Virus record (IMG/VR): IMGVR_UViG_3300043429_000757
Span: 1-64,000 of that record
Source: a virus
Length of the DNA: 64,000 nt
Strand: one strand, 5' to 3'
Made by a program: the position numbers and the translations under genes. Below, in pieces: positions 1 to 64,000 of the stretch (position 1 is its first letter; the number at the start of each line of letters is the position of its first letter). The notes under the pieces are model-generated. The model had not been told where the DNA came from and did not search any database. It worked only from the letters and a program-made list of their open reading frames with translations.

Positions 1-127
1 CCAGGTGGTGACCAGGACGTCGACCAGGTGGGCCGGCTGCAGCTCGACCAGGTGGTGACCAGGACGTCGACCAGGTGGGCCGGCTGCAGCTCGACCAGGT
101 GGTGACCAGGACGTCGACCAGGTGGGC
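1..127. repeat. 47-bp tandem repeat array, truncated by the window edge
   Basis: Units begin at 1, 48 and 95. The first two 47-bp copies are identical and the third matches to about position 127 before diverging. Each unit is GC rich and carries several ACCAGG words and a GGCCGGCTGCAG segment. A 47-base period is not a multiple of three, so this is not a repeat peptide. The array continues off the left edge. On a circular map it would lie just upstream of terL, which makes a packaging or recombination role possible but unproven. Confidence 0.9.
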
Positions 128-150
128 GGCCTGGCCTGATACCCGAAACG

Positions 151-175
151 AAAAACCCGGCGCGCGGCCGGGTTT
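151..175 (-). terminator. Rho-independent terminator after the 195-884 gene
   Basis: A 9-bp perfect stem (AAACCCGGC / GCCGGGTTT) closes a GCGCG loop. On the minus strand it is followed by a T run (the A run at 151-155). It sits 20 bases downstream of the minus-strand stop codon at 195. The same hairpin recurs at 953-978. Confidence 0.85.
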
Positions 176-194
176 GCTGTGGGGTGAAAACGGA

Positions 195-884
195 CTACTG
201 GTCCCGTCCTAGGTCCCCGACCACGTGGTGCCGCAACAGTGACCCAGGCGGCAGGGACCGGGCAAACCGGACCACGGCCGGCGCGTCATCAGGCGCGCCG
301 GCCTGGCGGGTACCGTGCCAGGCGATCGCTACCGGGCCGCCGGTCCCGTAGCATCCGCCGGCCTGGTCGGCGCCCACCAGGCGCGCGGCCTGGCCATGGG
401 CGACAAAAACGATTGCATAGTCCCGGTCGCCACGCGCGCACAAGGGACGGCCGGCGCCGCAGCTGGCGCAGGTAACCGTTTCGACCGTTTCGGCCGGGCA
501 CTGCACAAACCGGCGGCCGGCCACGGTATATGGCCACACTGTGCCGGCCGGTGCGGCCACCACGGCCGGGCGGCCGGCGGCCATGGCGGCCATGGCCTGG
601 TCGATTGTGTCGCAGCTGGCATTGATCACAGTCTCACCAGGCGCCGGCGCCGGCAGGGTTTCGGCCGGGAAGTGGGAATACGTCCAAGCTTGGCCACCAG
701 GTGGCACGGCCTGGCGGACGGCCGCCAAATAGTCCTGGTCGACCAGGTCGGCGCCCTGGTCACCCTTGGGGTTCAATGGGCAGGTCTTCGGGCAGGTCGC
801 GAGGGTCTTATGCTGGCCGGCGCGGTATGTGACGGCAATCGGGCCGGTTTTCCGGTTTGCACTAGTGCGGATTGTTTTCAACAT
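195..884 (-). CDS. Cysteine-rich phage protein of unknown function
   Basis: A 229-residue protein I cannot assign. Visible features are CPKTCP (C31, C35), C91, C129 and a CASC...C cluster (C139, C142, C149) followed by a hydrophobic strand and His163, which suggests a metal-binding fold. An in-frame GTG lies at 896. The duplicated AGAAAG leader just upstream places its purine stretch at Shine-Dalgarno distance from the ATG at 884, as in neighbouring genes, so the ATG is preferred. The gene ends just before a hairpin terminator and appears to be its own transcription unit. Its DNA is very GC rich and dense in CCWGG and GGCCGG words. Confidence 0.75.
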   Translation of the reverse strand: MLKTIRTSANRKTGPIAVTYRAGQHKTLATCPKTCPLNPKGDQGADLVDQDYLAAVRQAVPPGGQAWTYSHFPAETLPAPAPGETVINASCDTIDQAMAAMAAGRPAVVAAPAGTVWPYTVAGRRFVQCPAETVETVTCASCGAGRPLCARGDRDYAIVFVAHGQAARLVGADQAGGCYGTGGPVAIAWHGTRQAGAPDDAPAVVRFARSLPPGSLLRHHVVGDLGRDQ

Positions 885-895
885 GTCGGGGCTCA

Positions 896-911
896 CTTTC
901 TAACTTTCTAG
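896..911 (-). promoter_or_regulatory. Duplicated AGAAAG leader of the 195-884 gene
   Basis: On the minus strand this reads CTAGAAAGTTAGAAAG, identical over 16 bases to the leader at 2314-2329. It provides the ribosome-binding purine tract. A possible -10 (TAGAAT on the minus strand, about 942-947) lies upstream, without a convincing -35 because the terminator at 953-978 occupies that position. Confidence 0.6.
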
Positions 912-952
912 ACCAGGTAGCCGACCTGGCGCGGTGCAAACATTCTAACCAT

Positions 953-978
953 AAAAAACCCGGCGCGCGGCCGGGTTT
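953..978 (-). terminator. Rho-independent terminator, second copy
   Basis: The 9-bp stem and GCGCG loop are identical to those at 151-175 and are followed by six or more T on the minus strand. It lies 22 bases past the stop of the 1000-1209 gene and ends the unit that begins at 2303. Confidence 0.85.
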
Positions 979-999
979 AAATCTACCTGGTCGACCAGG

Positions 1000-1209
1000 T
1001 CAAACCACGCCCAGGCGCGCGGCCTGGTCGGATAGCATCCGGTCGGCCGTATTAATCGCGTCGACCCGGTCGGGCGTGAAATATTCCGAAACCAGGTTTT
1101 CGACCTGGTCGATTAATTGAACGCGATATTCGGAATATTCCGCCGACCAGGTAACGCGAAATCGGCCGACTCCGGGAAAAGACCCGGCATATACCAGGCG
1201 CCGGCTCAT
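1000..1209 (-). CDS. Small hypothetical protein
   Basis: A 69-residue protein with no family I recognise. The N-terminus is basic (MSRRLVYAG) and the C-terminal half looks helical with alternating acidic and hydrophobic residues. A longer reading frame extends upstream to 1323, but the ATG at 1209 overlaps the TGA of the DUF932-type gene (ATGA), which argues for translational coupling and fixes the start. It is the last gene of a two-gene unit that ends at the hairpin terminator at 953-978. Confidence 0.7.
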   Translation of the reverse strand: MSRRLVYAGSFPGVGRFRVTWSAEYSEYRVQLIDQVENLVSEYFTPDRVDAINTADRMLSDQAARLGVV

Positions 1210-2303
1210 GCCACCACCTCGACCAGGTCCAACAGGCCGCCGGCCTGGGTTTCGAATTCGACCCGGTCGGACTGCCAGGGGATCGACCTGGCATATGCGG
1301 TGGCGCCGGTCACCGCGTCCCACACGGTTTCGATAGGCCGGCCTTCGTCGAGCATATGGGCATGTTGCACGCGTGCGGCCACGCGTGGCCCAAACCGATT
1401 GGCCAGGAACTTATCGACCTTGTCGATTTTGCTGGCCTGGGCGCCGCGCAAGACCCCGGATATATTGGACGCGCTGGCGCGGCTGTATTCCAACAGGGCC
1501 GGGGTAACCTGGTCGATAAACTTATCCGGCGCGCTGGCGGTATGCCGGATGCTGATTTCATCCAATTCGTGCGCGCCCCAAACAATACGGTTTGCGCAAA
1601 CAAAATCAAACAGGAAGGTTTTGACCCGCAGCGACCCGGCGCCGGTTTCGCTATTGGTCACGAAGAACCCGCGCGCAAGCTCGCCGGCTTTACCGTCACG
1701 CCGACCCGGCAGTTCTATGCGGTTGATTTCATCAGCCAGGAAGATAAAGCAATCCCTGTCGCCGGCATATAACGTGGTGTTCGCCCTGGTGACCTGGTCG
1801 AGCGCCTTACCCCAGGTGCCAGGGACGCGCCAGTCACCGGTTACGCCATCGCCAAAGCGGTCCATCAGGGCCGCGACTACGTCCCCGTCCCAAATGCGGC
1901 CATAGTTCGGGCCCGTCACGGCGCGCAGCTCGGACACGCCATTGCGGGACAACAGGACGCCGATATCCTTCGCCTCCCGCTCGACCTGAAAACCGTAATT
2001 CAGGCAGTCGGCAGCCAGCGGGGCCGGCAGCTGCCGCAGGTAAGCGCCTGGCGCGCCGACCAGGTTTGCGGCCTGGCCCATGGCCCAGTGCGTGGGCGCA
2101 TAGCCGTGGCCGTTGGGGCCTTCGATCAACAGGCCCCGATTGTCGTCAGTCGGGACGGCGCGCAGACGGCGGCTGCTGACCACGGCCGCGCGGCTGATGG
2201 CGCGGCGCGTTTCCATGGCGGCATGCATCTCCGGAAGGGAAACAAAGCGCTCTTCCTCAGGACGGGTGGCCCACTGGGTGTTGGCCTGCATAAGTGTTGT
2301 CAT
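1206..2303 (-). CDS. DUF932 / phage-plasmid-like protein
   Basis: A 365-residue protein of the DUF932 (TIGR03299-type) family, common on phages and plasmids and of unknown molecular function. The family core is seen in the central stretch: LRAVTGPNYGRIWDGDVV, then TLYAGDRDCFIFLAD, then GELARGFFVTNSETGAGSL and FDFVCANRIVWGA. Length is typical. It starts at an ATG preceded by the duplicated AGAAAG leader and has its own candidate promoter with a dyad over the -10. It overlaps the downstream 69-residue gene by four bases. Some members of the family have been linked to plasmid or phage DNA metabolism, but nothing here shows a catalytic site. Confidence 0.85.
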   Translation of the reverse strand: MTTLMQANTQWATRPEEERFVSLPEMHAAMETRRAISRAAVVSSRRLRAVPTDDNRGLLIEGPNGHGYAPTHWAMGQAANLVGAPGAYLRQLPAPLAADCLNYGFQVEREAKDIGVLLSRNGVSELRAVTGPNYGRIWDGDVVAALMDRFGDGVTGDWRVPGTWGKALDQVTRANTTLYAGDRDCFIFLADEINRIELPGRRDGKAGELARGFFVTNSETGAGSLRVKTFLFDFVCANRIVWGAHELDEISIRHTASAPDKFIDQVTPALLEYSRASASNISGVLRGAQASKIDKVDKFLANRFGPRVAARVQHAHMLDEGRPIETVWDAVTGATAYARSIPWQSDRVEFETQAGGLLDLVEVVA

Positions 2304-2313
2304 CTTGAACTCT

Positions 2314-2394
2314 CTTTCTAACTTTCTAGGAAACCGGGAAACCGTCCCGGCGGCGGTGTTTGCATTCTACATGCAAACAGGGACGGGCCGTCAA
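2314..2394 (-). promoter_or_regulatory. Leftward promoter with dyad and AGAAAG leader (DUF932 gene)
   Basis: Read on the minus strand: TTGACG (2394-2389), 19 bases, TAGAAT (2369-2364). The -10 is embedded in a perfect inverted repeat GTTTGCAT/ATGCAAAC (2358-2365 and 2371-2378), itself flanked by CCGTCCC/GGGACGG (2342-2348 and 2380-2386). The 16-base CTAGAAAGTTAGAAAG leader is at 2314-2329. The spacer is longer than ideal, so the exact -10 is uncertain, but the dyad looks like an operator. Confidence 0.5.
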
Positions 2395-2606
2395 GCGACC
2401 CGAGGATCGTCGAGCATGTCGCGCGCCCACTGGCGGTATCTCGCGAACAGCTCCGGGAAAGCTTCCAACAGGCGCGCCTTGTTGTCACTGTCGGCGCGAT
2501 AGTAGGCCACGCCGATCGCTGCAGCAAAGCCGCCGCCCACTTTTTCCATAGCCATTGCCGCGCGCCAGTTCCAGGTGGCCAGCTCTTGATCTTGCTGGTC
2601 GGTCAT
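2391..2606 (-). CDS. Small hypothetical protein
   Basis: A 71-residue acidic helical protein (for example NKARLLEAFPELFARYRQ) with no recognised family. Its ATG overlaps the stop of the preceding 75-residue gene by four bases (ATGA), so the two are coupled. It is the last gene of the unit beginning at 3305, and its 3' end abuts the promoter of the next gene. Confidence 0.65.
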   Translation of the reverse strand: MTDQQDQELATWNWRAAMAMEKVGGGFAAAIGVAYYRADSDNKARLLEAFPELFARYRQWARDMLDDPRVA

Positions 2607-2830
2607 ACCGTGGCCTCCATGTGGTCGAGCGCATCGATGATCCCCTCGGCGCAGTTATAGATCGCGACCGGGCTTATCCAGGCGCGCGAGTCATCCTCAG
2701 GCCGGCCGGCCGCGACTATGTCGCTGCAATACTGGCGCACCGCCTCAAGGACCAGGGCCTGGGTCAAGGGGCCGCCGGGATTCATCACCATCAGATGGGT
2801 GATTTTCTGCACGTTGTCTCTGCGCCGCAT
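2603..2830 (-). CDS. Small hypothetical protein
   Basis: A 75-residue protein of unknown function. It has a basic start (MRRRDNVQ) and an amphipathic C-terminal helix. It begins one base after the stop of the 2832-3305 gene and overlaps the next gene by four bases, so it is the middle member of a tight three-gene unit. Confidence 0.65.
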   Translation of the reverse strand: MRRRDNVQKITHLMVMNPGGPLTQALVLEAVRQYCSDIVAAGRPEDDSRAWISPVAIYNCAEGIIDALDHMEATV

Positions 2831-2831
2831 G

Positions 2832-3305
2832 TCAGGCCTCCCGGATGTTGAACATGGTGTCGGACAGGTAGTCGCGGATTTTCCCGTTCAGGTCGATCGC
2901 GTCCGTCAGGCGATCGACACTGATCTCATCGGCCAGGTCGGACAGGTCGACCTCGCTGGCCAGGTCGGCATAGTCCAGGACCTCGGACCAGTCGACATTA
3001 CTGATCAGGTCGGACGGGCTCAGCTCAGCGGCCAAGCTGGCCAGGTTGACGCCCTCGCCAATTGTCCGCAGTTGGGCGGGGATCAGCTCGCCGGCCAGCT
3101 CTGCCAGGTTGACGTGCGCGGCCAGTTGGCGCATCTCATCATCGCTGAAAATCACCCGCTGCAGTTGCGGCGTCAGGTCAAACGCGCGCGCCTCAAGCGC
3201 GGCCAACCTGGCGGCCAGGGGCGCCAAACGCTGCTCGACCGCGGCCTGGACCGCGGACTCAAATGCCACCTGCAAGGCGGCCACGATAGGGTTCGTTTCG
3301 GACAT
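2832..3305 (-). CDS. Leucine/aspartate repeat protein, unknown function
   Basis: A 157-residue protein. Residues 1-45 form an Ala/Leu/Arg helical segment (LAPLAARLAALEAR). From about residue 65 there is an imperfect 15-18-residue repeat: VNLAELAGEL, VNLASLAAELSPSDL, VDWSEVLDYADLASE, VDLSDLADEISVDRL. That pattern suggests a short solenoid or stacked helices. The ATG at 3305 is chosen over upstream in-frame codons because it follows the AGAAAGAGAGAAAG leader. It is the first gene of a three-gene unit with its own candidate promoter (TTGACA present). No enzyme motif is visible. Confidence 0.7.
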   Translation of the reverse strand: MSETNPIVAALQVAFESAVQAAVEQRLAPLAARLAALEARAFDLTPQLQRVIFSDDEMRQLAAHVNLAELAGELIPAQLRTIGEGVNLASLAAELSPSDLISNVDWSEVLDYADLASEVDLSDLADEISVDRLTDAIDLNGKIRDYLSDTMFNIREA

Positions 3306-3389
3306 GTCTTTCTCTCTTTCTAAGTTGCAGGCCTTGCGGGATGCTTGGCCTGATCGGGATTCTACATCACAACTATCAACTGGTGTCAA
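3306..3389 (-). promoter_or_regulatory. Leftward promoter and AGAAAG leader (2832-3305 unit)
   Basis: On the minus strand a perfect TTGACA (3389-3384) is followed 19 bases later by TAGAAT (3364-3359), the same arrangement as at 2364-2394. Direct repeats AACTATC lie around the -35. The leader repeat is at 3308-3327. The TTGACA overlaps the stop codon of the gene at 3386. Confidence 0.55.
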
Positions 3390-3502
3390 CTATCCCCGCC
3401 AACAATCCTGTGAAACAGCCAAAGCCAGAACAGGCGCAGGGCGAGCCCCCGCTGCGTGTCCGGGACCACTTCGGGCTCCGCCGGCTGACTGTTGGCGATC
3501 AT
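3386..3502 (-). CDS. 38-residue membrane mini-protein
   Basis: A 38-residue peptide with a polar N-terminus (MIANSQPAEPEVV) and a C-terminal hydrophobic helix, ALRLFWLWLFHRIVG, most likely a single membrane segment. The ATG at 3502 is supported by the leader copy AAGAAAGTCAGAAAG immediately upstream, matching leaders of neighbouring genes. A longer frame exists but has no such signal. The function is unknown; a membrane-targeting host-takeover peptide is one possibility. Confidence 0.55.
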   Translation of the reverse strand: MIANSQPAEPEVVPDTQRGLALRLFWLWLFHRIVGGDS

Positions 3503-3534
3503 CTGCTTTCTGACTTTCTTGCGTGTGGTCCGGT

Positions 3535-3909
3535 TCACCCTGCCGGCACGTAAAGGGACTGCCTGGTGGTCAGGACCAGGTCGCGCATAGACACCCAATC
3601 CTCATGCGTCAGCGTGCCCAAAGCCATCAGCACCAGGTGCATTTTGTGCGCCATCTCGGCCCGATATCCAGGGCCATCGTTCGGGTCTTCCAGGTCCCGC
3701 AGGTTTTCCATCAGCTCGGGGTTCATCCACTGGCGCTCGGCGTCCTGGTAAATTTGCAGAGACACTGAGGTGATGATGTCTTCCAGCCGATAGCCGGTCT
3801 GGCGACCGACCCGATTGCGGATTGGCGCCGGCCAGGACTCGACTACCAGGCGGACGCCGTTGGCGGTCGTGTGAACCCTGGACACGGTTGGGTACTCTAC
3901 GTGTTTCAT
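3535..3909 (-). CDS. Hypothetical protein
   Basis: A 124-residue protein without a family I recognise. The N-terminal half appears beta-rich (VSRVHTTANGVRLVVESWP) and the C-terminal half helical (AEMAHKMHLVLMALG). It begins at an ATG preceded by the AGAAAGGTAGAAAGAG leader and has a well-formed promoter upstream at 3954-3983. The gap of 33 bases to the next gene and the presence of another leader there suggest a single-gene or weakly coupled unit. Confidence 0.75.
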   Translation of the reverse strand: MKHVEYPTVSRVHTTANGVRLVVESWPAPIRNRVGRQTGYRLEDIITSVSLQIYQDAERQWMNPELMENLRDLEDPNDGPGYRAEMAHKMHLVLMALGTLTHEDWVSMRDLVLTTRQSLYVPAG

Positions 3910-3911
3910 CT

Positions 3912-3983
3912 CTTTCTACCTTTCTATGGTTACCTGGTCATCCAGGCAGGGACACTATAGCATAGTGTTTTTACGATCGTCAA
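3912..3983 (-). promoter_or_regulatory. Leftward promoter with operator-like dyad
   Basis: Minus strand: TTGACG (3983-3978), 18 bases, TATAGT (3959-3954). The -10 overlaps an inverted repeat ACACTAT-agc-ATAGTGT (3952-3968). The AGAAAG leader follows at 3912-3929. This is the best sigma-70-like promoter in the left block and is placed to serve the 3535-3909 gene. Confidence 0.6.
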
Positions 3984-4396
3984 CCCAGCATCGCGGCGCG
4001 CAATTCGGCCCAGGATATCCCCGTCCAAGGCCAGCGCGCCATAGGCGGCGTGTCGATTCCCATGCGCACCAGGTCCAGGGCCTGCTCCCCCGCAAACAGC
4101 AGCAGCTCCGACTTGTGGGCATGGGCAGTGCCGGGCGGGAAATACTGGACCAGGATGTAGGTCGGGCAGCGCAGGTCTGCGTGCTTGACATGGAAGGCCA
4201 CCTGGTGCGGAGACAGGGCGATCTTGCGCCCACGCTTGACCACCTTGAGTTCGACCATCACGAACTCCCCATGCGGGAAGGCGACCAGGCAGTCCGGGAT
4301 GCCCAGGTTCACCCTGGATTCAATCCGGGTGAAATGGCAATTTGGGACGTTGTCTTTCAGGCGCTTGTACAGGTTCGCTTCGGGCTTCGTTGCCAT
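3980..4396 (-). CDS. VRR-NUC-like (PD-(D/E)XK) nuclease
   Basis: A 138-residue protein matching the VRR-NUC type of PD-(D/E)XK nuclease. A conserved glutamate lies in ESRVNLGIPDCL (the PD element), followed by FVMVELKV (the ExK element) and SPHQVAF. Such nucleases act on branched or flapped DNA, and in phages they are thought to resolve replication or packaging junctions. It starts inside the 3' end of terS (77-base overlap) behind a GAGGAAA ribosome site, so it is probably co-expressed with packaging functions. The length is typical for the family. Confidence 0.8.
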   Translation of the reverse strand: MATKPEANLYKRLKDNVPNCHFTRIESRVNLGIPDCLVAFPHGEFVMVELKVVKRGRKIALSPHQVAFHVKHADLRCPTYILVQYFPPGTAHAHKSELLLFAGEQALDLVRMGIDTPPMARWPWTGISWAELRAAMLG

Positions 4397-4994
4397 CGTC
4401 TTTTTCCTCTTCAGGCTCTTCCTCGATCTGCCTGGGCGTCACGTCCACAATGGGCCCGGCCTGGCCGCCGTACAGGCGCTTGATCTCGTCAAGCTTACGC
4501 ATGACCTCTTCCTTGGACATGCTATCGATCGTCCCGTGCCTGATCTCCTTGCGGTCGATGTAGATCGTGCCCAGGGCCTGACCACGGCGATACTCTGCCT
4601 GAACGGCCGCGCCGTACGCGCCGGCAGCCAGCGCCTGGTCCCGGATGACCTGGAGGTCGCGCATGTGCCGCTCAAAGGTGGTGGCGTACTTTTCGCCCAG
4701 CTCCCGGCGGCGTTCCTGGATGGCAGCCACGATGTGGGGGCTCTTGTCAGGGTCGGTCAGCTCCCGGGCCCGGTTCTTTGCCCAGATTTCGCTGTACCCG
4801 GCGCGGATGGCTGCCTCCTTAAGGGTCACGTGTCCATCGCCGGCCACGAACTCCTCAACGAACTTCCACTCCTGCGGTGTCAGCACCCGGGGTTTGTGGG
4901 GCTTGACCGGCGCGGTGATCCGAGCCTCGACCCGCTGGTCGATTCCCCCCAAGCTCTTGCCGGCCAAGAACTTCTCATCCTTGTACGTACCCAT
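4320..4994 (-). CDS. terS: Terminase small subunit
   Basis: A 224-residue protein of the Terminase_2-like small subunit type, which recognises phage DNA and hands it to TerL. Visible is a helix-turn-helix region (LTPQEWKFVEEFVAGDGHVTL..EAAIRAGYS) with typical spacing, and then the segment HMRDLQVIRDQALAAGAYGA with YRRGQALGTIYIDRKEIRHG, characteristic of phage small terminases. The C-terminus is acidic then proline rich, suitable as a flexible TerL-binding tail. The ATG at 4994 overlaps the TGA of the upstream gene. TerL is at the opposite end of the window, which is consistent with a circular map. Confidence 0.85.
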   Translation of the reverse strand: MGTYKDEKFLAGKSLGGIDQRVEARITAPVKPHKPRVLTPQEWKFVEEFVAGDGHVTLKEAAIRAGYSEIWAKNRARELTDPDKSPHIVAAIQERRRELGEKYATTFERHMRDLQVIRDQALAAGAYGAAVQAEYRRGQALGTIYIDRKEIRHGTIDSMSKEEVMRKLDEIKRLYGGQAGPIVDVTPRQIEEEPEEEKDDGNEARSEPVQAPERQRPKLPFHPD

Positions 4995-5209
4995 CAGGCG
5001 ACCCTCCACAGCCGCCAGCCCTCGCCGTACTTGCGGATGGTGAACCGCACCCCAGGGTGCCGCTTGGCGTACATGTAGGCCGCGCTGCGCAGGTTCTTGA
5101 TCCAGTCCGCGTCCAGCACCAGGAAGCTGTCGCCGACCGCCATGTCAGGGAAGGGGTAGACCTGCCGTTGGCGGTCGTCAGGCAGGGGCACGTGTCTCTC
5201 GATTCTCAT
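4994..5209 (-). CDS. Small conserved phage protein next to terS
   Basis: A 71-residue protein beginning MRIERHVPLPDD. It contains MAVGDSFLV followed by RSAAYMYAKRHPG and ends WRLWRV. I recognise this pattern from short phage proteins of unknown function. The ATG at 5209 is used; an upstream in-frame TTG at 5245 has no good ribosome site. It overlaps terS by an ATGA junction, so it is probably the first gene of the terS unit, transcribed out of the AT-rich island to its right. Confidence 0.7.
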   Translation of the reverse strand: MRIERHVPLPDDRQRQVYPFPDMAVGDSFLVLDADWIKNLRSAAYMYAKRHPGVRFTIRKYGEGWRLWRVA

Positions 5210-5596
5210 GGTCCGATTGTGCAACACTTCCACAGGGTAACGCAACCGCCCGTCCGGCCCTTCCAGGGCAAATTCAGGGTTCCTATAGACTTTTTTTGAC
5301 CAATGTATGTTTTTTTTTTTTCAAAAAGTCATCGCGCGCGCATTTTATGTGAAATTACATCCTTGAACACACTGTAATGTCCTGTACACGTCTAACCTAT
5401 TGATTTCATTAACTTCTTACACCATTACGTCTATTACGTCATTTTCCAAAAAAAAAAAAACAAAACACATGAATTTGAAAAAAAGTCTATAGAAACACCG
5501 AAATCTCGGCCACAGCCCCGGTCCGTGGCCCTCGGCCCTGTATGCCTGTACAGCCCACCAAGGGTAAACCCCCACAAACCGTCCCCCATGCCCCTC
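5210..5596. other. Gene-free AT-rich intergenic island
   Basis: There is no credible reading frame on either strand across about 390 bases, in a genome that is otherwise packed. It holds long T and A tracts (12 T at 5310-5321, 13 A at 5448-5460), paired direct repeats ATTACGTC (5424-5431 and 5433-5440) and an inverted repeat. It is a candidate origin and/or promoter region for the terS unit. Confidence 0.75.
5283..5492. repeat. Long inverted repeat flanking AT-rich core (candidate origin)
   Basis: CTATAGACTTTTTTT (5283-5297) is exactly complementary to AAAAAAAGTCTATAG (5478-5492), a perfect 15-bp inverted repeat. The arms extend imperfectly through an ATGT-type spacer to the T12 and A13 tracts, giving arms of about 39-45 bases around an AT-rich centre of about 126 bases. 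The geometry resembles a DNA unwinding element or a large cruciform. Function is inferred. Confidence 0.7.
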
Positions 5597-5812
5597 CTAC
5601 TGCAACTCCCCCGGCTCGCACCATTCCCCTGTCATCAGGCGTGCTGCCACTGACATGGGGAGGGTGTCCGCCACTTCGATGGCGGTGATGGCCTTGTCGC
5701 CGAAGCAGGGCCCGACGAAGGCGTACTTGGTGTTGCCGGCGGTGATGATGAGCAGTTGGACCGTGGGCCGTGGCACGAGGCCCTCGATGAGTCCTTCGAA
5801 CGCCGGGGTCAC
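5597..5812 (-). CDS. Small hypothetical protein
   Basis: A 71-residue protein of unknown function with a beta-like centre (VQLLIITAGNTKYAFVG). It starts at GTG (5812), which overlaps the TGA of the coiled-coil gene upstream (GTGA), so it is probably translationally coupled. It is the last gene of the small-gene module before the AT-rich island. Confidence 0.65.
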   Translation of the reverse strand: MTPAFEGLIEGLVPRPTVQLLIITAGNTKYAFVGPCFGDKAITAIEVADTLPMSVAARLMTGEWCEPGELQ

Positions 5813-6057
5813 TTGAGGACCTCTTCCCAGCCTGGCCCTGTCTTGCCTTCTTTGATGCCCAGATCGAGGGACAGGCGCTCGACTTCGTCTTCCAGCCGGC
5901 GCTTTTGGACTCTGAGTTGGTGGACCTGGTTGGCCAGGTGTTCCATGGAGTCGTTTTGGACCTCGATGCGGCGGCGCAGGGAGGCGATGTACTCCTTGGT
6001 CTCCAGGCAGTCGATGGGGCGTGGTGGATTTTCTGTGGAAAATTCAGCGGGTCGCAT
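5809..6057 (-). CDS. Coiled-coil small protein
   Basis: An 82-residue protein. Residues from about 20 to 70 have strong heptad character (SLRRRIEVQNDSMEHLAN, LRVQKRRLEDEVERLSLDL), so a dimeric or trimeric coiled coil is likely. A good AAAGGAG ribosome site precedes the ATG. There is no catalytic motif. It follows the helix-turn-helix gene after a two-base gap and could be a partner or spacer protein; the function is unknown. Confidence 0.7.
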   Translation of the reverse strand: MRPAEFSTENPPRPIDCLETKEYIASLRRRIEVQNDSMEHLANQVHQLRVQKRRLEDEVERLSLDLGIKEGKTGPGWEEVLK

Positions 6058-6059
6058 GT

Positions 6060-6272
6060 TCAGCTCCTTTTGCTGCGAAGTTCTCTGTCCCTGGCCAGGG
6101 CCAGCATGAGGCGGTTGGGGTATTTGTTGGCGGCCATGGCGCGGCTGATGTAAATCTCCACGGTCCGTTTGGAGATGCCCAGTTTACGGGCCACGAGGTC
6201 GGTCTGTCCAAACTCGCAGATGGCGTCCAGGACTGCCTGCTCGCGTGGGGTTAAGTTCAGTGGTTTGGGCAC
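6060..6272 (-). CDS. LuxR/GerE-type helix-turn-helix DNA-binding protein
   Basis: A 70-residue stand-alone DNA-binding domain of the GerE/sigma-region-4 type. LTPREQAVLDAI opens the fold, and LVARKLGISKRTVEIYISRA is the scaffold and recognition helix pair, with AANKYPNRLMLAL as the closing helix. No receiver or sensor domain is attached, so it probably acts as a small phage transcription regulator. It starts at GTG (6272), with a modest AAAGA tract upstream. It lies near the distal end of the small-gene chain, close to the AT-rich island it might regulate. Confidence 0.8.
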   Translation of the reverse strand: MPKPLNLTPREQAVLDAICEFGQTDLVARKLGISKRTVEIYISRAMAANKYPNRLMLALARDRELRSKRS

Positions 6273-6281
6273 GTGGGTCTT

Positions 6282-6470
6282 TCACAGTTTGATGCCGCGC
6301 AGTTGGCGGCAGCGCTCGCGTTCGGCGGGGGTGATGTCTGGGCTGATCTCGGCGACGGGGCACAGGTGGTCCCTGGGCGGCCGTGGTCCGTGGCTCGCGA
6401 GCCAGACGATGCTGGCCATGGTGCCGAGCATGATAGTGGCCGCGGCGATGGCGAGCAAGACGGCTTTCAT
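6282..6470 (-). CDS. Small membrane-anchored protein
   Basis: A 62-residue protein with an N-terminal hydrophobic segment of about 24 residues (LLAIAAATIMLGTMASIVWL) and a short charged tail. There is one Cys in the tail but no clear lipobox. It is probably anchored in the inner membrane with the C-terminus outside, or is a signal-anchor peptide. Coupled by an ATGA overlap to the gene before it. The function is unknown. Confidence 0.65.
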   Translation of the reverse strand: MKAVLLAIAAATIMLGTMASIVWLASHGPRPPRDHLCPVAEISPDITPAERERCRQLRGIKL

Positions 6471-6697
6471 GCTTGCCCCCTTGCTCTCATTCTGAGTTTG
6501 GTCTGGCCCTCCGCAGGCAACAGTTCTTCTGCCATGACATTTCTGCCGCCAATCACATAGCTGACCCTGCCGTATCTGTTCATGGTTACCTTTTCAACAG
6601 TTCCGATGAAGGGTTCTCCAGCCCATGTGAACGGGTAAACGGGCACAACGTCTCCGACCTGGCAGTGAACCTTCTTGTAATCAATGCCGTGTCTCAT
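6467..6697 (-). CDS. Small hypothetical protein, beta-barrel-like
   Basis: A 76-residue protein beginning MRHGIDYKKVHCQVGD. The alternating hydrophobic pattern (DVVPVYPF, FIGTVEKVTM, VSYVIGG) suggests a small SH3-like or OB-like barrel. The ATG at 6697 overlaps the previous stop (ATGA) and is preferred over a longer frame. The function is unknown. Confidence 0.65.
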   Translation of the reverse strand: MRHGIDYKKVHCQVGDVVPVYPFTWAGEPFIGTVEKVTMNRYGRVSYVIGGRNVMAEELLPAEGQTKLRMRARGQA

Positions 6698-6789
6698 GCC
6701 TGCCCTCTTGCGCGGATGTATGAGATTGTTATGTGCTGCCCAACGAACATTCCAGCCAAGAAACACAAAAGTAAAGTCCACTCATCCAT
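6694..6789 (-). CDS. 31-residue membrane peptide
   Basis: Encodes MDEW followed by a hydrophobic stretch (TLLLCFLAGMFVGQHITI) and a short basic tail, that is, a single-span mini-protein. An AAGGGGG ribosome site lies at a proper distance from the ATG at 6789. It overlaps both neighbours in the coupled chain. It is too short for family assignment. Confidence 0.55.
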   Translation of the reverse strand: MDEWTLLLCFLAGMFVGQHITISYIRARGQA

Positions 6790-7042
6790 GATTCGTCCCC
6801 CTTGCTCGGATGGCGTCTGCGCAGTCTTGGGCCGCCTCAGCATAGGTTGTATATGGCGGCGTGACTTGAAACAATTCTTCACACACCTTCGCACACGCCT
6901 CACGCTCGTCATCAATCAGCTTCTGTATCTTGCTCCCATACATCGACACAACAATTGAAGGCAAGCCTATCTCCATCGCCCGCTCGTACAGTTTGATGCG
7001 CTCAGGGGCCACAGTGACGGTAACCTCATCTGTATGTTTCAT
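6782..7042 (-). CDS. Small hypothetical protein
   Basis: An 86-residue protein (starts [20 protein letters not shown]) with helical content and two cysteines at ACAKVCEE. An AGGAGGG ribosome site precedes the ATG. It overlaps the 31-residue membrane peptide. No recognised family. Confidence 0.65.
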   Translation of the reverse strand: MKHTDEVTVTVAPERIKLYERAMEIGLPSIVVSMYGSKIQKLIDDEREACAKVCEELFQVTPPYTTYAEAAQDCADAIRARGTNHG

Positions 7043-7283
7043 AGAAGCCCTCCTTGAGCAACATGGCATCTGAGTATTCGTGCTTGAACCACTTCCACAT
7101 CTCGGCGCGTTCTTCTTTGACCTGGGCCCATAGGATCAAACAGTACCAACTCCATCGTTCGTCGTTCCAGTCGTAAGCCTTTTCAGACAACAAGCGGTGA
7201 GACGTAATGGAGACGTTCATGCTTAGGTAACTGAGCAGCGCCTGTAGCTTGTCCTTGTGGGTTCTCATGCGTTTTTGGTTCAT
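7026..7283 (-). CDS. Small hypothetical protein
   Basis: An 85-residue protein rich in Trp and Tyr ([29 protein letters not shown]), probably all-helical. The start at 7283 overlaps the stop of the preceding gene by four bases. It overlaps the following gene by 17 bases. The function is unknown. Confidence 0.65.
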
Positions 7284-7516
7284 GCTTCCCCCTTTGCCGC
7301 AGCAATTGCAGCATAGGCTTTGTCCATTGCGTCTGTCCACCCGATCACCGCCATTCCGGGGCCGTCTTCAATTTCAACAAGGCGACTCAACGCCTCCAGT
7401 AATTGCGCGTTGACCGCATGAAGTCGGCGCAGTTCGGCTGCGGCTGCTCGGCGTGGCGGATATTCTTTTTCTTCCAAGGCATCAGCCAGCCGCAGGGCTT
7501 CTGGTTGTTGGGTCAT
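7280..7516 (-). CDS. Ala/Leu-rich small phage protein
   Basis: A 78-residue helical protein starting [20 protein letters not shown], a beginning I have seen in small accessory proteins of Comamonadaceae and Burkholderia phages. Its central region [20 protein letters not shown] has coiled-coil character. It begins one base after the stop of the zinc-ribbon gene at 7518-7730. The function is unknown. Confidence 0.7.
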
Positions 7517-7517
7517 G

Positions 7518-7730
7518 TCAGTACTCCACCTTTTCGATCTTGAATTCGTGCTCGCAGTGTTCGCAGGTCACTTCCCAGTCCTTGAGTCTTTCCCATCGGT
7601 TGTTAAAAATGTGGCCTGAGATGTCGTGCTCTGTGTCGTGCTGTGGCTCAGACAAGTCGTTGGACTCATCGCACTTTGGGCAGGTAACGTACAGGCTCCA
7701 GTCCAGTTGCGCCGTGGGTGGCCTAGTCAT
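7518..7730 (-). CDS. Zinc-ribbon mini-protein
   Basis: A 70-residue protein with two CxxC knuckles, [10 protein letters not shown] and [10 protein letters not shown], separated by about 36 residues. That layout is a classic zinc ribbon. The intervening segment is acidic and His rich. Such phage mini-proteins may bind nucleic acid or host proteins, but no specific role can be assigned. It overlaps the stop of the 7727-8044 gene (ATGA). Confidence 0.75.
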
Positions 7731-8044
7731 TTCTTTTCTCCTATGCCGTGCGCGGCCTCGATGGCGCGAGCGATGTCGTATGCATCGTTGATTGATGCCT
7801 CACCCATTTCGTCGCAGTACCGATTCCAGATGTCGTCTATCTGCTCCTCCGTCAGCGGCTGGCGCTGTGCTGCGGGTGGGGTGGTGTAGATGGCGTGCTG
7901 TTCGTATTTCTCACCTTGCGCCTGCTCTTTGACTCGATATTCAAGCCACCTGTCGGACGCGCCCTTGCTGGCATGAATTGAAAGCCACTTACGCCTTCCG
8001 ACAACCTTTACTGCCCAAGCCACTGGTTCAAAACTGTTATTCAT
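7727..8044 (-). CDS. Conserved phage accessory protein (TTPPAAQ...LTEEQ type)
   Basis: A 105-residue protein. The middle and C-terminus (IYTTPPAAQRQPLTEEQIDD, then NDAYDIARAIEAAHGI) are a combination I recognise from accessory proteins of Comamonadaceae phages and prophages. It starts FEPVAWAVKVVG, a module shared in part with the 8198-8773 and 8770-9030 proteins here (PVAW). Function unknown. Its start overlaps the short gene at 8037-8201. Confidence 0.7.
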   Translation of the reverse strand: MNNSFEPVAWAVKVVGRRKWLSIHASKGASDRWLEYRVKEQAQGEKYEQHAIYTTPPAAQRQPLTEEQIDDIWNRYCDEMGEASINDAYDIARAIEAAHGIGEKK

Positions 8045-8201
8045 ACTGTTTCCGTTTCTTTGCTTCTGTCATTTTGGCGTTTATCATGGACTGACACGAG
8101 TGCGGCACGTCATTGAGGTCTACCAACTTCCATTTGCCAGCTACTTGCATCCACTTGAGAGACCCCCTGCCGCAGTATTTACATCTGGAGTTGTGGGTCA
8201 T
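8037..8201 (-). CDS. 54-residue cysteine-containing mini-protein
   Basis: A short gene encoding 54 residues. The N-terminus SRCKYCGRG is a CxxC knuckle, and a later Cys/His pair (VPHSC) could complete a metal site. Then a lysine-rich tail. The ATG at 8201 overlaps the TGA of the 8198-8773 gene, and its stop falls inside the next gene's start, so it fits the coupled chain exactly. The function is unknown; nucleic-acid binding is possible. Confidence 0.65.
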   Translation of the reverse strand: MTHNSRCKYCGRGSLKWMQVAGKWKLVDLNDVPHSCQSMINAKMTEAKKRKQYE

Positions 8202-8773
8202 TTCTTTCCCCAACGGATGGTGGGCTGCGGATCAGCCAAGCGATACACGCCGTCGATGTTGTAAACGTAGTAGTCCGGCTCCAGCATCCGAGGTTTTGCA
8301 TTTGGCGCATAAACCAGCACAGTCATCGGTGCTGGCGGGCAAATTTTTGCTGCCTTTTTTGCTGCGGCTTCAATCGTTGTCTCGCGCTCAATGACAACAT
8401 CTTGGGCGCGTTCGCGCCCTGCAACGAACCTGCGGAACCTGAATGGCGGCTCCCACACATGGTCTGGGACTTTTGCCGCTTCATCGACCCACGCTACCGG
8501 CTCCTGCAAAGGTGCTGCGGGTGGGGTGGCTGGGCCGTAGTAAAGAGGCACAACATCGACCTGCGCGGGCTTGCGGTAATACAAGTTTGTGTAGTCGTGA
8601 ACATCCACCCACGCCACCGGCTCCTGCTTCTCAGCCTCTGCGATGGCGGTGCGGAGGGCGGTGATGGCTTTGGGGGCAATGTCTACCTCAAGGATGTGCG
8701 CCTCGTCATGAGTGTCCATGTTGACGTACATCTCCAGCGCCTCCAGCGCCTGACGCATTGCTTCGATGCTCAT
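8198..8773 (-). CDS. Phage accessory protein with PVAWV modules
   Basis: A 191-residue protein. The N-terminus (MSIEAMRQALEALEMYV) is a helical module found in many phage accessory proteins, followed by two copies of a QEPVAWVD segment (around residues 50 and 91) joined by a proline-rich linker. The C-terminal third is not recognised. It looks mosaic, with modules shared with the adjacent 8770-9030 and 7727-8044 proteins. No function is known. Confidence 0.7.
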   Translation of the reverse strand: MSIEAMRQALEALEMYVNMDTHDEAHILEVDIAPKAITALRTAIAEAEKQEPVAWVDVHDYTNLYYRKPAQVDVVPLYYGPATPPAAPLQEPVAWVDEAAKVPDHVWEPPFRFRRFVAGRERAQDVVIERETTIEAAAKKAAKICPPAPMTVLVYAPNAKPRMLEPDYYVYNIDGVYRLADPQPTIRWGKK

Positions 8774-9030
8774 GTGTTGTTCTCCCTAAGCATCTTCTCA
8801 GCGTCATACAGGATATCTCGGTACTGGTAGTCGTACTGGTTGATCTGCTCATCAGTGAGCCCAACCCACGGCCGCTTCGGCGCAGCGGTGTAAAGCGCGA
8901 TGTCCGCGGTCCGTGTTCCCAGCTTACCCTTGTGTTTTGCGGGAATCACTTCCGTGTCGCTGTCAAACTCCAGGTCCGTGGTCCATGCAACGGGCTGCGG
9001 TGCCCCTGCCTGTTCAATGGCGGTGCTCAT
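8770..9030 (-). CDS. Small phage accessory protein
   Basis: An 86-residue protein starting MSTAIEQAGAPQPVAW. It contains ALYTAAPKRPWVGLTDEQIN, a variant of the linker plus LT(E/D)EQI module in the 7727-8044 protein. The ATG at 9030 overlaps the stop of the previous gene. The repeated use of this module within 1.3 kb suggests duplication and divergence. Function unknown. Confidence 0.65.
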   Translation of the reverse strand: MSTAIEQAGAPQPVAWTTDLEFDSDTEVIPAKHKGKLGTRTADIALYTAAPKRPWVGLTDEQINQYDYQYRDILYDAEKMLRENNT

Positions 9031-9377
9031 GTCAAGTCCTTCCACTTCCACCCGAACATCTGCTCGGTGTTCTTGATCTGCTCGTCCGTGGGCTTCCTGA
9101 AGACGTGGAACATGGTGCTCGGTCCGTGGTCCCCGTCTGGTGGTGGGTCAATCACCCAGGCCCCCGCCGCCTTCGGCGGCTCGTAGAGCTTGTAGACGGT
9201 AGTCGGGTCGATGCGTTCTATGCCCCGGTTCCAGGACATGCCGAACATCGTGACGTCGGCCAGAATGTCCTGCGCGCGCTGCTCCGGGGTCCGTGGCGCA
9301 GTCTTCGCGCCGCACCGCGAGCAGGTCAGCCCTTCGGACAGGTCGGCGTTGAAATGCCACTCGTGTTTGCAGTCCAT
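9027..9377 (-). CDS. Zinc-finger-like phage protein
   Basis: A 116-residue protein whose first 25 residues hold a probable metal site (CKHEWH ... CSRCG). The remainder is unrecognised and ends in a Trp/Lys-rich helix (IKNTEQMFGWKWKDL). It overlaps its neighbours at TAATG and ATGA junctions. The function is unknown. Confidence 0.65.
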   Translation of the reverse strand: MDCKHEWHFNADLSEGLTCSRCGAKTAPRTPEQRAQDILADVTMFGMSWNRGIERIDPTTVYKLYEPPKAAGAWVIDPPPDGDHGPSTMFHVFRKPTDEQIKNTEQMFGWKWKDLT

Positions 9378-9643
9378 TAAAACTTCTCCTTGAAGAAGCG
9401 GTCGATGATCTGGGCCAGCTCGTCGAGGTGGAACTCCCCGCCCTCGCCGCTGGCCGCGCTGATCCAGATCATGCCCGGGCGCCCACCTTGCTGGAGGGTG
9501 TATCCGCCAATGTGAACCTCATCGCCTTCATCTTTGGCCGAGGTGTGCTTCTCGCACTCCTCCCAGATAAAGCGCGCGTTGCCCTCACCGAGCACTTTGC
9601 GCTCGCCTTTGGTCAGGCCGTTCCACCACTCATTGAAAGTCAT
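9377..9643 (-). CDS. Small hypothetical protein
   Basis: An 88-residue protein starting MTFNEWWNGLTKGERK, with an acidic C-terminal helix. A CAAGGAGCAAGG stretch upstream supports the ATG at 9643, even though the frame is open further upstream. It overlaps the previous gene by 14 bases. No family is recognised. Confidence 0.65.
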   Translation of the reverse strand: MTFNEWWNGLTKGERKVLGEGNARFIWEECEKHTSAKDEGDEVHIGGYTLQQGGRPGMIWISAASGEGGEFHLDELAQIIDRFFKEKF

Positions 9644-9884
9644 GATCCTTGCTCCTTGAAAATATTTGCTTGATCCGCTGCCAGGCCAGCCGGCGCAGGG
9701 AGATGTTGCGAAGCTGTGCCTGGGTGCGCAGCAGCTCTGCCATGGTGTCGCTGTCGTGCTTGGACAGAAGCTTCCAGCCCTCTTCAAATTCCTTGCGCGC
9801 CAGCTCGCGGCCCTCGCTCCAGCCCTTGGCGTAGGCTTCTGTTTCGACGTCGGCGAACGTGCGCCGTTTGTATTTACTGTTCAC
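9630..9884 (-). CDS. Helical small protein
   Basis: An 84-residue protein, highly charged and helical (TEAYAKGWSEGRELARKEFE, then a basic C-terminus). It starts at GTG (9884), overlapping the preceding stop (GTGA). No family is recognised. The basic tail could bind nucleic acid. Confidence 0.6.
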   Translation of the reverse strand: MNSKYKRRTFADVETEAYAKGWSEGRELARKEFEEGWKLLSKHDSDTMAELLRTQAQLRNISLRRLAWQRIKQIFSRSKDHDFQ

Positions 9885-10069
9885 GGTAGTAGCTTCCTGT
9901 CAATGCGTGCCAGCAGCCTTTGGTAGGCCGCCCGGTCACGCTCCAAATCTTCAATCTCCACGCCCCACAACTCAACGTCGGGGCACATGCCTATTTCAAT
10001 GGTCACATGCTCGATGGCCAAGGCCAGGGCCTGACGCACGAGGATGAGGTTTGTTCCGGTGAAGGTCAT
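9881..10069 (-). CDS. Small helical protein
   Basis: A 62-residue, mostly helical protein (LVRQALALAIEH, LERDRAAYQRLLARID). The ATG at 10069 overlaps the previous TGA. The pattern is common among small phage proteins, but I cannot name a function. Confidence 0.65.
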   Translation of the reverse strand: MTFTGTNLILVRQALALAIEHVTIEIGMCPDVELWGVEIEDLERDRAAYQRLLARIDRKLLP

Positions 10070-10386
10070 AGCGGCATGTCTCCGTGCCATGGTTCGTCCT
10101 TCATGCGCTTGAGGTTGAAGATGAACCGGTATTGCGGGTGTACCTTCACGAACAAGCGTGCGTAGAAGGCGATGTGGTCGTTGCTGATCTTGTAGTCCGA
10201 GCCGCGGGTAGTGATCATCACCTCCCAGCGGATGCGGTTGATGATGAGCCAGTGGCTGATCTTCCTGTGGCCGGCATTGATGGCATCCAGCGTGAAGCGT
10301 TCAAAGTGCTCCCACACGGCTGGGTTGGCCGCGTTGAAGGCGTTGAACTCCCGCTGACGCAGGTGGAACGGGGTGTTCATGCTCAT
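10066..10386 (-). CDS. Conserved phage protein of unknown function
   Basis: A 106-residue protein (starts MSMNTPFHLRQREFNAFN). The central pattern WEHFERFTLDAINAG...HWLIINRIRWE followed by KISNDHIAFYARLF is one I recognise as widespread in tailed phages, always annotated hypothetical. Aromatic and basic residues suggest nucleic-acid contact, but no catalytic set is evident. The ATG at 10386 overlaps the previous stop. Confidence 0.75.
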   Translation of the reverse strand: MSMNTPFHLRQREFNAFNAANPAVWEHFERFTLDAINAGHRKISHWLIINRIRWEVMITTRGSDYKISNDHIAFYARLFVKVHPQYRFIFNLKRMKDEPWHGDMPL

Positions 10387-10589
10387 GGCTGGTCCTCCCC
10401 AGGTGAGTCCACACGGAACCCCGCTTCGGCATATTCCCACTTGTCGCAGGTCACGCGGTCCACGGTGTACTTCATGTAGTTCGCCGAGCCTTTGTTCAAA
10501 CACATAGCCTGCACGGGACCAAAGCCCTCGCACTTAGCAATCATGTCGGACCAGTATTTGCAGTCCAGGCACTGGTTGACGGCCCTCAT
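10383..10589 (-). CDS. Cysteine-rich mini-protein
   Basis: A 68-residue protein with four well-spaced cysteines (CLDC at 7-10, C20, C30) and another near residue 48, so a metal-binding knuckle is likely. It is chained to both neighbours by ATGA overlaps. Function unknown. Confidence 0.65.
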   Translation of the reverse strand: MRAVNQCLDCKYWSDMIAKCEGFGPVQAMCLNKGSANYMKYTVDRVTCDKWEYAEAGFRVDSPGEDQP

Positions 10590-10789
10590 AGACGTATCTC
10601 CAGAAGCTTCTCGTCCGAGTCCTCGCTGACGTACCGAGAGAACAGGGTGATCTCGATAGTGCCGTCGAGCGTCTCGATCACCAGCTCCCGGTTGGCGCTG
10701 ACCTGCCCATCAATAAGACCGTTCTCCTTGATGGGCCCCACGCTGATCGAAGTGACCTGGTGGATGTTGAGATTGAAGTTCTTACTCAT
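10586..10789 (-). CDS. Small hypothetical protein
   Basis: A 67-residue beta-rich protein (QVTSISVGPIKENGL, LVIETLDGTIEITLFS). It has a strong AGAAAGGAGAAAGG leader directly upstream of the ATG and a longer intergenic gap (69 bases) to the previous gene, so a new transcript may begin here. A TAAAAT hexamer lies in that gap, but no convincing -35 is seen. Confidence 0.7.
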   Translation of the reverse strand: MSKNFNLNIHQVTSISVGPIKENGLIDGQVSANRELVIETLDGTIEITLFSRYVSEDSDEKLLEIRL

Positions 10790-10858
10790 GCCTTTCTCCT
10801 TTCTAAGTTGGCTTGGTAATTTTACTGATCGCGGCGGAAATTGATCTAGGAGTTTTCC

Positions 10859-11314
10859 CTATTTCAATTCAAGGGTGTCGTGGCCCATGCCGCAGGCAAC
10901 GCTGAACTGCGACGCAATACGCACTGCCTCTTGAGCCGACAGGCCCGCGGCCAGTGCGCCTACGGCGTAGTCGCGGCCACTGCCGAACACGTACCAGCCG
11001 TCACGCATGGCAGCCTCGGTGAAGTCCATTGGGTGAGGGCTTCGCTCGTACTTGAGCACGCGGCAGTCGGGTGTGATGGCCAAGAAGGCCACCCAGTCGT
11101 CTTTGTTGCGCATGCACGGCGGCGCCTGAGCAGGATCAGCGCCCTGCCCGAACCACTCGAACATCTCCTGCGCCAGGTCCCAGTCCCCAGCAGCAGCGCA
11201 CAAGTAGCCGTGAATGCGGCGCACCTTCGTCACGACCCTTGTCATGTCGCTTTGCGTCGACTGCTTGTCAGCCGTCAGGGTCTTGGCTCGATGGTCCCAG
11301 ATGATGATAGTCAT
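10859..11314 (-). CDS. Proteasome/HslV-like Ntn hydrolase
   Basis: A 151-residue protein of the phage family resembling 20S proteasome beta / HslV subunits. The sequence after Met begins with Thr (MTIIIWDHRAKTLTADKQS). If Met is removed, Thr1 would be the nucleophile. TADKQS corresponds to the conserved Asp17 region and VVTKVRRI to the Lys33 strand. AAAGDWDLA and GSGRDYAVGALAAGLSA match the later glycine-rich family motifs. The upstream frame is open, but the ATG at 11314 overlaps the previous TGA and gives the Thr-leading form. No HslU-like ATPase is present, so the role (processing, structural or inactive) is unknown. Confidence 0.75.
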   Translation of the reverse strand: MTIIIWDHRAKTLTADKQSTQSDMTRVVTKVRRIHGYLCAAAGDWDLAQEMFEWFGQGADPAQAPPCMRNKDDWVAFLAITPDCRVLKYERSPHPMDFTEAAMRDGWYVFGSGRDYAVGALAAGLSAQEAVRIASQFSVACGMGHDTLELK

Positions 11315-12219
11315 GGGGCTTCCTCCGCTGCTACTTCCTTGAGGTTGACCCAGCAGGGGCTGACCCATGTCAGTCGCTCGCCGGGCAGTTTGCGATAGTG
11401 CCCCTTGCGGTAATGCGCGCAGGGTGAGCCGTGCTCAAACCCTCCCCGCTGCAACCGCTCGATGGCCTCGTCGCGCTCTTTGATGCCCACACGCGTGCTG
11501 GTCAGCAGGCGAAGCTGATGCATCATCCGAATGCCGGCCATGCCGCCAGGGATGGCGTTCAAGCCCATCGGGGCCAGCGTGTACTTGGCCACGGCCTCTT
11601 CCTCCAGCGCGTAGATTTTGCCGAGTGAGTCGGCAGAGCCACTGATCTGGATGACAGGGTGCATGGGGATGCCTTGATGCACCAGTTGGTACCACACAGA
11701 GTGCAGCAGTGAACCGGTGTTGGTCTCGGCCTTGTAGCCATGTTCCCGCATTCGGGTCAGGATGTCCCGCTTGGTGATGCCGATGTAGCCGTGCTGCAAG
11801 GGTTTGACAGAATCTTTTGTGAACCGCTTGTCGTCCGAATCGACCTTGAATCGAATGTGGTAAATCGAGTACTCCTTCAAAAGCTCCCTGTCGTAGGCAA
11901 AGTGCAGCGGGATGTCCACACGCAGGGAGATGTGGTCAGGCGCGATCTTGGTTGTCTCTCCTTCCGGAAAGCGAGAGCCAATGAACATGGTCTGCAAACG
12001 AGAGCTCCCATCCTGCCCTGTCCTGACAGGGTCTGACAGGTTGATCACGGTGATGCCGCCGTCATCCTTTGGATTGCGCGCCATCGCCGCGAGGACGTGG
12101 GTGCCCCGGTCCTTTTGAACTGCCTTAGGGTGAGATTTCAAGGCGTCTCGAAGAACCTTCTCCAGGTAATCGGCCCGTGCGCCGTCACCGAAGATCGTTC
12201 GAAGGTTCTTGTACTTCAT
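11311..12219 (-). CDS. GIY-YIG-like endonuclease
   Basis: A 302-residue protein starting MKYKNLRTIFGDGARADYLE. The central region fits a GIY-YIG nuclease: IYHIRF as the first strand, HGYIGITKRDILTRMREH as the YIG strand and helix with the expected Arg, then a glutamate-containing helix (EEEAVAKYTLAP) and GLNAIPGGMAGI. Such proteins are homing or nicking nucleases, but no intron or intein is apparent nearby. The ATG at 12219 shares one base with the TGA of the upstream membrane gene. The N-terminal 110 residues are unassigned. Confidence 0.65.
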   Translation of the reverse strand: MKYKNLRTIFGDGARADYLEKVLRDALKSHPKAVQKDRGTHVLAAMARNPKDDGGITVINLSDPVRTGQDGSSRLQTMFIGSRFPEGETTKIAPDHISLRVDIPLHFAYDRELLKEYSIYHIRFKVDSDDKRFTKDSVKPLQHGYIGITKRDILTRMREHGYKAETNTGSLLHSVWYQLVHQGIPMHPVIQISGSADSLGKIYALEEEAVAKYTLAPMGLNAIPGGMAGIRMMHQLRLLTSTRVGIKERDEAIERLQRGGFEHGSPCAHYRKGHYRKLPGERLTWVSPCWVNLKEVAAEEAP

Positions 12220-12386
12220 CAGAACCACCCGAACCAAATGCCTGTGCCATGCACGCATCCGACGGGGAAGAACACCGCCCCTGCAATCAAGAAGCCCCAG
12301 GAGGCTGTTTTGAGGCAGGTGATGACGTGAGTGAACCAGGCCAGGACGACCCAGATGCCAACTGCAAATGGAAGAAGCTCGCTCAT
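12219..12386 (-). CDS. 55-residue two-span membrane protein
   Basis: A short gene encoding 55 residues with two hydrophobic segments (FAVGIWVVLAWFTHVI and GFLIAGAVFFPVGCV) and short loops, so it probably spans the inner membrane twice. The ATG at 12386 overlaps the previous stop (ATGA) and its own TGA overlaps the next ATG, so it fits the chain. Functions such as holin-like or superinfection exclusion are possible, but there is no direct evidence. Confidence 0.65.
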   Translation of the reverse strand: MSELLPFAVGIWVVLAWFTHVITCLKTASWGFLIAGAVFFPVGCVHGTGIWFGWF

Positions 12387-12757
12387 GTCTCAACCCTTTC
12401 ATAAGTCGTTTCAAAGATGTCCGGCTTGCACGGGTAGTGCTCGCCCTTTACGCCGGTGATGATCCAGTCGCCGGGGCAGACAATGTGCCCGCCTTCCAGT
12501 GTGTCGATCCAACCGTGCTTGTGCATGATCACGCCACAGTTCACGCAACTGCGCTCACCTGCGTAGGCTTTGTCTGGGTGGCGAAAGTAGCGCACCACCT
12601 CGCCTTCCCAGCCGTGCGCTTTGCGGTGCTCGCCAGAGATGCTTACCAGCCGCCCGTTCTGAAAGCCGTCCTGGTTGCTGGCGTAGTCCAGCGGATGGTC
12701 TCCGTTCTTGAACCACTGCGTGGCCTCGATTACCACGGGCTTCTTGCGGAACTTCAT
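12383..12757 (-). CDS. Conserved phage protein, PGDWIITG family
   Basis: A 124-residue protein starting MKFRKKPVVIEATQW with a C-terminal GDWIITGVKGEHYPCKPDIF followed by TYE. This signature is very common in phages and prophages and is always of unknown function. A Cys/His cluster in the middle (CVNCG ... HKHG) may bind metal, an insertion not present in all members. ATGA overlaps link it to both neighbours. Confidence 0.8.
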   Translation of the reverse strand: MKFRKKPVVIEATQWFKNGDHPLDYASNQDGFQNGRLVSISGEHRKAHGWEGEVVRYFRHPDKAYAGERSCVNCGVIMHKHGWIDTLEGGHIVCPGDWIITGVKGEHYPCKPDIFETTYERVET

Positions 12758-13122
12758 AGGTCCACCCCGTCAATCAAGTGAGATAGGTTTCGGTTGATCC
12801 GGTCAACGTGGGCCGCGATCCGCGCTGCTTGATCCCCCAGCGGTGACTCCGATCGTTGACCAAGAGCCTTCTCGACCGGGCTGCTGGCCTCAGGCCGCGC
12901 TGACAGAACGGGCGTGAGCCGCCCCGTCAGCCGATCCAGTTGCTCTTCTATGGCCGACACGCCCATGGCGATGCGTTCGAGGTTCTCCTCGATGCTGCTG
13001 CGCGGGCGAACCTGTTGCAGGCCGATCGATGCGCCTGCTATCGTCGAGTTGGACCATGCCGCCTTTTTCTCTTCTATTTCACGCTGCTGCGCCTCGTGGC
13101 TCGGCCTTTGATACCCCATCAT
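12754..13122 (-). CDS. Hypothetical protein with coiled-coil segment
   Basis: A 122-residue protein (MMGYQRPSHEAQQREIEEKK) with helices in the middle (ENLERIAMGVSAIEEQLDRL) and C-terminus (RIAAHVDRINRNLSHLID). Two ATG codons are adjacent at 13122 and 13119; the first overlaps the upstream stop. No family is recognised. Confidence 0.65.
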   Translation of the reverse strand: MMGYQRPSHEAQQREIEEKKAAWSNSTIAGASIGLQQVRPRSSIEENLERIAMGVSAIEEQLDRLTGRLTPVLSARPEASSPVEKALGQRSESPLGDQAARIAAHVDRINRNLSHLIDGVDL

Positions 13123-13634
13123 CGCTCCACTCCTTGCAGCTCGTCGGCAACCAGTTGGGCGTAGCCGGCAATGTCAACCCAGCTATCGACGTGATCCGGG
13201 TCGCCGTTGACGATACGCCCGATCTTGTGGGCGATCATCTCCAGAGACTCCCACTGGCTGTCAGTGAATGTCTTGTTGTGAAGACGGGCGTGCTCTGACA
13301 TCGCACGCTTGATGTCCTGCGTGACCTTGGCGTGGCCAGAGAACTTGCCGTAGCGGTCGCCGCGCTCCGTGAGGATCGCGACGATGCCCCCGCCCTCGTG
13401 GACGGTCAGAGTGGTAGGTGCCTCTTCTTGCTGCACCGGGGCTTCCACTGGTGCCTGTGCCGCCTCCTCTTGGGCGATCTTTTCGGCCTGCTCCCTGATG
13501 TGCTTGAGCACCACGTAGACCACGGGCGCTGAGACGCCAAACTTCATGGCCACGTCCTTGGCCTTGGCGTTGGGGTTCTTGGCCAGGAACTCGCGGACCT
13601 GGGCGGTTTTGGATTTTGCTTTTGCAGTTTTCAC
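13119..13634 (-). CDS. DUF6378-like protein with N-terminal helix-turn-helix
   Basis: A 171-residue protein in two parts. Residues 1-50 (KTAQVREFLAKNPNAKAKDV..KFGVSAPVVYVVLKHI) look like a helix-turn-helix. After an Ala/Glu/Pro linker, the C-terminal domain matches the DUF6378 pattern: ERGDRYGKFSGHAKVTQDIK, then LEMIAHKIGRIVNGDPDH and DSWVDIAGYAQLVA. DUF6378 is frequent in phages and its function is unknown. The start is GTG (13634) behind AAGGAG. The fusion suggests a DNA-bound form of this domain. Confidence 0.75.
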   Translation of the reverse strand: MKTAKAKSKTAQVREFLAKNPNAKAKDVAMKFGVSAPVVYVVLKHIREQAEKIAQEEAAQAPVEAPVQQEEAPTTLTVHEGGGIVAILTERGDRYGKFSGHAKVTQDIKRAMSEHARLHNKTFTDSQWESLEMIAHKIGRIVNGDPDHVDSWVDIAGYAQLVADELQGVER

Positions 13635-13644
13635 GGGGTTCTCC

Positions 13645-13899
13645 TTAAAGGTTGGAGGTCAGGGGAAGAAGCTTGGCGATGTACGAGCCGGCCGCAAAGA
13701 CGGCAAGTCCATACACCAAGCAGAGGGAAAGGGCGGTCAGGGGGCGCTTCTTGGGGATGCCCAACAGTCCTGCTTGAACGAGCTCCTCGTCGCTGTTGAG
13801 CGCAGGAAGAGGCTTGTTGTACTGCAGGCCGATGAGTACCTTGCCGGTGTTGTAGTAACGCCCACTGGCAGCTAAGGCTTTAAAGACATCGGGGTTCAA
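13645..13899 (-). CDS. Small membrane protein with TTG start
   Basis: An 84-residue protein with a soluble N-terminus and one C-terminal membrane segment (LTALSLCLVYGLAVFAAG). The start is TTG (13899), supported by AGGAGG at the right spacing and by a TTGA overlap with the upstream stop codon. Function unknown. Confidence 0.65.
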   Translation of the reverse strand: MNPDVFKALAASGRYYNTGKVLIGLQYNKPLPALNSDEELVQAGLLGIPKKRPLTALSLCLVYGLAVFAAGSYIAKLLPLTSNL

Positions 13900-14039
13900 A
13901 ACGGTGCCTCCTCAAGTTCTTCAACAGGCGCATCGGGGCGCTTCAAGAATTCTTCAGGTGCCTGCTCAGAAGGCATGACCCAACGAGTGCCATCCCATTG
14001 AGGGAATGGCCAGGGCCAGGGCTGTAACTTAGGGCTCAT
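13896..14039 (-). CDS. 47-residue Trp/Pro-rich mini-protein
   Basis: A short gene encoding MSPKLQPWPWPFPQWDGTRW followed by an acidic tail ending EELEEAPF. It has a strong AGAAAGGAGAAAGAAG leader and a start at 14039. Its stop overlaps the TTG start of the next gene. The Trp-Pro repeat and acidic tail are unusual. Function unknown. Confidence 0.6.
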   Translation of the reverse strand: MSPKLQPWPWPFPQWDGTRWVMPSEQAPEEFLKRPDAPVEELEEAPF

Positions 14040-14068
14040 CTTCTTTCTCCTTTCTGTTCGTGGAAACT

Positions 14069-14245
14069 CTATCTTAACGACTTCAATTCTTTTGTCAACT
14101 CCTCAACTCGCTTTTCTGCTTTCAACCAAGCGTCACGCCACAAATGGCTCTCGTCAAGCTTATCCGCGGCGGCTTGAAGGATTGGTGCAATAGGGGCGTG
14201 GCTTGGGTAGTCAGCAAGGTCGCGCAGAGTGTCGGATAGCTTCAT
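14069..14245 (-). CDS. 58-residue helical mini-protein
   Basis: A short gene encoding 58 residues (starts MKLSDTLRDLADYP, ends in a charged coiled-coil-like helix rich in Glu, Lys and Leu). The ATG at 14245 overlaps the stop of the 14242-14466 gene, supporting its reality. No family is recognised. Confidence 0.65.
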   Translation of the reverse strand: MKLSDTLRDLADYPSHAPIAPILQAAADKLDESHLWRDAWLKAEKRVEELTKELKSLR

Positions 14246-14466
14246 GACTGGGACTCAAGAAACTCCTCCTCCCAGAGCAGCTTCTGGGCCTCGGAGATGC
14301 TGTTGGTGATGTCGATGTAGCGCAGCTTGTTGCTCGGTCCAATCACCGGCAACATGACGCGTTTTAAGTGTAGCTCCGCAGGCATTTCCATGCCTGTGAG
14401 TCTGATCTCTTCCCAGACCTCAAAAGTGAGTTCTACGGGCAGGGATATCTCCGTCTGGTACTTCAT
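14242..14466 (-). CDS. Small hypothetical protein
   Basis: A 74-residue acidic protein (MKYQTEISLPVELTFEVWEE). Its start lies inside the 3' end of the AT-hook gene (47-base overlap), with AGAAAGAAAGAGG upstream. The function is unknown. Confidence 0.65.
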   Translation of the reverse strand: MKYQTEISLPVELTFEVWEEIRLTGMEMPAELHLKRVMLPVIGPSNKLRYIDITNSISEAQKLLWEEEFLESQS

Positions 14467-14797
14467 TGGGGGCCTCTTTCTTTCTGTTCTCGTTGATACG
14501 CTGAAGGGTGAGTGACTCTTTGTGTGCCTTCTCGAATGCGGCCTTTACCAGCTTGGCCAACAGTCCGCTCTTGGGGGACTTGTAAAACAGGCTCATCTCG
14601 TCGAGCATGAAGTACGCCTCCTCAGGCATGGACACGGTACGGAAGCGGCTGCCGGTGCGCTTGGAGGGCGACGCGCGCATCTCCTGCCATCGGTCCTTCT
14701 TTGGGCGGCCGTTCTTCTTCGGCCTGCCTCTCTTGCGCTTGCGCACGTAAGGCTCCGGATAGGCCGGAACCACTCTGTTCTTAACCCATGTAGGCAT
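14420..14797 (-). CDS. Basic DNA-binding protein with AT-hook-like motif
   Basis: A 125-residue protein. Residues 18-35 (VRKRKRGRPKKNGRPKKDRW) contain two GRPKK cores, as in AT-hooks. The following region (FRTVSMPEEAYFMLDEMS, then SGLLAKLVKAAFEKA) resembles a ribbon-helix-helix domain. It is therefore probably a DNA-binding regulator or architectural protein. The ATG at 14797 follows an AGAAAGGAGAA leader. It lies downstream of the polymerase terminator, so this gene likely heads the small-gene transcript. Confidence 0.7.
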   Translation of the reverse strand: MPTWVKNRVVPAYPEPYVRKRKRGRPKKNGRPKKDRWQEMRASPSKRTGSRFRTVSMPEEAYFMLDEMSLFYKSPKSGLLAKLVKAAFEKAHKESLTLQRINENRKKEAPNEVPDGDIPARRTHF

Positions 14798-14814
14798 GAT
14801 TCTCCTTTCTGTGG

Positions 14815-14842
14815 AAAAAGAGGCCAGGCACGCGGCCTGGCC
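14815..14842 (-). terminator. Rho-independent terminator after DNA polymerase
   Basis: An 8-bp perfect stem GGCCAGGC/GCCTGGCC (14822-14829 and 14835-14842) with a 5-base loop. On the minus strand it is followed by TCTTTTTCC. It is located 49 bases past the polymerase stop codon and separates the replication unit from the small-gene unit. Confidence 0.75.
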
Positions 14843-14890
14843 AAGTTGGAGACTTCCCCCAAAGGGCAACTGCAAGAAGCCCTGAGGCAA

Positions 14891-16768
14891 TTATGCCGCG
14901 GCCCCCCAGCTCGGTCCAGTCTCAACGTCCACTCGGCTGGGCACTTCCAGCTTCACGGCGTTGGCCATGATGTCTGCAGCCTCGCGGGCCTCCTCAACGC
15001 TCTTGACCGACAGGGCGATCTCGTCGTGCACTTGCAGGCGGATGTCAAAGCCGGCCTTGGCCAGCGCCACCATGCCGGCCTTGGTCTGGTCGGCGGCCGA
15101 GCCCTGGATGAGCCTGTTCAGGCCCTTGTAGGTGCCGGCGCGCTTGATCCGTGAGCCGTATTCAATGACTGCCTGCTCGCGAGGCAGCGCCTTGTTGACG
15201 CCCCACTCCACTGGCTCCCACAACGGGAAGCGGCATTTGCGGCCCAGCAGCGTGCGGATCGCGCCGCCCGAGGCCGGGTGCTCGATGCGCTTCATCACCG
15301 CGTCCACGGTGCCCTTGAGGAAGGGGACCTTGCTGTGGAAGGTGGCGATCAGCTCGCTGGCCTCGTCCAACGGCAAGTCCAGGCTACCCGCCAGCTTGGG
15401 CTTGCCCATGCCGTACATCAGCCCCAGGCCGATCGTCTTGGCCGCCTTGCGCTTGATGCTGGCCATGTCCGCGACCATCTGGTGGAAGTCGGTATCTGGG
15501 TTGTCGCGGTAGGCCTGCGCCATCTTCTCAGCACCCGGCAGGCCCAGAAGTGTGGCATAGTGCACCAGCAAGCGCGGTTCCTGCGAGGAGAAGTCGTTTG
15601 CCGCCCAAAGCTGGCCCTCCTCCGGCAGGAACAAGCCCCGCACCAACGGGCCGATCACCTCATGCCTGGCCGGCACCTGCTGCAGGTTGGGGTTGGCCGC
15701 CGACAGGCGCCCGGTGACCGTGCCACCGTCCTCGTTGCGCATCTGGTTGAAGTGGGTATGAATGCGCCCGTCCTTGGCGCTGTGGCGCAGGTAAGGCTCC
15801 AGGAACGTGCCGTGGGTCTTGTTGAGCTCCCGGGCCTCCACGATCATCTTGGCCATGGGGTGCTCGTGCGTGTCCAAGAAGCTCTTGGTGAAGCTCGGCG
15901 CGCCCTGGGCGGTGCGTGGGTACTGGATGCCCAGCTTGTCAAAAGCATGGGCGACGCTGGCCGCAGCCCAGATGTCCACCTTCACGCCGGCCTGGTTCTT
16001 GATGTACTTGAGGATGTCCTGCTCCTTGGTCCGCATCTCTTCCATCTTGGCCTCGCACTCGGCGCGATTGAAGCGGATGCCCTTGAGCGTGATGTCCACC
16101 AGCACCGGCAGCACCTCTGTTTCAAGCTGGAAGATCGACTCGACCTCGTCGTTGCGCATCAGCGCCTTGAAGTGGTGCCAGAGCTTGAGCGTGAGGGCCG
16201 CGTCCTGCTCCGCGTACTCGCCCACATGCATGGCCGGCAGCTTCCACAACTCCTTCTTGGCGTGCACGCCGAAGTCTTGCGCCGCCTCCTTCAAGCCTTG
16301 CTCGCTCTTGATCTCCTTGAGGTAGTCAAAGCCCAGGCTGTTCAAGGCGTAGCTGAAGCGGTTCTCGTCGAGCAGCGGCGCTGCCAGCATGGTGTCGTAG
16401 ATCGTGCCACTCACCTTGAAGCCGGAGGCTCTGAGCCAGCCGAGGTCGTAGGCGGCGTTGTGCATGATCTTGTCTGCGGGCGTCGCAAGGACATCGGCCA
16501 CCCATCGCTCCACAATCCGACGATCAAGGTTGCCGCCGCCGCCATGAGCAACAGGAAAATAGCCTGCCCATCCGTCAACTGCAATTGCGTATCCAACAAT
16601 GTAGCCGTCATTACGAGGCCAGCCTGGGCCCAGGGATTCCATGTTGGGATCACACGTTTCGAGGTCAATTGCAATCTCCTTTGCTTCACTGAGGTTGGGG
16701 AACGATTGAGGGGGCACCCACTCGGAAATCCGGGGGAACATGGACATGGTCTTGGTGTCGCGTTTCAT
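14891..16768 (-). CDS. polA: Family A DNA polymerase with 3'-5' exonuclease
   Basis: A 625-residue replicative polymerase of the Pol I / T7 type. The 3'-5' exonuclease domain spans about residues 30-200: DLET (D35/E37), HNAAYD (N104/D108) and YAEQD (Y185/D189). Polymerase motif A is NDFSSQEPR (D392). Motif B is KRKAAKTIGLGLMYG (R440, K444, L448, Y452). Motif C is VHDE (H581-E583). There is no 5'-3' exonuclease domain. The residue aligned with E. coli Phe762 is Leu448, a viral subtype. Start ATG at 16768 overlaps the helicase stop; an internal ATG (MSMFPRIS) is possible. It acts with the adjacent helicase and primase. Confidence 0.95.
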   Translation of the reverse strand: MKRDTKTMSMFPRISEWVPPQSFPNLSEAKEIAIDLETCDPNMESLGPGWPRNDGYIVGYAIAVDGWAGYFPVAHGGGGNLDRRIVERWVADVLATPADKIMHNAAYDLGWLRASGFKVSGTIYDTMLAAPLLDENRFSYALNSLGFDYLKEIKSEQGLKEAAQDFGVHAKKELWKLPAMHVGEYAEQDAALTLKLWHHFKALMRNDEVESIFQLETEVLPVLVDITLKGIRFNRAECEAKMEEMRTKEQDILKYIKNQAGVKVDIWAAASVAHAFDKLGIQYPRTAQGAPSFTKSFLDTHEHPMAKMIVEARELNKTHGTFLEPYLRHSAKDGRIHTHFNQMRNEDGGTVTGRLSAANPNLQQVPARHEVIGPLVRGLFLPEEGQLWAANDFSSQEPRLLVHYATLLGLPGAEKMAQAYRDNPDTDFHQMVADMASIKRKAAKTIGLGLMYGMGKPKLAGSLDLPLDEASELIATFHSKVPFLKGTVDAVMKRIEHPASGGAIRTLLGRKCRFPLWEPVEWGVNKALPREQAVIEYGSRIKRAGTYKGLNRLIQGSAADQTKAGMVALAKAGFDIRLQVHDEIALSVKSVEEAREAADIMANAVKLEVPSRVDVETGPSWGAAA

Positions 16769-18264
16769 AGTCGAAATCCTTTTTGCTCGTTCTTGGGTAG
16801 GACAACATGCAGTGTCTGCTTGGCGCGGGTGATGCCCACGTACAGCAGCCGGTTGATGTCGTCGGAGTTCTTGTCGTAGTCCTTGGCAAACCTGGTCGAC
16901 AGGTCCGTGAGCAGCAGGACGTTGTCCGCCTCCCCGCCTTTGGCGCCGTGGATCGTGGACAGCTTGATTGGCACGTGGCCCGTGAGCCGTGTGTTGCGGC
17001 GCAGGAGCGAGATCAGGTAGTCACGCCGCTCCTCGCTGATCTTGGTCAGCGCCTTGTGCCAGATTTCTGTGGAAAGAAGCCCGTGCTTTTCTTTCAACAG
17101 ATCGAGCGTGTAGCTGGCGGTCGTGTCGGCCGTGCGCAGCATCTTGTGGCCGTGCTTGATGTAGCTGCTGTCGAGGTACTTGTAGACGTGCTTGACGACA
17201 GGGTAGGGCACCTCGCCGCCCTTGCGCAGCTTCTCCCAGCCCAGCACCGCGGTGAGCACTGCTTCGCTGACGCTGCGTTGGCCGTGGCGCTCGAACAGCA
17301 GCCCCTGGCTTTTAATCCAGTCGTGCATGTCGGTGAGCATGTAGTTGGTGCTGGCCAGGATGAGCCAGTTACCGGTGCTGATGTCGACCTGCTGGAAGTC
17401 GTTGTAGTAGTGGACGCTGCCCACCTCCTCGCGGGCCTTCCAGACCTTGGGCTGGCGTTTGCGGATGCGGTGCACCACGCGGTCGGCCAGGGCATGCACC
17501 TTGGCCGGTACGCGGTAGGACTGGTCGAGGACCTTGATCTGGCCCTCGAAGTTCAGGAAGCTGTCGACGTCTGCCCCGGCCCAGGTATAAACGGCCTGGT
17601 CGTCGTCGCCTGCCAGAAAGCAACGCTGGGCGCGCAGTGCCAACTGCTCGACCAGCCTCCATTGCAAACGCGAGAGGTCCTGCGCCTCGTCAATGATCAG
17701 GGACTCCAGGTGCGGCAGGCGCTCGGGGAACTGGCAGGCCTGCTCCAGCAGGTCGGTGAAGTCCAGCAGGTTGCGGCTGGTCTTGTAGTGGCGGTAGGCG
17801 CGCTCGACGTACTCGAAGTGGAACCACTCGATCTCCATCTGCGACTGGTTGTAGTGGGTGCGCAGGTCCAGGCCCTTGATCCGTGCAATGTTGATCTCGT
17901 TGAGGATGGGGTTGTCCGCCTTTACGGCGAACTCTTCCTCGCCGCTCTCAATGGCAAGCTCGATGCCGGCTTCCTGGGCAAACTCCTTGTAGTGCTCAGG
18001 CGCCATCATGTCCTTGGTGCTGATGGCCAGGCACCGGTACGCCAGGCTATGCAGCGTGCGAAACCACGGGAAGTCCGTGTCGGGGTTCAGGTGCGGGAAC
18101 TTCTGGATGGCCCTGTCGCGCGCTTCTGTGGCCGCCTTCTTGGTGAAGGCGAAGTAGCCGATCTGGCTCGGGTGCACTGAGCGGCCCAGCTCTGTCTCTA
18201 CGATGCCCAGCAAGAACGTCGTCTTGCCGCTGCCGGGTGGGCCGAACACTTTGGTGATGTTCAT
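16765..18264 (-). CDS. UvrD/Rep-like SF1 DNA helicase
   Basis: A 499-residue superfamily 1 helicase. The Walker A is FGPPGSGKTT near residue 10, motif Ia around FAFTKKAA, Walker B is IIDEAQDLS, motif III is AGDDDQAVYTWAG, motif IV is DQSYR, motif V is STIHGAKGGEAD and motif VI is LLYVGITRAKQ. All ATPase and DNA-binding motifs are present, so it should be active. The ATG at 18264 is chosen because it overlaps the previous TGA and lies just before Walker A. With no DnaB-like or gp4-like helicase seen, this may be the fork helicase. Confidence 0.9.
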   Translation of the reverse strand: MNITKVFGPPGSGKTTFLLGIVETELGRSVHPSQIGYFAFTKKAATEARDRAIQKFPHLNPDTDFPWFRTLHSLAYRCLAISTKDMMAPEHYKEFAQEAGIELAIESGEEEFAVKADNPILNEINIARIKGLDLRTHYNQSQMEIEWFHFEYVERAYRHYKTSRNLLDFTDLLEQACQFPERLPHLESLIIDEAQDLSRLQWRLVEQLALRAQRCFLAGDDDQAVYTWAGADVDSFLNFEGQIKVLDQSYRVPAKVHALADRVVHRIRKRQPKVWKAREEVGSVHYYNDFQQVDISTGNWLILASTNYMLTDMHDWIKSQGLLFERHGQRSVSEAVLTAVLGWEKLRKGGEVPYPVVKHVYKYLDSSYIKHGHKMLRTADTTASYTLDLLKEKHGLLSTEIWHKALTKISEERRDYLISLLRRNTRLTGHVPIKLSTIHGAKGGEADNVLLLTDLSTRFAKDYDKNSDDINRLLYVGITRAKQTLHVVLPKNEQKGFRL

Positions 18265-18497
18265 TCTTCCTCCCACTCGTCCGCTGGCCACACCAGCACC
18301 GGCGTGTGCTCGCCCACGTAGGCGCCTTCGATGTTGAACTCGATGAACTCGCGCGCCTCTTCGTGCGTCATGCCCTGCTTGATCAGGTTCTCCCTGATCT
18401 GCTCGGCGTCGTACACCAGCGCGCTGCACAGTCCTTTGTCCCGCCAGACCATTGCAGGCCCGATGATGGCGTTGTCGTGTCCGTCAATCTTGAGCAT
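18261..18497 (-). CDS. Small hypothetical protein in replication operon
   Basis: A 78-residue acidic protein (starts MLKIDGHDNAIIGPAMVW, ends ADEWEEE). It sits between primase and helicase and is coupled to both by four-base overlaps. The region QGMTHEEAREFIEFNIEGAY looks conserved, and I have seen similar small proteins in phage replication operons. Function unknown. Confidence 0.7.
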   Translation of the reverse strand: MLKIDGHDNAIIGPAMVWRDKGLCSALVYDAEQIRENLIKQGMTHEEAREFIEFNIEGAYVGEHTPVLVWPADEWEEE

Positions 18498-20029
18498 CAG
18501 AATGGGCTCCTCTGGGTGCGTTGCTCGGGCGTTGCGAACGGGGCGTCTTGCCGGTCAAAGCGCGGGATGCGCCAGCAGCGCGCCGCTCTGTTCTTCAAGA
18601 AGAGGCTTATGGGTTCGCCCCCGAGGTCGCGGATGCGCTGGGCCATCTTGGGCGCTGTCATGCCCTTGAAGTTGTTGCGCACCAGGTGCGCTTCGAGGTC
18701 CTTCATGCGGAAGTAGGTCTTGGCCTCTTCCTCATCTGTCCACGGCCGGCCCATGAGAATCTCATCGCGGTCCATGGCCTGTTGAAGGTGGGTGCAGAAC
18801 TCTTCAAGCAAATCGTTGAAGCGGCCGGTGATGCTGGTGTCTTCGCTGGCCTCGGTGATCTGCTCAGTCTCAACCATCTCCTTGAGCAGCGCGTTAAGGA
18901 GCTGCTCCCAGTCTTGCTTGCGCAGTGTGGGCGGCAGCAGGTTGATCTTTTCAACGCAGGCCTTCTGGAAGGCTGCCTGGGCGAACAGGCTCTCAGTGTC
19001 GAGCTCGATGCGTTTGCCGTTGATGTCGAGGAACCACAGGGGCGGGTCGCTGTTGTACTTGGACAGGGAAGACATCTGCGGGGCGTCTGGCCCGTGGGCC
19101 CCGATCCCATGCTTGCGTGTCCTGCACAGGCCGCTGTTGCAAAAGCTGTTGAGCGGGGCGTCCTTGCACTTGTACTTGTAGTCCTTCTTGTGGAGCTGCT
19201 TGATGATGATCTGCAGCTCGTTGTTGGGCAGCGGAGGCGCCACGTACTTGAAGTTGTGCTCGGACAGGGCGTTGTCCCAGTTCACTGGGTGCACCTTCTT
19301 GAGGTAGATGCCGATGTTGAAGAGCGCGTTGTTGCGTGTGCCCTCTGGCACGCCCTGCGCGCACAATGCTTGCAGGCATGGAGGGCCATCTTTGATTGGG
19401 TGGTCAGCCTGCTTGGGCTGCTCGGGGAACTGAAGGTCTGTGGGCTGGACCCACTGGTCGTAGAGGCCGTAGAACTCTTCAAGGGTTGCTGCTGTGCCAT
19501 CGTCCTTGATGGCGTAGCGCATGGTCTGGTCACTGCCGAAGTAGGGCAGGTTCAGGAAGTTGCCGGTGTCGCCGCGGTCGACCAGAATCTCTGACTGCTT
19601 GGGGAATATCTCTCGCCCTGCTTCACCCAGCAGCGCCGCTGCAGCCTTGAGGAACCGCTGCATCTCCGAGGCGGGGATGGGGTCCTTGACGAAGAGGAAG
19701 ACGTGAGCGCCACCAGACTTGCTGCGACACACCACCATAGGCAGGTCCAGGCTGCGGATTTTCTTTATGAGCCCGGCGTGGTCCAGTGGATACTGGTCAA
19801 TGTCAATACAGCCCCAGATGCACGTGTTATCCGCCCTGATCGGAATAATCCCCAGACTCGGCTCAGCGCCTTCGAGGTGTTTGGACCAGAGGTCGTCAGT
19901 CGGTGGCTTGCGCACCACGACGGCCTTGCCTGCCTGCTTTCCGTCCCCTCGTGAGGACTCGATTTTGTATGTTCCATAGGCGATGTCCAGGCCGGAGAAG
20001 ATCGCCTTGAACCTGGTGATGTCAGTCAT
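18497..20029 (-). CDS. Archaeo-eukaryotic-type primase (TOTE-like)
   Basis: A 510-residue primase of the AEP superfamily, close to the TOTE-type primases. The catalytic DxD is CIDIDQY (D76, D78). The sxH motif is SKSGGAHVFLF (H109), followed by PKQSEI and GNFLNLPYFG. The middle (GTRNNALFNIGIYLKK) resembles a primase C-terminal helical domain, and a Cys cluster around CNSGLC may bind zinc. There is no fused helicase domain, so it must work with the adjacent SF1 helicase. The start ATG follows an AGAAAGAAGAA tract. Confidence 0.85.
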   Translation of the reverse strand: MTDITRFKAIFSGLDIAYGTYKIESSRGDGKQAGKAVVVRKPPTDDLWSKHLEGAEPSLGIIPIRADNTCIWGCIDIDQYPLDHAGLIKKIRSLDLPMVVCRSKSGGAHVFLFVKDPIPASEMQRFLKAAAALLGEAGREIFPKQSEILVDRGDTGNFLNLPYFGSDQTMRYAIKDDGTAATLEEFYGLYDQWVQPTDLQFPEQPKQADHPIKDGPPCLQALCAQGVPEGTRNNALFNIGIYLKKVHPVNWDNALSEHNFKYVAPPLPNNELQIIIKQLHKKDYKYKCKDAPLNSFCNSGLCRTRKHGIGAHGPDAPQMSSLSKYNSDPPLWFLDINGKRIELDTESLFAQAAFQKACVEKINLLPPTLRKQDWEQLLNALLKEMVETEQITEASEDTSITGRFNDLLEEFCTHLQQAMDRDEILMGRPWTDEEEAKTYFRMKDLEAHLVRNNFKGMTAPKMAQRIRDLGGEPISLFLKNRAARCWRIPRFDRQDAPFATPEQRTQRSPF

Positions 20030-20147
20030 TTCTTCTTTCTTGTGAGGAGGGGCCTACTCATGGCCAGGCGGGTACCCGTATGTTGCCTCCTGGAAGCTAC
20101 CCAGGATGACTCAACTATCAGTGACCCAGCCACTTTCGGCCCCAAAA
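20030..20147 (-). other. Intergenic leader upstream of primase
   Basis: 118 bases without a normal gene. An 11-codon frame (MSRPLLTRKKK) begins at 20063 behind weak signals, and its stop overlaps the primase start. It also holds a CCTGG/CCAGG short hairpin. A regulatory leader is possible but unproven. Confidence 0.35.
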
Positions 20148-20921
20148 TCAGAATGGTGCTGGCCCGTTGCCCGTGGCGCCCGACTCGCTCTCGTGCTTGA
20201 CCTTGACATCACCCGCGCCGACTGACTGCGCGAACGACTTGGCCGCGTTGTAGATGTCCGCGCTGGCCACGTCGCCAATGCGCTGAATCTCCCAGCCGAA
20301 CCACTTGCCCTTATCGTTGGACTCGGCCACGGTGGTCAGCAGGTACGTCTGGCTGTACATCGGCGGCGTGAAGAGACCGTTCTTGCCCGACATCTTCACC
20401 GACTGCATCATGGAATTCCACTTGCGGCTCTTCTTGAGCTGCGTGGACTTCATGGTGATGAGCGCCGGCTCCGGTACGCCAGCGGCGTTGACCAGCATGA
20501 CGTAGTAGTTGGCCGTGTTCTCGATGTAGTTCCCGTTGTCCAGGTAGTCCTTGTTGTCGCCAGGCTCCTTGTGAGTCTGCGCGAGGATGTCGCTGGTTGC
20601 GGGGTAGATGTGCACGGGTGCACCGCTGCCCTGGCCGCGAGGCGCCCACTCAATGTACTGGCGCACGTAAGCGCACGGCACAACGGTGATGCCCTTCTTG
20701 CCGTCGTAGAGCTCGCCGGTCACAGAGTTGAGGATCATGCCCGGCAGTGCGCCGTCCACTTCGCCCACCTCAGGGCTGGTGCTGGTCAGCAGCCGCAGGA
20801 ACGGCAGTGCATAGTCGTCCTGCGTCATGCCGTCAAAGCCGGCGCCAGCGTCCTGCTCCAGGTCGCTCATGATCGCCAGTGCGGTGCTGGCCTTTTGTTC
20901 CGCGATCTCGTTCTTTGCCAT
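20148..20921 (-). CDS. Putative replication-associated protein (possible ssDNA-binding role)
   Basis: A 257-residue protein starting MAKNEIAEQKASTALA. The central region is beta-rich with a conserved stretch (LPFLRLLTSTSPEVGEVDG, then GMILNSVTGELYDGKKGI) that I recognise as common next to phage polymerases and primases. The C-terminus is charged and ends in GNGPAPF. Location, size and an acidic/aromatic tail would suit an ssDNA-binding or recombination mediator protein, but no OB-fold signature is certain. The start is supported by AAGGAAA. Confidence 0.6.
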   Translation of the reverse strand: MAKNEIAEQKASTALAIMSDLEQDAGAGFDGMTQDDYALPFLRLLTSTSPEVGEVDGALPGMILNSVTGELYDGKKGITVVPCAYVRQYIEWAPRGQGSGAPVHIYPATSDILAQTHKEPGDNKDYLDNGNYIENTANYYVMLVNAAGVPEPALITMKSTQLKKSRKWNSMMQSVKMSGKNGLFTPPMYSQTYLLTTVAESNDKGKWFGWEIQRIGDVASADIYNAAKSFAQSVGAGDVKVKHESESGATGNGPAPF

Positions 20922-20937
20922 GATAAATTTCCTTGGT

Positions 20938-21492
20938 TCACTTGGTCTTGATGGTTGCTTTTTGGCCGATGTACACGCCAAACAGCTCTGTGTCGACTTG
21001 GTCACCCTTCTCGACACGCTCTTTCACCCAGGCCTTGAGGGTCTGGGGTTCGATCTTCTGTGCCTGCTCAGCAGGGTAGCCTTGCTGGCCCAGGAGACTC
21101 AGTAGACGAACGCAAAGCTCGTCTTCGTTGCGCCCAAAGCGGACGCTCACGGTGTTCTTGATCAGGTCGTCGAAGCCCCGATCGCGCAGCCATTGGAAGG
21201 CCTCTTCCTGTCGGGCCTTGGGGATGCTCGCGCTGTAGAAGGGCTTGATGTCAACGGTCGAGCCGTCGCCCATCACGAACTTCTTCATGCCTGCCTCGGC
21301 CATGGCCTCGGGGATCGTTTGCTCAGTGAGCTTGCGGTACTGCTCAGACTTTTCTGAGACGGTCTTCTCAAGGTCCGCAAGCTCTTTCTCAAGAAGCTTG
21401 GCTCGCTTTGCAAGGCCCGCGATGCCTGTTACCTGCTCGTCAGAAACTTGCAGGGCACCGGCATCTTCCTCAAATAAATTCGTAAGACTCAT
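20938..21492 (-). CDS. Coiled-coil protein of replication module
   Basis: A 184-residue protein. Residues 20-60 form a coiled coil (AKRAKLLEKELADLEKTV). The following part (GSTVDIKPFYSASIPKARQ, then AFQWLRDRGFDDLIKN) and the C-terminal helix TLKAWVKERVEKG match a family frequently adjacent to phage replication genes, with no known function. Strong AGAAAGGAGAA leader. It overlaps the preceding gene by 23 bases. Confidence 0.7.
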   Translation of the reverse strand: MSLTNLFEEDAGALQVSDEQVTGIAGLAKRAKLLEKELADLEKTVSEKSEQYRKLTEQTIPEAMAEAGMKKFVMGDGSTVDIKPFYSASIPKARQEEAFQWLRDRGFDDLIKNTVSVRFGRNEDELCVRLLSLLGQQGYPAEQAQKIEPQTLKAWVKERVEKGDQVDTELFGVYIGQKATIKTK

Positions 21493-21814
21493 CAGATTCT
21501 CCTTTCTTGAAAAGATCAACCTCCAACGGGATGTAGCGTCTCTCACGCTTGTCCCACTTGAGGCACTTAAAGCGGCCGTTGTTCTTCGCGGCTGCTACTG
21601 CGCAGGTGATACCTATCGCAGACGGATCACCAATGAGAAGCAAGAAGTCCTCGTCGGTGAAGCGTTCGAGTTTGCGCTGAATGCGCCGCACTGTCGGGAC
21701 GACAGAAAAGGCGATCTGCGCATTGAAGGGCAGGATGGTTTCGATCTGGCCGTAATCCAAGGCGCTCGCAATGTTGTGCTGCGAAGTCTCAGAGACGACA
21801 TATACCTTTGGCAC
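21470..21814 (-). CDS. Hypothetical protein at head of replication operon
   Basis: A 114-residue protein (starts MPKVYVVSETSQHNIASALD). The beta-alpha pattern includes FLLLIGDPSAIGITCAVAA. The start is GTG (21814) with an AGAAAGGAG site. As the first gene of the leftward replication unit, facing the plus-strand helicase gene across an 85-base gap, it may be expressed from the divergent control region. No family is recognised. Confidence 0.7.
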   Translation of the reverse strand: MPKVYVVSETSQHNIASALDYGQIETILPFNAQIAFSVVPTVRRIQRKLERFTDEDFLLLIGDPSAIGITCAVAAAKNNGRFKCLKWDKRERRYIPLEVDLFKKGESDESYEFI

Positions 21815-21899
21815 TTTTATTTCTCCTTTCTGAAAGCGGACATGCAGTGTACACTAGCTTTTCAGGGACTTGCAACCCCCTGCCAGAAAGTGAGACATC
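21815..21899. promoter_or_regulatory. Divergent control region between replication unit and SNF2 helicase
   Basis: An 85-base gap between divergent genes. A perfect 10-bp palindrome AGTGTACACT lies at 21846-21855 and gives a TACACT -10-like hexamer on both strands. On the minus strand TTGCAA (21875-21870) stands 18 bases upstream of TACACT. The plus-strand -35 is weak. The palindrome could be an operator coordinating both units. Confidence 0.5.
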
Positions 21900-23351
21900 A
21901 TGAACCAATTTCTTTCGACGTACCCGTTCAAGAACAAGCCGTTTTTGCATCAGCAGGCTTACCTTCAACGCTTCTGGGATTGCCCAGTTGCGGCCCTGTT
22001 CGCCGACATGGGAACAGGCAAAAGCTTCATGCTGATCAACAACGCGGCCATGCTCTACGACACGGGCAAGATCAACGGGGTGCTGATCGTAGCCCCCAAG
22101 GGCGTCTACCGCAACTGGTACGACACCGAAATCCCTAAGCACTTACCCGAGCATGTGGTCTACCGCATGGCCATCTGGGCAGCAAGCCCACGCAAGGCCG
22201 AGCAGCAGGCGCTCGATGATCTGTTCACCGTCACAGAGGACCTCAAGATTCTCGTGATGAACGTCGAGGCCTTCAGCACGGCCAAGGGCACAGCCTTTGC
22301 CAAGCGGTTCCTGCTGGTGCACAACGCGCTCATGGCGGTCGACGAGAGCACGACCATCAAGACGCCCACATCGACGCGCAGCAAGAACACCGAGAAGGTG
22401 GGCCGTGGCGCGCGGTTCAGACGCATCATGACGGGCTCCCCGGTCACGAAGAGCCCGATGGACCTGTACCAACAATGTGCTTTCCTGTCCGACGGCTGCT
22501 TGAACACGGGCAGCTACTACGTCTTCCAGGCTCGCTACGCTGTGACCGTGGAGCGCCAGCTCAACACGCACAGCTTCAAGCAGATCGTCGGCTATCGCAG
22601 GCTCGATGAGCTCAAGGAGAAGCTCGATCGCTTCGCGTTTCGCGTGAAGAAGGAAGAGTGCCTGGACCTGCCGGACAAGCTCTACGTCAAGCGTGAGGTG
22701 GACCTGACCGACGAGCAGGTCAAGGCCTACAACGAGATGAAGACGATGGCTCTGGCGCAGATCAACGGCGGCCTGGTGAGCACGGTCAATGCGCTCACGC
22801 AGATCATGCGGATGCACCAGATCGTCTGCGGCCACGTGAAGATGGACGACGGCACGGTGGTGGAGCTACCCAACAACAGGATCAAGGAGTTGCTTGGCCT
22901 GGTCGAGGAGACGGACGGCAAGATCATCATCTGGGCCACGTACCGACACGACATCGAGGCCATCAAGATGGCCCTGGCCAAAGAGTACGGCATGAACACC
23001 ATCGGTACGTACTACGGCGACACTGATGGGGACGAGCGCAAGCGCGTGCTGGAGGAGTTCCAAAAGCCCGACAGTGACATGCGCTTTTTCATTGGCAACC
23101 CGAGCACGGGTGGCTACGGCCTGACCCTGACCGCGGCCAGCACGATGGTCTACTACAGCAACAGCTTTGACCTGGAAAAGCGCTTGCAGTCCGAGGACCG
23201 CGCACACCGGATCGGGCAGACCAAGAACGTGACCTACATCGACCTGATTGCGCCAGGCACGGTGGATGAGAAGATCGTGAAGGCCCTGCGTGACAAGATC
23301 AACATCGCAACCCAGGTGCTGGGAGAGGACCTCAAACAATGGCTCATTTGA
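21900..23351 (+). CDS. SNF2-like SF2 DNA helicase/translocase
   Basis: A 483-residue superfamily 2 ATPase of the SNF2 type, found in many phages. Walker A is ADMGTGKSF, Walker B (DExx) is AVDEST, motif III is MTGSPVTKSP, motif V is GGYGLTLTAAS and motif VI is EDRAHRIGQTK. All are intact. Unlike the surrounding genes it is on the plus strand, with its own AGAAAGTGAG leader. It overlaps the nuclease gene by 13 bases, so the two are one transcription unit and probably act together in DNA remodelling, recombination or replication restart. Confidence 0.9.
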   Translation: MNQFLSTYPFKNKPFLHQQAYLQRFWDCPVAALFADMGTGKSFMLINNAAMLYDTGKINGVLIVAPKGVYRNWYDTEIPKHLPEHVVYRMAIWAASPRKAEQQALDDLFTVTEDLKILVMNVEAFSTAKGTAFAKRFLLVHNALMAVDESTTIKTPTSTRSKNTEKVGRGARFRRIMTGSPVTKSPMDLYQQCAFLSDGCLNTGSYYVFQARYAVTVERQLNTHSFKQIVGYRRLDELKEKLDRFAFRVKKEECLDLPDKLYVKREVDLTDEQVKAYNEMKTMALAQINGGLVSTVNALTQIMRMHQIVCGHVKMDDGTVVELPNNRIKELLGLVEETDGKIIIWATYRHDIEAIKMALAKEYGMNTIGTYYGDTDGDERKRVLEEFQKPDSDMRFFIGNPSTGGYGLTLTAASTMVYYSNSFDLEKRLQSEDRAHRIGQTKNVTYIDLIAPGTVDEKIVKALRDKINIATQVLGEDLKQWLI

Positions 23352-24043
23352 TCCCCTGGTCGCACCAGTTCGGGTACAAGAAACTGGACCGGATGGACAC
23401 GTCGTCAGGACGTGTTTACAAAACCGAGGATTCTGTACATGTCCCGTCGGTCACCACGATCCTGGACCGCACGAAGGACAAGGCCAAGCTCAAGGAGTGG
23501 GCCGACCGCGTCGGGCAGGCGGAGGCTGACAGGATCAAGGGGCAGGCGGCCTACGTCGGCACGCACATGCACGCGACGCTGGAGAGCGTACTGACGGGCG
23601 AGCCAATGACGTTTGGCGCTGACTGGTTGGCCATGAAGGGCCACCTGATGGCACTCAAGCTCGTTGATGCATACTTTAGCCAAATTACCACGGTTTATGG
23701 CTCGGAGATAAACCTGCATTTTGGGCACCGGTATGCCGGAACGACCGACCTGGTGGCCACGTACCGGGGCAAGCTGGCCATCGTCGACTTCAAGCAGTCG
23801 GTCAAGCCCAAGCGGTACGAGTACATCACCGACTACTTCCACCAACTTGCGGCGTACGCGATCGCGCACGACTACATGTACGGCACGCAGATTGACTTTG
23901 GCGCTGTGCTGATTGCCGTGCAGGACGGCACGACTCAAGAGTTCACCACCACTGGCCGTGAATGGGCTGCATTCAAGGCTCAGTGGATGGAGAGGCTCAC
24001 TGCGGCGGAGCGGGCTGCTGCGCAGCAGCCACCAGCGGGCTGA
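23339..24043 (+). CDS. Cas4/RecB-like PD-(D/E)XK exonuclease
   Basis: A 234-residue nuclease of the Cas4/RecB-like PD-(D/E)XK type. An early His in GTHMHATLE precedes the acidic motif AGTTDLVA, the DxK motif AIVDFKQS and a QLAAYAIAH helix containing the family Gln/Tyr. It is coupled to the SNF2 helicase gene. Its last 47 bases overlap the 3' end of the convergent 1107-residue virion gene, so there is no room for a separate terminator. A 5'-3' exonuclease role in recombination or DNA processing is likely. Confidence 0.85.
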   Translation: MAHLIPWSHQFGYKKLDRMDTSSGRVYKTEDSVHVPSVTTILDRTKDKAKLKEWADRVGQAEADRIKGQAAYVGTHMHATLESVLTGEPMTFGADWLAMKGHLMALKLVDAYFSQITTVYGSEINLHFGHRYAGTTDLVATYRGKLAIVDFKQSVKPKRYEYITDYFHQLAAYAIAHDYMYGTQIDFGAVLIAVQDGTTQEFTTTGREWAAFKAQWMERLTAAERAAAQQPPAG

Positions 24044-27000
24044 CCGTGTCGAACGGGAAGAGCTGCTGGAACATCGACCGCGAGCTGGGGTTGGGTGCAC
24101 CACCGCCTCCGCCCCCACCGCCTTGCGGCGCCTGGCCCTGCGGGCCCTTGGGCGGCAGCACGCCAGGCACCCCACGGGTGTTGGGGGCCACGGGCATCAG
24201 GCGCAACTGACGCGCTGCCTGACCCTGTGGAGTGAAGATGGGCTGGACGGTGTCTCGCAGTTGCGAGGGCCGCGGTTCTTCAGGCGCGATGTAGTTCAGC
24301 GCAGGGGTCACCGCGTTGCGACCAACCGACACGCCCATGGCACCCAGCTTGTCGATCAGCCTGTTGGCGATGCTGGTCTGCTGCTTGGCTGTCTTGCCCT
24401 TTTCAAGCAGCAACGCCATCAGCTCTGGGTCCTTGGCAGCGTTCTCCATGACCTGGCGCACAGTCGCGTTGGGCAGCGCGTCGAAGATTTGGCGGACAGC
24501 CTTGGAGCCGGCCGCGGCGGCGATCAGCGAGTTACCTCCAGGGGAGACTCCAGTACCGACCGCAGAACCAACGACGCGAAGCCCGAGTTCAGTGACAGCA
24601 TCTGCCCCTTCGATCAGGTTGTCTATTGGGATGCCGTTCTTGACTGCCGTCTCAACCTTCACCATCGGGTTGATGAGCCGCTTGAGATTTTTGATGTCCG
24701 TCATGGACATGGCGCCGCTCGCACGCATGATGTTGACGAGCGACGGCTGTGTGCGCGACAGCGGCTCAAAGAGCGCGTCGTTGTAGGCGGAGATGCTGAA
24801 CTTCCCCGACAGGCCGCCCGCCTTCGTGTAGGCGTAATCGAGCACCGTTGAACGCAGGCCATCCAGCGCGTCCGGGCCGCCCGCCTTGGCCAGTTGCGTG
24901 ATCCGTGTAAAGCCCTTGACGGGGTTGCGACTGTTGATGATGTCGCCGATGACGCGGGTGGGGTTCTCCGAAGACAGAACCTGCGCAAATGCTGTCTGGC
25001 CAAGAAGATTTTTTTCGATGGAGCTGTTCTGGCTCTTGACTTGCAGCAGCAGGTTTTGTGCATGCGTAGCATCGCGCAGGTCGTCCATGATGCCCAGTTT
25101 GTTGAGCATGGTCTCGTTCTGCTGAGCAAAGCGCGTGAGCTTGGCCGTGTTTAACTGCTGGACGTAGGCGTTCTTGGTCTTGTCGTACACGGTCTCAATC
25201 GCGTCAGCGGCAAGAAGGCGCAGCACGCGGTTCTGTGCATCACGAACTGACACGACGCCTGTATCAGACAGTTCGGCCATGGGCTTGAACATCTGCGCCT
25301 GAGGGCTGTTCTTGCCGAACTTGGTCACCGCTTCGTCGTATTGCGTGCGGAGAAACTTCACGGCGTCTTCCACCTGCTCCATGCGCTGCATGGTGACGTC
25401 GGCATTGGAGCCGAATGCCCGGGAGACCAGAATTTCAGCAGGCAGCTTTTCCGCTCCGCCGCGAACCTTGCCGCCGGTGATGGATGCAGTCTTTGCAAAG
25501 GTGCGCGTGAAGGTGTCGTTCAGTGCGTTGGAGAAGGCGCGAGCCTGGTCAAGAATGGGGTTCTTGACCGTGCTCAAGTCGTCAAGCAGAGAGCTGGCAA
25601 CCTTGGCGTACATCTCCGCGTTGGCTGGGTCATTGCGCGCTGCCTCCAACAGGTTGGAACGGTAGTTCACAAGCTCAGACAGCGGAACAGGCTTTGGTGT
25701 GGCGATAAAGGAGCCCGGCACTTTGCCGGTGTCCAAAAACTCCTGCGTGTTGCGCCCAAGCTTGTACTTCTGCACAGCAGCCTGATCCAGGCCAAAGCTG
25801 TCCATAATCCTGCGGACCATGTCGGGGACCGCCTGGTCGTAGACCGCGTCACCGATCTCTGCTGCGCGGGCCAAGAACATGTCGGCCGTCTGCCTTGGCG
25901 CAAGGCTCGGTGCCACCAGCTTTACATCCTGGAAGGTGACGGTCTTGGGGCGATCCTTGCCGTAGTCCCACCCGCTTTGCACCGTCGTCAGGGTCTTTTT
26001 CTGCACCGGCGTCGTCAGCTGCCTGATGGCTTCAGTCCAAAGCTCGCGCTCCGCCATCCGTGCCTGGCTGAGTGCGAGTTCTGTTTCGGTCTTGATGATG
26101 TCGCCAATCTGGGCGCGGGCACCGGGCGTATCCTTGGTGATCTGCGCAATCTTCATTGCAGAGTTGGCATCGGCCTGTGCCAGGCGCGCGTCCAACACAG
26201 TGCGAAACCTGGTGTCACGAAGCTGGGCCGCCGCCCGCAGTGCGGCGGGGTTGCCCGTCATGGTTTGCAGGTTCTTGACGAGAAGCTCGTACGCATCCAT
26301 CGCGTCCTTGCCCTGCTTTGCCGTCTGCGCGCCAAACTGCTTGTGGAAGTCCCCCAGCGACTTCTCCAAGTCCATCAGAGTAGGACTGGCCGTCTTTTGC
26401 GCAGCGGTTGGAGCAACGCCCCGAGGCAATTGCTGCCGCAGTGCCGCGATCAGCGCCGCCGGGTCCTCCTTGTTTTTCTCCAAGGCATCAAGCAGGATGT
26501 TCACTGCCTTGTCTTCCATCCTGGCGGACTGCGCGGCTTTCGCCCCGCGAGCGTACTGAAGGCCTTGCTTGGTAAGGTTCACGCCCTCCACCAGTAACCT
26601 GCCCGGAGAAAGAACCCCGGCCGTGACTTCTGCTCCTAGCCGTGGCACCGTTTGACCGGGGAAAAACGCTTCAGCAGTGCCGCCCGCTACCCCCATAGCA
26701 GCGGCAGTGCCGGCCTCTGTTGCCATGAAAACACCTGGGCTTCGGCGGGCCGACTCTCCAACCGCGGACAAGAACCGAGAAACGCGGTTGCCCGTCATGT
26801 AAGGAATGCCGAATGCCGCTGGCGCAGTCGAAAGAGCCGAGCCAAAGGTCTTGCCGCCTTCGCGGTAGGGCACCAAGTCGTCCCGCGGCACAGCAGGAAA
26901 CCAGCGGTCAAGCTCTTGGCCAAACAAGTACCCAGCACCGATGCCGAAGAGAGTCGTGGCGACCGGATAGGCAGGTGTGAGCGGGCCCAAAACAGGCAAC

Positions 27001-27320
27001 ACGGCAGGTGCCGTTTTTATGCCGAATTGCGCACCCGCCAAGGCGCCAGCCGCAACAGGCATGTCACGACCTGCGCCTTGGAGAGTGCCAAGGGCGACCT
27101 GTTCCATGCGCTGAGACGCGGTTGGGCGAGCCTCTTCCAGCAGGGCATCCATCCCGGCGGAAAACTCGGTCGTTGGGGGCTCTTGAAAGGCTTTGAAGGG
27201 CTCGCTGATTGCCTTAGGCACGGGCACGCCCAAGACGCGGCTGCCACCTTCAAACCTGGTGGGCACGTCCTCAAGAAGAGCATCCATTCCAGAAGCCGTC
27301 TTGTCTTTTTCGTCTGCCAT
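23997..27320 (-). CDS. Large internal virion-type protein
   Basis: A 1107-residue protein at the distal end of the virion operon. The N-terminus carries two copies of GMDALLE (SGMDALLEDV near residue 11 and AGMDALLEEA near 56). Then a Gly/Ala-rich, membrane-compatible region (AAGALAGAQFG through FGIGAGYLFG) occupies about residues 85-135, followed by a long helical body and a Gly/Pro-rich C-terminus. Size, position and a possible membrane-inserting segment suit an ejected internal virion protein. No lytic transglycosylase motif is seen. It ends with a 47-base overlap of the convergent nuclease gene. Confidence 0.6.
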   Translation of the reverse strand: MADEKDKTASGMDALLEDVPTRFEGGSRVLGVPVPKAISEPFKAFQEPPTTEFSAGMDALLEEARPTASQRMEQVALGTLQGAGRDMPVAAGALAGAQFGIKTAPAVLPVLGPLTPAYPVATTLFGIGAGYLFGQELDRWFPAVPRDDLVPYREGGKTFGSALSTAPAAFGIPYMTGNRVSRFLSAVGESARRSPGVFMATEAGTAAAMGVAGGTAEAFFPGQTVPRLGAEVTAGVLSPGRLLVEGVNLTKQGLQYARGAKAAQSARMEDKAVNILLDALEKNKEDPAALIAALRQQLPRGVAPTAAQKTASPTLMDLEKSLGDFHKQFGAQTAKQGKDAMDAYELLVKNLQTMTGNPAALRAAAQLRDTRFRTVLDARLAQADANSAMKIAQITKDTPGARAQIGDIIKTETELALSQARMAERELWTEAIRQLTTPVQKKTLTTVQSGWDYGKDRPKTVTFQDVKLVAPSLAPRQTADMFLARAAEIGDAVYDQAVPDMVRRIMDSFGLDQAAVQKYKLGRNTQEFLDTGKVPGSFIATPKPVPLSELVNYRSNLLEAARNDPANAEMYAKVASSLLDDLSTVKNPILDQARAFSNALNDTFTRTFAKTASITGGKVRGGAEKLPAEILVSRAFGSNADVTMQRMEQVEDAVKFLRTQYDEAVTKFGKNSPQAQMFKPMAELSDTGVVSVRDAQNRVLRLLAADAIETVYDKTKNAYVQQLNTAKLTRFAQQNETMLNKLGIMDDLRDATHAQNLLLQVKSQNSSIEKNLLGQTAFAQVLSSENPTRVIGDIINSRNPVKGFTRITQLAKAGGPDALDGLRSTVLDYAYTKAGGLSGKFSISAYNDALFEPLSRTQPSLVNIMRASGAMSMTDIKNLKRLINPMVKVETAVKNGIPIDNLIEGADAVTELGLRVVGSAVGTGVSPGGNSLIAAAAGSKAVRQIFDALPNATVRQVMENAAKDPELMALLLEKGKTAKQQTSIANRLIDKLGAMGVSVGRNAVTPALNYIAPEEPRPSQLRDTVQPIFTPQGQAARQLRLMPVAPNTRGVPGVLPPKGPQGQAPQGGGGGGGGAPNPSSRSMFQQLFPFDTVSPLVAAAQQPAPPQ

Positions 27321-27332
27321 GCTGCTGCTCCG

Positions 27333-29366
27333 TTACTGAGGGGCCCTGATGCGTTTCAAAGTCACGCCGTTCACAAGCACCTCTGTGCCGGGAGGATACC
27401 TGCGAATGTCTGCCTCGGAATACACAGCCGGAGGAAGGCCCAGTTGGCCCAGGAACTTCTGATACTCCATGGCCTTCTCGCGCGCTTTGCCCTTGTCCTC
27501 TGGAGAGAGTCCAGAGTCGTCGGCCCCCATCTTCCGGTAGGACGCGATCCCCTCGCGAAGAACTTGGCCAAGGGCGATGAGACGCGTGCCATAGACGTCA
27601 GGGTCAGTCCACGCGCTTGGCTGGATCGCCATGACCTTGTCGATGTTTTTCTGTTCCCAGACGCTGCCGGCCACGCTCTTGAGCATGGCCTCCTTCAAAC
27701 GCTCTGCCATAAGTTCAGCGTTCTTGCGCGCCAGCGTCACTGAGGATGCAGGGTCGCCCAGCCCAGGGATGGCTGACACGCCGGCGACCGCCGCCGCGCC
27801 TGGGCCCGCCACATCAAACCGGGTGGCCCACAGCGTCATGGGCCGTGGTCCTTGAGCCGCCGCACCTGCTGCGGGCGCACCTGCAGCCGGAGCCCCAGGC
27901 GCAGGCATCCCTGCCGCAGGCGCTGCACCAGCGGGCACTGCGGCAGGAGCCACCGCACCCGCTTCCGGAGCAGCAGGGCGTGCCCCTGCCGTGGGGTTCA
28001 TCACCGGTTGCGGCACGGTTGGCAGGCCCAGTCTCTTGCGGGCCGCCTCGGCCTGCGCCACAAAGTCAGGGAGCACACCTGGAACCTGCACGATACCTGG
28101 GATTCTTGTGACAGGGTCGACCTTGAGCTCTTGCCGTCCCAGTTTGAACTGCATGATGGCGGAGGCCATCAGCTTGTTTTCTTCAGCGTTGGTCAGGCCT
28201 TGGGCGTACCTGTCTGTGAGGCCAGGCATGTTGACGACGTTCCACTGCCAGTCGCCCTTGCCCCAGATTGAGTCACCCATCTTGAGCTTCTGAGCTTGAA
28301 GCTTGGCGTCAGCGCGCAGGACATCCTTGAAGATGTCCGTCTTGCGCTTGAGCAGCTCGTTGTTCTGGGTGACGACCTGGTCAATATCCTTCTCACCCTG
28401 CTGAAGGGCCAAGACCTTGATCTGGCGGTCGATCTTGTCCATGGCCTCCAGTTGCTTGCCGATCGCCGTCGGCAGCGTCTTGGTGGCCCCTGCCAGGCGC
28501 GAGAAGAAACTTCCCTTGAGCGGGCGGCCACCTTCGTCGACGTTGGCCGCAAAGCCAAAGGCCCGCTGGCCCAGCTCAAACAGCATCTGGGCTTCCGACA
28601 GCTTCCTGTCAGCGCCCAACGCCTTCTGGTACTCCGGCAGACGCGCCTCCATGGCGCTTGTCAGCGTGGGCACAGCAGCCGGGGCCCGCGCCAAAAGCTT
28701 GTTCATTTCCGTCTTGGCAGTGCTGACCATTGCCGGGTCAAACAGCATGTCCTCATCGTCCCGAGCGGTACCGTCAGCAGGGGTCACGCCGCTCGGATCA
28801 GACCCCGTTTGAAAATGTTGGACGTAGCCGCCGCGGGCCATCTGCACGGGCGGCGGGCCGCCTGCCGGTGGCGCATCAGCGCCGCCCATCAGCGCCGCAA
28901 TGCCGCCGTCTTGCGGGGGAGGCGCCATCTCTGCGCCAGGTGTGCCGGGGCCCATGGGCGGTGCACCAGGGGGCGGGCCGCCAGGGGCTGCTCCTTGGGG
29001 CCCAGGAGGCGCCATCGGGGGCTGTGGCCCTTGGGCCATGGCTTGTGAAGGAGGCAGCGCGCCAATCCCGCCGCCCTGGGCGAGGACGGGCTGAAGCATT
29101 GCGAGCACCGACTCGGGGGTCTCCGTGGCAGCGGCGTAGCCGACCATGTCGGCCAGTTCGTCGCGGCGCGCGTCGATCGAGCGCATGTCCCCGCGCAGGT
29201 TGTTCATGAGGATTTCGGGGGAATCCGGACGGCGTTCGAGGTACTTGCCCTCGCCCTCATCCTCGTCTTCGCCCTCATCCTCATCCTCTTTTTCGCTCAT
29301 GGAGTCCATGAACCCCTGCATGATCCCGACGTTTTCGATGTCGTCGTCCATCATTTTTTCTTTCAT
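27333..29366 (-). CDS. Proline-rich virion-module protein
   Basis: A 677-residue protein in four visible segments. The start is strongly acidic (EKEDEDEGEDEDEGEG around residues 25-40). A helical region follows (RSIDARRDELADMVGYA). Then comes a Pro/Gly/Ala-rich tract at about 110-160. The body is helical with further Pro/Ala linkers. It contains MARGGYV, a member of a motif family shared by other virion-module proteins here. No catalytic site is seen. It is probably an internal or injected virion protein, by position between two similar large genes. AAGGGG precedes the ATG. Confidence 0.55.
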   Translation of the reverse strand: MKEKMMDDDIENVGIMQGFMDSMSEKEDEDEGEDEDEGEGKYLERRPDSPEILMNNLRGDMRSIDARRDELADMVGYAAATETPESVLAMLQPVLAQGGGIGALPPSQAMAQGPQPPMAPPGPQGAAPGGPPPGAPPMGPGTPGAEMAPPPQDGGIAALMGGADAPPAGGPPPVQMARGGYVQHFQTGSDPSGVTPADGTARDDEDMLFDPAMVSTAKTEMNKLLARAPAAVPTLTSAMEARLPEYQKALGADRKLSEAQMLFELGQRAFGFAANVDEGGRPLKGSFFSRLAGATKTLPTAIGKQLEAMDKIDRQIKVLALQQGEKDIDQVVTQNNELLKRKTDIFKDVLRADAKLQAQKLKMGDSIWGKGDWQWNVVNMPGLTDRYAQGLTNAEENKLMASAIMQFKLGRQELKVDPVTRIPGIVQVPGVLPDFVAQAEAARKRLGLPTVPQPVMNPTAGARPAAPEAGAVAPAAVPAGAAPAAGMPAPGAPAAGAPAAGAAAQGPRPMTLWATRFDVAGPGAAAVAGVSAIPGLGDPASSVTLARKNAELMAERLKEAMLKSVAGSVWEQKNIDKVMAIQPSAWTDPDVYGTRLIALGQVLREGIASYRKMGADDSGLSPEDKGKAREKAMEYQKFLGQLGLPPAVYSEADIRRYPPGTEVLVNGVTLKRIRAPQ

Positions 29367-29381
29367 GTTGACCCCTTACCT

Positions 29382-31328
29382 TCAACCAAAAAGTCCCATT
29401 TTCTTCGCACCAGCGGCCGTGGTCAGAGCGCCGAGGCCCACGCCAACAGCCTGCTGGAACGGGCTTGCAGTGGGCTGGCTGGCCACCTGCGTCGACATCT
29501 GGCTCGACGGCGCGCCTTTGTAGATGTCCGACAGGAAGCCGGCCTGCTGGTACGGGGCGTAGACTTTCTGCAACTGGTTGGCACGTGCAGCATCGATCGT
29601 CTGTTGGTTGAACGCCTGCTGAGCCTGGCCCACGTTGTACAGAAAGTTGATGTCGCCCTGCTGCAGCGCCTGCGCAGTCTGACCCAGCGCGCCTTGCTGC
29701 ACGCCGAGTTGACCGAGTTGACCGGCCAACGCGCCAAGGCCCTGGGCCTGAGCCTGGCCAATGCCAAACTGCTGCCCGGCCAACTGGCCGATGCCCTGGC
29801 CAAGGCCTTGGAACTGCTGGCCCTGCTGGCCGTAAATGTTGGCGACCTGCCCGCCCATCTGGCCATACTGCCCGGCCTGCTGGGCGAGGAGGTTGGCGAT
29901 GTTTTGGTTGATGGCCGACTCCTGCCCGGCCAACGCGCCTTGCTGCGAGGCCAGGTTGCCATACTGCTGGGCCGCCTGCATAAACTGCCCGGCAGCCTGT
30001 TGGCCAAGCCCTGCCTGCTGAAGACCGAGCTGGCCAAGTCCCTGCCCTGCTGCAACCTGATTTTGTGCCAGGTTGCCGTACAGCCCCGCTGCGCCCTGAC
30101 TGAGCCCCGCCTGCTGCGCGGCAGCAGAGACCTGACCCTGGCCCGCGGCCATGAGCTGCTGCGCGGCGTTTTGGCCCAGCCCCGCCTGCTGCGCGGCAAC
30201 CTGCGCCTGCTGCGCCCCAAGCTGGCCAATGCCCTGCCCCGCCTGCATTTGGCGCTGCTGTTGCTGCTCAAACGAGGCCTGCGCCTGCGCCTGCGCCTGG
30301 GAGTAACCCTGGGACAGCAGGTTGGCGATGGTGTTGGCCTTCTGCTCCATCAGGTTGCGCTCCATCTCGGCGCGCTGCACTCCTTCACGCTCACCGCCAA
30401 ACGCGCCCGCACGGACAGCCTGCGCGGCCAGGCCCTGCTGCGCAATCGCCCCCTGGCGATTGATTTGCCGCATGGTCTCGTCGATCACCTGCTGGCGGTA
30501 CGGGTCCATGAAGGACTGCGCCGCGGCAGGGTTGTAGCCCTGCTGGGCGCCACCAAGCGTGCCAATGCCCTGGCTCAAAGCCTGCTCGGCCTGGCCAAAG
30601 CCCGGCTGGTTGGAAGCCATTGCAGAGGCCAGAGCCCCGCCGTACATGGCGTTGATGCCCTGCTCCATTCCGGGTGCTTGCGCCGATCGTGCAGCCATCT
30701 GCTGCGCCGTGGTCAATCCGCCAAGACCCTGGCCGATGACGTCCATGGCCGGCTGAAGGTTGGCCTGGCTGGACTGTGCCGCCATGTTCTGGGCCGTGGC
30801 CAGCGAGCCAAGGCCCGTGTTGATGTCTTGATAAGCCGGGCTGAACCTGCCGGAAGTGTCTGACGCCAGTGCCCGCTGCCCGGCCGCGCCCAGGTAACCA
30901 AGCCCCTGGGAGATTGGAGCAAGGCCCGCGGTCATGCCAGCAGTCGCACCTCCCGCCTGCTGCATGGCCCGCTGCGCGTCAGTGAACTGCGCCCGGGTGT
31001 CGGCTCCTCGCAGGATGTCAGCGGCCTCGGCCGTGGTGCCATAGGCCCCGCCAAGGGCCTGGTTGGCCGCGGCCATGTAAGGCGTAAACGCGCCTACGCC
31101 TTGCTGCTCGGTGGCCTGAATGGCCGCCAACTGCGCAGGCGAAAACCCCGCCACCTGGTAGGCGGGGAGCTGCTCGCCCAGCGGGGTGCGCTGCCCGATG
31201 ACGTTGCCCTGGTCATCAATGATGTTGTTGTAGGCAAGGGCCTGCGCCTGCTGAAGAAGCTTCAGCTTGTACGCTTCGATCTTCGGGTCTTCCCGAACGA
31301 TCTGTTGGGTGACTGTTTCTTCTGCCAT
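29382..31328 (-). CDS. Gln/Ala/Gly-rich repeat virion protein
   Basis: A 648-residue low-complexity protein. After a short unique N-terminus (to about residue 60), it is dominated by Gln, Ala and Gly with an imperfect repeat of the form GLGQLGxQQA / AGLGQxAAQ, roughly 10-18 residues long. This suggests an extended helical or fibrous structure. I recognise this type from marine and freshwater podovirus-like phages. It likely belongs to the internal core or tail apparatus. The DNA is repetitive in step (CTGxCC-type words), so recombination could change its length. Confidence 0.6.
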   Translation of the reverse strand: MAEETVTQQIVREDPKIEAYKLKLLQQAQALAYNNIIDDQGNVIGQRTPLGEQLPAYQVAGFSPAQLAAIQATEQQGVGAFTPYMAAANQALGGAYGTTAEAADILRGADTRAQFTDAQRAMQQAGGATAGMTAGLAPISQGLGYLGAAGQRALASDTSGRFSPAYQDINTGLGSLATAQNMAAQSSQANLQPAMDVIGQGLGGLTTAQQMAARSAQAPGMEQGINAMYGGALASAMASNQPGFGQAEQALSQGIGTLGGAQQGYNPAAAQSFMDPYRQQVIDETMRQINRQGAIAQQGLAAQAVRAGAFGGEREGVQRAEMERNLMEQKANTIANLLSQGYSQAQAQAQASFEQQQQRQMQAGQGIGQLGAQQAQVAAQQAGLGQNAAQQLMAAGQGQVSAAAQQAGLSQGAAGLYGNLAQNQVAAGQGLGQLGLQQAGLGQQAAGQFMQAAQQYGNLASQQGALAGQESAINQNIANLLAQQAGQYGQMGGQVANIYGQQGQQFQGLGQGIGQLAGQQFGIGQAQAQGLGALAGQLGQLGVQQGALGQTAQALQQGDINFLYNVGQAQQAFNQQTIDAARANQLQKVYAPYQQAGFLSDIYKGAPSSQMSTQVASQPTASPFQQAVGVGLGALTTAAGAKKMGLFG

Positions 31329-31331
31329 GGG

Positions 31332-33638
31332 TTACGCCTTTACAGCCCCGCCTTCGAGCTTTTTCATGAGTTTGTACATGCGTGCAGCTCCCTTGCGTCG
31401 GCTGCCGCCCCCAGCGTTGCGTACCGCCTTGGCGGTGAAAACGAACTCGCCATCCGACAGCATGGCTGGAATAGAGTCCGAAGTGCCCGTGCCCGGGCCG
31501 TTGATCGGGCCCGTCTTGCGCGGAAACTCAGTGGGCTGCGGCTGCCCGCCCTTGGCCAGCCTTTGGGGTTGGCCGTAGAGCAAAGGCACCCCGTACAGAC
31601 CTGCCATGTTGTAGGGCTGCGGTATCCCAGCAGGCCTGTTTGTGATGCCGCCGGGCGCCACGAGCCCCGGACCGCCAATCGGGATTGAAGAGTATTGCGG
31701 CGTCGGAATGACCACCGGTTGAGGCGCTGGTTGGGGCGTGTAGCCCCCTCCCAAACCGCCAGCGAACATGTTAGGGTTATCCCTCATGTAGTCAAGACCG
31801 GTGTAGTCGCGATTGAACGCCGGGTTGGGGTTGCTCGGCGAGCTCTTGAAGCCGCCGGCAGCACCGGCCACGGCCAGTCCGGTTGCCGCGAGCGGGCCGT
31901 ACTGACGGAAAAAGCTGACGTCTTTGGGCAGGCCCGGCCGGCTCGGCGAGATGTTCTCGCTGTAAAAGTCCTTGGCGCCTTGGGCCATGCGGCTGAAGAA
32001 GCCCGGCTCCTCTGATCCCGCCCCCGAGGGGACTGCTGCGCTTGGCGCCGTTGCCCCGGGAGCAGACCTCCCGTAAATTTGGTCCAGGGCGTCTTGGGAG
32101 GCGGCAGGGAACGAAGTCGCCGCCCCGGGAGCCGCAGGGGCCGCAGGGGCCGCCCCTGCTCCAGTGGCAGGACTGAACTCCAACGGCACCTGGGTGAACT
32201 TGCTCATTGGGTCCCTGGTGGCCAATGAATAAGACCTGGCACCGTTGCCTACATCGTACTCGTAGCGGCCCACGATCCTGTCGGGGAACTTTTGCTGCAA
32301 CTCCGCGACACGGCCAATATCCCCCTGTTGCGCGGCGTCATATGCTAGGCGTTGAGGAGAAATACCTTGCTCTTGCGGCTCAAATGGCATGAACCTGCTT
32401 GCCTGAGCGGAACCCTCGATTTCCACCGGGGACACAAGGTCTGCGGCGGTTCCAACGGCCCCGGGGGCGCCTGTTGGGGCAAGGTTCTGCGCCGTGATTT
32501 CGCCGCGCCTGAAACCCTCCTGAGCTCTTTGGCGTATGTCTTCCGCGGTCACGCGACCTTCGTCCAACAGGCCAGTGTTGTTTCGCACGCCTGCCATGGC
32601 GGCTGCGGAAGCGCCGGACATCAAGCCCATGCGCAGAGCGTCCTGCGTGCTCATGCCACCCAGCTTGCCAATGCCCGCGCCAATGACGCCTGTAGCCAGG
32701 CCAGTGTTCAAAGCAGAGCCTGCAATACCCGGCAAGTACTTGCCGACCGCTGCCATGGGGTTGGCGCCCATGACCGTGCCGCCGCCACCGATGTAACCCA
32801 TGGCACCGGAAATCAGAGCGTCTTTCACCGAGCCACCAGCCAATAGGGTAGTTGCGCCTGATGCCAGGGCCGTTGTGCCGGCAGAGCCTAGGGCCGCGCC
32901 AAGGGCAGTTGGTCCGAGGACCGTGGCCAACGCAATGGTGCCCAGAATGCGTCCGACAGGGGACTTGGCGACCTTCTTGACGACGTTGACAACTGACTTG
33001 ACAACCGACTTAATGGCGCTAAAAACTTTTTTGAGAAAGAACTCCGGCATGCCGGTGTTCGGATTGATTGTGCCCGCGCCGCCTCGGCTGCGCAAAAGCT
33101 GCGCCTCCTCCGGTGTGATGTGCGCCAGCATGGTGTCGCCACGGCGTCCTTGGGAGGCCAAATACGATGCAACGTCTGCCAGGCCACCCTGGGCCATGGG
33201 CATCGCTCCCATGTCCTCCATCGGGGGCTCCTCCATCATGGGTGCTTGCGCACCCTGGATGGAGGTCATTTTTAACTCGTTGAGCACCGTCAGGACAGCG
33301 CCGAGGAATTCCGGGTCGTACTCTTCGGGGATGTCTTCGGGGTCGATGACGTCATCGCGGATGAGCTCCTCGCGCATCTGCCTGTAACGGTCTGGGCGTT
33401 GGGAGAGCTGCTCAAACACCTCGATAAGCTGCTCAAGCTCAGACGGAGTCAACGCCAGCTCCTGCATGTTCTCACGCAAGGCCTGGCGGAGCATGTCCTG
33501 CTCCTCCGGCCGGGCCATTCCGAGGGCAGTTTGCGCAGCGTCGTACGCGTCGAAACTGGTTACCGTAGGCATCTGAGATGCCTGGTCGTCCTGCATGCCT
33601 GCCCCTTGGGGCAGCGCCATGATGCCTTCATTCGCCAT
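31332..33638 (-). CDS. Virion-module protein with GG motifs
   Basis: A 768-residue protein. The N-terminal part is acidic and helical. Around residue 170 it has MAQGGLADVASYLASQGRRG, then LAHITPEEAQLLRSRGGAGT, a combination I have seen in uncultured phage structural proteins. A Gly/Ala-rich, possibly membrane-active segment follows (ALATVLGPTALGAALGSAGT). The C-terminus includes SIPAMLSDGEFVFTAKAV and ends in LEGGAVKA. A ribosome site (GGAAAGGAC) supports the ATG at 33638. Its function is unknown but it is probably internal to the virion or part of the tail hub. It is served by the promoter at 33713-33742. Confidence 0.6.
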   Translation of the reverse strand: MANEGIMALPQGAGMQDDQASQMPTVTSFDAYDAAQTALGMARPEEQDMLRQALRENMQELALTPSELEQLIEVFEQLSQRPDRYRQMREELIRDDVIDPEDIPEEYDPEFLGAVLTVLNELKMTSIQGAQAPMMEEPPMEDMGAMPMAQGGLADVASYLASQGRRGDTMLAHITPEEAQLLRSRGGAGTINPNTGMPEFFLKKVFSAIKSVVKSVVNVVKKVAKSPVGRILGTIALATVLGPTALGAALGSAGTTALASGATTLLAGGSVKDALISGAMGYIGGGGTVMGANPMAAVGKYLPGIAGSALNTGLATGVIGAGIGKLGGMSTQDALRMGLMSGASAAAMAGVRNNTGLLDEGRVTAEDIRQRAQEGFRRGEITAQNLAPTGAPGAVGTAADLVSPVEIEGSAQASRFMPFEPQEQGISPQRLAYDAAQQGDIGRVAELQQKFPDRIVGRYEYDVGNGARSYSLATRDPMSKFTQVPLEFSPATGAGAAPAAPAAPGAATSFPAASQDALDQIYGRSAPGATAPSAAVPSGAGSEEPGFFSRMAQGAKDFYSENISPSRPGLPKDVSFFRQYGPLAATGLAVAGAAGGFKSSPSNPNPAFNRDYTGLDYMRDNPNMFAGGLGGGYTPQPAPQPVVIPTPQYSSIPIGGPGLVAPGGITNRPAGIPQPYNMAGLYGVPLLYGQPQRLAKGGQPQPTEFPRKTGPINGPGTGTSDSIPAMLSDGEFVFTAKAVRNAGGGSRRKGAARMYKLMKKLEGGAVKA

Positions 33639-33712
33639 GGTTGTCCTTTCCGAGTGAGCCTGAGGGCCCTGCATGGGGCCGCGCGCCTGGAAAGGACGCG
33701 ATATTCGGCCTG

Positions 33713-33742
33713 ATTATCTGCCATAGCCGGCTGAGTTGTCTA
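33713..33742 (-). promoter_or_regulatory. Leftward promoter for internal virion protein genes
   Basis: Minus strand: TAGACA (33742-33737), 18 bases, GATAAT (33718-33713). Five of six bases match consensus in each box. It lies in the 108-base gap between the 33747-34073 gene and the three large internal-virion-type genes. Confidence 0.55.
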
Positions 33743-33746
33743 CGGG

Positions 33747-34073
33747 TCACAAGCGGTCCATTTCCAGGTAAGACAGGTAAAAATGAACCCCCGCTATGCT
33801 GGAGGTGACCTGTAACTTGTCCCCCGCCTCTAAGACGCACGGAATCCCGTTGAAGACGTCAAAGGTCGTGTTGACAGTCAGGCTGCGATCCTTTTGCAGG
33901 TAGTAGGTGGTGCCAGTGCCCACGTGGGTAACAGTGATCGAGGCGACGCCTGAGCCAGCGTTGGTGACGCGCAGGGACCGGACAACTGCCGCGTTGGCCG
34001 CAGGCACTTCGTAGAGGTCCGTTGCCGTAGCTGCCGACGGGATGAGCGGTTTGCGGAAATATTTATTGGCCAT
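33747..34073 (-). CDS. Small structural protein
   Basis: A 108-residue beta-rich protein starting MANKYFRKPLIPSAATATDL, followed by alternating strands (SITVTHVGTGTTYYLQ). This resembles small decoration or fibre-associated proteins in tailed phages. The ATG is preceded by AAGGTAA, and it follows the 34082-35497 gene after eight bases. A receptor-binding or capsid-decoration role is possible, but I cannot choose. Confidence 0.6.
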   Translation of the reverse strand: MANKYFRKPLIPSAATATDLYEVPAANAAVVRSLRVTNAGSGVASITVTHVGTGTTYYLQKDRSLTVNTTFDVFNGIPCVLEAGDKLQVTSSIAGVHFYLSYLEMDRL

Positions 34074-34081
34074 TTTTTACC

Positions 34082-35497
34082 TTACCGACTGATTTCTTCC
34101 CAATCCAAAGAACCGAGAACCTGGTCTCCGTTGGATGCTGATGTGCAAGCCAACGTGATCTCATAGGCAGTTGCTGTAAAAGAGTCGCGCTCAAGCTGAG
34201 TGGTAAATAGCGCCGCTTTGAGAATGTCGACGCTGGTTGCGCCCTGGTTGGAGCCTTGAAAGTAGCCCGTCGCCAAAATGCGGCCAGTGCCCGTGGCAAA
34301 GGACGAGCCGGTGATGTTGTACTCAACGGCAGAGTTTGCTCCCGCACTGACCCAGGTGCCGCCAGTTGTGGTTCCTGAGGCAATCACAGACCACTGATAG
34401 TTGGCGTTATTCGTGATGCCCAGTATCGAGATTGCCGTCAAGATTGCAATGGCATCCAGCCGAGTTGTCTTCAACCGGAACGACACGACCGGGTAAAGCG
34501 TGCCGGCAGTAGTCAGGGTCCGAGGCGATGTAATCGGGTTTCCTGCGGTCAACTGGGCGCCGCGCAGCTCATACCCGCCCTCAGAAATCACCGTCGAACA
34601 AACCTGCTTCAAGGTGCTCGCTCCTGAGGTAGCTGCCAGATTTGTCATCTCATAGCGCAGCGGTAGCGAAGCGGTGGTGATGTAGGTGGTAGTGACGAGA
34701 TTGGCGTGGTCAAAATTGTGCGCGGGAACAAAGGCGCCATTGATGATGAAGCCAGTACGCACGGTGCCAAGGCCCAGCCACTCAACGTCCATGTACAAAA
34801 TTTGCGCTTTAGAGGAATCCAGCGTCAGGCCTGATGGGCCCGTGCCGTCCAACGGGTCCTGGTTCCAATTTGCCTGCGCTATACGGGTGTTGATCGGAGC
34901 ACCTGTTACGCTGCTGCGTTCGACCATGTAGTTGGTTGTACCATCGCGCTCAAAATAAATGCCGTTGGCCTGTCCATAGTAACCCACTCGCTGGCGCAAA
35001 TTGGCCTTGGCAGTGCCCAGCACAAAGGTACTCATCACCAGCAGGCTTTTGCCCGGCTGGTATGAAAACACTTTGATGGTTTCACGGATGATCTGGTCCC
35101 CGTTGGCCGAACCGACAGTCAGGTTGACCAGACCCTCGTCTGCGCTGAACGTGGCCGCTGCGGTACCGGTGATGCTGTTGGCCCACAGGTTATTGTCCGC
35201 GTAGCGGTGGGAGGAGTCGAACAGGGTCAGGGGATTGCTGACGCGCAACCGCCCAAAAGCATCAACGTTGGTGCCCCCAATTGAAATAGGAACTGGCAAA
35301 CCGGTTGTATCCATAAATCCTCCGCCATCCCCGTACCAGGCATAGGCTGTGTCTTTGTCCTCAGTGGTGACCGGCGTGTAAGTGCTGTTAAGCTGAAGAA
35401 TCACCTGCTCCAGCGACCGGATGAGCTGATCGATTTGCTGCGGGCTATACCCCTGCGTCGCCGCATTGGGCAGACGGACGTTGGTAATCTTGCTCAT
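34082..35497 (-). CDS. Virion structural protein, beta-rich
   Basis: A 471-residue protein. The short helical N-terminus (SPQQIDQLIRSLEQVILQLN) could trimerise. After it comes NVDAFGRLRVSNPLTLFDS, a phrase common in phage structural proteins, and a beta-rich body. Likely a tail or baseplate-type structural component. The ATG overlaps the stop of the 35494-37350 gene. Confidence 0.65.
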   Translation of the reverse strand: MSKITNVRLPNAATQGYSPQQIDQLIRSLEQVILQLNSTYTPVTTEDKDTAYAWYGDGGGFMDTTGLPVPISIGGTNVDAFGRLRVSNPLTLFDSSHRYADNNLWANSITGTAAATFSADEGLVNLTVGSANGDQIIRETIKVFSYQPGKSLLVMSTFVLGTAKANLRQRVGYYGQANGIYFERDGTTNYMVERSSVTGAPINTRIAQANWNQDPLDGTGPSGLTLDSSKAQILYMDVEWLGLGTVRTGFIINGAFVPAHNFDHANLVTTTYITTASLPLRYEMTNLAATSGASTLKQVCSTVISEGGYELRGAQLTAGNPITSPRTLTTAGTLYPVVSFRLKTTRLDAIAILTAISILGITNNANYQWSVIASGTTTGGTWVSAGANSAVEYNITGSSFATGTGRILATGYFQGSNQGATSVDILKAALFTTQLERDSFTATAYEITLACTSASNGDQVLGSLDWEEISR

Positions 35498-37350
35498 CGC
35501 AACCCATCCGGCTGGATGTCAACGCGCATCGTGCCAAAGCGCCAGTTGCCACCCAGTTCGTCGCTCTCAATGCGAAGCTGAATCTGCCTTCCGCGCGCCC
35601 GCGTGTCCACCTTTTGCGTCCCAGGTGCAATGACGTACGGATCGAGTGAGCTGGGGCTGGCACTGGCTTGCGGGTAAGGACGCAGCAAGAGCCTGACTGT
35701 CAGGTCGCCGATTTGGTTCTTAAAGTCAGGGATAAAGCGGCTCATCAAGAGCATCTGGTCTCCGTCACCGATGTCAAAGTAGCCGGAGACGATGTAGGCG
35801 CTGATCGGGTCACTGACGGCGTCGTAGCCGTCTTCCTGGTTGTACAGCCGCGTGCGCCCCGCAGTAAGGCCATAAATGGTCCCGTCGTACGTGGGCGCCT
35901 GTGTCCCATCTGGGTCGTAGGACGCCGCAACGGGCTTGTCAAACGTGCTCATGTCCGCCCAGGCAGTGCGAGGCATCGAGCCGATCGACCACACGTTCTC
36001 CAAGTAGTTGTATGTCACGAACCGGTCCACATAGTCGCTCGTGAAAGAGCAGTACCACCAGGTCACCTCGTTGAACTGTGCATTCAAGCCCACGTTGACT
36101 TGAAAACCTTGCACCAGGTTGATGTCTTTGAAGACGTAGTCCTGCACCGTGCAAGGAATCTTCTTGACGGTACCGTCAAACACGAAGAACGCATCACGGC
36201 CCATCCAATAAGCTACGCCATTGACGTCAATTGCCGCGTGAGGCGCGATGCATCCGCAGTTTGCACCGAGCTGCTGGAAACCGAAGGTGTACGGCGGCCC
36301 AACATACGACTGACCATGCAGTGAGGTGTCCGTGAAGATCAGAATCTGCCCGCGAGAACGAATCGCCGAGACAATGGTGTTGCCGTCCGTGAGCCGTTGT
36401 CCGCCGGCCGTGTTGGTCGCCGTGGCCACAAAGTCACCGATGTTCTCCTGGCTCGAAAAGCGCACAAACATCGGGTCCTGCGTGCTCGGCGAGCCCAACG
36501 TGGTCTCCGTCCCAAAGCACACCAGGTGCCGGTCAGGAGTGGACACGAGCGCGTACTTGTTCTTCGTGGGGGCCCCAGCAATGATCGTGGCCCGCGAGCC
36601 AAGGCCCCCGCTTGGGTCCCACTCGTACACGCCGCCATCCAGCACCTGGGCGATCAAGTTCTCGCCGTAGGTGTCAAACTGCCAGACACGGGGGAAGAGT
36701 TCCAAGGCCGCTGACGCAGGGCGAGGCGTACCCCAGGCATACGTGCCCCAAGAACCAATGCCCCAGCCAAAATCAGAGAAGCCTTTGTCGGGGCCTACGC
36801 TGATCTGGTATTCGGCATCCGCTGTGCCCGCAGTTACCGTCGACGATGCTGCCACTGGAGAGGTGATCTGGTAGGAGTTGGCGGTGATCACCTGGTCAAT
36901 TTGAAACTGGTTTTGCAGAGACGCATCTGGGATTCCGCCGGGGTTTCCAGTGACGTTAGAGAAGACCACAAAGTCCCCCTCCAAAGCACCGTGAGCCGGG
37001 TCGTTTACTACCACGGTGTTGCTTCCAGCCGTCGTTGAAAACGTTACGCCAGTGGAGGAGTGGCGGATCGGTGTGATATCCGCCCAAGTGCCGCCGTAGT
37101 AAGCGTAGAGCTTGCGGTTCGTGCCGATTGCAGCATAAGGAGCCCCGGACAACGACGACCACGTGAAAACTTCAGAGGTGGTGCCAACGAAGTACGCTTC
37201 GACGTTGTCAAAATTCTTCCAGCCGCCCAGCTTCTCCGGTAGGCCGTAGCGGAACCGAATGTAGTCGCAATCGACCCAGCCACCCTCCGCACCGTATTCG
37301 GTGTTCTGCTTGTCTACCCCTGGCTTGAGAAATAGGCGCAGCAAAGCCAT
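35494..37350 (-). CDS. Tail hub / DNA stabilisation-like structural protein
   Basis: A 618-residue beta-rich protein. It starts LLRLFLKPGVDKQNTEYGAE and has repeated short beta segments ending FDTYGENLIAQVLDGGVYEW and LVSTPDRHLVCFGTE, consistent with a beta-propeller. The C-terminus (RGRQIQLRIES) is typical of this family. Proteins like it occur in P22-like and pelagic podovirus-like phages near the lysis genes and are compared with P22 gp10. I infer a tail hub or stabilisation role, with moderate confidence. Confidence 0.6.
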   Translation of the reverse strand: MALLRLFLKPGVDKQNTEYGAEGGWVDCDYIRFRYGLPEKLGGWKNFDNVEAYFVGTTSEVFTWSSLSGAPYAAIGTNRKLYAYYGGTWADITPIRHSSTGVTFSTTAGSNTVVVNDPAHGALEGDFVVFSNVTGNPGGIPDASLQNQFQIDQVITANSYQITSPVAASSTVTAGTADAEYQISVGPDKGFSDFGWGIGSWGTYAWGTPRPASAALELFPRVWQFDTYGENLIAQVLDGGVYEWDPSGGLGSRATIIAGAPTKNKYALVSTPDRHLVCFGTETTLGSPSTQDPMFVRFSSQENIGDFVATATNTAGGQRLTDGNTIVSAIRSRGQILIFTDTSLHGQSYVGPPYTFGFQQLGANCGCIAPHAAIDVNGVAYWMGRDAFFVFDGTVKKIPCTVQDYVFKDINLVQGFQVNVGLNAQFNEVTWWYCSFTSDYVDRFVTYNYLENVWSIGSMPRTAWADMSTFDKPVAASYDPDGTQAPTYDGTIYGLTAGRTRLYNQEDGYDAVSDPISAYIVSGYFDIGDGDQMLLMSRFIPDFKNQIGDLTVRLLLRPYPQASASPSSLDPYVIAPGTQKVDTRARGRQIQLRIESDELGGNWRFGTMRVDIQPDGLR

Positions 37351-37352
37351 GA

Positions 37353-37517
37353 TCAGCCCTTCTTTCGTGCAGCCCGCATGTTGTCAACGAGATTTGGGTA
37401 GGGTCTGCCGGCGGCTTTGGCCATTTTCTTGGCAGCGGCCTTCTTGGCCGGCGTCAGTGCCTTGGGCTTGCCCAGGCCTTTCGGCCGCTTTTTGTCCCAT
37501 ACGGGGGTGTTCTTCAT
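37353..37517 (-). CDS. Basic Lys/Ala-rich mini-protein
   Basis: A 54-residue very basic protein (TPAKKAAAKKMAKAAGRPYP) resembling a histone-like or nucleic-acid-binding tail. AAGGAG at six bases from the ATG at 37517 favours this start; an alternative ATG at 37535 would overlap the lysozyme stop. It lies between lysozyme and the hub protein. Its role is unknown; DNA condensation in the virion is one idea. Confidence 0.65.
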   Translation of the reverse strand: MKNTPVWDKKRPKGLGKPKALTPAKKAAAKKMAKAAGRPYPNLVDNMRAARKKG

Positions 37518-37531
37518 GATGTTCTCCTTGG

Positions 37532-38050
37532 TCATGTGGACAGGAAGAAGGCGCGCTCTTCCTTGCGACGGCGGTCCAGTCCTGCGAGCACTTTACCCCC
37601 AGCCTTGTTCCAAAGCAAGAAAGCGTCCGCCGCTGCCTCCCACTCTTGCCGGTTGGCCTTGATGCGAATCGTGCTGCGCTGTAGGTTGCCCAGCCCTAAG
37701 TTGAAGCTAAAAGAGACCAGAGCGTCAAAGCGGCCTTGATGCCCAGCAGCAGGGGGAACAAGTCGAAGAACACCACGTTCAAAACCTGCGACATCAGTCT
37801 CGAAGAGATCATCAATTTCCTGCTTGGTCCAGACACGGTTGTGCTCCGGTTTGAGTGGGTATTCACTGCGGATCATGGGGATGTCGTCCTTGGTTTTCCC
37901 CGGGGGCCGCACCATCGGGAACCTGATCTGCTCCTGGTACAGGACGTGGCCGTATCCTATGGTCCACATGTGCGCCGGGCACAGGTACGGGCGGTTTCTG
38001 TACCCCTCGTACTTGTGCATCATTGCAGCAGCGGCCTTGCTCAGTTTCAC
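37532..38050 (-). CDS. Endolysin, lysozyme family GH24
   Basis: A 172-residue muramidase that cuts peptidoglycan. The T4-lysozyme-type catalytic region is KYEGYRNRPYLCPAHMWTIG. Glu15 and Thr30 are in place with x8/x5 spacing, but the usual Asp is Cys24, a variant found in part of the family. There is no signal or SAR segment, so release depends on the holin upstream. The start is GTG (38050) with GGAG seven bases upstream and a GTGA overlap with the holin gene. Confidence 0.9.
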   Translation of the reverse strand: MKLSKAAAAMMHKYEGYRNRPYLCPAHMWTIGYGHVLYQEQIRFPMVRPPGKTKDDIPMIRSEYPLKPEHNRVWTKQEIDDLFETDVAGFERGVLRLVPPAAGHQGRFDALVSFSFNLGLGNLQRSTIRIKANRQEWEAAADAFLLWNKAGGKVLAGLDRRRKEERAFFLST

Positions 38051-38550
38051 TTCTTGCTCCACTGGCGAGACCCGAACCAGAAGCCGATGATCCCACCCAG
38101 CATGGCCATCTCGTCGCTGGAAAAGATCAGGCTGCTGTACTTGACCACATCGTCGATGTTGGTGATCAACGTGGGGTGATTCCACAGATACAACGCCATG
38201 AAGGCATTGATCAGCACAAGCTCAATCACGAAGATGTACGTTACCGTCGGACGAACCGTGCCGACATAGTTGGCAACCCACTGACTGGCCTTCTCTAAAA
38301 CCCTCTCGTCGTGCTTGAGCGCAGCCTCAGTCATCTGCGCCTCGGTCTGCATCATGACCTGATCGGTGCGGATTTCTTCAATCTTCTGCTGGGCAGCGTA
38401 ACCTTGAGCGGCCAAGGCCAACTCACGCTCGTTCTGGAGCCGAGCCAGTGCGAGCTCATGCTTCTGGTCAGACTTGTTTTGAAAAAACTCGAGCAGTTTG
38501 GGCAAGCCGCTGATCAGCAAGCCGCCGAGGGTGGAAATCAAAGATAGCAT
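38047..38550 (-). CDS. Holin, GTA-type three-TM-like
   Basis: A 167-residue membrane protein with an N-terminal hydrophobic patch (MLSLISTLGGLLISGLPKLL), a charged helical middle (LARLQNERELALAAQG) and two C-terminal spans (YIFVIELVLINAFMALYLW and MAMLGGIIGFWFG). This fits the holin family named for gene transfer agent release (3TM). It lies immediately before the lysozyme with coupled start and stop codons, and should permeabilise the inner membrane at lysis. Confidence 0.75.
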   Translation of the reverse strand: MLSLISTLGGLLISGLPKLLEFFQNKSDQKHELALARLQNERELALAAQGYAAQQKIEEIRTDQVMMQTEAQMTEAALKHDERVLEKASQWVANYVGTVRPTVTYIFVIELVLINAFMALYLWNHPTLITNIDDVVKYSSLIFSSDEMAMLGGIIGFWFGSRQWSKK

Positions 38551-38963
38551 CAGTTTCTCCCGGTTGTAATCACATCGTCGCCCTTGCGGACGGTCACTTT
38601 GCTGCCCTCAACCTCAACCTGCATGGGCGGCTCTTTTCGGTCTAAACGGTCGAGCTTGTCGATCAACTGTCGCATGACTTCAAACTCAGGCTTCTCCTGC
38701 TTCGGGTTGGCCCCAGCAATGCCGTTGAGCATGGAGATCAGCGCCGTCAAAGCGGCAGACACCAGCCCGATCACAGCAGCGATTTTGGATTCCTCCAACA
38801 TCAGGCTGGCACCTACGCCAACCACAACAATGGCTGTGATGTACGCCAGCCCATGCTTGCCGATGGCCTTGCCTGCCACCTCCTTGGCAGGAGACGCCGC
38901 CTCCAAGCGGTCCAACTCCGCCCTGGCCTGGGCCTTAAGTAGGGCAATCTCAGGGTCGTTCAT
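38550..38963 (-). CDS. Membrane protein of lysis cassette
   Basis: A 137-residue protein with a charged N-terminal helix, two hydrophobic segments (YITAIVVVGVGASLML and IAAVIGLVSAALTALISML) and a soluble C-terminus. It overlaps the holin gene start (TGATG). It may be a second holin/antiholin or an inner-membrane partner; no spanin lipobox is seen. The family is uncertain. Confidence 0.6.
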   Translation of the reverse strand: MNDPEIALLKAQARAELDRLEAASPAKEVAGKAIGKHGLAYITAIVVVGVGASLMLEESKIAAVIGLVSAALTALISMLNGIAGANPKQEKPEFEVMRQLIDKLDRLDRKEPPMQVEVEGSKVTVRKGDDVITTGRN

Positions 38964-38971
38964 GGCGCACC

Positions 38972-39706
38972 TCAGAAGAACTGCATGAAAGCAGCGTTAT
39001 TGTTAGAAACAGGGAAAATCCAACCGGAGTTGTTGCCAAGGTTAGTGTTTGTACCGTTTGATGCATTCCACGTCGCACCCCCGGTAGCATTGTTGTCTCG
39101 GATAGAGACGTTGCTTACAGTGACAGTGCCACTTGATTTGTAAAGCACCCCCTGGACCCCAGGAGTCGTCGAGTTTATGGTGGTCGGATAAAGCCCTGTT
39201 GCGGTAAATCCCGTCACAAAAGTAATGACTCCCGCGCCAATGCTCAGAGTGCCTTGAGAAAGCGTCACATTTTTAAAACTACACTGATCGCTAATGACTA
39301 CAGCCCCTCCCCCAGTAGCAATGATCTCAAGGTCGTTATTGCCTATCAGCTTTAAGTCCCCAGTGATCGTGCCCGTAGCAGCATTGGGGGTAAACGTAAG
39401 CCCCGCGTTATAGTTAAACGCCATCCCCGGAGCGTTAAACGTAAGGTCTCTGGATATTGAAATGTAGCCGCTTGACGTAGAAGAAGAAAAAGTGCCCGTA
39501 AATCCAGTGAATGTGATACTCCTGGCATAACGTACGGCAGTAGTGTCTACGATGCACAACGCACTTCCAGAGTTCGCATCGAAAAAGACATCGTCAGATG
39601 CGGTAGGTACGGATTGCCCTCCCGTGCCCCCGGATGTCGCGGCCCACTTTGTGCCCGCTGTGCCGTTCCAAGAGGCATTGCCGCCTACCCAGTACCTGCT
39701 TGCCAT
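38972..39706 (-). CDS. Beta-helix-like tail fibre/spike protein
   Basis: A 244-residue protein starting ASRYWVGGNASWNG, a beginning common in phage fibres and spikes, followed by short repeated beta segments rich in Thr, Ser, Gly and Asn. It ends in PVSNNNAAFMQFF. It begins two bases after the large fibre's stop. Probably an accessory receptor-binding or fibre-tip protein. There is no enzymatic motif. Confidence 0.65.
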   Translation of the reverse strand: MASRYWVGGNASWNGTAGTKWAATSGGTGGQSVPTASDDVFFDANSGSALCIVDTTAVRYARSITFTGFTGTFSSSTSSGYISISRDLTFNAPGMAFNYNAGLTFTPNAATGTITGDLKLIGNNDLEIIATGGGAVVISDQCSFKNVTLSQGTLSIGAGVITFVTGFTATGLYPTTINSTTPGVQGVLYKSSGTVTVSNVSIRDNNATGGATWNASNGTNTNLGNNSGWIFPVSNNNAAFMQFF

Positions 39707-39708
39707 GA

Positions 39709-41856
39709 TTACGCCTGCGTGGTTACGGCGACAACATCCCAGACCCCGTCCGGCGCGTTGTAGACGCAGCCGACGTACGTTATCTTTGAGGCCGTTGTAG
39801 TCGAAGGCAGCGTGGTGCCTATTACGCGGTAGCTGGCACTCCAGCTTAGCGTCCGAGACACGCCGTTGTCCTTGATCCGAAGCAGCATCTTCTGCCCGTC
39901 ACCAGGCGTGCCGCTTGGCGCGTTGATCGTGGCGTTTGTTGCCAGTGCGTTAATGCAGTACTGGTTTCCAGAGTCCGCTGTCGGCGTAATTGTGGCCGCG
40001 CTGGAAATGGAGACAATCCCCGTTATCAGTCTCCCGCCAATCAGCTCCAGGCTACCGTTGAACGTGGCATTTGCCGAGTTCCAATAGGCCCTCGGGTTGC
40101 CGTCGCCATCAGACAGCACGATGTAGTTGCTGGCGGTGCGGATGTCGAGGCCGCCTTGGTTTCCATTGTAGGAACCGAGGATGGTGTTTTTTGCCCCAGT
40201 AGTTATGGTGTCACCAGAGCTGTACCCGACAAATGTGTTGTATGTGCCGGTAGTTATATTGTACGCGGCATAGTTGCCAACAAAAACGCTGTGTGTAACA
40301 GTCTTAGCAAATGATTGATTACCTGCCGCTCTGTACCCGATAGCCACATTTCTTGCGGAGTTCCCCCAAAGGAAGAGGTCGCTACAAAGGCTATACGCGC
40401 CTACAGTAACATTCTCCCCAAGACTCATGTAGTCGTACCCGCCAGATAGATAACCAACCGCCACTGACCCCGTACCAGTGTTATCCAATGCCGCATAAGT
40501 GCCTACGGCCGTGTTTTGACTACCAGACACTAGATTGGACAGAGAGCTCGTTCCGACAGCTACGTTTGAACTGCCTGTGGTTAGGTTGTAGAGGCTCTGC
40601 GACCCCACGGCTGCATTGTTAGCGCCTGATGACACAAACCTTAAAGAAAACGCTCCGATTGCGACGCTGCCGGCCCCGGTATTGCTTGCTGGGGTAGCAG
40701 AGCCATACATCGCGGAAATGCCAACTGCGACGTTATTTCCGGCGCGCATGTTGTACATTGCATTAAACCCAACCGCGGTGGACTGAGACGAGGTTGTGTT
40801 TGAGAAAAGGGCGTCTTTTCCTAAGGCGGTGTTGTTGTTTCCAGTTGTGTTTGAGCTTAGCCCCCCACCGCCCACGGCCGTGTTGCTGCTTACAGCCCCC
40901 GCGCCCAGGCCTACCTCAACCCCGCTGACACCAAGCTTGGCCCCGTCAAACGTGAGGTTTGCAGACTGCGCTACGGCACTCGAAGAGGATGCGTAGAACA
41001 CTCGGCCGGATGTGAACGATGAAAGGCCCGTGCCGCCGTTGGCAGTCGGCAGTGTCCCGGACACATCAGTGGTCAGTGCCACTTGAGCCAACGTGGAATT
41101 CGTGCCGTCGGAGCGCAGCACCCGGTTGGCTGTCTGCGTGCCGACCAGGGCATTGATCGCGGCCTGCTGTGTCGTCTGGCCAGTTCCGCCGTTGGCGATC
41201 GCGACCGTTCCCGTGACGTTTGAGGCCGTGCCGGTTGTGTTTTGGTTGAGAGTCGGGACGTCCGCAACCTGGATCGCGGACATTGACACGTTTGTGCCGT
41301 TCCCGCGCAAGTATTGACCCGAGGTCACCGCCCCTGCCAAAGCATTGATCGCAGCCTGCTGCGTCGTCTGGCCAGTTCCACCGTTGGCAATGGCCACGGT
41401 ACCTGTTACGTTGCCGGCTTCGACGCTGTAAAAGCTCGTGCCGTCCGTGAAGATCATTACCTTGTCGCCAGGGGCAATGACAACCGACTGCGCGCCTGGC
41501 GGCGTGGTGATTGGAGGCCCCAAGGACAGCCAGTTGTAGACGGTTGCTGGATATGCGGTGTCGTTCCAAATGACGTACTGCTTGGAGACCGGAGGCGCGT
41601 AGACGGTGAACGCCGCGGTGGTAGTGGTCGTAAACCGCAAAATGGCATACACCGCCTGGTTCGCGGACCCGGTCGCCGTAGGCCCGTTGAACGTGGTCAA
41701 TGCCTGGTCAGCAGAAGTGACTGACACCGTCTGGTAGCCGGCAATGGCTCGGTCAAAGACGTAGGCGAAGTTGTTGTTGGTGATCGTGCCCCATGTATTG
41801 GCCTCTGTGCCAGGGGTGATCAGCTCAACTCGAAGGCTCTGCGAATAGGTGCTCAT
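39709..41856 (-). CDS. Tail fibre with YadA-like repeats
   Basis: A 715-residue fibre. The N-terminus (SQSLRVELITPGTEANTWGT) is the family's virion-attachment domain, reaching to about residue 145. Then VTGTVAIANGGTGQTTQQ occurs twice in a near-identical duplication (about residues 150 and 215). Residues 330-580 hold trimeric-autotransporter-like head repeats (for example NNTALGKDALFSNTT and SSNVAVGTSSLSN). The C-terminal domain is beta-rich without a clear S74 chaperone. It is likely a trimeric receptor-binding fibre. Confidence 0.8.
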   Translation of the reverse strand: MSTYSQSLRVELITPGTEANTWGTITNNNFAYVFDRAIAGYQTVSVTSADQALTTFNGPTATGSANQAVYAILRFTTTTTAAFTVYAPPVSKQYVIWNDTAYPATVYNWLSLGPPITTPPGAQSVVIAPGDKVMIFTDGTSFYSVEAGNVTGTVAIANGGTGQTTQQAAINALAGAVTSGQYLRGNGTNVSMSAIQVADVPTLNQNTTGTASNVTGTVAIANGGTGQTTQQAAINALVGTQTANRVLRSDGTNSTLAQVALTTDVSGTLPTANGGTGLSSFTSGRVFYASSSSAVAQSANLTFDGAKLGVSGVEVGLGAGAVSSNTAVGGGGLSSNTTGNNNTALGKDALFSNTTSSQSTAVGFNAMYNMRAGNNVAVGISAMYGSATPASNTGAGSVAIGAFSLRFVSSGANNAAVGSQSLYNLTTGSSNVAVGTSSLSNLVSGSQNTAVGTYAALDNTGTGSVAVGYLSGGYDYMSLGENVTVGAYSLCSDLFLWGNSARNVAIGYRAAGNQSFAKTVTHSVFVGNYAAYNITTGTYNTFVGYSSGDTITTGAKNTILGSYNGNQGGLDIRTASNYIVLSDGDGNPRAYWNSANATFNGSLELIGGRLITGIVSISSAATITPTADSGNQYCINALATNATINAPSGTPGDGQKMLLRIKDNGVSRTLSWSASYRVIGTTLPSTTTASKITYVGCVYNAPDGVWDVVAVTTQA

Positions 41857-41895
41857 GTCGGTTCCTCAACAACTGTCTGAATTTTGCCACCTTGG

Positions 41896-42798
41896 TCATT
41901 GGCTGTCATCCACGATGACCCAGCCGCCGGGGGAAGTTCCACTCACAATAGACCAGCCGGCGGCCTGGGAGTCATTCACAGGGCCCCACGAAGGCGTTTG
42001 TGCATCAGGCACCTTGATCCACCCTGTGACAATGAACCCCTCCGCCAACGACGCGTTTTCGACCTGCGAAAAAAGGAAAGCGGACGTCACCGCACGTAGA
42101 TCGGTTACCTGCGTGCCCTCCGTCAGTGAGAAGAAGAACCCCTGCGAGATGTCAATCAGCTCGGCCGACGCCAGGGCCTCCTGTATGGACTCAACAATCA
42201 CCTGAATAATTGTTGCGGGGTCTTCGACCGTGACGTTTTCTGAGAACTGGACATCGAACTGCGCGGAAATGCCTGCCTGATCCCCAATGACAACGTCTTC
42301 GAGAACGGCCAGATTGAATTGCGCCGTGATCGCATTGATGTCGGCCAGGTCCAGGGCCTCAACCCGCGACATCAAAAACGCTGATTGTTGGGTGCTGGAG
42401 TCCTCTACTGCCGAGACACTCTCCGTAAGACTCTGAAGAAACTCAGAGTACACGTTCTGAGCATCAGACACCGAGATGTCCTCGGTTCGAGACGAGGCAA
42501 ACTGAGCAGAGATGCTTGAGGCATCGTCCGAGGAGGACCCCTCCGTAATGGCCTGCAGGAACGCCGCCAGTTGAAGACTGGAGTCGTCTAGAGACAGGGT
42601 TTCGATCACCGACCCAAAGAAAACGCCGGCGGTCGAATCGACGTCATCTACCGTGATCGACTCAATGGGCCCAAAAAGAAAAGAGGACTGTTGAGTGCTC
42701 GCGTCTTGAGCCTCAACAGCCTCGGCCAGTGACAGGGCGTAGTTGGTTCCCCCGAGCGATGCGAACGGGGGTTCAGCGAATGCAGCTACGCCGAACAC
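41896..42798 (-). CDS. Fibre-associated protein of twelve 20-residue repeats
   Basis: A 300-residue acidic protein made of about twelve 20-residue repeats from residue 22 to about 258. Each begins with a hydrophobic pair, has Glu at position 6, Asp near 11-12 and Phe at 20, as in LFGPIESITVDDVDSTAGVF. One copy is 21 long. The C-terminus has three GW-V units (TGWIKVPD, AGWSIVSG, GGWVIVDD). The start is GTG (42798). It lies between two fibre genes, so it is probably part of the fibre complex. The family is not one I can name. Confidence 0.65.
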   Translation of the reverse strand: MFGVAAFAEPPFASLGGTNYALSLAEAVEAQDASTQQSSFLFGPIESITVDDVDSTAGVFFGSVIETLSLDDSSLQLAAFLQAITEGSSSDDASSISAQFASSRTEDISVSDAQNVYSEFLQSLTESVSAVEDSSTQQSAFLMSRVEALDLADINAITAQFNLAVLEDVVIGDQAGISAQFDVQFSENVTVEDPATIIQVIVESIQEALASAELIDISQGFFFSLTEGTQVTDLRAVTSAFLFSQVENASLAEGFIVTGWIKVPDAQTPSWGPVNDSQAAGWSIVSGTSPGGWVIVDDSQ

Positions 42799-42809
42799 GG
42801 CTCATGGCC

Positions 42810-42989
42810 TCACTGAACCTGCTCGGCCTGTGGTACTTCCGGCATGGGCAGTTGAGGCATCGCTTGCTCACGAATGCCTTGAATCAGGTCCGCGACCTGC
42901 TCAAACGGCTGCTTGCCCAGCAAGCCCACGATGTAGTTCACGGCAGGCAGGGGAAGCTTGAGTTCGATAGTGACAGTTTTTTCGTCCAT
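42810..42989 (-). CDS. Small hypothetical protein
   Basis: A 59-residue protein (MDEKTVTIELKLPLPAVNYI ending PMPEVPQAEQVQ). A first half of beta-type and a GKQPFEQVADLIQGI helix are seen. GGAG six bases upstream supports the ATG at 42989. It sits between fibre genes and might be a fibre assembly factor; no evidence beyond position. Confidence 0.6.
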   Translation of the reverse strand: MDEKTVTIELKLPLPAVNYIVGLLGKQPFEQVADLIQGIREQAMPQLPMPEVPQAEQVQ

Positions 42990-43001
42990 GTGTTTCTCCA
43001 A

Positions 43002-43280
43002 TTACTTGTGCGTGCTAATTGCTTGCTGAAAAGGGGCCAGATCGTATCCATCCAACCACGGCTGATTGAGCATGATTTCCAGGTGCTCAACGTTGCGTTT
43101 GATGCAATCAGGCCAATCCGATTCTGACATATACGTGGGCTTGCCAGCAAGCAGCAAGCGTACCGAATCCATCGCTGCGTCGTAATGCCGAGCAATTTCC
43201 TCCGCTGACGGCGTAGGCATCGCCAGATTAATGGGCTGTCCCTCTTCAGTGGGCGCAATGGGCGTCATAGGTTCTGTCAT
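43002..43280 (-). CDS. Small protein downstream of main fibre
   Basis: A 92-residue protein starting MTEPMTPIAPTEEGQPI. The later part (EEIARHYDAAMDSVRLLLAG, then ESDWPDCIKRNVEHLEIML) is reminiscent of small phage proteins in fibre clusters. AAAGGAG precedes the ATG at 43280, which lies two bases past the fibre stop. Possible fibre assembly or tip protein. Confidence 0.6.
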   Translation of the reverse strand: MTEPMTPIAPTEEGQPINLAMPTPSAEEIARHYDAAMDSVRLLLAGKPTYMSESDWPDCIKRNVEHLEIMLNQPWLDGYDLAPFQQAISTHK

Positions 43281-43281
43281 T

Positions 43282-46200
43282 TCATGCTCCTTTAAGTTGT
43301 GCAATTTCTTGCTGAAGTTGTTTTACCTGTGCGGTCAGGGCCTTGATGGCGGAAACTAGGTACGGATCAAGGTTACGCTGAATGCCGTAGATTTCATCCT
43401 CGCCAACAAGCTCTTTTTCTTCCTCTGAAGCGGCATGTTTGCTGACCTGTGACGGCAGCACCCGCATGTAATCCTGCGCTTTAAAACCAACATCATGATT
43501 CCCGGTTAGGATGTAATCAAACTCAAATGGCTCCAGCGCATTGATGACCTCAAGGCCGTTTTCGACGGCGATGAAGTTTTGCTTGATGCGAGCATCAGAG
43601 GTAGTAGACCAAGTGGTTAAGTTGTTGCCTTGGTACACACCCCCGCCGTTGGGGTTGATAAAGCCAGTATTCGCGCCCTTGCCGGTAGAGTCGTAACCGA
43701 TGACATATTCATACGTTACGGTTGCGGCGCTCGGGTACGCAAAATTTCCAATGTAAATGTTTTGAGCGCCAGTTGTGATGGCGTTTGTGGTTACACTGCC
43801 AGATGTGGCGTATCCAGCGCTATACCCTATTGCTACATTGTTAGAGGGCGTGGTAACAGCGACCAAGGCTTGATAGCCAATGGCCGTGTTATTACTGCCG
43901 GTGGTCAGGTTCTGCAATGCAGAGGCACCGGTCGCAACGTTGTAGTTGCCACTGGTGATTGACTGCAATGCACGATTTCCAATGCCCGCATTAAACTGCC
44001 CACTTGCACCACTTACGAGACCCGCTGCAAACCGCCCAACATAGGTATTGAATCCGCCAGATGAATGGTTGTAACCCGCACGATACCCAAAACATGAATT
44101 GCCTGCGGCAGTGTTGAGGTAAGCAGCCTGATAGCCAACAGCAGTATTATCGCTGCTGGCTGTATTAGAGTTTAAAGCCTGATAACCAATAGCTACATTG
44201 CTTGATCCGGAAGTATTGTATTGCAGGGCAAATGACCCCAATGCCGAGTTATAGTTTCCGCTCGTAATGTTGTAAAGAGTTTGAAACCCTATTGCTTCGT
44301 TGTAAGCACCAGTATTGTTGGCTGGGGTAGCGGAACCATACATAGCGTCTTTCCCAAGCGCCGTGTTAGCTCCACCCCGCATGTTGTACATCGTGCCTCG
44401 ACCAACAGCAGTCTGACTGCCGGCTGTGGTGTTGTTTCTGAGTGCGTCGGCTCCTACTGCTACGTTACTCTGCCCAGTGGTGTTACTTAGCAGGGCATAC
44501 GCGCCAACGGCCGTCAGGTACGTGGTGTTGGTTGCGTTTCCTAGTGCCTCCACCCCAACTGCGACGTTATATCCGTTACTGGTGGAGCTGGCGTCAAGTG
44601 CATACGTGCCTATGGCGACGTTGTAAGAGGCGCTATTGCCTGAGTTATACCCGGCGTTCTTGCCCACATAGACATTCCCGATGTTGCTAGAGCCGTAGGC
44701 ATTCCATCCGGCGTATTCTCCGACAAACGTGTTGGCGTATCCGCTATTAAGGTTGTTTCCCGCATTAAACCCAACAGCAGTGTTGCTAGACCCTGAGTTT
44801 AAGTAATAGCCAGCTTGACCCCCAACGACAGTGTTATAGCTCCCCGTCTTTGAGTAAAAACTGTAGCCTGCGGCGTTATACCCAATGAACACTGACTCAG
44901 TGTGATTGCTGCTGTATCCACTGGCACTGTAAAGCGCATTAACTCCTATTGCTACAGTGTTGCTGCCTGAAAAGTTATAAGACGAGGAGTTCCCAATTGC
45001 AATGTTGCCGTTGCCGCCGCCGCCGTTGCGAAGGGCATTTGGTGCAATTGCGACGTTGTTGTTGCCAGTACTAATACTGTATCCCGCCTCGACGCCAACT
45101 GCAACATTGGTGGCCCCGCTTGACACGTTGTAAAGAGAATTTAGGCCAATTGCAACATTGGCGTACCCGGTGTTACTTGCAGGAGTTCCAGAACCCCGCA
45201 TCGACGCAGAGCCGACAGCAGTGTTATTGCTGCCCGTCATGTTAAGCATGGCTTGATAGCCAACAGCGGTGCTATCCCCCGTTGTCGTATTGTTGTATAA
45301 CGACTGATAACCAACAGCAGTGTTGTTAGAGGCTGTGGTGTTGGAATACAGCGCAAGAGAACCAAGCGCAGAGTTATAGTTGCCAGTTGTGTTGGAATAG
45401 AGGGACTGATACCCTAAAGCGGCTGCATAAGTTCCCCCGTCTATGTTGTATAACGAGTACGCTCCTATGGCAGTACTATTATACATAGTAGACGCAGTAC
45501 CGCCACTGCCATACGCCGCGTAGTACCCTATAGCAACATTATTCCCGCCACTATTTAAATTGTAGAGGCTATAGGCCCCAACCGATGTGTTAGACACTCC
45601 ATAAATATTGCCGTATTGGGAAAGCCTCCCGACGGCAGTGTTACCAGAGTAAAGGTTGTACCGAAGAGCCCCTGCTCCAACCCCGGTGTTGTCTGTGCCC
45701 CCAGAAGAAATAGAAAGAACGCTCGAACCAATAGCCGTGTTAGAGGCATCGGCCCCACTCCCTCGGCCTACGGTAATGCCATAGACTGTTAAATCTGACC
45801 CGGAGTAAAGCAGATTTGCCGAGGTGGTCGTATTGCCACTGCCATCGCTATATACAACCCTGTTGGCCGAAAGCCCGGTCAGTGAGCCGGCAGACGTAGC
45901 TGTGGCGGCGTTGCCAGTGATGCTGATGCCCCAAGTACCGCTGGCGTTCGTGCCTGTGGTGCTGGGAGCGCCTACGGTGTTGTAGCTTACCGTCAGCGCA
46001 CTGGAACCGTTGAAGGTAGAGCCCGACGCGCCGCCTGCACCACCGTCGTTGAACGTGACGGCGTTGGCCACAGAAGCAGCTTGCCCCGTGGTATTGCCGG
46101 TGCCGCCCGCCAATACGGGCAATGTGCCAGCAGTTAAAGTCGTTGCTCCAGTCGAGTACAGCGCATTGTTGGCTCCGACAAACGTTGTCAGCCCCGTGCC

Positions 46201-47058
46201 GCCGTAGGCAGGCTGGATCGTGCCGCCTTGCCATGTGCCTCCAGAGACAACGGTGGTCCCCAGGTTCAGGGCATTGGTGCCCCACGTGACATTTTCCGGC
46301 AGGTAACCGTGCACGTCCCATGTTCCGCCGGACGTGGAGTTGCCCATCAAAGCAATACCCGCAGCGCCTCCTGGCGACACAGTCCCGACCGTCGTAGCGG
46401 AGTTGTTTTGAATGGTCAGGGTGCCTGTGGCGTTGTTGTTGAACTGAAACGTGGTCGTGTCAGTCAACGTAGTCGCGTCAGGGAGCTGAAAGGTGTGCCC
46501 TCCGGTACCAACCAACTGCTGGTTGAAGTCGGATGCCGCGGTCAGAATTGTGACCCCTCCGGAGGCCGTTATGGTCTGCAGACCCTGGTTGATCCGATTG
46601 ACAAAAATGTTCTCGTTTGCATCCCTGAGCACCACTGAGTTGGCGCCAGAAGAGGCTGTTACTCCCGTGCCGCCGTACGCCACCCCTACGGTAGTGCCTT
46701 GCCAAGTCCCAGACGCCACTGTGCCCAAGGGCGAGACATTGCCGCTTGCGTCAAGGTTGACGGACCGGCCCGACGGGTACGTCACAAAGACGTTGACCAC
46801 ACCTGAAAAAGTGACCGGGCTGCCCGAATTGCTAGACGCATAGACGGTGGTTCGGGTAAGCGTGGGTCCAGTGGTGGAGTACGTGCCAAGGCCCACCTCC
46901 CAATTGCCCGCGCCGTCCGTGGCCGAGTAATAGGTGGTGTTGGTGTTGCCAACTGCACTGAACGACTGGAAGCCCTGAACTGCCCCTGTAAGCGTGAAGC
47001 TTACAGTCGTGTTAGCGGTGGCCGTCTCTTGGACGCGGTTCGCAAGGACCAAGGCCAT
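43282..47058 (-). CDS. Long tail fibre with YadA-like repeats and Peptidase S74 chaperone
   Basis: A 1258-residue fibre. The N-terminal attachment domain (LANRVQETATANTTVSFTLT) and beta-rich shaft occupy about 400 residues. Residues 420-1110 are dozens of trimeric-autotransporter-like repeats (for example NNTAVGYQSLYNNTTTG). The end is a Peptidase S74 intramolecular chaperone: TSDARIKQN with the catalytic Ser-Asp and Lys, then a C-terminal trimeric coiled coil (IKALTAQVKQLQQEIAQL). The chaperone should cleave itself off after trimer folding. By eye the repeat region (43.6-45.8 kb) has lower GC than the surroundings. Confidence 0.9.
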   Translation of the reverse strand: MALVLANRVQETATANTTVSFTLTGAVQGFQSFSAVGNTNTTYYSATDGAGNWEVGLGTYSTTGPTLTRTTVYASSNSGSPVTFSGVVNVFVTYPSGRSVNLDASGNVSPLGTVASGTWQGTTVGVAYGGTGVTASSGANSVVLRDANENIFVNRINQGLQTITASGGVTILTAASDFNQQLVGTGGHTFQLPDATTLTDTTTFQFNNNATGTLTIQNNSATTVGTVSPGGAAGIALMGNSTSGGTWDVHGYLPENVTWGTNALNLGTTVVSGGTWQGGTIQPAYGGTGLTTFVGANNALYSTGATTLTAGTLPVLAGGTGNTTGQAASVANAVTFNDGGAGGASGSTFNGSSALTVSYNTVGAPSTTGTNASGTWGISITGNAATATSAGSLTGLSANRVVYSDGSGNTTTSANLLYSGSDLTVYGITVGRGSGADASNTAIGSSVLSISSGGTDNTGVGAGALRYNLYSGNTAVGRLSQYGNIYGVSNTSVGAYSLYNLNSGGNNVAIGYYAAYGSGGTASTMYNSTAIGAYSLYNIDGGTYAAALGYQSLYSNTTGNYNSALGSLALYSNTTASNNTAVGYQSLYNNTTTGDSTAVGYQAMLNMTGSNNTAVGSASMRGSGTPASNTGYANVAIGLNSLYNVSSGATNVAVGVEAGYSISTGNNNVAIAPNALRNGGGGNGNIAIGNSSSYNFSGSNTVAIGVNALYSASGYSSNHTESVFIGYNAAGYSFYSKTGSYNTVVGGQAGYYLNSGSSNTAVGFNAGNNLNSGYANTFVGEYAGWNAYGSSNIGNVYVGKNAGYNSGNSASYNVAIGTYALDASSTSNGYNVAVGVEALGNATNTTYLTAVGAYALLSNTTGQSNVAVGADALRNNTTAGSQTAVGRGTMYNMRGGANTALGKDAMYGSATPANNTGAYNEAIGFQTLYNITSGNYNSALGSFALQYNTSGSSNVAIGYQALNSNTASSDNTAVGYQAAYLNTAAGNSCFGYRAGYNHSSGGFNTYVGRFAAGLVSGASGQFNAGIGNRALQSITSGNYNVATGASALQNLTTGSNNTAIGYQALVAVTTPSNNVAIGYSAGYATSGSVTTNAITTGAQNIYIGNFAYPSAATVTYEYVIGYDSTGKGANTGFINPNGGGVYQGNNLTTWSTTSDARIKQNFIAVENGLEVINALEPFEFDYILTGNHDVGFKAQDYMRVLPSQVSKHAASEEEKELVGEDEIYGIQRNLDPYLVSAIKALTAQVKQLQQEIAQLKGA

Positions 47059-47069
47059 TTAACGCCCCT

Positions 47070-47675
47070 TTAAGAAGTTGCAGTCGTGCTGTACGTGACG
47101 GTTACGGTGTCGCCTGCAGTCGTGATCTTCGCCGTGCCAAACGCGCCGGCACTGTACAGGGTACCAGAGGTGTTGCCTTGTGTCGAAGACGCTCCGGGCC
47201 CAGTCACCAGGAAACAACCTCCGACCGTGCCGCCCGCCCCGGTGATGGTATACGTGATTGCCGTAGCAGTCTTTGTGGTCACGTTGGCCGGGGAAGCGCC
47301 CGAAGAAGAAGCGGCACTAAAAGTGGCAGTGCCGCGAACAGGGGAACCGCCCACGGTGTAGTTGGTGAACTCGGTCCAGCCGGCATGCGAAGCCATCGTG
47401 TCGCCCGCCAGGAAGGTGGGAGCCGCACCAGAGATGAGACCCAAGAACGGGCCTACGGTGGTGTATCCCGATCCGGACAACAGCGTATCAAGCATCAGTT
47501 CTTTGCCGATCGCATTGACCAGGTTGGGGAAGCCCTCTTCCCACTTGACATTCCCGTCGGCGTCACGGCACACGATTTGATAGTGGCCGGCAATCCCCAC
47601 CGACTCTGCGCCAACAACGTTGGATTGCATTGTCACCAGGGCATGATCACCAAAATTTGAAAATTCGTTCGACAT
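47070..47675 (-). CDS. Conserved structural protein near fibres
   Basis: A 201-residue protein (starts MSNEFSNFGDHALVTMQS). The middle region (ELMLDTLLSGSGYTTVGPF, then WTEFTNYTVGGSPVRG) is a pattern I recognise in many environmental phage genomes beside the 47685-48122 homologue type. It is likely a tail- or fibre-attachment protein, but the exact function is unknown. Confidence 0.65.
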   Translation of the reverse strand: MSNEFSNFGDHALVTMQSNVVGAESVGIAGHYQIVCRDADGNVKWEEGFPNLVNAIGKELMLDTLLSGSGYTTVGPFLGLISGAAPTFLAGDTMASHAGWTEFTNYTVGGSPVRGTATFSAASSSGASPANVTTKTATAITYTITGAGGTVGGCFLVTGPGASSTQGNTSGTLYSAGAFGTAKITTAGDTVTVTYSTTATS

Positions 47676-47684
47676 GGCGGCTCC

Positions 47685-48122
47685 TTAAACAAGTCTGATG
47701 ATCGCATTGGTTTGATCATCCGGTGGAAAAACAATGGTGAAGGTACCATTGGTCGAGGCCTTGGCACCACCAAAATCCAGGACGCAGACCGACGGGTTTC
47801 CTGGAGCGGAATCATTGTAGATCAGGGCCCCATACGCGGTGATGGTTGCACTGGTAAAAGATAGGTCAACAAAGTCCGCGATGGCCGTCGTTCCCGCCGC
47901 AGAAGGCGTGATGTTGGTGAGCGTGCCACCGCCGGCCGCATAAGTACCGGAGTTGGGCACTTCGCCTGCGCTCGTGTACGCCGTGGTCGAAGCATTGAAC
48001 GACGGGGTGTTGTCGTACAAAGCCAGCTTGAACGTGCTGCCGGTGCCCGTGGTGAAGTTGTGCACGGCCTTCATGAGCTCCACCTTGAAGCTCGTGCACA
48101 TGAAGTTCCCGTTGAAGGCCAT
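47685..48122 (-). CDS. Conserved structural protein near fibres
   Basis: A 145-residue beta-rich protein starting MAFNGNFMCTSFKVELMKAV. It continues FKLALYDNTPSFNASTTAY and ends in PPDDQTNAIIRL. Very common in uncultured phages next to tail genes; the role is not known. It could be a fibre-base or decoration protein. Confidence 0.65.
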   Translation of the reverse strand: MAFNGNFMCTSFKVELMKAVHNFTTGTGSTFKLALYDNTPSFNASTTAYTSAGEVPNSGTYAAGGGTLTNITPSAAGTTAIADFVDLSFTSATITAYGALIYNDSAPGNPSVCVLDFGGAKASTNGTFTIVFPPDDQTNAIIRLV

Positions 48123-48124
48123 CG

Positions 48125-48412
48125 TCAGTCCCTCATCAAGTGGGCCAGGTCCAAATGACCGGCTTGTCGCAGGCGACCCTGGATCGTCAGCCTGTCCTGC
48201 GCAATGGCCTCGTGCATGTAGAACTCCACGACGGCCTTGATGCGCTCCTTGAAAGCCCTAGCCTGCTCTCGAACGGCCGGGTGGGACTGGTCACCGACGA
48301 AGATGATCTTGTCCGCGGCGCGTTGAGAAAGCTCCTCCACCGACCACCCACGGTTATGGGTGGTCTCCACTTGGACCGGGTTGACGAGGACGGTTGGTTG
48401 CACGGAGATCAT
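48125..48412 (-). CDS. Small conserved phage protein
   Basis: A 95-residue protein. A short N-terminal strand part is followed by WSVEELSQRAADKIIFVGD and the helical AVVEFYMHEAIAQDRLTI. I have seen this composition in phages between fibre and adaptor genes. It overlaps the adaptor-type gene at an ATGA junction. Function unknown. Confidence 0.65.
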   Translation of the reverse strand: MISVQPTVLVNPVQVETTHNRGWSVEELSQRAADKIIFVGDQSHPAVREQARAFKERIKAVVEFYMHEAIAQDRLTIQGRLRQAGHLDLAHLMRD

Positions 48413-49065
48413 GGGCCAGGTGAATCAGATTTGAGGGGGATGCGGATCATGCCATCGCGGTACTCATCGCGACGGCGGCGGCCCTGCTGCTCAATGCCCA
48501 GACCCTGCACAGCTTCTTTGTACGACTGGCGGAAATACTGCATCATCTCAATCGGGCCCTTGGTGTAACTGTACGCCTGAATCAGGCAAGCGTACAGCAG
48601 CGCCTCGGGGGCATTCGTGCTGATCCACGTAGTGGGGTTGCCCGATGACAACTGCGCCGGGCGATAGATGTAGCCCAGCTCGACGTCGTAGCTTTGGGCA
48701 GGGGTGGGAGACACGTAGAAGGTGTTCTGGTCCCAGACGGAGTAATATTTCGGCACCCCTGTCTCGGTACCATCAGGCCAGTACTCCTTCATAAACGAGG
48801 TGTCTCTGAAGTCCAAAAAAATCTGGTCATCGTTGACCTTGACCATCAGGTAGCGATGGGTCAGGATGTCCGATGGCGCGGTCAGGAACTTGTTCCCAGA
48901 GGTCAGGTTGCCCGTAACCTCCAGCTTAAAAACGTCCAGGTCAATCTCTCGAAGAATCTGGTTCTCCGCCATCGTGATGAACGTGTTGATGACGGCGCTC
49001 GTGAAGACGTTCGACTGCACGTCCGTGTAGTTTCTGATGTTGGTGACGAGTTCGTCGTAGGTCAT
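48409..49065 (-). CDS. Head-to-tail adaptor / tail tubular-like protein
   Basis: A 218-residue protein that fits the phage adaptor group (P22 gp4 / T7 gp11-like role). It starts MTYDELVTNIRNYTDVQSNV with helices FITMAENQILREIDLDVFK, followed by a beta part (RYLMVKVNDDQIFLDFRD, then YDVELGYIYRPAQLSSG) and ends in a long helix. Such proteins bind the portal and build the upper tail. It overlaps the Zn-ribbon gene stop by an ATGA. Confidence 0.7.
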   Translation of the reverse strand: MTYDELVTNIRNYTDVQSNVFTSAVINTFITMAENQILREIDLDVFKLEVTGNLTSGNKFLTAPSDILTHRYLMVKVNDDQIFLDFRDTSFMKEYWPDGTETGVPKYYSVWDQNTFYVSPTPAQSYDVELGYIYRPAQLSSGNPTTWISTNAPEALLYACLIQAYSYTKGPIEMMQYFRQSYKEAVQGLGIEQQGRRRRDEYRDGMIRIPLKSDSPGP

Positions 49066-49412
49066 GACACGCTCACTGTAACGGAGCCCACGACCCCTTG
49101 AGAGACCACAGGCTGGCCTTCAAGGTACGGGCGCATATCGTTGGTGCCACGGGCGCTGCCGTAGCTTTGGAAAGCAGTAAAGCCGGGCGCGCCTACAAAC
49201 ACGGACACAGGCTCGATGCGATCGGGCCGCGGGTCGCGTAGGGCTATAGCGTCGCCCCGGTACCGCAGCGGCTCAAGCTGGGGCTCCTTGGGCTCGTAGT
49301 CATCCGGGCAAACCATAAACCCGCGCCAGTTTTTGCGCAGGGTGTTGTATGGGTAACGCTGGCCACAGTAGTCGCACAGGGCCAGGGAGTATTTGCCGGA
49401 TGCAAACGCCAT
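49062..49412 (-). CDS. Zinc-ribbon-like phage protein
   Basis: A 116-residue protein starting MAFASGKYSLALCDYCGQRY. The first 40 residues carry CDYC and VCPDD, one and a half CxxC-type knuckles suitable for a zinc site. It is conserved in many phages between the two adaptor-like genes. Perhaps a structural adaptor or assembly factor; there is no specific evidence. Confidence 0.65.
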   Translation of the reverse strand: MAFASGKYSLALCDYCGQRYPYNTLRKNWRGFMVCPDDYEPKEPQLEPLRYRGDAIALRDPRPDRIEPVSVFVGAPGFTAFQSYGSARGTNDMRPYLEGQPVVSQGVVGSVTVSVS

Positions 49413-49413
49413 G

Positions 49414-50079
49414 TCATACCCCCATGTCCGGCACAAACTGGACGCTGGCGGTGTCGCGATCCTCCAGGGCAGCGCGCTGGAAGTCCTCCTCGTAGATCGC
49501 CTTCAGCGCGGCGCCACGGTCAGGAGCAAACTTCAAGGACAGGTAGTAGGCCAAACCTGAGGCCAGGCACGGCAGAAAGCGGAAGTTGACGTCCGTGGTG
49601 TTGGTGTACGCCCCTGCATCCTGGATGCGCCGAATGCGGTAGTACACGAAGGTGTAGTTCTGGTCCGCTGCGGGGTAGAAAAACACCTTGGGCACACTTG
49701 TACGCTGCACGTAGAACTGTGCAGGTCGAGCCTGCGAGGTCTTGTCAGGCACATTGAGCCAGTCCTCACGGCTGATGCGCTCAATGTAGACGTCAGTGTT
49801 GATGCCCTGGTTGTTCTGCCGAATGATGGCTTCGAGCACGTTGACCGTGTCCGTGGGCAGCGTGATCTCATTGACCCCCTGGGTCAATGAGTAAGTCGCC
49901 TGCTCGATCGTCCACAGGTTCAGACCGCGATTGGCCCAGTCAAGGAAGAGCAGATTGAGCGACCGGCGAGCCGAGTTGAGCTGATAACCGCTCGTTGCCC
50001 GAATGCCGCAGCGTTCAAACGCTTCCTCGACCAGGTCATCAACCGCCAGGTCGAACGTGGTGGTGCCCGATGTGGCCAT
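49414..50079 (-). CDS. Head-to-tail adaptor, P22 gp4-like
   Basis: A 221-residue adaptor. It begins with helices (LAVDDLVEEAFERCGI, then ARRSLNLLFLDWANRGLNLW) and continues with EQATYSLTQGVNEITLPTDT, typical of phage stabilisation/adaptor proteins that bind below the portal. It likely closes the packaged head and connects tail parts. Paired with the related 48409-49065 gene, it may give a two-ring tail. Confidence 0.75.
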   Translation of the reverse strand: MATSGTTTFDLAVDDLVEEAFERCGIRATSGYQLNSARRSLNLLFLDWANRGLNLWTIEQATYSLTQGVNEITLPTDTVNVLEAIIRQNNQGINTDVYIERISREDWLNVPDKTSQARPAQFYVQRTSVPKVFFYPAADQNYTFVYYRIRRIQDAGAYTNTTDVNFRFLPCLASGLAYYLSLKFAPDRGAALKAIYEEDFQRAALEDRDTASVQFVPDMGV

Positions 50080-50304
50080 TTAGCAGACCGCCCCGCCCTT
50101 TTTGTAGCCCTTGGACATCATGCCGCCGCCCATCTTGCCAACGGGCTTGCCCATGGCCATGCGCTTGTGCTGATTCACAGCACCGCCCTTTTTCATCATG
50201 ATCGGGCCCGACGTCTTGCTGGGCTCAGATGTCACGTGGTTCTTCGCGCCGCTCATCACAGCACCGCCGCCACGAGTGGCGCATCCCATACCTTTTCCAG
50301 CCAT
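50080..50304 (-). CDS. Gly/Lys/Met-rich mini-protein with KKGGAV motifs
   Basis: A 74-residue low-complexity basic protein with MKKGGAV near residue 37 and ending in YKKGGAVC. Met and Gly are highly enriched. Its position among capsid and adaptor genes and the shared motif suggest virion association, but the fold is probably disordered. No family assigned. Confidence 0.65.
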   Translation of the reverse strand: MAGKGMGCATRGGGAVMSGAKNHVTSEPSKTSGPIMMKKGGAVNQHKRMAMGKPVGKMGGGMMSKGYKKGGAVC

Positions 50305-50306
50305 GA

Positions 50307-50504
50307 TCAGGCTCCTTTCTTCATTGCACGGCCCTTGACGTCGGCCGTTTTACGTTTCACAGCACGGCCCATCTTGTCGGCCATGTCGGAATTCTTCATC
50401 ATCGAGCCGTCAGGCATCTTGTGCATGCCTGCCATGCCGCCTTTGGCCATCTTGTTCTTGGCGGCGCGCATTCCGCGTACCGGAAGAGCTTTCTTGGTTG
50501 CCAT
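50307..50504 (-). CDS. Basic Met-rich mini-protein
   Basis: A 65-residue highly basic protein (MATKKALPVRGMRAAKNK) with MAKGGMAGM in the middle. Composition is similar to the preceding gene. It may bind DNA within the head or act as a small head protein. It is not matched to a known family. Confidence 0.6.
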   Translation of the reverse strand: MATKKALPVRGMRAAKNKMAKGGMAGMHKMPDGSMMKNSDMADKMGRAVKRKTADVKGRAMKKGA

Positions 50505-50505
50505 T

Positions 50506-50751
50506 TCATCCTACCTTTCGGATTTCATCCAACTTTGCCTCAAGCCTGTTGAACCGCTGGTCCACATGACTGAGGAATTTATCGAATCGGTCGTCAACTT
50601 CCTTGCGTGTGACATGGTCCCGGGCAACCTCTTCACGGGTCTTGTTCAAGAGAATGCCCAGTCGACTTATCTCATCAAACTTTGATTTCAACAGGAAGCC
50701 CATAACCCCCACAATCGCCGTCAAAACGACGTTCCAGATCATCATCTCCAC
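50506..50751 (-). CDS. Membrane-anchored coiled-coil mini-protein
   Basis: An 81-residue protein with an N-terminal membrane segment (IWNVVLTAIVGVMGFLL) and a charged helical coiled coil (TREEVARDHVTRKEVDDRFD). The topology is like an i-spanin or a holin accessory. A GTG at 50751 is used, with in-frame ATGs shortly after. Position among head genes is unusual for a lysis protein. Confidence 0.6.
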   Translation of the reverse strand: MEMMIWNVVLTAIVGVMGFLLKSKFDEISRLGILLNKTREEVARDHVTRKEVDDRFDKFLSHVDQRFNRLEAKLDEIRKVG

Positions 50752-50754
50752 GGC

Positions 50755-51039
50755 TCAGCACCTCCACCTCTTTCGCGCTTGGCGAAGGCGGCTGTTGGGG
50801 TCCTTTGCCGCGTCAGGAAACTGCTTCATCTGCCCCTCGGAACGCGCGCAATACGACGCCCTGCGCTTTGCTTCTGCCGCCGACGGTGTCTTGGTGGTCA
50901 CCGCCGTCTTCAGCTTGCTGCCAGGGTTGGCCTTGCGAAACGCTGCAACGCCTTTTTTGGTCATGCCGGCGCCGTCCTTGGTGGCGCGGAAATTCCCGCT
51001 CTTCACCGAGGCCTTGATGCCCATGCCTTTGGAAGCCAT
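50755..51039 (-). CDS. DUF6321-like basic protein
   Basis: A 94-residue basic protein. GAGMTKKGVAAFRKANPGSK followed by LKTAVTT and a KRRASYCARSEGQ region matches what I recall as DUF6321, a small family common in phages near structural genes, of unknown role. The ATG at 51039 overlaps the previous stop (TGATG); a GTG at 51042 is also possible. Confidence 0.75.
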   Translation of the reverse strand: MASKGMGIKASVKSGNFRATKDGAGMTKKGVAAFRKANPGSKLKTAVTTKTPSAAEAKRRASYCARSEGQMKQFPDAAKDPNSRLRQARKRWRC

Positions 51040-51341
51040 CACACTGCCGCTCCGCCGTAAAACATGAGCATCACGCTGGTCACCTGCGCATCATTGACGT
51101 CAATGAACACGCCATCCGAGAACAGGACGCCTACGTCAGGAAGAATGATGTCGTAAGCGCCGGCTGCTGCCGGGGTGATGACAGTGATCAATGCGGTGCC
51201 GGCTGACGTCGACCCGTTTTTCAGGGAAAAAGAGGACGCCGTCCCAGAGCATGTGTAGTAGAGGCCAGCAACACGAGTTCTACCCGCAATTGCTTGGGCA
51301 TCAGCAGTCTTAGTGACTGTTTGGATGTTGCTGTTGCTCAT
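51039..51341 (-). CDS. Small beta-rich structural protein
   Basis: A 100-residue protein starting MSNSNIQTVTKTADAQAIAG. Regular beta character (GLYYTCSGTASSFSLKNG, then VLFSDGVFIDV) resembles the 33747-34073 protein in general style. It could be a head decoration or fibre-base protein. It is near the capsid gene. Function unknown. Confidence 0.6.
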   Translation of the reverse strand: MSNSNIQTVTKTADAQAIAGRTRVAGLYYTCSGTASSFSLKNGSTSAGTALITVITPAAAGAYDIILPDVGVLFSDGVFIDVNDAQVTSVMLMFYGGAAV

Positions 51342-51353
51342 GGCGAGCCCCTA

Positions 51354-51629
51354 TCAAGCAGGAGTAACGGTGGTGGCGTTAGAGCCTTTCCAAGCAGAAC
51401 CTGCCGTAGCACCGGTGGCGGTGTAGATCACGCCAGTGGCGATGTCCACGACCGTTTTGCCGGTCACTTTGCCGGTGGTGTTGATGGCATTTGCAATAGC
51501 ACCCAGGGCGGCTGCAGTTGCGGTAGGGAGAATAATGGTGCCAACAACGGTGCCAACGACGTCGCCGGTAATTGCGCCCTCAAAGCCATTGTCAGACTTT
51601 ACCGGGCCAGAGAAGGTAGTGCGTGCCAT
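51354..51629 (-). CDS. Small structural/decoration-like protein
   Basis: A 91-residue protein starting MARTTFSGPVKSDNGFEGAI, a pattern I recognise as frequent in phages directly beyond the major capsid gene. It is Gly/Thr/Ala-rich and beta-like. The ATG at 51629 follows GTGAGGACCG. It is the first gene after the capsid terminator, so its transcription depends on read-through or a local promoter (a TATATT -10-like hexamer lies in the leader). It is possibly a decoration protein. Confidence 0.65.
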   Translation of the reverse strand: MARTTFSGPVKSDNGFEGAITGDVVGTVVGTIILPTATAAALGAIANAINTTGKVTGKTVVDIATGVIYTATGATAGSAWKGSNATTVTPA

Positions 51630-51733
51630 TTCGGTCCTCACATGCGAGTTTTGGTGCACCTGTCTGCATGTCGTCAGCCGGGACTGTCAGATGCACCGGG
51701 GACCCCGGGATGGGCTCAATATACCCTATTTGC

Positions 51734-51765
51734 AAAAAAAGAAAAAGGGGCCGAAGCCCCTTTTT
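51734..51765 (-). terminator. Strong bidirectional terminator after the capsid gene
   Basis: A ten-base stem AAAAAGGGGC/GCCCCTTTTT with a CGAA loop (51742-51765), flanked by T runs on both strands. It lies 30 bases beyond the stop codon of the major capsid gene. It would uncouple abundant capsid transcription from the minor genes downstream. Confidence 0.9.
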
Positions 51766-51795
51766 TCTCGGCCGGGAACTCCCAACCCTTGCTTC

Positions 51796-52704
51796 TTAGG
51801 CTGCGCCAGGCGAGCCAAAGATGCCGCGCGGATCGCTGAAGCCGAAGCTGTAGCGCTCACGAGCCTTGTAGCGAACGTTGCCGGTGTCGAAGTCGCCCTC
51901 GAAGCCGGTTTTGATCGCCACACGGGTAAAGCCCTTCATGCCGTTCGGGGCGTCGGTCTTGACAAACCATGCATCCGGATCGGTCAGGAAGTGGTTCACG
52001 GTATAGCCTTGCGGCACCATGCCCATGTTCTTGATCGCGTTCAGATCATTGTCGGCAGTACCAACACGCAGAGTCGACTTCAGGATGCGGTCGGCCGTGA
52101 ACATCAGCTCTTTCGGGATGATGAGCTTCAGGCCTTGGACGGCGATCTTCAGGCCACGCTCGTCGGTGAACGCAGCAATGTCGATCAGCGCCTGCTCCAG
52201 CGAGGTCTCCGACAGGTCAGCCGGGACAGCCAGCTCGTTGCGCAGGTCGGCGGCACCCAGGGTCGGGTGGTCGTCTGCACACAGAGGCTTGCCGTCGCCG
52301 CCGATCGAGGTGGTGAACGCGCCATTGAGCACGGCCGCCGCCTTGATCTGCTTGGTCTGAGCCATCGAACGTGCCAGGGCCTTGGTGTAGCGGGCCGACA
52401 AGCGGTCGTAGAGGTTGTCCTCCACGGCCTCTTCGGTCAGCGAGAACGCCAGGGCGATGGTCTCGTGGGTGTAACGAGCCGTGTAGACCTCTTGCGCCTG
52501 GTCGTAAGCGACGCCAGCGCCCTCAGTCTTCACGGGAGCTTCGCCGAAGCCAGATTCCATCACTTCTTCCTCGAACGCGCGGTCCGAAGTTTCCATGGTG
52601 TAAATCTGCTCGTGCTCGTTCTCGTAGTTCTTGTACTCCAGGCCAAACAGAGCATTGAGACCAGGCTCAAGCTCTTTCACCAGTTGTGCACGTGAAATTG
52701 CCAT
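51796..52704 (-). CDS. Major capsid protein, Mu gpT-like
   Basis: A 302-residue major head protein of the Mu-like gpT family (HK97 fold). Family traits are the N-terminal helix (QLVKELEPGLNALFGLEYKN), an acidic/aromatic loop, LAFSLTEEAVEDNLYDRLSA, a DDHPTLGAADLRNE segment, LKLIIPKELMFTADRIL and the C-terminal GFTRVAIKTGFEGDFDTGNV. Length is typical and no prohead protease gene is seen. It lies directly after head genes and is followed by a strong terminator. Scaffold and GroES-like genes lie upstream in the same unit. Confidence 0.9.
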   Translation of the reverse strand: MAISRAQLVKELEPGLNALFGLEYKNYENEHEQIYTMETSDRAFEEEVMESGFGEAPVKTEGAGVAYDQAQEVYTARYTHETIALAFSLTEEAVEDNLYDRLSARYTKALARSMAQTKQIKAAAVLNGAFTTSIGGDGKPLCADDHPTLGAADLRNELAVPADLSETSLEQALIDIAAFTDERGLKIAVQGLKLIIPKELMFTADRILKSTLRVGTADNDLNAIKNMGMVPQGYTVNHFLTDPDAWFVKTDAPNGMKGFTRVAIKTGFEGDFDTGNVRYKARERYSFGFSDPRGIFGSPGAA

Positions 52705-52715
52705 GATTGATCTCC

Positions 52716-53297
52716 TTAGGTGCTAAAGCCCGGCGTACCAGTGCTGCCGTACATGTGCTCATTGATCTTCACAACGAGAACGGCGTATTGGCCCATCTCG
52801 TTGCCCGGAACGTTCCACAGGCCCACTGCCTTCAGATTGGCAGAAGCACTCTCGGTGAACGTGCCACTCATGGTCATGTTGGACACGCCCGTGGTGGTGC
52901 TACCGGTGGTGCTGGCAGTAATGTCGGCGTTGGTGCCGATATTCGCCTGGGTGGGGGTGCCAGCATTCTGGATGATAAACAACTGGTTGGGATCGTCAAT
53001 CACGTCGGCCACGATCTGACCAGCAGTGATGTTGATGGAACCCGGGTAGTAGTTCTTCCAGGTGGGCTTGCCCGTGGAGGGATCGATGTAGTTGCAGCCG
53101 TTGAAAACGCCCACAGCCACGGTGTGATCCGTGTTGTTGAATTTGACCAGGTAGCCATTGTCAATGGTCACCAGATCGCCTTGGTAAATCGCCCCGGACT
53201 GGTTATCAGCAATCAGATATCCGTACTGCTTCTGGGCGCCAGTAGCGGACAAATTGCCGAGAGGACGCAGACCAAAGGGCTTGTTCACGTTTGCCAT
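52716..53297 (-). CDS. Capsid-associated (decoration-like) protein
   Basis: A 193-residue protein starting MANVNKPFGLRPLGNLSATG, a highly recognisable phrase in uncultured phages immediately upstream of the major capsid protein. The rest is beta-rich. It is likely a head decoration or capsid assembly protein. It is in the capsid operon, 11 bases before the capsid start. Confidence 0.75.
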   Translation of the reverse strand: MANVNKPFGLRPLGNLSATGAQKQYGYLIADNQSGAIYQGDLVTIDNGYLVKFNNTDHTVAVGVFNGCNYIDPSTGKPTWKNYYPGSINITAGQIVADVIDDPNQLFIIQNAGTPTQANIGTNADITASTTGSTTTGVSNMTMSGTFTESASANLKAVGLWNVPGNEMGQYAVLVVKINEHMYGSTGTPGFST

Positions 53298-53325
53298 TTG
53301 ATGGTTCCTTCACAAAAAGTTTTGG

Positions 53326-53808
53326 TTAGCTGCCTCGTGAACCGCTGCCAAAGGACACGCGCGATTGACGCGTGGGCTTCGTAATGACCATGCTCGAATG
53401 AGCGTTGGCCTTCATCAGTTCATTGTCAGCAGCCTGCAATTGGTCGTTCGCACGAGTCTGGTAATGCGCGTTACGCTCTTCAATGGTCTCGTCTGGGATA
53501 CGTGCAAGCAAGAGACCTCCCACGCTGATCACGCCAGCATGTCGGCCATCTTCAACCGTTGGCACCTGGTAGTCGGGATATTCGTCGCCCCTCACCAGCT
53601 CATACCCCTCACGGAGCTTGCCGGCAATGTTGGTGCGGTCTTCAATCCCGCCTGCTTGTGCCCGAATCCAACGGTGCTTGAACCCAGGGGGAGCCGGCGG
53701 AGCATCAAGTCGAGACGGGGGAGCCCATGGCTTGCGTCGCGTATTCTTCGCACGAGATTCGGCCTCGCGCGGGGTACGGCTGAGAGTCGGAATTTTGACG
53801 TCGCTCAT
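53326..53808 (-). CDS. Head-module protein
   Basis: A 160-residue protein (starts MSDVKIPTLSRTPREAESRA). A basic Pro-rich N-terminus (KPWAPPSRLDAPPAPPGFKH) leads to WIRAQAGGIEDRTNIAGKL, then DEYPDYQVPTVEDG, a combination I have seen in head modules of uncultured phages. The C-terminus is helical then Ser-rich. It may aid capsid assembly. Function unknown. Confidence 0.65.
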   Translation of the reverse strand: MSDVKIPTLSRTPREAESRAKNTRRKPWAPPSRLDAPPAPPGFKHRWIRAQAGGIEDRTNIAGKLREGYELVRGDEYPDYQVPTVEDGRHAGVISVGGLLLARIPDETIEERNAHYQTRANDQLQAADNELMKANAHSSMVITKPTRQSRVSFGSGSRGS

Positions 53809-53812
53809 GATC

Positions 53813-54745
53813 TCACTCCTTCACGTACTTGGCGTATTCCTCAAGTGGAACACCCAGCTTTTTGGCAATTGCAACTTGACTTGGCGTCAATTTGACAGTG
53901 CGGCGCGCATTTGAAATTCCGGAGGACCGGGAAGCAGGCGCCACAGCCTGCACGTTTCGCTGTGGCCTGTTTTGGTTGGGCGCAGCATTCTGTTGAAACT
54001 TCTGTGGGAATGTTTCACGAATCCTGCGATCGAGCTCATGATAATACTCATCCGAGCTGGCGTCAAACCCCTCAACGGAAATAAGTTGTTTGTGAATGCC
54101 CCACGCCGCATGGGTCATCGCCGTATCCCGGCCATACCAGGGATTGCGCTCCGCCCACTCCTCGACCCGGGGGTCAACCTGGCGCGGGGGCTGCTGCATC
54201 GCCGGCTGGGGCGCCGGCTGGGCCGCGGCGGCCTGCTGTTGCGCTGCAAACTGTTGCTGATACGCCTCACGCTGCGCGGCTTGGGCCTGGATGCTACTTT
54301 GCTCGTTGGTCAGAGCAGCCAGCCGCTGCATGGCCTCAGTTTCAGTATCCACGTCCCCCTCTTCCCGGGCCTTGCGAATAATCTGTTTCAAAGCTACGGT
54401 TTGCGTCTCAATGCGGCTTTGTGCCTCGGCGACACGCTGCCCGTCCGTGTTCAGGTATTGCTGCTCAAGTTGCTGGGCCCGGGCCTGCACGCTGCGCGCA
54501 TACTCCAAGGCGGCCTGTTCACGACGCTGCGTCTCGCGCAGGCGAGCGGTCAGTTTGTCAATGCGCTTTTTGACGTTTTCGCTGTAGTCGTCGACCTCGC
54601 TGCGATGTTCCGCGGCACCAGAGGTGTCTACCGCGGGGTCCTGCGGCTGATCCAACAGTTCAGCCTTCCCCTCTTCATTGATCTCAACGGCAGCAGGCTG
54701 CTCGTCCTCTCCGATCTTAAATTGCAAGTCCATTTGGTCCGCCAT
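53813..54745 (-). CDS. Head scaffolding protein
   Basis: A 310-residue protein with the makeup of a phage scaffold. It has an acidic N-terminus, a long charged coiled coil from about residue 55 to 170 (KKRIDKLTARLRETQRREQA), a Gln/Ala/Pro linker, and a basic C-terminal segment that ends with a short helical domain (TPSQVAIAKKLGVPLEEYAK). That C-terminal part would bind capsid. It is located between the GroES-like and head genes, as expected. Confidence 0.8.
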   Translation of the reverse strand: MADQMDLQFKIGEDEQPAAVEINEEGKAELLDQPQDPAVDTSGAAEHRSEVDDYSENVKKRIDKLTARLRETQRREQAALEYARSVQARAQQLEQQYLNTDGQRVAEAQSRIETQTVALKQIIRKAREEGDVDTETEAMQRLAALTNEQSSIQAQAAQREAYQQQFAAQQQAAAAQPAPQPAMQQPPRQVDPRVEEWAERNPWYGRDTAMTHAAWGIHKQLISVEGFDASSDEYYHELDRRIRETFPQKFQQNAAPNQNRPQRNVQAVAPASRSSGISNARRTVKLTPSQVAIAKKLGVPLEEYAKYVKE

Positions 54746-54756
54746 ATTGCTCTCCT

Positions 54757-55227
54757 TTACATGTGCAGAATGTCTTCAGGGTCGTTGACCACGCCTAGCA
54801 CCTCATCGTCATTGATGAGGCGAATCTCTCCGCCGTCAATTGGGATACGGGCTCCCGCATAACGGCCAAAGATGATCCAATCACCTTCCTTGCACCACGG
54901 CCCGGTCGGAAATTTGGACTCGTCCCCGTACGCCAGGTCGCCCATTTTCAGGACATACCCGCACACGGTGGCAAGCTGCGTCTTTCGCTGCGTCTCTTCA
55001 GCCAAAACGATGCCGCCTTTGGTCTTCTCAGCCCCGCGGTAAGGCAAGATGGCAATGCGCCATCCGGTGGGCCTGGGAATCGTGTCAATGACGGACTGAT
55101 CAAGCTTCTCGGGGTCAAACCCCAGCTCCGTGTAGGCATCGTCCAAGGCTGGTTCCTTGGCAGCGGCCTGTTCGGCCCATTTGCGCTCAAGTGCGGTCAT
55201 TTGGACCGGTGCAGTTTCGATTTCCAT
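54757..55227 (-). CDS. GroES-like co-chaperonin
   Basis: A 156-residue protein with a Cpn10-type domain at residues 50-150: PTGWRIAILPYRGAEKTKGG, then an interrupted mobile-loop-like segment GIVLAEETQRKT, VCGYVLKMGDLAYG and WIIFGRYAGARIPIDGGEIR. The extra N-terminal ~50 residues are helical. Phage GroES homologues help the host GroEL fold capsid protein; placement directly before the scaffold and capsid genes supports that. No phage GroEL is seen. Confidence 0.85.
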   Translation of the reverse strand: MEIETAPVQMTALERKWAEQAAAKEPALDDAYTELGFDPEKLDQSVIDTIPRPTGWRIAILPYRGAEKTKGGIVLAEETQRKTQLATVCGYVLKMGDLAYGDESKFPTGPWCKEGDWIIFGRYAGARIPIDGGEIRLINDDEVLGVVNDPEDILHM

Positions 55228-55242
55228 GGCTCTCCTTTCAGG

Positions 55243-55443
55243 TTAAAAGTCCTCGTCTTGGTCCCCATTGACCTTCTTCAAAAGGCCTCTCACGGATTCT
55301 TCGACCAGGTTCAAACCCTCAAGGCGGCCCATCATGAAGCGGTAACGCTCCATGTCGGAAATACCTCCACTGAGCACAATTTCGTGTGCCTGTTGACGGT
55401 GCTTTCTGATTTCTTTCAAGACTGCTTCTGCAAATTCAAGCAT
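55243..55443 (-). CDS. Small helical protein near portal
   Basis: A 66-residue helical protein (starts MLEFAEAVLKEIRKHRQQAH, ends VNGDQDEDF). The ATG at 55443 has a weak GGAA site; an in-frame ATG at 55455 is also possible. Position between DUF6496-like and GroES-like genes suggests a head role. Function unknown. Confidence 0.6.
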   Translation of the reverse strand: MLEFAEAVLKEIRKHRQQAHEIVLSGGISDMERYRFMMGRLEGLNLVEESVRGLLKKVNGDQDEDF

Positions 55444-55500
55444 GGTCGTTTCCATGAAAAGCAGTCGGTTTTGCGCCCCGACTGAAGGCGTTGGCGAAGA

Positions 55501-55773
55501 TCAGTATATCTTCACCGGACGGTTACCGTCCTTTTTCTTCACAACCATCGACGGTCCTTGCACGCCCTTGGCTTTTTTGATGACGTCACCGCCCTTGGCC
55601 ATCTTGCGTGACTTGCCCGCTTTGTCGTAGGCAATTGCTGCGGCCTGCTTCACTGCCGCGGCCTTGCTCTTTGGCTTGCTGGTGCCAATCATCCCGTCTT
55701 TCTTGTAGTCGCGCACGATCTCGCCAATGTTGGAGCTGATCGTCTTCTGACTTGAACCCTTTTTAAGCGGCAT
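55501..55773 (-). CDS. DUF6496-like basic protein after portal
   Basis: A 90-residue basic protein. MPLKKGSSQKTISSNIGEIV, then GMIGTSKPKSKAAAVKQAAA and AYDKAGKSRK match what I recall as DUF6496, widespread next to phage structural genes. It also has MAKGGDV. AAGGAG lies just before the ATG, which overlaps the portal stop by 11 bases. A DNA- or portal-associated role is possible. Confidence 0.75.
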   Translation of the reverse strand: MPLKKGSSQKTISSNIGEIVRDYKKDGMIGTSKPKSKAAAVKQAAAIAYDKAGKSRKMAKGGDVIKKAKGVQGPSMVVKKKDGNRPVKIY

Positions 55774-58096
55774 TTTGTACTCCTTGAGGTGCCTGCTGAG
55801 CCTTGCCCATCTGCAACGCCAACCGCTGCTGGTCCAGAGCGGTCTTCTGCTGCAGTCGTTGCTGATCCAGCGCCAGCCGCTGCTGGTCGATCTGGTTGTC
55901 TGCCTGGTCGTTCTGCGCGCGCTGCTGCAGCTCTTGCTGCTTGAGCGCGATCAGCGGGTCTTCCCCGCCGCCGCCAGAAAGCTCGTCTTGCATCGAGCGA
56001 ACCTCTTGCATGTACTGCGCAATCTTGAGCGCCACCATGCCTTCCTTCTGGATGACAGAGATCATGCGGTCTGGGTCGACGCCGTAGAGCTTGAAAAGCT
56101 CGGCTTCCACGTCCTCCTCGGCCTTCAGGCGCACGTGGTCCAGAATGTGGCGCTGCAGCATCATGGCTGACATCGGATTGGACTGCAAAATAGGAGACAG
56201 GCCCATCATCAAGTGTGCTGCAATGTGCGCGTCGTGCTGTTGGCCGGCAAACGCCTTGAGCTGCATGCCGTTGAGCACGTCGCCGTTCTCCGAGGCCGGG
56301 TCCCGAGGCCTCTGCGTGTTCTGAGGCAGCAAAATGCCGTCGATGTCTCGCACGTTGAGCGCCGCATACACGCGGTAGTAGGCCTCGTACATGTTGTGCA
56401 TGTTCGGGGCACTCTGTGCAAGCTGCAGCTGCATCTGAGCAAGCTGAATGCGCTGCGCGGTGCTGAAAATGTTGGGGTCGGCCACCGGCAGCACCGACAC
56501 CATGTCGTTGAAGTCCGATTTCTTGACGCGCCGGGACGCGCCAGGCACTTCGTAGGGGTACTCGTCGGGCAAGAAGGTGCCAAAGCCTTCAAACAGCAGC
56601 CTGAACTCCAGCGTCTGCGCGTAATGCATGCGCTTGTGGATGCTGGACATGACCATAGAGCCGCGCTCCAGCAGCGCCAGGGTCGTTCCGACCTGCGCGT
56701 ATTGGTTGCCGTCGCCAACTTGCATGTCCGCGGTGCTGGAGAGCCGTTTTCCGGCGTCCACGAGGAAGCCAAGCAGGCCAAAGAGCACCTGGCTGGGCTC
56801 TTTGTACGGCAGCGGCATGAGCGAGGCCGTGAGTTCGGCGCCGCCAGCGTCAATGTCGCGCCATTCGCCCGGCTGAATGGGCGTGGAGTCGTCCGCGATC
56901 CGCGCGCCCTTGGCTTTGAAGCCTGCCGGCAGGTTTGCGAGCGTGCCAGCGTCGATCAACTGGCGCAAAGCGCTCGTTGCGCCCTTGGAAAGGCCGCCAA
57001 CGAGGTGCACAAAGCCCAATCCGTACGCGCCCGGGCCCTCCACAAGCACGTAGTGGACGAAATAATTCTTGCGGTCCTTGTTTTTCGACTCTTCGCGCCA
57101 GTTTCGGCGCACTCCGATGACCTGCAGCGTGTCTTCGGCCAGCGTGACAACGTACGGTAGCTTGATTCCGGTCGGTTCGCCCTGGTCATCCTTGTCTTCA
57201 AAGCCTGGGATGTCCAAATCGACCATCATTTCCAGCAAAAAGACCTCGCCGATGTCATCCGTGGGCTGCACGCCAACCGCTTTGTTCACCGCTTCCTTGA
57301 TTTGGCTGGGATCAGCAGGCGATGCAGCGGTGTCGACCCTGACATCAAGGTACTCGCCGGCCACAACACGCTTGCGAAAGTCGTTGGAGTCCATCGCAAT
57401 GCGGTGCGTGATCCGCGCGCACTGGCTCATGACGCTCGAACCGTTGTACGGGATGTACACGTCGTCGGCCAGGCACAGTTTTGACACCATCCGGCCCAGT
57501 TGGTAGTCGTAGTAGACCTTCTTGAAGGTTGATCCACCGTAGCCGGTGTAGAAAAGTAGCTGATCAAACTCCGGTGTGTACTCCTCCATCACCGTTGTGA
57601 TCTGGTAGTTCATAAAATCCTGCACGCGCGAGGCCTGCTGGTACTTCTCCACCGTCTCTTTGCCCACGATTTGGCTGCGAACAGGGCCTCCGGCGGGCAA
57701 AAGCTCCTTGAATGCCTGTGCCTGGAACTGCACGATGGCCTCGGTGAGCATCGGATGGGCCACGCCAGAGGCTCCGCGGAAGGGCTTTGTGCGCTCTTCC
57801 ATGCGCAAGCCCAGCAGATCAAGGCCCTTGGCGTACATCTGCTCCCAATCGGAGCGCGAACCCTTGTCTGCCTCGAACAAAGCGCTCACGTCAAGGGCGA
57901 TCCTGCCCAGGTCGTCGGGGTCAATGACCTCTGCCAGGTTGGCGTAGAAGTCGACCTCGTCGGCTTCGTCCTCGCCGATCTCAACCGTGGCGCCTCCGTC
58001 CTCGTCGATGACCACCTCAATGTCCATCTCAGGCTCTGGTAGGCCCACTACGACGTCCAGAACGGGCGCCCGGTTAAGTGCTTTGTCGATTGGCAT
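55763..58096 (-). CDS. Portal protein, P22-like
   Basis: A 777-residue portal of the P22-like family, forming the dodecameric DNA gate. It has an acidic N-terminus, family segments KGSRSDWEQMYAKGLDLLG and PFRGASGVAHPMLTEAIVQF, FQAQAFKELLPAGGPVRSQI, then a crown and a Gln-rich helical C-terminus (IDQQRLALDQQRL, TALDQQRLAL) that could form a long barrel. TerL docks on it. It is preceded by the polyvalent gene and overlaps the DUF6496-like gene. Confidence 0.9.
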   Translation of the reverse strand: MPIDKALNRAPVLDVVVGLPEPEMDIEVVIDEDGGATVEIGEDEADEVDFYANLAEVIDPDDLGRIALDVSALFEADKGSRSDWEQMYAKGLDLLGLRMEERTKPFRGASGVAHPMLTEAIVQFQAQAFKELLPAGGPVRSQIVGKETVEKYQQASRVQDFMNYQITTVMEEYTPEFDQLLFYTGYGGSTFKKVYYDYQLGRMVSKLCLADDVYIPYNGSSVMSQCARITHRIAMDSNDFRKRVVAGEYLDVRVDTAASPADPSQIKEAVNKAVGVQPTDDIGEVFLLEMMVDLDIPGFEDKDDQGEPTGIKLPYVVTLAEDTLQVIGVRRNWREESKNKDRKNYFVHYVLVEGPGAYGLGFVHLVGGLSKGATSALRQLIDAGTLANLPAGFKAKGARIADDSTPIQPGEWRDIDAGGAELTASLMPLPYKEPSQVLFGLLGFLVDAGKRLSSTADMQVGDGNQYAQVGTTLALLERGSMVMSSIHKRMHYAQTLEFRLLFEGFGTFLPDEYPYEVPGASRRVKKSDFNDMVSVLPVADPNIFSTAQRIQLAQMQLQLAQSAPNMHNMYEAYYRVYAALNVRDIDGILLPQNTQRPRDPASENGDVLNGMQLKAFAGQQHDAHIAAHLMMGLSPILQSNPMSAMMLQRHILDHVRLKAEEDVEAELFKLYGVDPDRMISVIQKEGMVALKIAQYMQEVRSMQDELSGGGGEDPLIALKQQELQQRAQNDQADNQIDQQRLALDQQRLQQKTALDQQRLALQMGKAQQAPQGVQNAA

Positions 58097-58105
58097 GTCG
58101 TTTCC

Positions 58106-61100
58106 TTATGCGTGGGCCTTGATGAATGCCGTATTCTTGTCGACCAGGCCACCTTTTTTGAAGGGAACCCCTTCTTTTTTCACACGGGCAGCAGACTCGG
58201 TACCCCAAATCACTGCCGGATGCATTATCTCCGTGCCATCGGGCTTTCTCAACGTGACTGAGCTGTACTCGAAGCCCGGACCGAGGTCCTTGACCACTTC
58301 CTTGAGGTTACGAGGCAGCTTTTCGTAGAGCTGTGCTTGGGCGGACTCCGCTCCAGGGAACGCCACAAAGTTGACCCCGCGGTTGATTGCCGCTGCAATC
58401 GCGTTCTTTGCCATGAGCTGCTGGATCACCTGCGGGGAATTCTCCATGCCAGGGAAGGACTCTTTGAGTGAGTACGTCCCTTCTTGGATGCGCTTGTTGA
58501 TCTTGGCGATGTCGCTGTCAACCTTGCCAATCTGCTTGAGAACCTCGTTGTACCGATCGCCCGACTGCCCTGTTGAGCGAAGCTGCACGAACTCCTTCAT
58601 CAAGGCATCCTTCTTGTCCATCAACGGCAGATACTTCTCGTGGAAATCCGTCGACACGTTTCCGCCCAAAGGGCCCAGCTTGCGGATGTCGTCAAGCCGA
58701 TCCGATTGCAGCTCGTGGATATAAATCCCCTTGGTCGGGCCTATGCCAGGGATTACTGTCTCGTGTTCGGAGAATCGACTGAAAGCAATGGGGTCCGGGT
58801 CGTTTTTCAGGCCGGAGTGCTGGCCACGATACGGTTTTACGCCCGCAGAAATCGTCCGATCAAGTGCCGCCCGCAGGGACTGCCCCTCCCTTTGTATCTG
58901 CGACCTCAGGTCCCCCCTGAGAGCCTCTGTGATGTCCTCCACCTGCTTCTGAGCCTCTTTGTTGCCTTCGACAAGCCCGGGCACGTACTGCCTGATTTGC
59001 GGGACGTTGTACTGCGTAGCCAGTTTTTCAGCGGCTTCAGTTATGGTGTCCTCAGCGGCTTTTCTGGTTATCTGAAGCGACCCAAGAGCCTGCTGTTCTG
59101 GGTCGTTCATCCTTTCCCTAACCAGTCCTTTATACCTGCTGGAAAGGGTGGGATAGAGGAGGGTGTCTTCCAGATCAGCAAAGTCTCGTCTTGCTTTTTG
59201 CGCCTGCACATAAGGCGTGAACGCCGTGGTTATCTGGCTCACAAGATTGGGCGGGGTACTCTTGGTCAGCTCCTGAATGCTCCTGGACAGGTTGTTGACC
59301 TCTTCCTCACTCTGCCCGAGCGTGCCATAGGTCTTTGACCTGACATTGTCAAATAGTGTCTTGAGGCGCCCTGACTGCGCCGCCACCTCAGGCAACTGAT
59401 CCTGGATCAAATGGATTACGCCCATGGGGCGGTCCTGGTACGGGTTGTCCATCGTGCGATAGAAACTGGTCGAATCAGGCTCCACCACTTGAGTGCGATA
59501 TCGGGCCGGGTCAGAGGACTGCTTCAGACGATTGAGCAGGTCCGAAGGCGTGATCTTTGCCGTGGCGTCCAAGTCAGCCAGCGCCTCCTGTGCGCGGCCA
59601 ATTTCATGGTCACGGAACTTGCCCTTGAGCTGCCCCAAGATTTGATCCTTGCGCACCGGGCCAGGCAGCGACGCCGCAAATTGATCGATTCTGCCGACAA
59701 AGGGCGCGTCCGCCGTCGGCCTTGGCGTGTAGAGGGGCTCCGCCTCTCTGCGAAGCGGAGCCGCGTACGAGGCACCAGGCACTGCAAGCTGGCGGTTGTA
59801 CTGCTGGAAGTCCTTGGCCACGTCACTGGCGGCCTGGCCCGCGCGCCGCGCTGCGTTGACCCCGCCGCGCACAACACCGGCCGGGTTGACCAGGTTCGCG
59901 AGCGTCTCGCCGGCCGTGTAAAAGCCCTTGGCCGTCGGGTCCTCAGGAGGCGCCTGCCGCACGCCCGCGCGCGTCATCTTCTCCTTGATCCAGTCGCTGC
60001 CCATGACAGGCTTGTCGACGTTGTAGCCCAATGGACGCAGCGCCATCGTAGCAATGTCCACCGGTGCGCCCACCAGGTCGTACGGCAGCTCCGACGCTCC
60101 CTTGGCCGCGGCCACGTACGCCGAGCCAGTGTTGAGCGCATCGCTGATGGGACCACGCCTGCGGCCCTTGCCAGAGCTGGGCGTGACAAAGGCCGGGCGG
60201 CGCGCCGCTTCCAGCTCCGCGTCACTGACCTCGCCCTCCTTGGGGCTGCCCTCGGCGCGCTTGACGATCAGCTTGTCCAGGGGGATGATGTCCCGGCCGG
60301 CATTCATGCGGTAGCTCTGCGAAGGGATGACTTGCAGGCGCTGGTCCGGGGTCCACATCTTCCGGTCCTCAACCGCACGCGCTTCTGCCTCCCCCAACAG
60401 ACGCTTGTAGTACAGGTCGGCCGCGCCCTCTTGCGCAGCCCTGTCCATGGTCTTCAAGCTTTTCTTGTGGTAATCCAAGTACTCCTGGTACTTCTTGGCA
60501 ATCTCCGGGGTCACTTCATCGCTCTGCCACGCCACTTTGGCAAACTTTTCAATCGAGGTCGGCTGAGCCATACGGCCCCTGACCTCCTTCAAAATTTCAA
60601 ATGCCTGAGGGTCATTGAAGGCCATGTTCTTTGAGCCACCTTGGCCAAAGCCCTCTCGGAACTGAATCCCGTGCTGCAACTCATGAAGCATGCCCTTGGC
60701 GTTCTCGTTCTTCCCGCCAGCGGTGCCCAAACGGATCGACGCGCCAGGCCCCGACCCGCCCATCAGCACGCTGCGCGTAGAGTACGGGTCCTTGCTCGTC
60801 ATGATCTTGCCCAGCTCAGGGTAATTCGCGAAGAGTTCCGGATGCGACAGCACCCGCTCCGCCGGACCCTGTAGAACAGCCTCACGAATCGTCGCGCCTG
60901 CGTCCGATATTTCCTGGCGCCACATGCCGTCCGGAGCCTTGAAGTTGCCCGTCGCCTTCCAAACCTCCTCAGGCGCGGCGCCCTGCTTGGTCATCTTCTG
61001 GGCCAAGGCATTGGAGGCCGCGTTCCAGCCCTTGGCGCCCTTGCCAATAAAAATTCCTGCCAGCGCCCCAGGCACGCCCACGCCAGGCATGTTGCCCAAG

Positions 61101-62488
61101 GCCTGGCCAGTGCGATACGCGTCACTGCCCGAGGCGCCCGGCTCAAGGCCCGCGTAACCACGCAGTCCTTCCATGACAGGAGAGACAATCGACTTGAGCG
61201 CACGCGAGGCGCTGGACTCCTCGGTCACCGGCTGCTCTTCGGGAGAGCTTGTCACCTCACCGCCCTTTTCAAACCGGCGCACGCCCAGCGTCTCCGAAGT
61301 CAAGGTGGGCTGCTCCAATGTGGGCGCGCCCAGCGTCGAGCGCATCAGTCCGCGCGACTCGTTTTCCGCCGCGCGCAGCTTGAGCTTGTACTGCTTGGCC
61401 AAAGCCTGCAGTTGCTCCTTGGCAGACTTGCCGCCCTTGCCCTTGCTCTTGGGCTCCTTGATCGCAAAGTCCTGGCCCGTGGCCAGCGGTCCAGCAGCCA
61501 ACTCCATTTCCTTCGGAGCCGCCGCGCCACCGCCAGAAGGCACCATCACCCGGCTCATGCCGACAGCCTGACGGGGACTGGTCCGCGGACCGAGGTCCTC
61601 GAGCATCTGCTGCGACTGCGACAGGTAGTCGGCCGCGGCCTCGTCTTCAGTCTGCGGCTCACTCGCGTCAATGAGCGCGTTCATCGCATCAAGGCCCGCG
61701 GAGCCGCCCTTGGCAAAGGACTGCACCGGTGTCTGCTGCGGCGCGCCATATCCGGCGTACTGGGCCAGCAGCTGCTGGTAGTAGCCCTCCGAATCAGGCT
61801 CTTCAGACTCTTGCACGACCTCGCCTCCTTCAGCAAAGTGCTCGACCTCCCCGCCATGGGCCATGAAGCGATTGGCCACGGACATTGAGCCGAAGTTGAA
61901 CCTGTCAGGATTGCTTACAACATCAATCGCCAGCGCGCGGTTTGCCGCGTCGGTCTTTGCCCGCTGCGCCGCCGCCTGCTGGTACTCCTGAACTTCCTTC
62001 TCTTCAAACGGCAGCGTCGGCGCCGTCATGGAAAACGCCTCAGGCGTCTTGGGCGCTGTCATCTCAAACTTGCTCGCCACCACCGGCTCAGAAGGGCCAG
62101 CGTAGTCCGTCTCGCGGCTGCCGGCGTTCCAGTCATTGACCGCCTTCTCGTACGCCGCGTACTGCGACTCGTACGGCTTGTAGACCTCTTCGTTGTACTT
62201 GGCCGCCGCGTCGTTGTAAGCCTTGACCTGCGCCTGGTACGGGTTGTACACCTCAGTCTGGTACTTGGTCAACGCGTCGTTGTAAGCCTGGCGCTGGCGC
62301 TCGTAGTCCTCCAACATCTGCTGGCGCTGGTTCAAGTACGCCTTGTCAGAAGGCCGCAGAAAAACCGTCTGCCCCGGGTTTGCAATCCCGCCCACGGCAA
62401 AGTTCTGGATAGGCTGCGCCGTGTTCAGGTCAACAGGCTGAGACAGCGCGTCATCAGTAAGCCGGTAGGGCGAGAGATCGTCTTGCAT
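58106..62488 (-). CDS. 1460-residue polyvalent protein with zincin-like HELQH
   Basis: A giant multidomain protein between terL and portal. Residues 60-120 hold two and a half 22-residue Tyr-rich repeats (AYNDALTKYQTEVYNPYQAQ type). GG motifs (FAEGGEV, FAKGGSA, FEKGGEV) follow. A domain around 500-725 has HELQH (residues 602-606), FREGFGQGG and the downstream GEAEARAVEDR, a probable metallopeptidase of the type found in large polyvalent proteins of phages. Later regions are helical, and a C-terminal domain (INRGVNFVAFPGAESAQAQL) resembles another polyvalent-associated module. It is likely packaged and injected. Confidence 0.7.
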   Translation of the reverse strand: MQDDLSPYRLTDDALSQPVDLNTAQPIQNFAVGGIANPGQTVFLRPSDKAYLNQRQQMLEDYERQRQAYNDALTKYQTEVYNPYQAQVKAYNDAAAKYNEEVYKPYESQYAAYEKAVNDWNAGSRETDYAGPSEPVVASKFEMTAPKTPEAFSMTAPTLPFEEKEVQEYQQAAAQRAKTDAANRALAIDVVSNPDRFNFGSMSVANRFMAHGGEVEHFAEGGEVVQESEEPDSEGYYQQLLAQYAGYGAPQQTPVQSFAKGGSAGLDAMNALIDASEPQTEDEAAADYLSQSQQMLEDLGPRTSPRQAVGMSRVMVPSGGGAAAPKEMELAAGPLATGQDFAIKEPKSKGKGGKSAKEQLQALAKQYKLKLRAAENESRGLMRSTLGAPTLEQPTLTSETLGVRRFEKGGEVTSSPEEQPVTEESSASRALKSIVSPVMEGLRGYAGLEPGASGSDAYRTGQALGNMPGVGVPGALAGIFIGKGAKGWNAASNALAQKMTKQGAAPEEVWKATGNFKAPDGMWRQEISDAGATIREAVLQGPAERVLSHPELFANYPELGKIMTSKDPYSTRSVLMGGSGPGASIRLGTAGGKNENAKGMLHELQHGIQFREGFGQGGSKNMAFNDPQAFEILKEVRGRMAQPTSIEKFAKVAWQSDEVTPEIAKKYQEYLDYHKKSLKTMDRAAQEGAADLYYKRLLGEAEARAVEDRKMWTPDQRLQVIPSQSYRMNAGRDIIPLDKLIVKRAEGSPKEGEVSDAELEAARRPAFVTPSSGKGRRRGPISDALNTGSAYVAAAKGASELPYDLVGAPVDIATMALRPLGYNVDKPVMGSDWIKEKMTRAGVRQAPPEDPTAKGFYTAGETLANLVNPAGVVRGGVNAARRAGQAASDVAKDFQQYNRQLAVPGASYAAPLRREAEPLYTPRPTADAPFVGRIDQFAASLPGPVRKDQILGQLKGKFRDHEIGRAQEALADLDATAKITPSDLLNRLKQSSDPARYRTQVVEPDSTSFYRTMDNPYQDRPMGVIHLIQDQLPEVAAQSGRLKTLFDNVRSKTYGTLGQSEEEVNNLSRSIQELTKSTPPNLVSQITTAFTPYVQAQKARRDFADLEDTLLYPTLSSRYKGLVRERMNDPEQQALGSLQITRKAAEDTITEAAEKLATQYNVPQIRQYVPGLVEGNKEAQKQVEDITEALRGDLRSQIQREGQSLRAALDRTISAGVKPYRGQHSGLKNDPDPIAFSRFSEHETVIPGIGPTKGIYIHELQSDRLDDIRKLGPLGGNVSTDFHEKYLPLMDKKDALMKEFVQLRSTGQSGDRYNEVLKQIGKVDSDIAKINKRIQEGTYSLKESFPGMENSPQVIQQLMAKNAIAAAINRGVNFVAFPGAESAQAQLYEKLPRNLKEVVKDLGPGFEYSSVTLRKPDGTEIMHPAVIWGTESAARVKKEGVPFKKGGLVDKNTAFIKAHA

Positions 62489-62529
62489 ATTTCCCCGTTC
62501 GGGTCAAGAGTGTCGCCCCATTTTATGCC

Positions 62530-63990
62530 TCAGTAGTACTCCGGGACAAGCCCTTCTTGACTGGGCTCCTCGTCCGGCGCGTCAGTGGCCAAGGTCACGA
62601 AGTTGCCCTGGCGAAAGCGCATCAGCGCCATGGTCGTCACGTCCACCATGTCGTCGTTGTCGCCGTGCGGAAACGACGCGCATTCCTCCACCAGCTCCTC
62701 GGCCCAGTCCGTATCCGGCGCCCAGACAATCCCCGACTCCAGCACCGGCGCCACCGCGTTGGCCCGGGCGACCTTGTCCGTCCCCGTCTTGCGCCCGCCA
62801 GGCGAGTACATCGTCACCGGGATGTCCATCCGCCGCAGCTCCTGCTGCAGCGGCGTTCCCGTCGCCTTGGCCTCGATCAGCAGGTTGTCAGGCTGCCAGT
62901 GGTCGTACTGCTCCTTGGCCACTTTTTTAAGCTCCGGGAAATCCCACCTGCCCCGCTTGACGTCGAGCAAGATGATGTTGGCCCCCGAGTCCTCGTTCAG
63001 GTAAAACACGCCCCAGGTCGCGATGACAGAGAAGTCAGCCGTCTCCTTCTTCGAGTACGCCGTGTCCAAGGTCTGAATGATGTAGTTCACCACCGGTGGA
63101 TCGTCATGCTGCCAGACCTTCCACCACTCCCGCTTCAAGATCGCGCCCTCGTCGTTCGTGGGCTGCTGCTGGTACATCGCGTTCCACTTCTGCACCGACA
63201 ACGACGCCTTGACCGCCAGCAACTCGTCCAGCTTCCAGAACTCAGGCCATAAGGGTTTACCACTAGGCAAGATGGCCGGGAACTCAATCACCTCCCACTT
63301 GTCAGCGTTGTGGCTCGACTGCGCCTTGATCAGCCGGGCCGTCATGTCCTTCGTGCCCCAGCGCGTCATCACAATCACGATCGCCCCGCCCGGCTGCAAA
63401 CGAGTACGCGGACCCCCCTGGTACCACTCCCAGGCATTGTCCAAAGCCAGGTCCGACAAGGCATCCTGCTCCGAATGCGGATCGTCAATCACCAGCACGT
63501 CCGCACCCCGCCCGGTCATCGCACCGCCAACACCGACCGCAAAGTACTCGCCACCCTTGTTCGTGTCCCACCGACCAGCAGCCTTTGAATCCTGCTTCAA
63601 GCTCACCTCAGGAAAAAGCTCCTTGTACGCAGGCTGGTCCATCAGGTCCCTGACCTTTCGACCAAAGCGCACGGCAAGCTCTCCGTTGTGGGTTGCTTCA
63701 ATGGCCTTGGTCCGCGGAGCGCGGCCCATGAGAAACGCCGGCAGCAGGTAGGACGCGAACTCCGACTTCGTGTGCCGGGGCGGCATGTTGATGATCAGGC
63801 GCTTGAGCGTGCCATTGGCAATTCGGTCAAAGGCCGCGGCCATCTTCTCATGGTGCGCGCCAAGGATCGCCTCTGGCCAGACGTACCGCACAAAGTCGAT
63901 GAAGTGAGTCCTTGCTCTGTCCTGAGCTTCAAGTTGCGAGAGCCGCAGTTCAAGGCGCAGTCGCTCCGCGTCGACGTCGTCAGGGATCAT
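62530..63990 (-). CDS. terL: Terminase large subunit
   Basis: A 486-residue packaging motor. The ATPase has the Walker A-type MPPRHTKSEFAS (residues 69-80), Walker B VLVIDD (165-170) and coupling motif VMTRW. The nuclease domain has DTAYSKKETADF (D309), LIEAKATGTPL (E373) and PHGDNDDMVDV (D447/D450), matching the Terminase_6C type. It cuts concatemers and pumps DNA via the portal. The start is an ATG at 63990, ten bases from the window edge; TerS is at 4.3-5.0 kb. Confidence 0.95.
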   Translation of the reverse strand: MIPDDVDAERLRLELRLSQLEAQDRARTHFIDFVRYVWPEAILGAHHEKMAAAFDRIANGTLKRLIINMPPRHTKSEFASYLLPAFLMGRAPRTKAIEATHNGELAVRFGRKVRDLMDQPAYKELFPEVSLKQDSKAAGRWDTNKGGEYFAVGVGGAMTGRGADVLVIDDPHSEQDALSDLALDNAWEWYQGGPRTRLQPGGAIVIVMTRWGTKDMTARLIKAQSSHNADKWEVIEFPAILPSGKPLWPEFWKLDELLAVKASLSVQKWNAMYQQQPTNDEGAILKREWWKVWQHDDPPVVNYIIQTLDTAYSKKETADFSVIATWGVFYLNEDSGANIILLDVKRGRWDFPELKKVAKEQYDHWQPDNLLIEAKATGTPLQQELRRMDIPVTMYSPGGRKTGTDKVARANAVAPVLESGIVWAPDTDWAEELVEECASFPHGDNDDMVDVTTMALMRFRQGNFVTLATDAPDEEPSQEGLVPEYY

Positions 63991-64000
63991 GATTGTTTCA

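Follow-up and report, generated by a model that had tools for sequence, protein, structure and literature searches.

A short peptide centred on two glycines recurs in otherwise unrelated virion proteins encoded by a 64,000-nt stretch of viral DNA (IMG/VR record IMGVR_UViG_3300043429_000757; the whole stretch is called the window below), which raises the question of what such a motif does there. A sequence-only reading of the window had suggested either the docking of packaged proteins into the head or core or a double-glycine processing site. We searched the literature for the motif letters or for a GG motif in phage virions and found nothing. All features located below lie on the minus strand.

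The GG motif in virion genes of the window

Strict copies were defined in the window scan by the regular expression [MFLY][AKE]xGGx[VA]. Twelve were observed in six genes (3134 aa), compared with 0.28 expected by composition shuffle (maximum, 3 in 2000 shuffles) and 0.42 by dipeptide shuffle (maximum, 3 in 300 shuffles), and none in the other 28 virion genes of the window (9542 aa). The copies listed in the sequence-only reading were all found in the genes to which it had assigned them, and their frequency exceeds the shuffles (12 versus 0.28 to 0.42), the comparison on which that reading had staked its proposal. Several motif proteins are Gly-rich, as would be expected if the copies had arisen by chance from a Gly/Lys/Ala-rich composition, but this extremely improbable explanation was ruled out by the composition, dipeptide, and GG-fixed shuffles and by a scrambled-pattern scan. 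A DNA repeat as the source of the copies was ruled out as well, since synonymous codons differ between them, so that the recurrence is at the protein level. The motif is real, far above chance, and under selection. Its consensus is [F/M/Y]-A-x-G-G-x-[V/A/I], with a freshwater form, FAKGGEV, and a marine form, FAxGGRV-G-F/Y; some pattern copies in other proteins (helicase, RecA, and other terminases) were regarded as ordinary.

Between the terminase and the portal, a 1460-aa protein is encoded (58106..62488; Pfam LPD23, E = 1.4e-10) that is large and multidomain, carries LPD and peptidase domains, and stands among virion genes, as polyvalent proteins do. It consists of a carrier (about residues 1 to 412) with five motif copies, a payload with LPD23 and HExxH, and a sixth copy near the C-terminus. 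The carrier copies are FAVGGIA (residue 30; 62381..62401) and MAHGGEV (residue 209; 61844..61864), two strict copies that the sequence-only reading had overlooked, FAEGGEV (residue 218; 61817..61837), FAKGGSA (residue 258; 61697..61717), with Gly 261 and 262 as invariant columns of a 23-row alignment, and FEKGGEV (residue 406; 61253..61273), which stands at the carrier end just ahead of the payload and has F, GG, and E invariant in the same alignment. The payload starts with the LPD23 domain (residues 479 to 534; 60887..61054) and contains HELQH, a zincin-type HExxH motif (residues 602 to 606; 60671..60685). The last copy is FKKGGLV (residue 1443; 58142..58162).

Since the last carrier copy (residue 406) precedes the payload (LPD23 at residue 479), a protease might cut at GG during assembly and free payloads from their carriers. 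The tape-measure proteins of lambda and T5 are cleaved during assembly (PMC10038345), and lambda gpH contains an FATGG sequence (residue 733). However, the T5 cut, the single mapped tape-measure cleavage that we found, is after Arg1127 (PMC10038345), many copies lie where cutting would free nothing obvious (as early as residue 30, or within a few residues of a C-terminus), and the motif is kept by payloads with no recognised peptidase. The window proteins that were searched included no recognisable protease for head maturation or for cutting at GG. The double-glycine processing proposed by the sequence-only reading thus gained no positive evidence, and we consider it unlikely.

In the ejection module, a 768-aa tape-measure-like protein, TMP769 (31332..33638; PHROG tape-measure matches at its C-terminus), carries MAQGGLA (residue 148; 33177..33197), a site that reads MA[QESKDR]GGLA in nearly all homologues and has F instead of M in three of them (L107, L142, and L144). 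This copy is followed by the module GRRGDTMLAHITPEEAQLLRSRGGAGTINPNTGMPEF (33039..33149). Some payload proteins begin with a stretch that, by eye, resembles GRRGDTMLAHITPEEAQLLRSRGGAGTINPNTGMPEF. Further copies in TMP769 are LAKGGQP (residue 694; 31539..31559), in which an alignment of 34 homologues shows GG invariant and AK nearly so, and the C-terminal LEGGAVKA (31335..31358), whose LEGG and V do not vary across 34 homologues. These two match the pattern given in the sequence-only reading only partially, but both sites are kept in 33 relatives. TMP769 shares its 'SIPA' module, GPGTGTSDSIPAMLSDGEFVFTAKAVRN (31416..31499), with tape-measure proteins of siphophages. The 83 TMP769 homologues hold 112 strict copies against 8.3 expected, and homologues of a 677-aa ejection-module protein (27333..29366; MARGGYV at 28821-28841, the motif falling near residue 182 in most homologues) hold 30 against 1.6. 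No strict copy was found in 41 kaa of homologues of the 648-aa putative DNA ejection protein (29382..31328; weak PHROG 4287 match), a negative within the same module, nor in 24 kaa for the 1107-aa ejection-module protein.

Three small proteins complete the set. A 90-aa basic protein adjoining the portal (55501..55773; PHROG 2423) has MAKGGDV at 55582-55602, kept in 9 of 17 homologues; a 65-aa basic protein (50307..50504) has MAKGGMA at 50430-50450 by motif scan; and a 74-aa Lys/Gly/Met-rich protein (50080..50304) has MKKGGAV at 50176-50196 and a C-terminal YKKGGAVC at 50083-50106, both sites being kept in phage DSL-LC04.

Enrichment and conservation in relatives

Among metagenomic relatives, the variable gene that separates terminase from portal yielded 49 non-redundant payload proteins, and these held 89 copies, compared with 2.6 expected, or 5.5 with every GG fixed in the shuffle, and marine payload proteins held 26, compared with 1.1 expected, although these counts are only partly independent because the payload proteins of a set share parts of the carrier. 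In contrast, the 810 structural genes (portal, capsid, scaffold, adaptor, and terminase; 354,000 residues) were depleted, with 2 copies against 17.2 expected. The motif search in related phages that the sequence-only reading had called for thus showed enrichment in payloads and in two ejection-module proteins and depletion in shell and packaging genes, and its remark that the terminase, capsid, and fibre genes lack the motif holds in the window and in relatives. Its placement of several copies at C-termini, close to them, or in linkers stands in part: some are C-terminal, but among relatives of the 1460-aa protein the last 25 aa contain only 6 of 76 copies, 19 of 76 fall in the first tenth of the protein, and the others are spread along the chain.

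The motif is also conserved in relatives, the second point on which the proposal had been made to depend. In payload alignments at 25 to 75% identity, GG is 97% identical and F/M 77%, compared with about 28 to 45% at positions downstream of the motif; around GG, F/M is conserved at -3, and A and V are enriched at -2 and +2, respectively. The motif is therefore short, conserved beyond its flanks, and recurrent in unrelated proteins, as linear motifs are. The payload domains behind it vary between phages (LPD23, PcfJ, DUF6973, and others by Pfam), and DSL-LC04 encodes at the same locus a PcfJ-domain protein whose first 61 residues contain three copies. A natural control is provided by the homologous LPD23/zincin payloads of two other lineages, EBPR podovirus 3 and Pseudomonas phage AF, which have no copy. 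A result that runs the other way comes from the F116-like Epa33, whose 3799-aa payload homologue has two strict matches, one of them within the payload-homologous stretch.

Freshwater payload proteins share carrier stretches, and the GDTxLAxLxP-like stretch found after the TMP769 motif also opens some payload proteins, so the motif might mark remnants of a small mobile carrier domain rather than an independently evolved linear motif. We regard this as very unlikely: the 65-, 74-, and 90-aa proteins have copies too, as do marine payloads of separate similarity clusters, and copy number and positions vary among relatives. The sites would still be under selection even if such a domain had spread.

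Association with the SIPA module

In an unselected survey of DNA encoding FAEGGEV, virion genes of the window type were present in the loci of 75 of 112 hit genes, compared with 1 of 61 loci for a scrambled-pattern control, and further copies were present in the same gene in 52 of 112 cases versus 3 of 35. The SIPA module (consensus GTSDSIPAxLSxGEFV), which is typical of tape-measure proteins, was found in 26 of 119 FAEGGEV loci and in 0 of 61 scrambled ones, with SIPA and motif in one protein in 23 of those 26 loci. In the siphophage tape measures of Pan1, Vibrio VH2_2019, and Arthrobacter Anekin, GG copies likewise lie next to a SIPA module. In lambda gpH, FATGGFT and YATGGYV surround a GEFVF stretch, a resemblance judged by eye; the SIPA profile gave no significant match to gpH.

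Motif enrichment tracked the SIPA module and not the portal, capsid, or scaffold, in a comparison of few phages, several only partly read, of which four were positive and none of the rest clearly enriched; HTVC104P was positive by a looser regular expression only, and HTVC023P was ambiguous. CRP-902 has close homologues of the portal, capsid, scaffold, and adaptor but not the motif, whereas HTVC104P has no detectable homologue of these four (E<1e-3) and yet shows the motif pattern. Co-occurrence thus leaves a shell protein or the portal unsupported as a docking partner.

Structure prediction of TMP769 and of payload residues 1 to 1180 gave mean pLDDT values of 48 and 46, respectively; fold searches need better models, and these were used only for segment confidence. 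The copies checked lie in low-confidence, putatively unstructured segments; on a disorder scale, motif flanks did not differ from background. Such positions, often between modules and often beside SIPA in the same chain, with GG as the best-conserved part, would also suit a conserved beta-turn or hinge that keeps modules apart in proteins obliged to unfold and thread the portal and tail, one that binds nothing particular. This is rather unlikely, as the residues conserved at -3, -2, and +2 are more specific than flexibility requires, the large 648- and 1107-aa ejection-module proteins lack strict copies, and a small basic 74-aa protein has two.

A putative docking tag on proteins that are probably injected

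On balance, the distribution of the motif inclines us to read it as a portable short linear docking tag on virion cargo and ejection proteins, because it recurs in unrelated, putatively injected proteins and is absent from shell and packaging proteins. Such a tag would help to load the cargo into the particle or to retain it there. The docking idea of the sequence-only reading is thus supported by the payloads, the ejection proteins, the conservation, and the exclusion of the shell, but not with the head shell or portal as the partner. Copies in flexible linkers would bind one common partner during assembly, with repeated copies giving avidity; polyvalent effectors and small basic and ejection proteins would thus be gathered into the compartment that is emptied with the DNA, and recombination that places a fresh payload behind a tagged carrier could make it deliverable. 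Judged from the co-occurrence above, the tape-measure-like protein offers the most likely candidate for the partner in its SIPA module, unless the partner is something else that accompanies this module. If SIPA is the partner, its presence in the same chain as the motif may mean an intramolecular role.

Two known systems resemble this arrangement. The T4 capsid targeting sequence, found on IPI-III and Alt, directs packaging, and its interaction partner is the prohead core (PMC7411985). Like the GG motif, it is short and is carried by proteins otherwise unrelated to one another, in T4 injected ones, but it is N-terminal, about 10 to 20 aa long, single, and removed by gp21, whereas the GG motif is internal, repeated, and 7 aa long, with no processing protease recognised. 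In P1, a targeting sequence directs DarB, a large injected protein, to the head; the first 30 residues suffice for a reporter, and the P1 authors found no consensus among the Dar N-termini (PMC9024508); here, one consensus is common to many proteins, and its copies do not keep to the N-terminal position typical of capsid targeting. Sharing by unrelated proteins is seen here, and we infer that the tagged proteins of these water-borne phages are probably injected into bacteria. They carry LPD23, PcfJ-like, ART-PolyVal, and PBECR5 domains, as well as a peptidase motif (HExxH), and are encoded close to virion genes; in this they resemble the polyvalent proteins described by Iyer et al. 2017 (PMC5512222); that account, in the portions available to us, describes no shared linear tag, whereas here the tag spans different payload domains. 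By analogy, the best reading is that the tag would work like a capsid-targeting sequence that is internal, repeated, and common to many proteins.

It is conceivable, if doubtful, that injected proteins are widely loaded by means of an FAxGGxV code and that, in short- and long-tailed phages alike, tape-measure-like proteins read this code through their SIPA module; siphophage tape measures act in the tail tube, whereas a podovirus head is concerned here.

How phages select large effector proteins to pack and inject has been worked out mainly in T4 and partly in P1, and we know of no function for most injected phage proteins. If an abundant group of phages, freshwater and marine, marks interchangeable cargo with a common, repeated 7-residue tag, injected proteins could be predicted by a sequence rule, and a short peptide would be at hand for testing the direction of reporters into particles. 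If the loading code is true, the effectors that many uncultured phages inject could be read from sequence alone.

Setting and distribution of the GG motif in the window

Profile searches placed a terminase (62530-63990), a portal of PHROG 1216 (55763-58096), and a Mu gpT-like capsid protein with Pfam Phage_capsid_4 (51796-52704) on the minus strand of the window, together with GroES and structural and lysis genes. By its 618-aa structural protein, the nearest annotated relative was the freshwater phage DSL-LC04, followed by the pelagiphages HTVC027P and HTVC023P and the roseophage CRP-902, and we describe the virus, by these relatives, as podovirus-like. The same strand encodes a DUF6321 protein (50755-51042), also found in HTVC010P and HTVC104P, which in several PHROGs is the C-terminal portion of far larger proteins; two fibre-like proteins (39709-41856 and 43282-47058) with long AVGxxALYN-type repeat runs and with repeat types in common; and a 300-aa protein (41896-42798) that matched no PHROG and consists of degenerate repeats (SVEDSSTQQSAFL and variants of it).

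The copies of a seven-residue GG motif that the sequence-only reading had listed in six virion-module genes were all found, on the minus strand. The largest gene (58106-62488), which encodes the payload protein between terminase and portal, has two further strict matches to [MFLY][AKE]xGGx[VA]: FAVGGIA (residue 30) and MAHGGEV (residue 209). The six genes hold 12 copies, compared with shuffled expectations of 0.28 (composition) and 0.42 (dipeptide), i.e., beyond what their Gly/Lys composition predicts, and the other 28 virion genes of the window hold none. Since the six genes were picked post hoc for this count, the weight rests on independent tests in relatives and in a survey.

Recurrence in relatives and in unselected viral DNA

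Co-occurrence in related phages was seen in DSL-LC04, in metagenomic portal loci, in pelagiphage-type loci, and in loci around TMP769, a 768-aa tape-measure-like protein (31332-33638, minus strand). Counterpart genes of DSL-LC04 carry MANGGIV; FAMGGIA and FANGGIA; MKDGGAV and YKMGGSA; and MKSGGSV, and one extra small gene carries YAKGGLV. Its terminase-portal gene encodes a PcfJ-domain protein with three copies at its start (FAMGGPV, MADGGLV, and FAEGGEV), whereas the payload protein of the window combines an HExxH peptidase motif with LPD23. Around related portals (80 metagenomic loci), the terminase-portal gene had 2.2 strict copies per thousand residues, and 98,000 residues of terminase, portal, scaffold, and capsid contained no copy. 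The pelagiphage-type loci, also 80, had the motif in the terminase-portal gene and in a small basic protein, frequently in a marine form in which GG is followed by Arg, V/I, G, and F/Y in turn, and had none in portal, capsid, and scaffold. Among 77 loci centred on the tape-measure-like protein, TMP769 homologues repeatedly carry MA[QESKDR]GGLA at about residue 150 and another copy close to the C-terminus, MARGGYV is kept near residue 182 of the 677-aa protein (27333-29366, minus strand), and the 648-aa neighbour (29382-31328, minus strand) had no copies in 41,000 residues.

Strict copies numbered 89 against 2.6 expected (5.5 with every GG fixed) in 49 non-redundant freshwater payload proteins, 26 against 1.1 in 69 marine ones, 112 against 8.3 in TMP769 homologues, and 30 against 1.6 in homologues of the 677-aa protein; 810 structural genes (354,000 residues), whose families are not independent, were depleted (2 against 17.2). 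Around all GG pairs of the freshwater payload proteins, counted without the regex, F was enriched at -3 (5.8-fold), V at +2 (2.6-fold), and, each 2.2-fold, K at -1 and E at +1. Where pairs of proteins aligned at 25-75% identity, GG was 97% identical and the motif's first residue 77%, with about 28-45% at positions downstream. One site changes from M to F in three homologues, which suggests that the two are equivalent at the first position.

We also scanned a viral collection for DNA encoding FAEGGEV (at least 120 stretches) or the scrambled FEAGGVE (61 in all). Among the matches listed, FAEGGEV was in frame within a gene in 112 of 119 loci (scrambled, 35/61), had further strict copies in the same gene in 52 of 112 (3/35), and was accompanied by window-type virion genes at the locus in 75 of 112 (1/61). 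Genes unrecognised at first included, among these matches, tape-measure proteins and polyvalent domains, and also ordinary terminases, RecA, and helicases, so a single match is not diagnostic. One 2196-aa gene combines seven strict copies with PBECR5 and ART-PolyVal. The motif is selected, recurrent, and short, and is borne by interchangeable proteins.

Payloads and the SIPA module

The LPD23 and HELQH (zincin-type) region of the payload (60671-61054, minus strand) has homologues in EBPR podovirus 3 gp3 and in large structural or internal proteins of two Pseudomonas phages: a 2213-aa protein adjoining internal virion proteins in phage AF, and a structural protein of 3799 aa in the F116-like Epa33. 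The placing of homologues amid virion proteins supports delivery of the window's payload. The gp3 and phage AF homologues contain no motif copies; judged from such comparisons, the tag follows phage lineage, not payload. The commonest payload domain was DUF6973 (9 of 38 proteins scanned, including those of relatives L010 and L011), a candidate injected effector.

TMP769, which has no Pfam match, ends in a SIPA module (GPGTGTSDSIPAMLSDGEFVF; 31416-31499, minus strand; general form GTSDSIPAxLSxGEFV). Tape measures of siphophages have it too, beside copies of the GG motif. The module (comparison sequences L242-L245 and L331) links these tape measures with podovirus-like ejection-module proteins. 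Among the matches listed, it occurred in 26 of 119 FAEGGEV loci, in the same protein in 23 of the 26, and in none of the 61 scrambled-pattern loci. In a small panel, the window, DSL-LC04, HTVC027P, and HTVC104P (the last with a looser regex only) were enriched in the motif and all had the module; CRP-902 and Pag-Yong1 have portal and scaffold and lack both the module and clear enrichment; HTVC023P, based on part of its sequence, was ambiguous. Because the motif co-occurs with SIPA and not with portal or scaffold, SIPA, or something travelling with it, may be a better candidate partner than portal or capsid.

A stretch of the form GRxGDTxLAxLxPxxAxLLxxxGGAGTxNPxTGLxEY, loosely like the SIPA module, is common to TMP769 (33039-33149, minus strand) and some payload N-termini (relatives L029, L057, and L060). 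In the lambda tape-measure protein gpH (L440), FATGGFT and YATGGYV flank a GEFVF stretch (residues 733-785), an arrangement alike by eye, the profile match being not significant.

Possible role of the tag

Alternatives to the proposed docking role are a threading hinge and, as the sequence-only reading had suggested beside docking, a processing site; against processing, no protease was recognised among the window proteins searched, many copies stand where cleavage would free nothing obvious, and the T5 tape measure is cleaved after Arg1127 (PMC10038345). We found no description of the motif in the literature searched. T4 internal proteins have a cleaved N-terminal targeting peptide (PMC7411985), and P1 DarB has a signal at its N-terminus, 9-30 residues long, with no consensus among Dar proteins according to its authors (PMC9024508). 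If docking holds, the GG motif would have a like role, but it does not share their N-terminal placement and is therefore not classed as a T4/P1-type targeting sequence. PMC5512222 argues that polyvalent proteins are injected. The motif-bearing proteins would likewise be injected, the motif docking them to one common partner during assembly, and repeated copies may add avidity.
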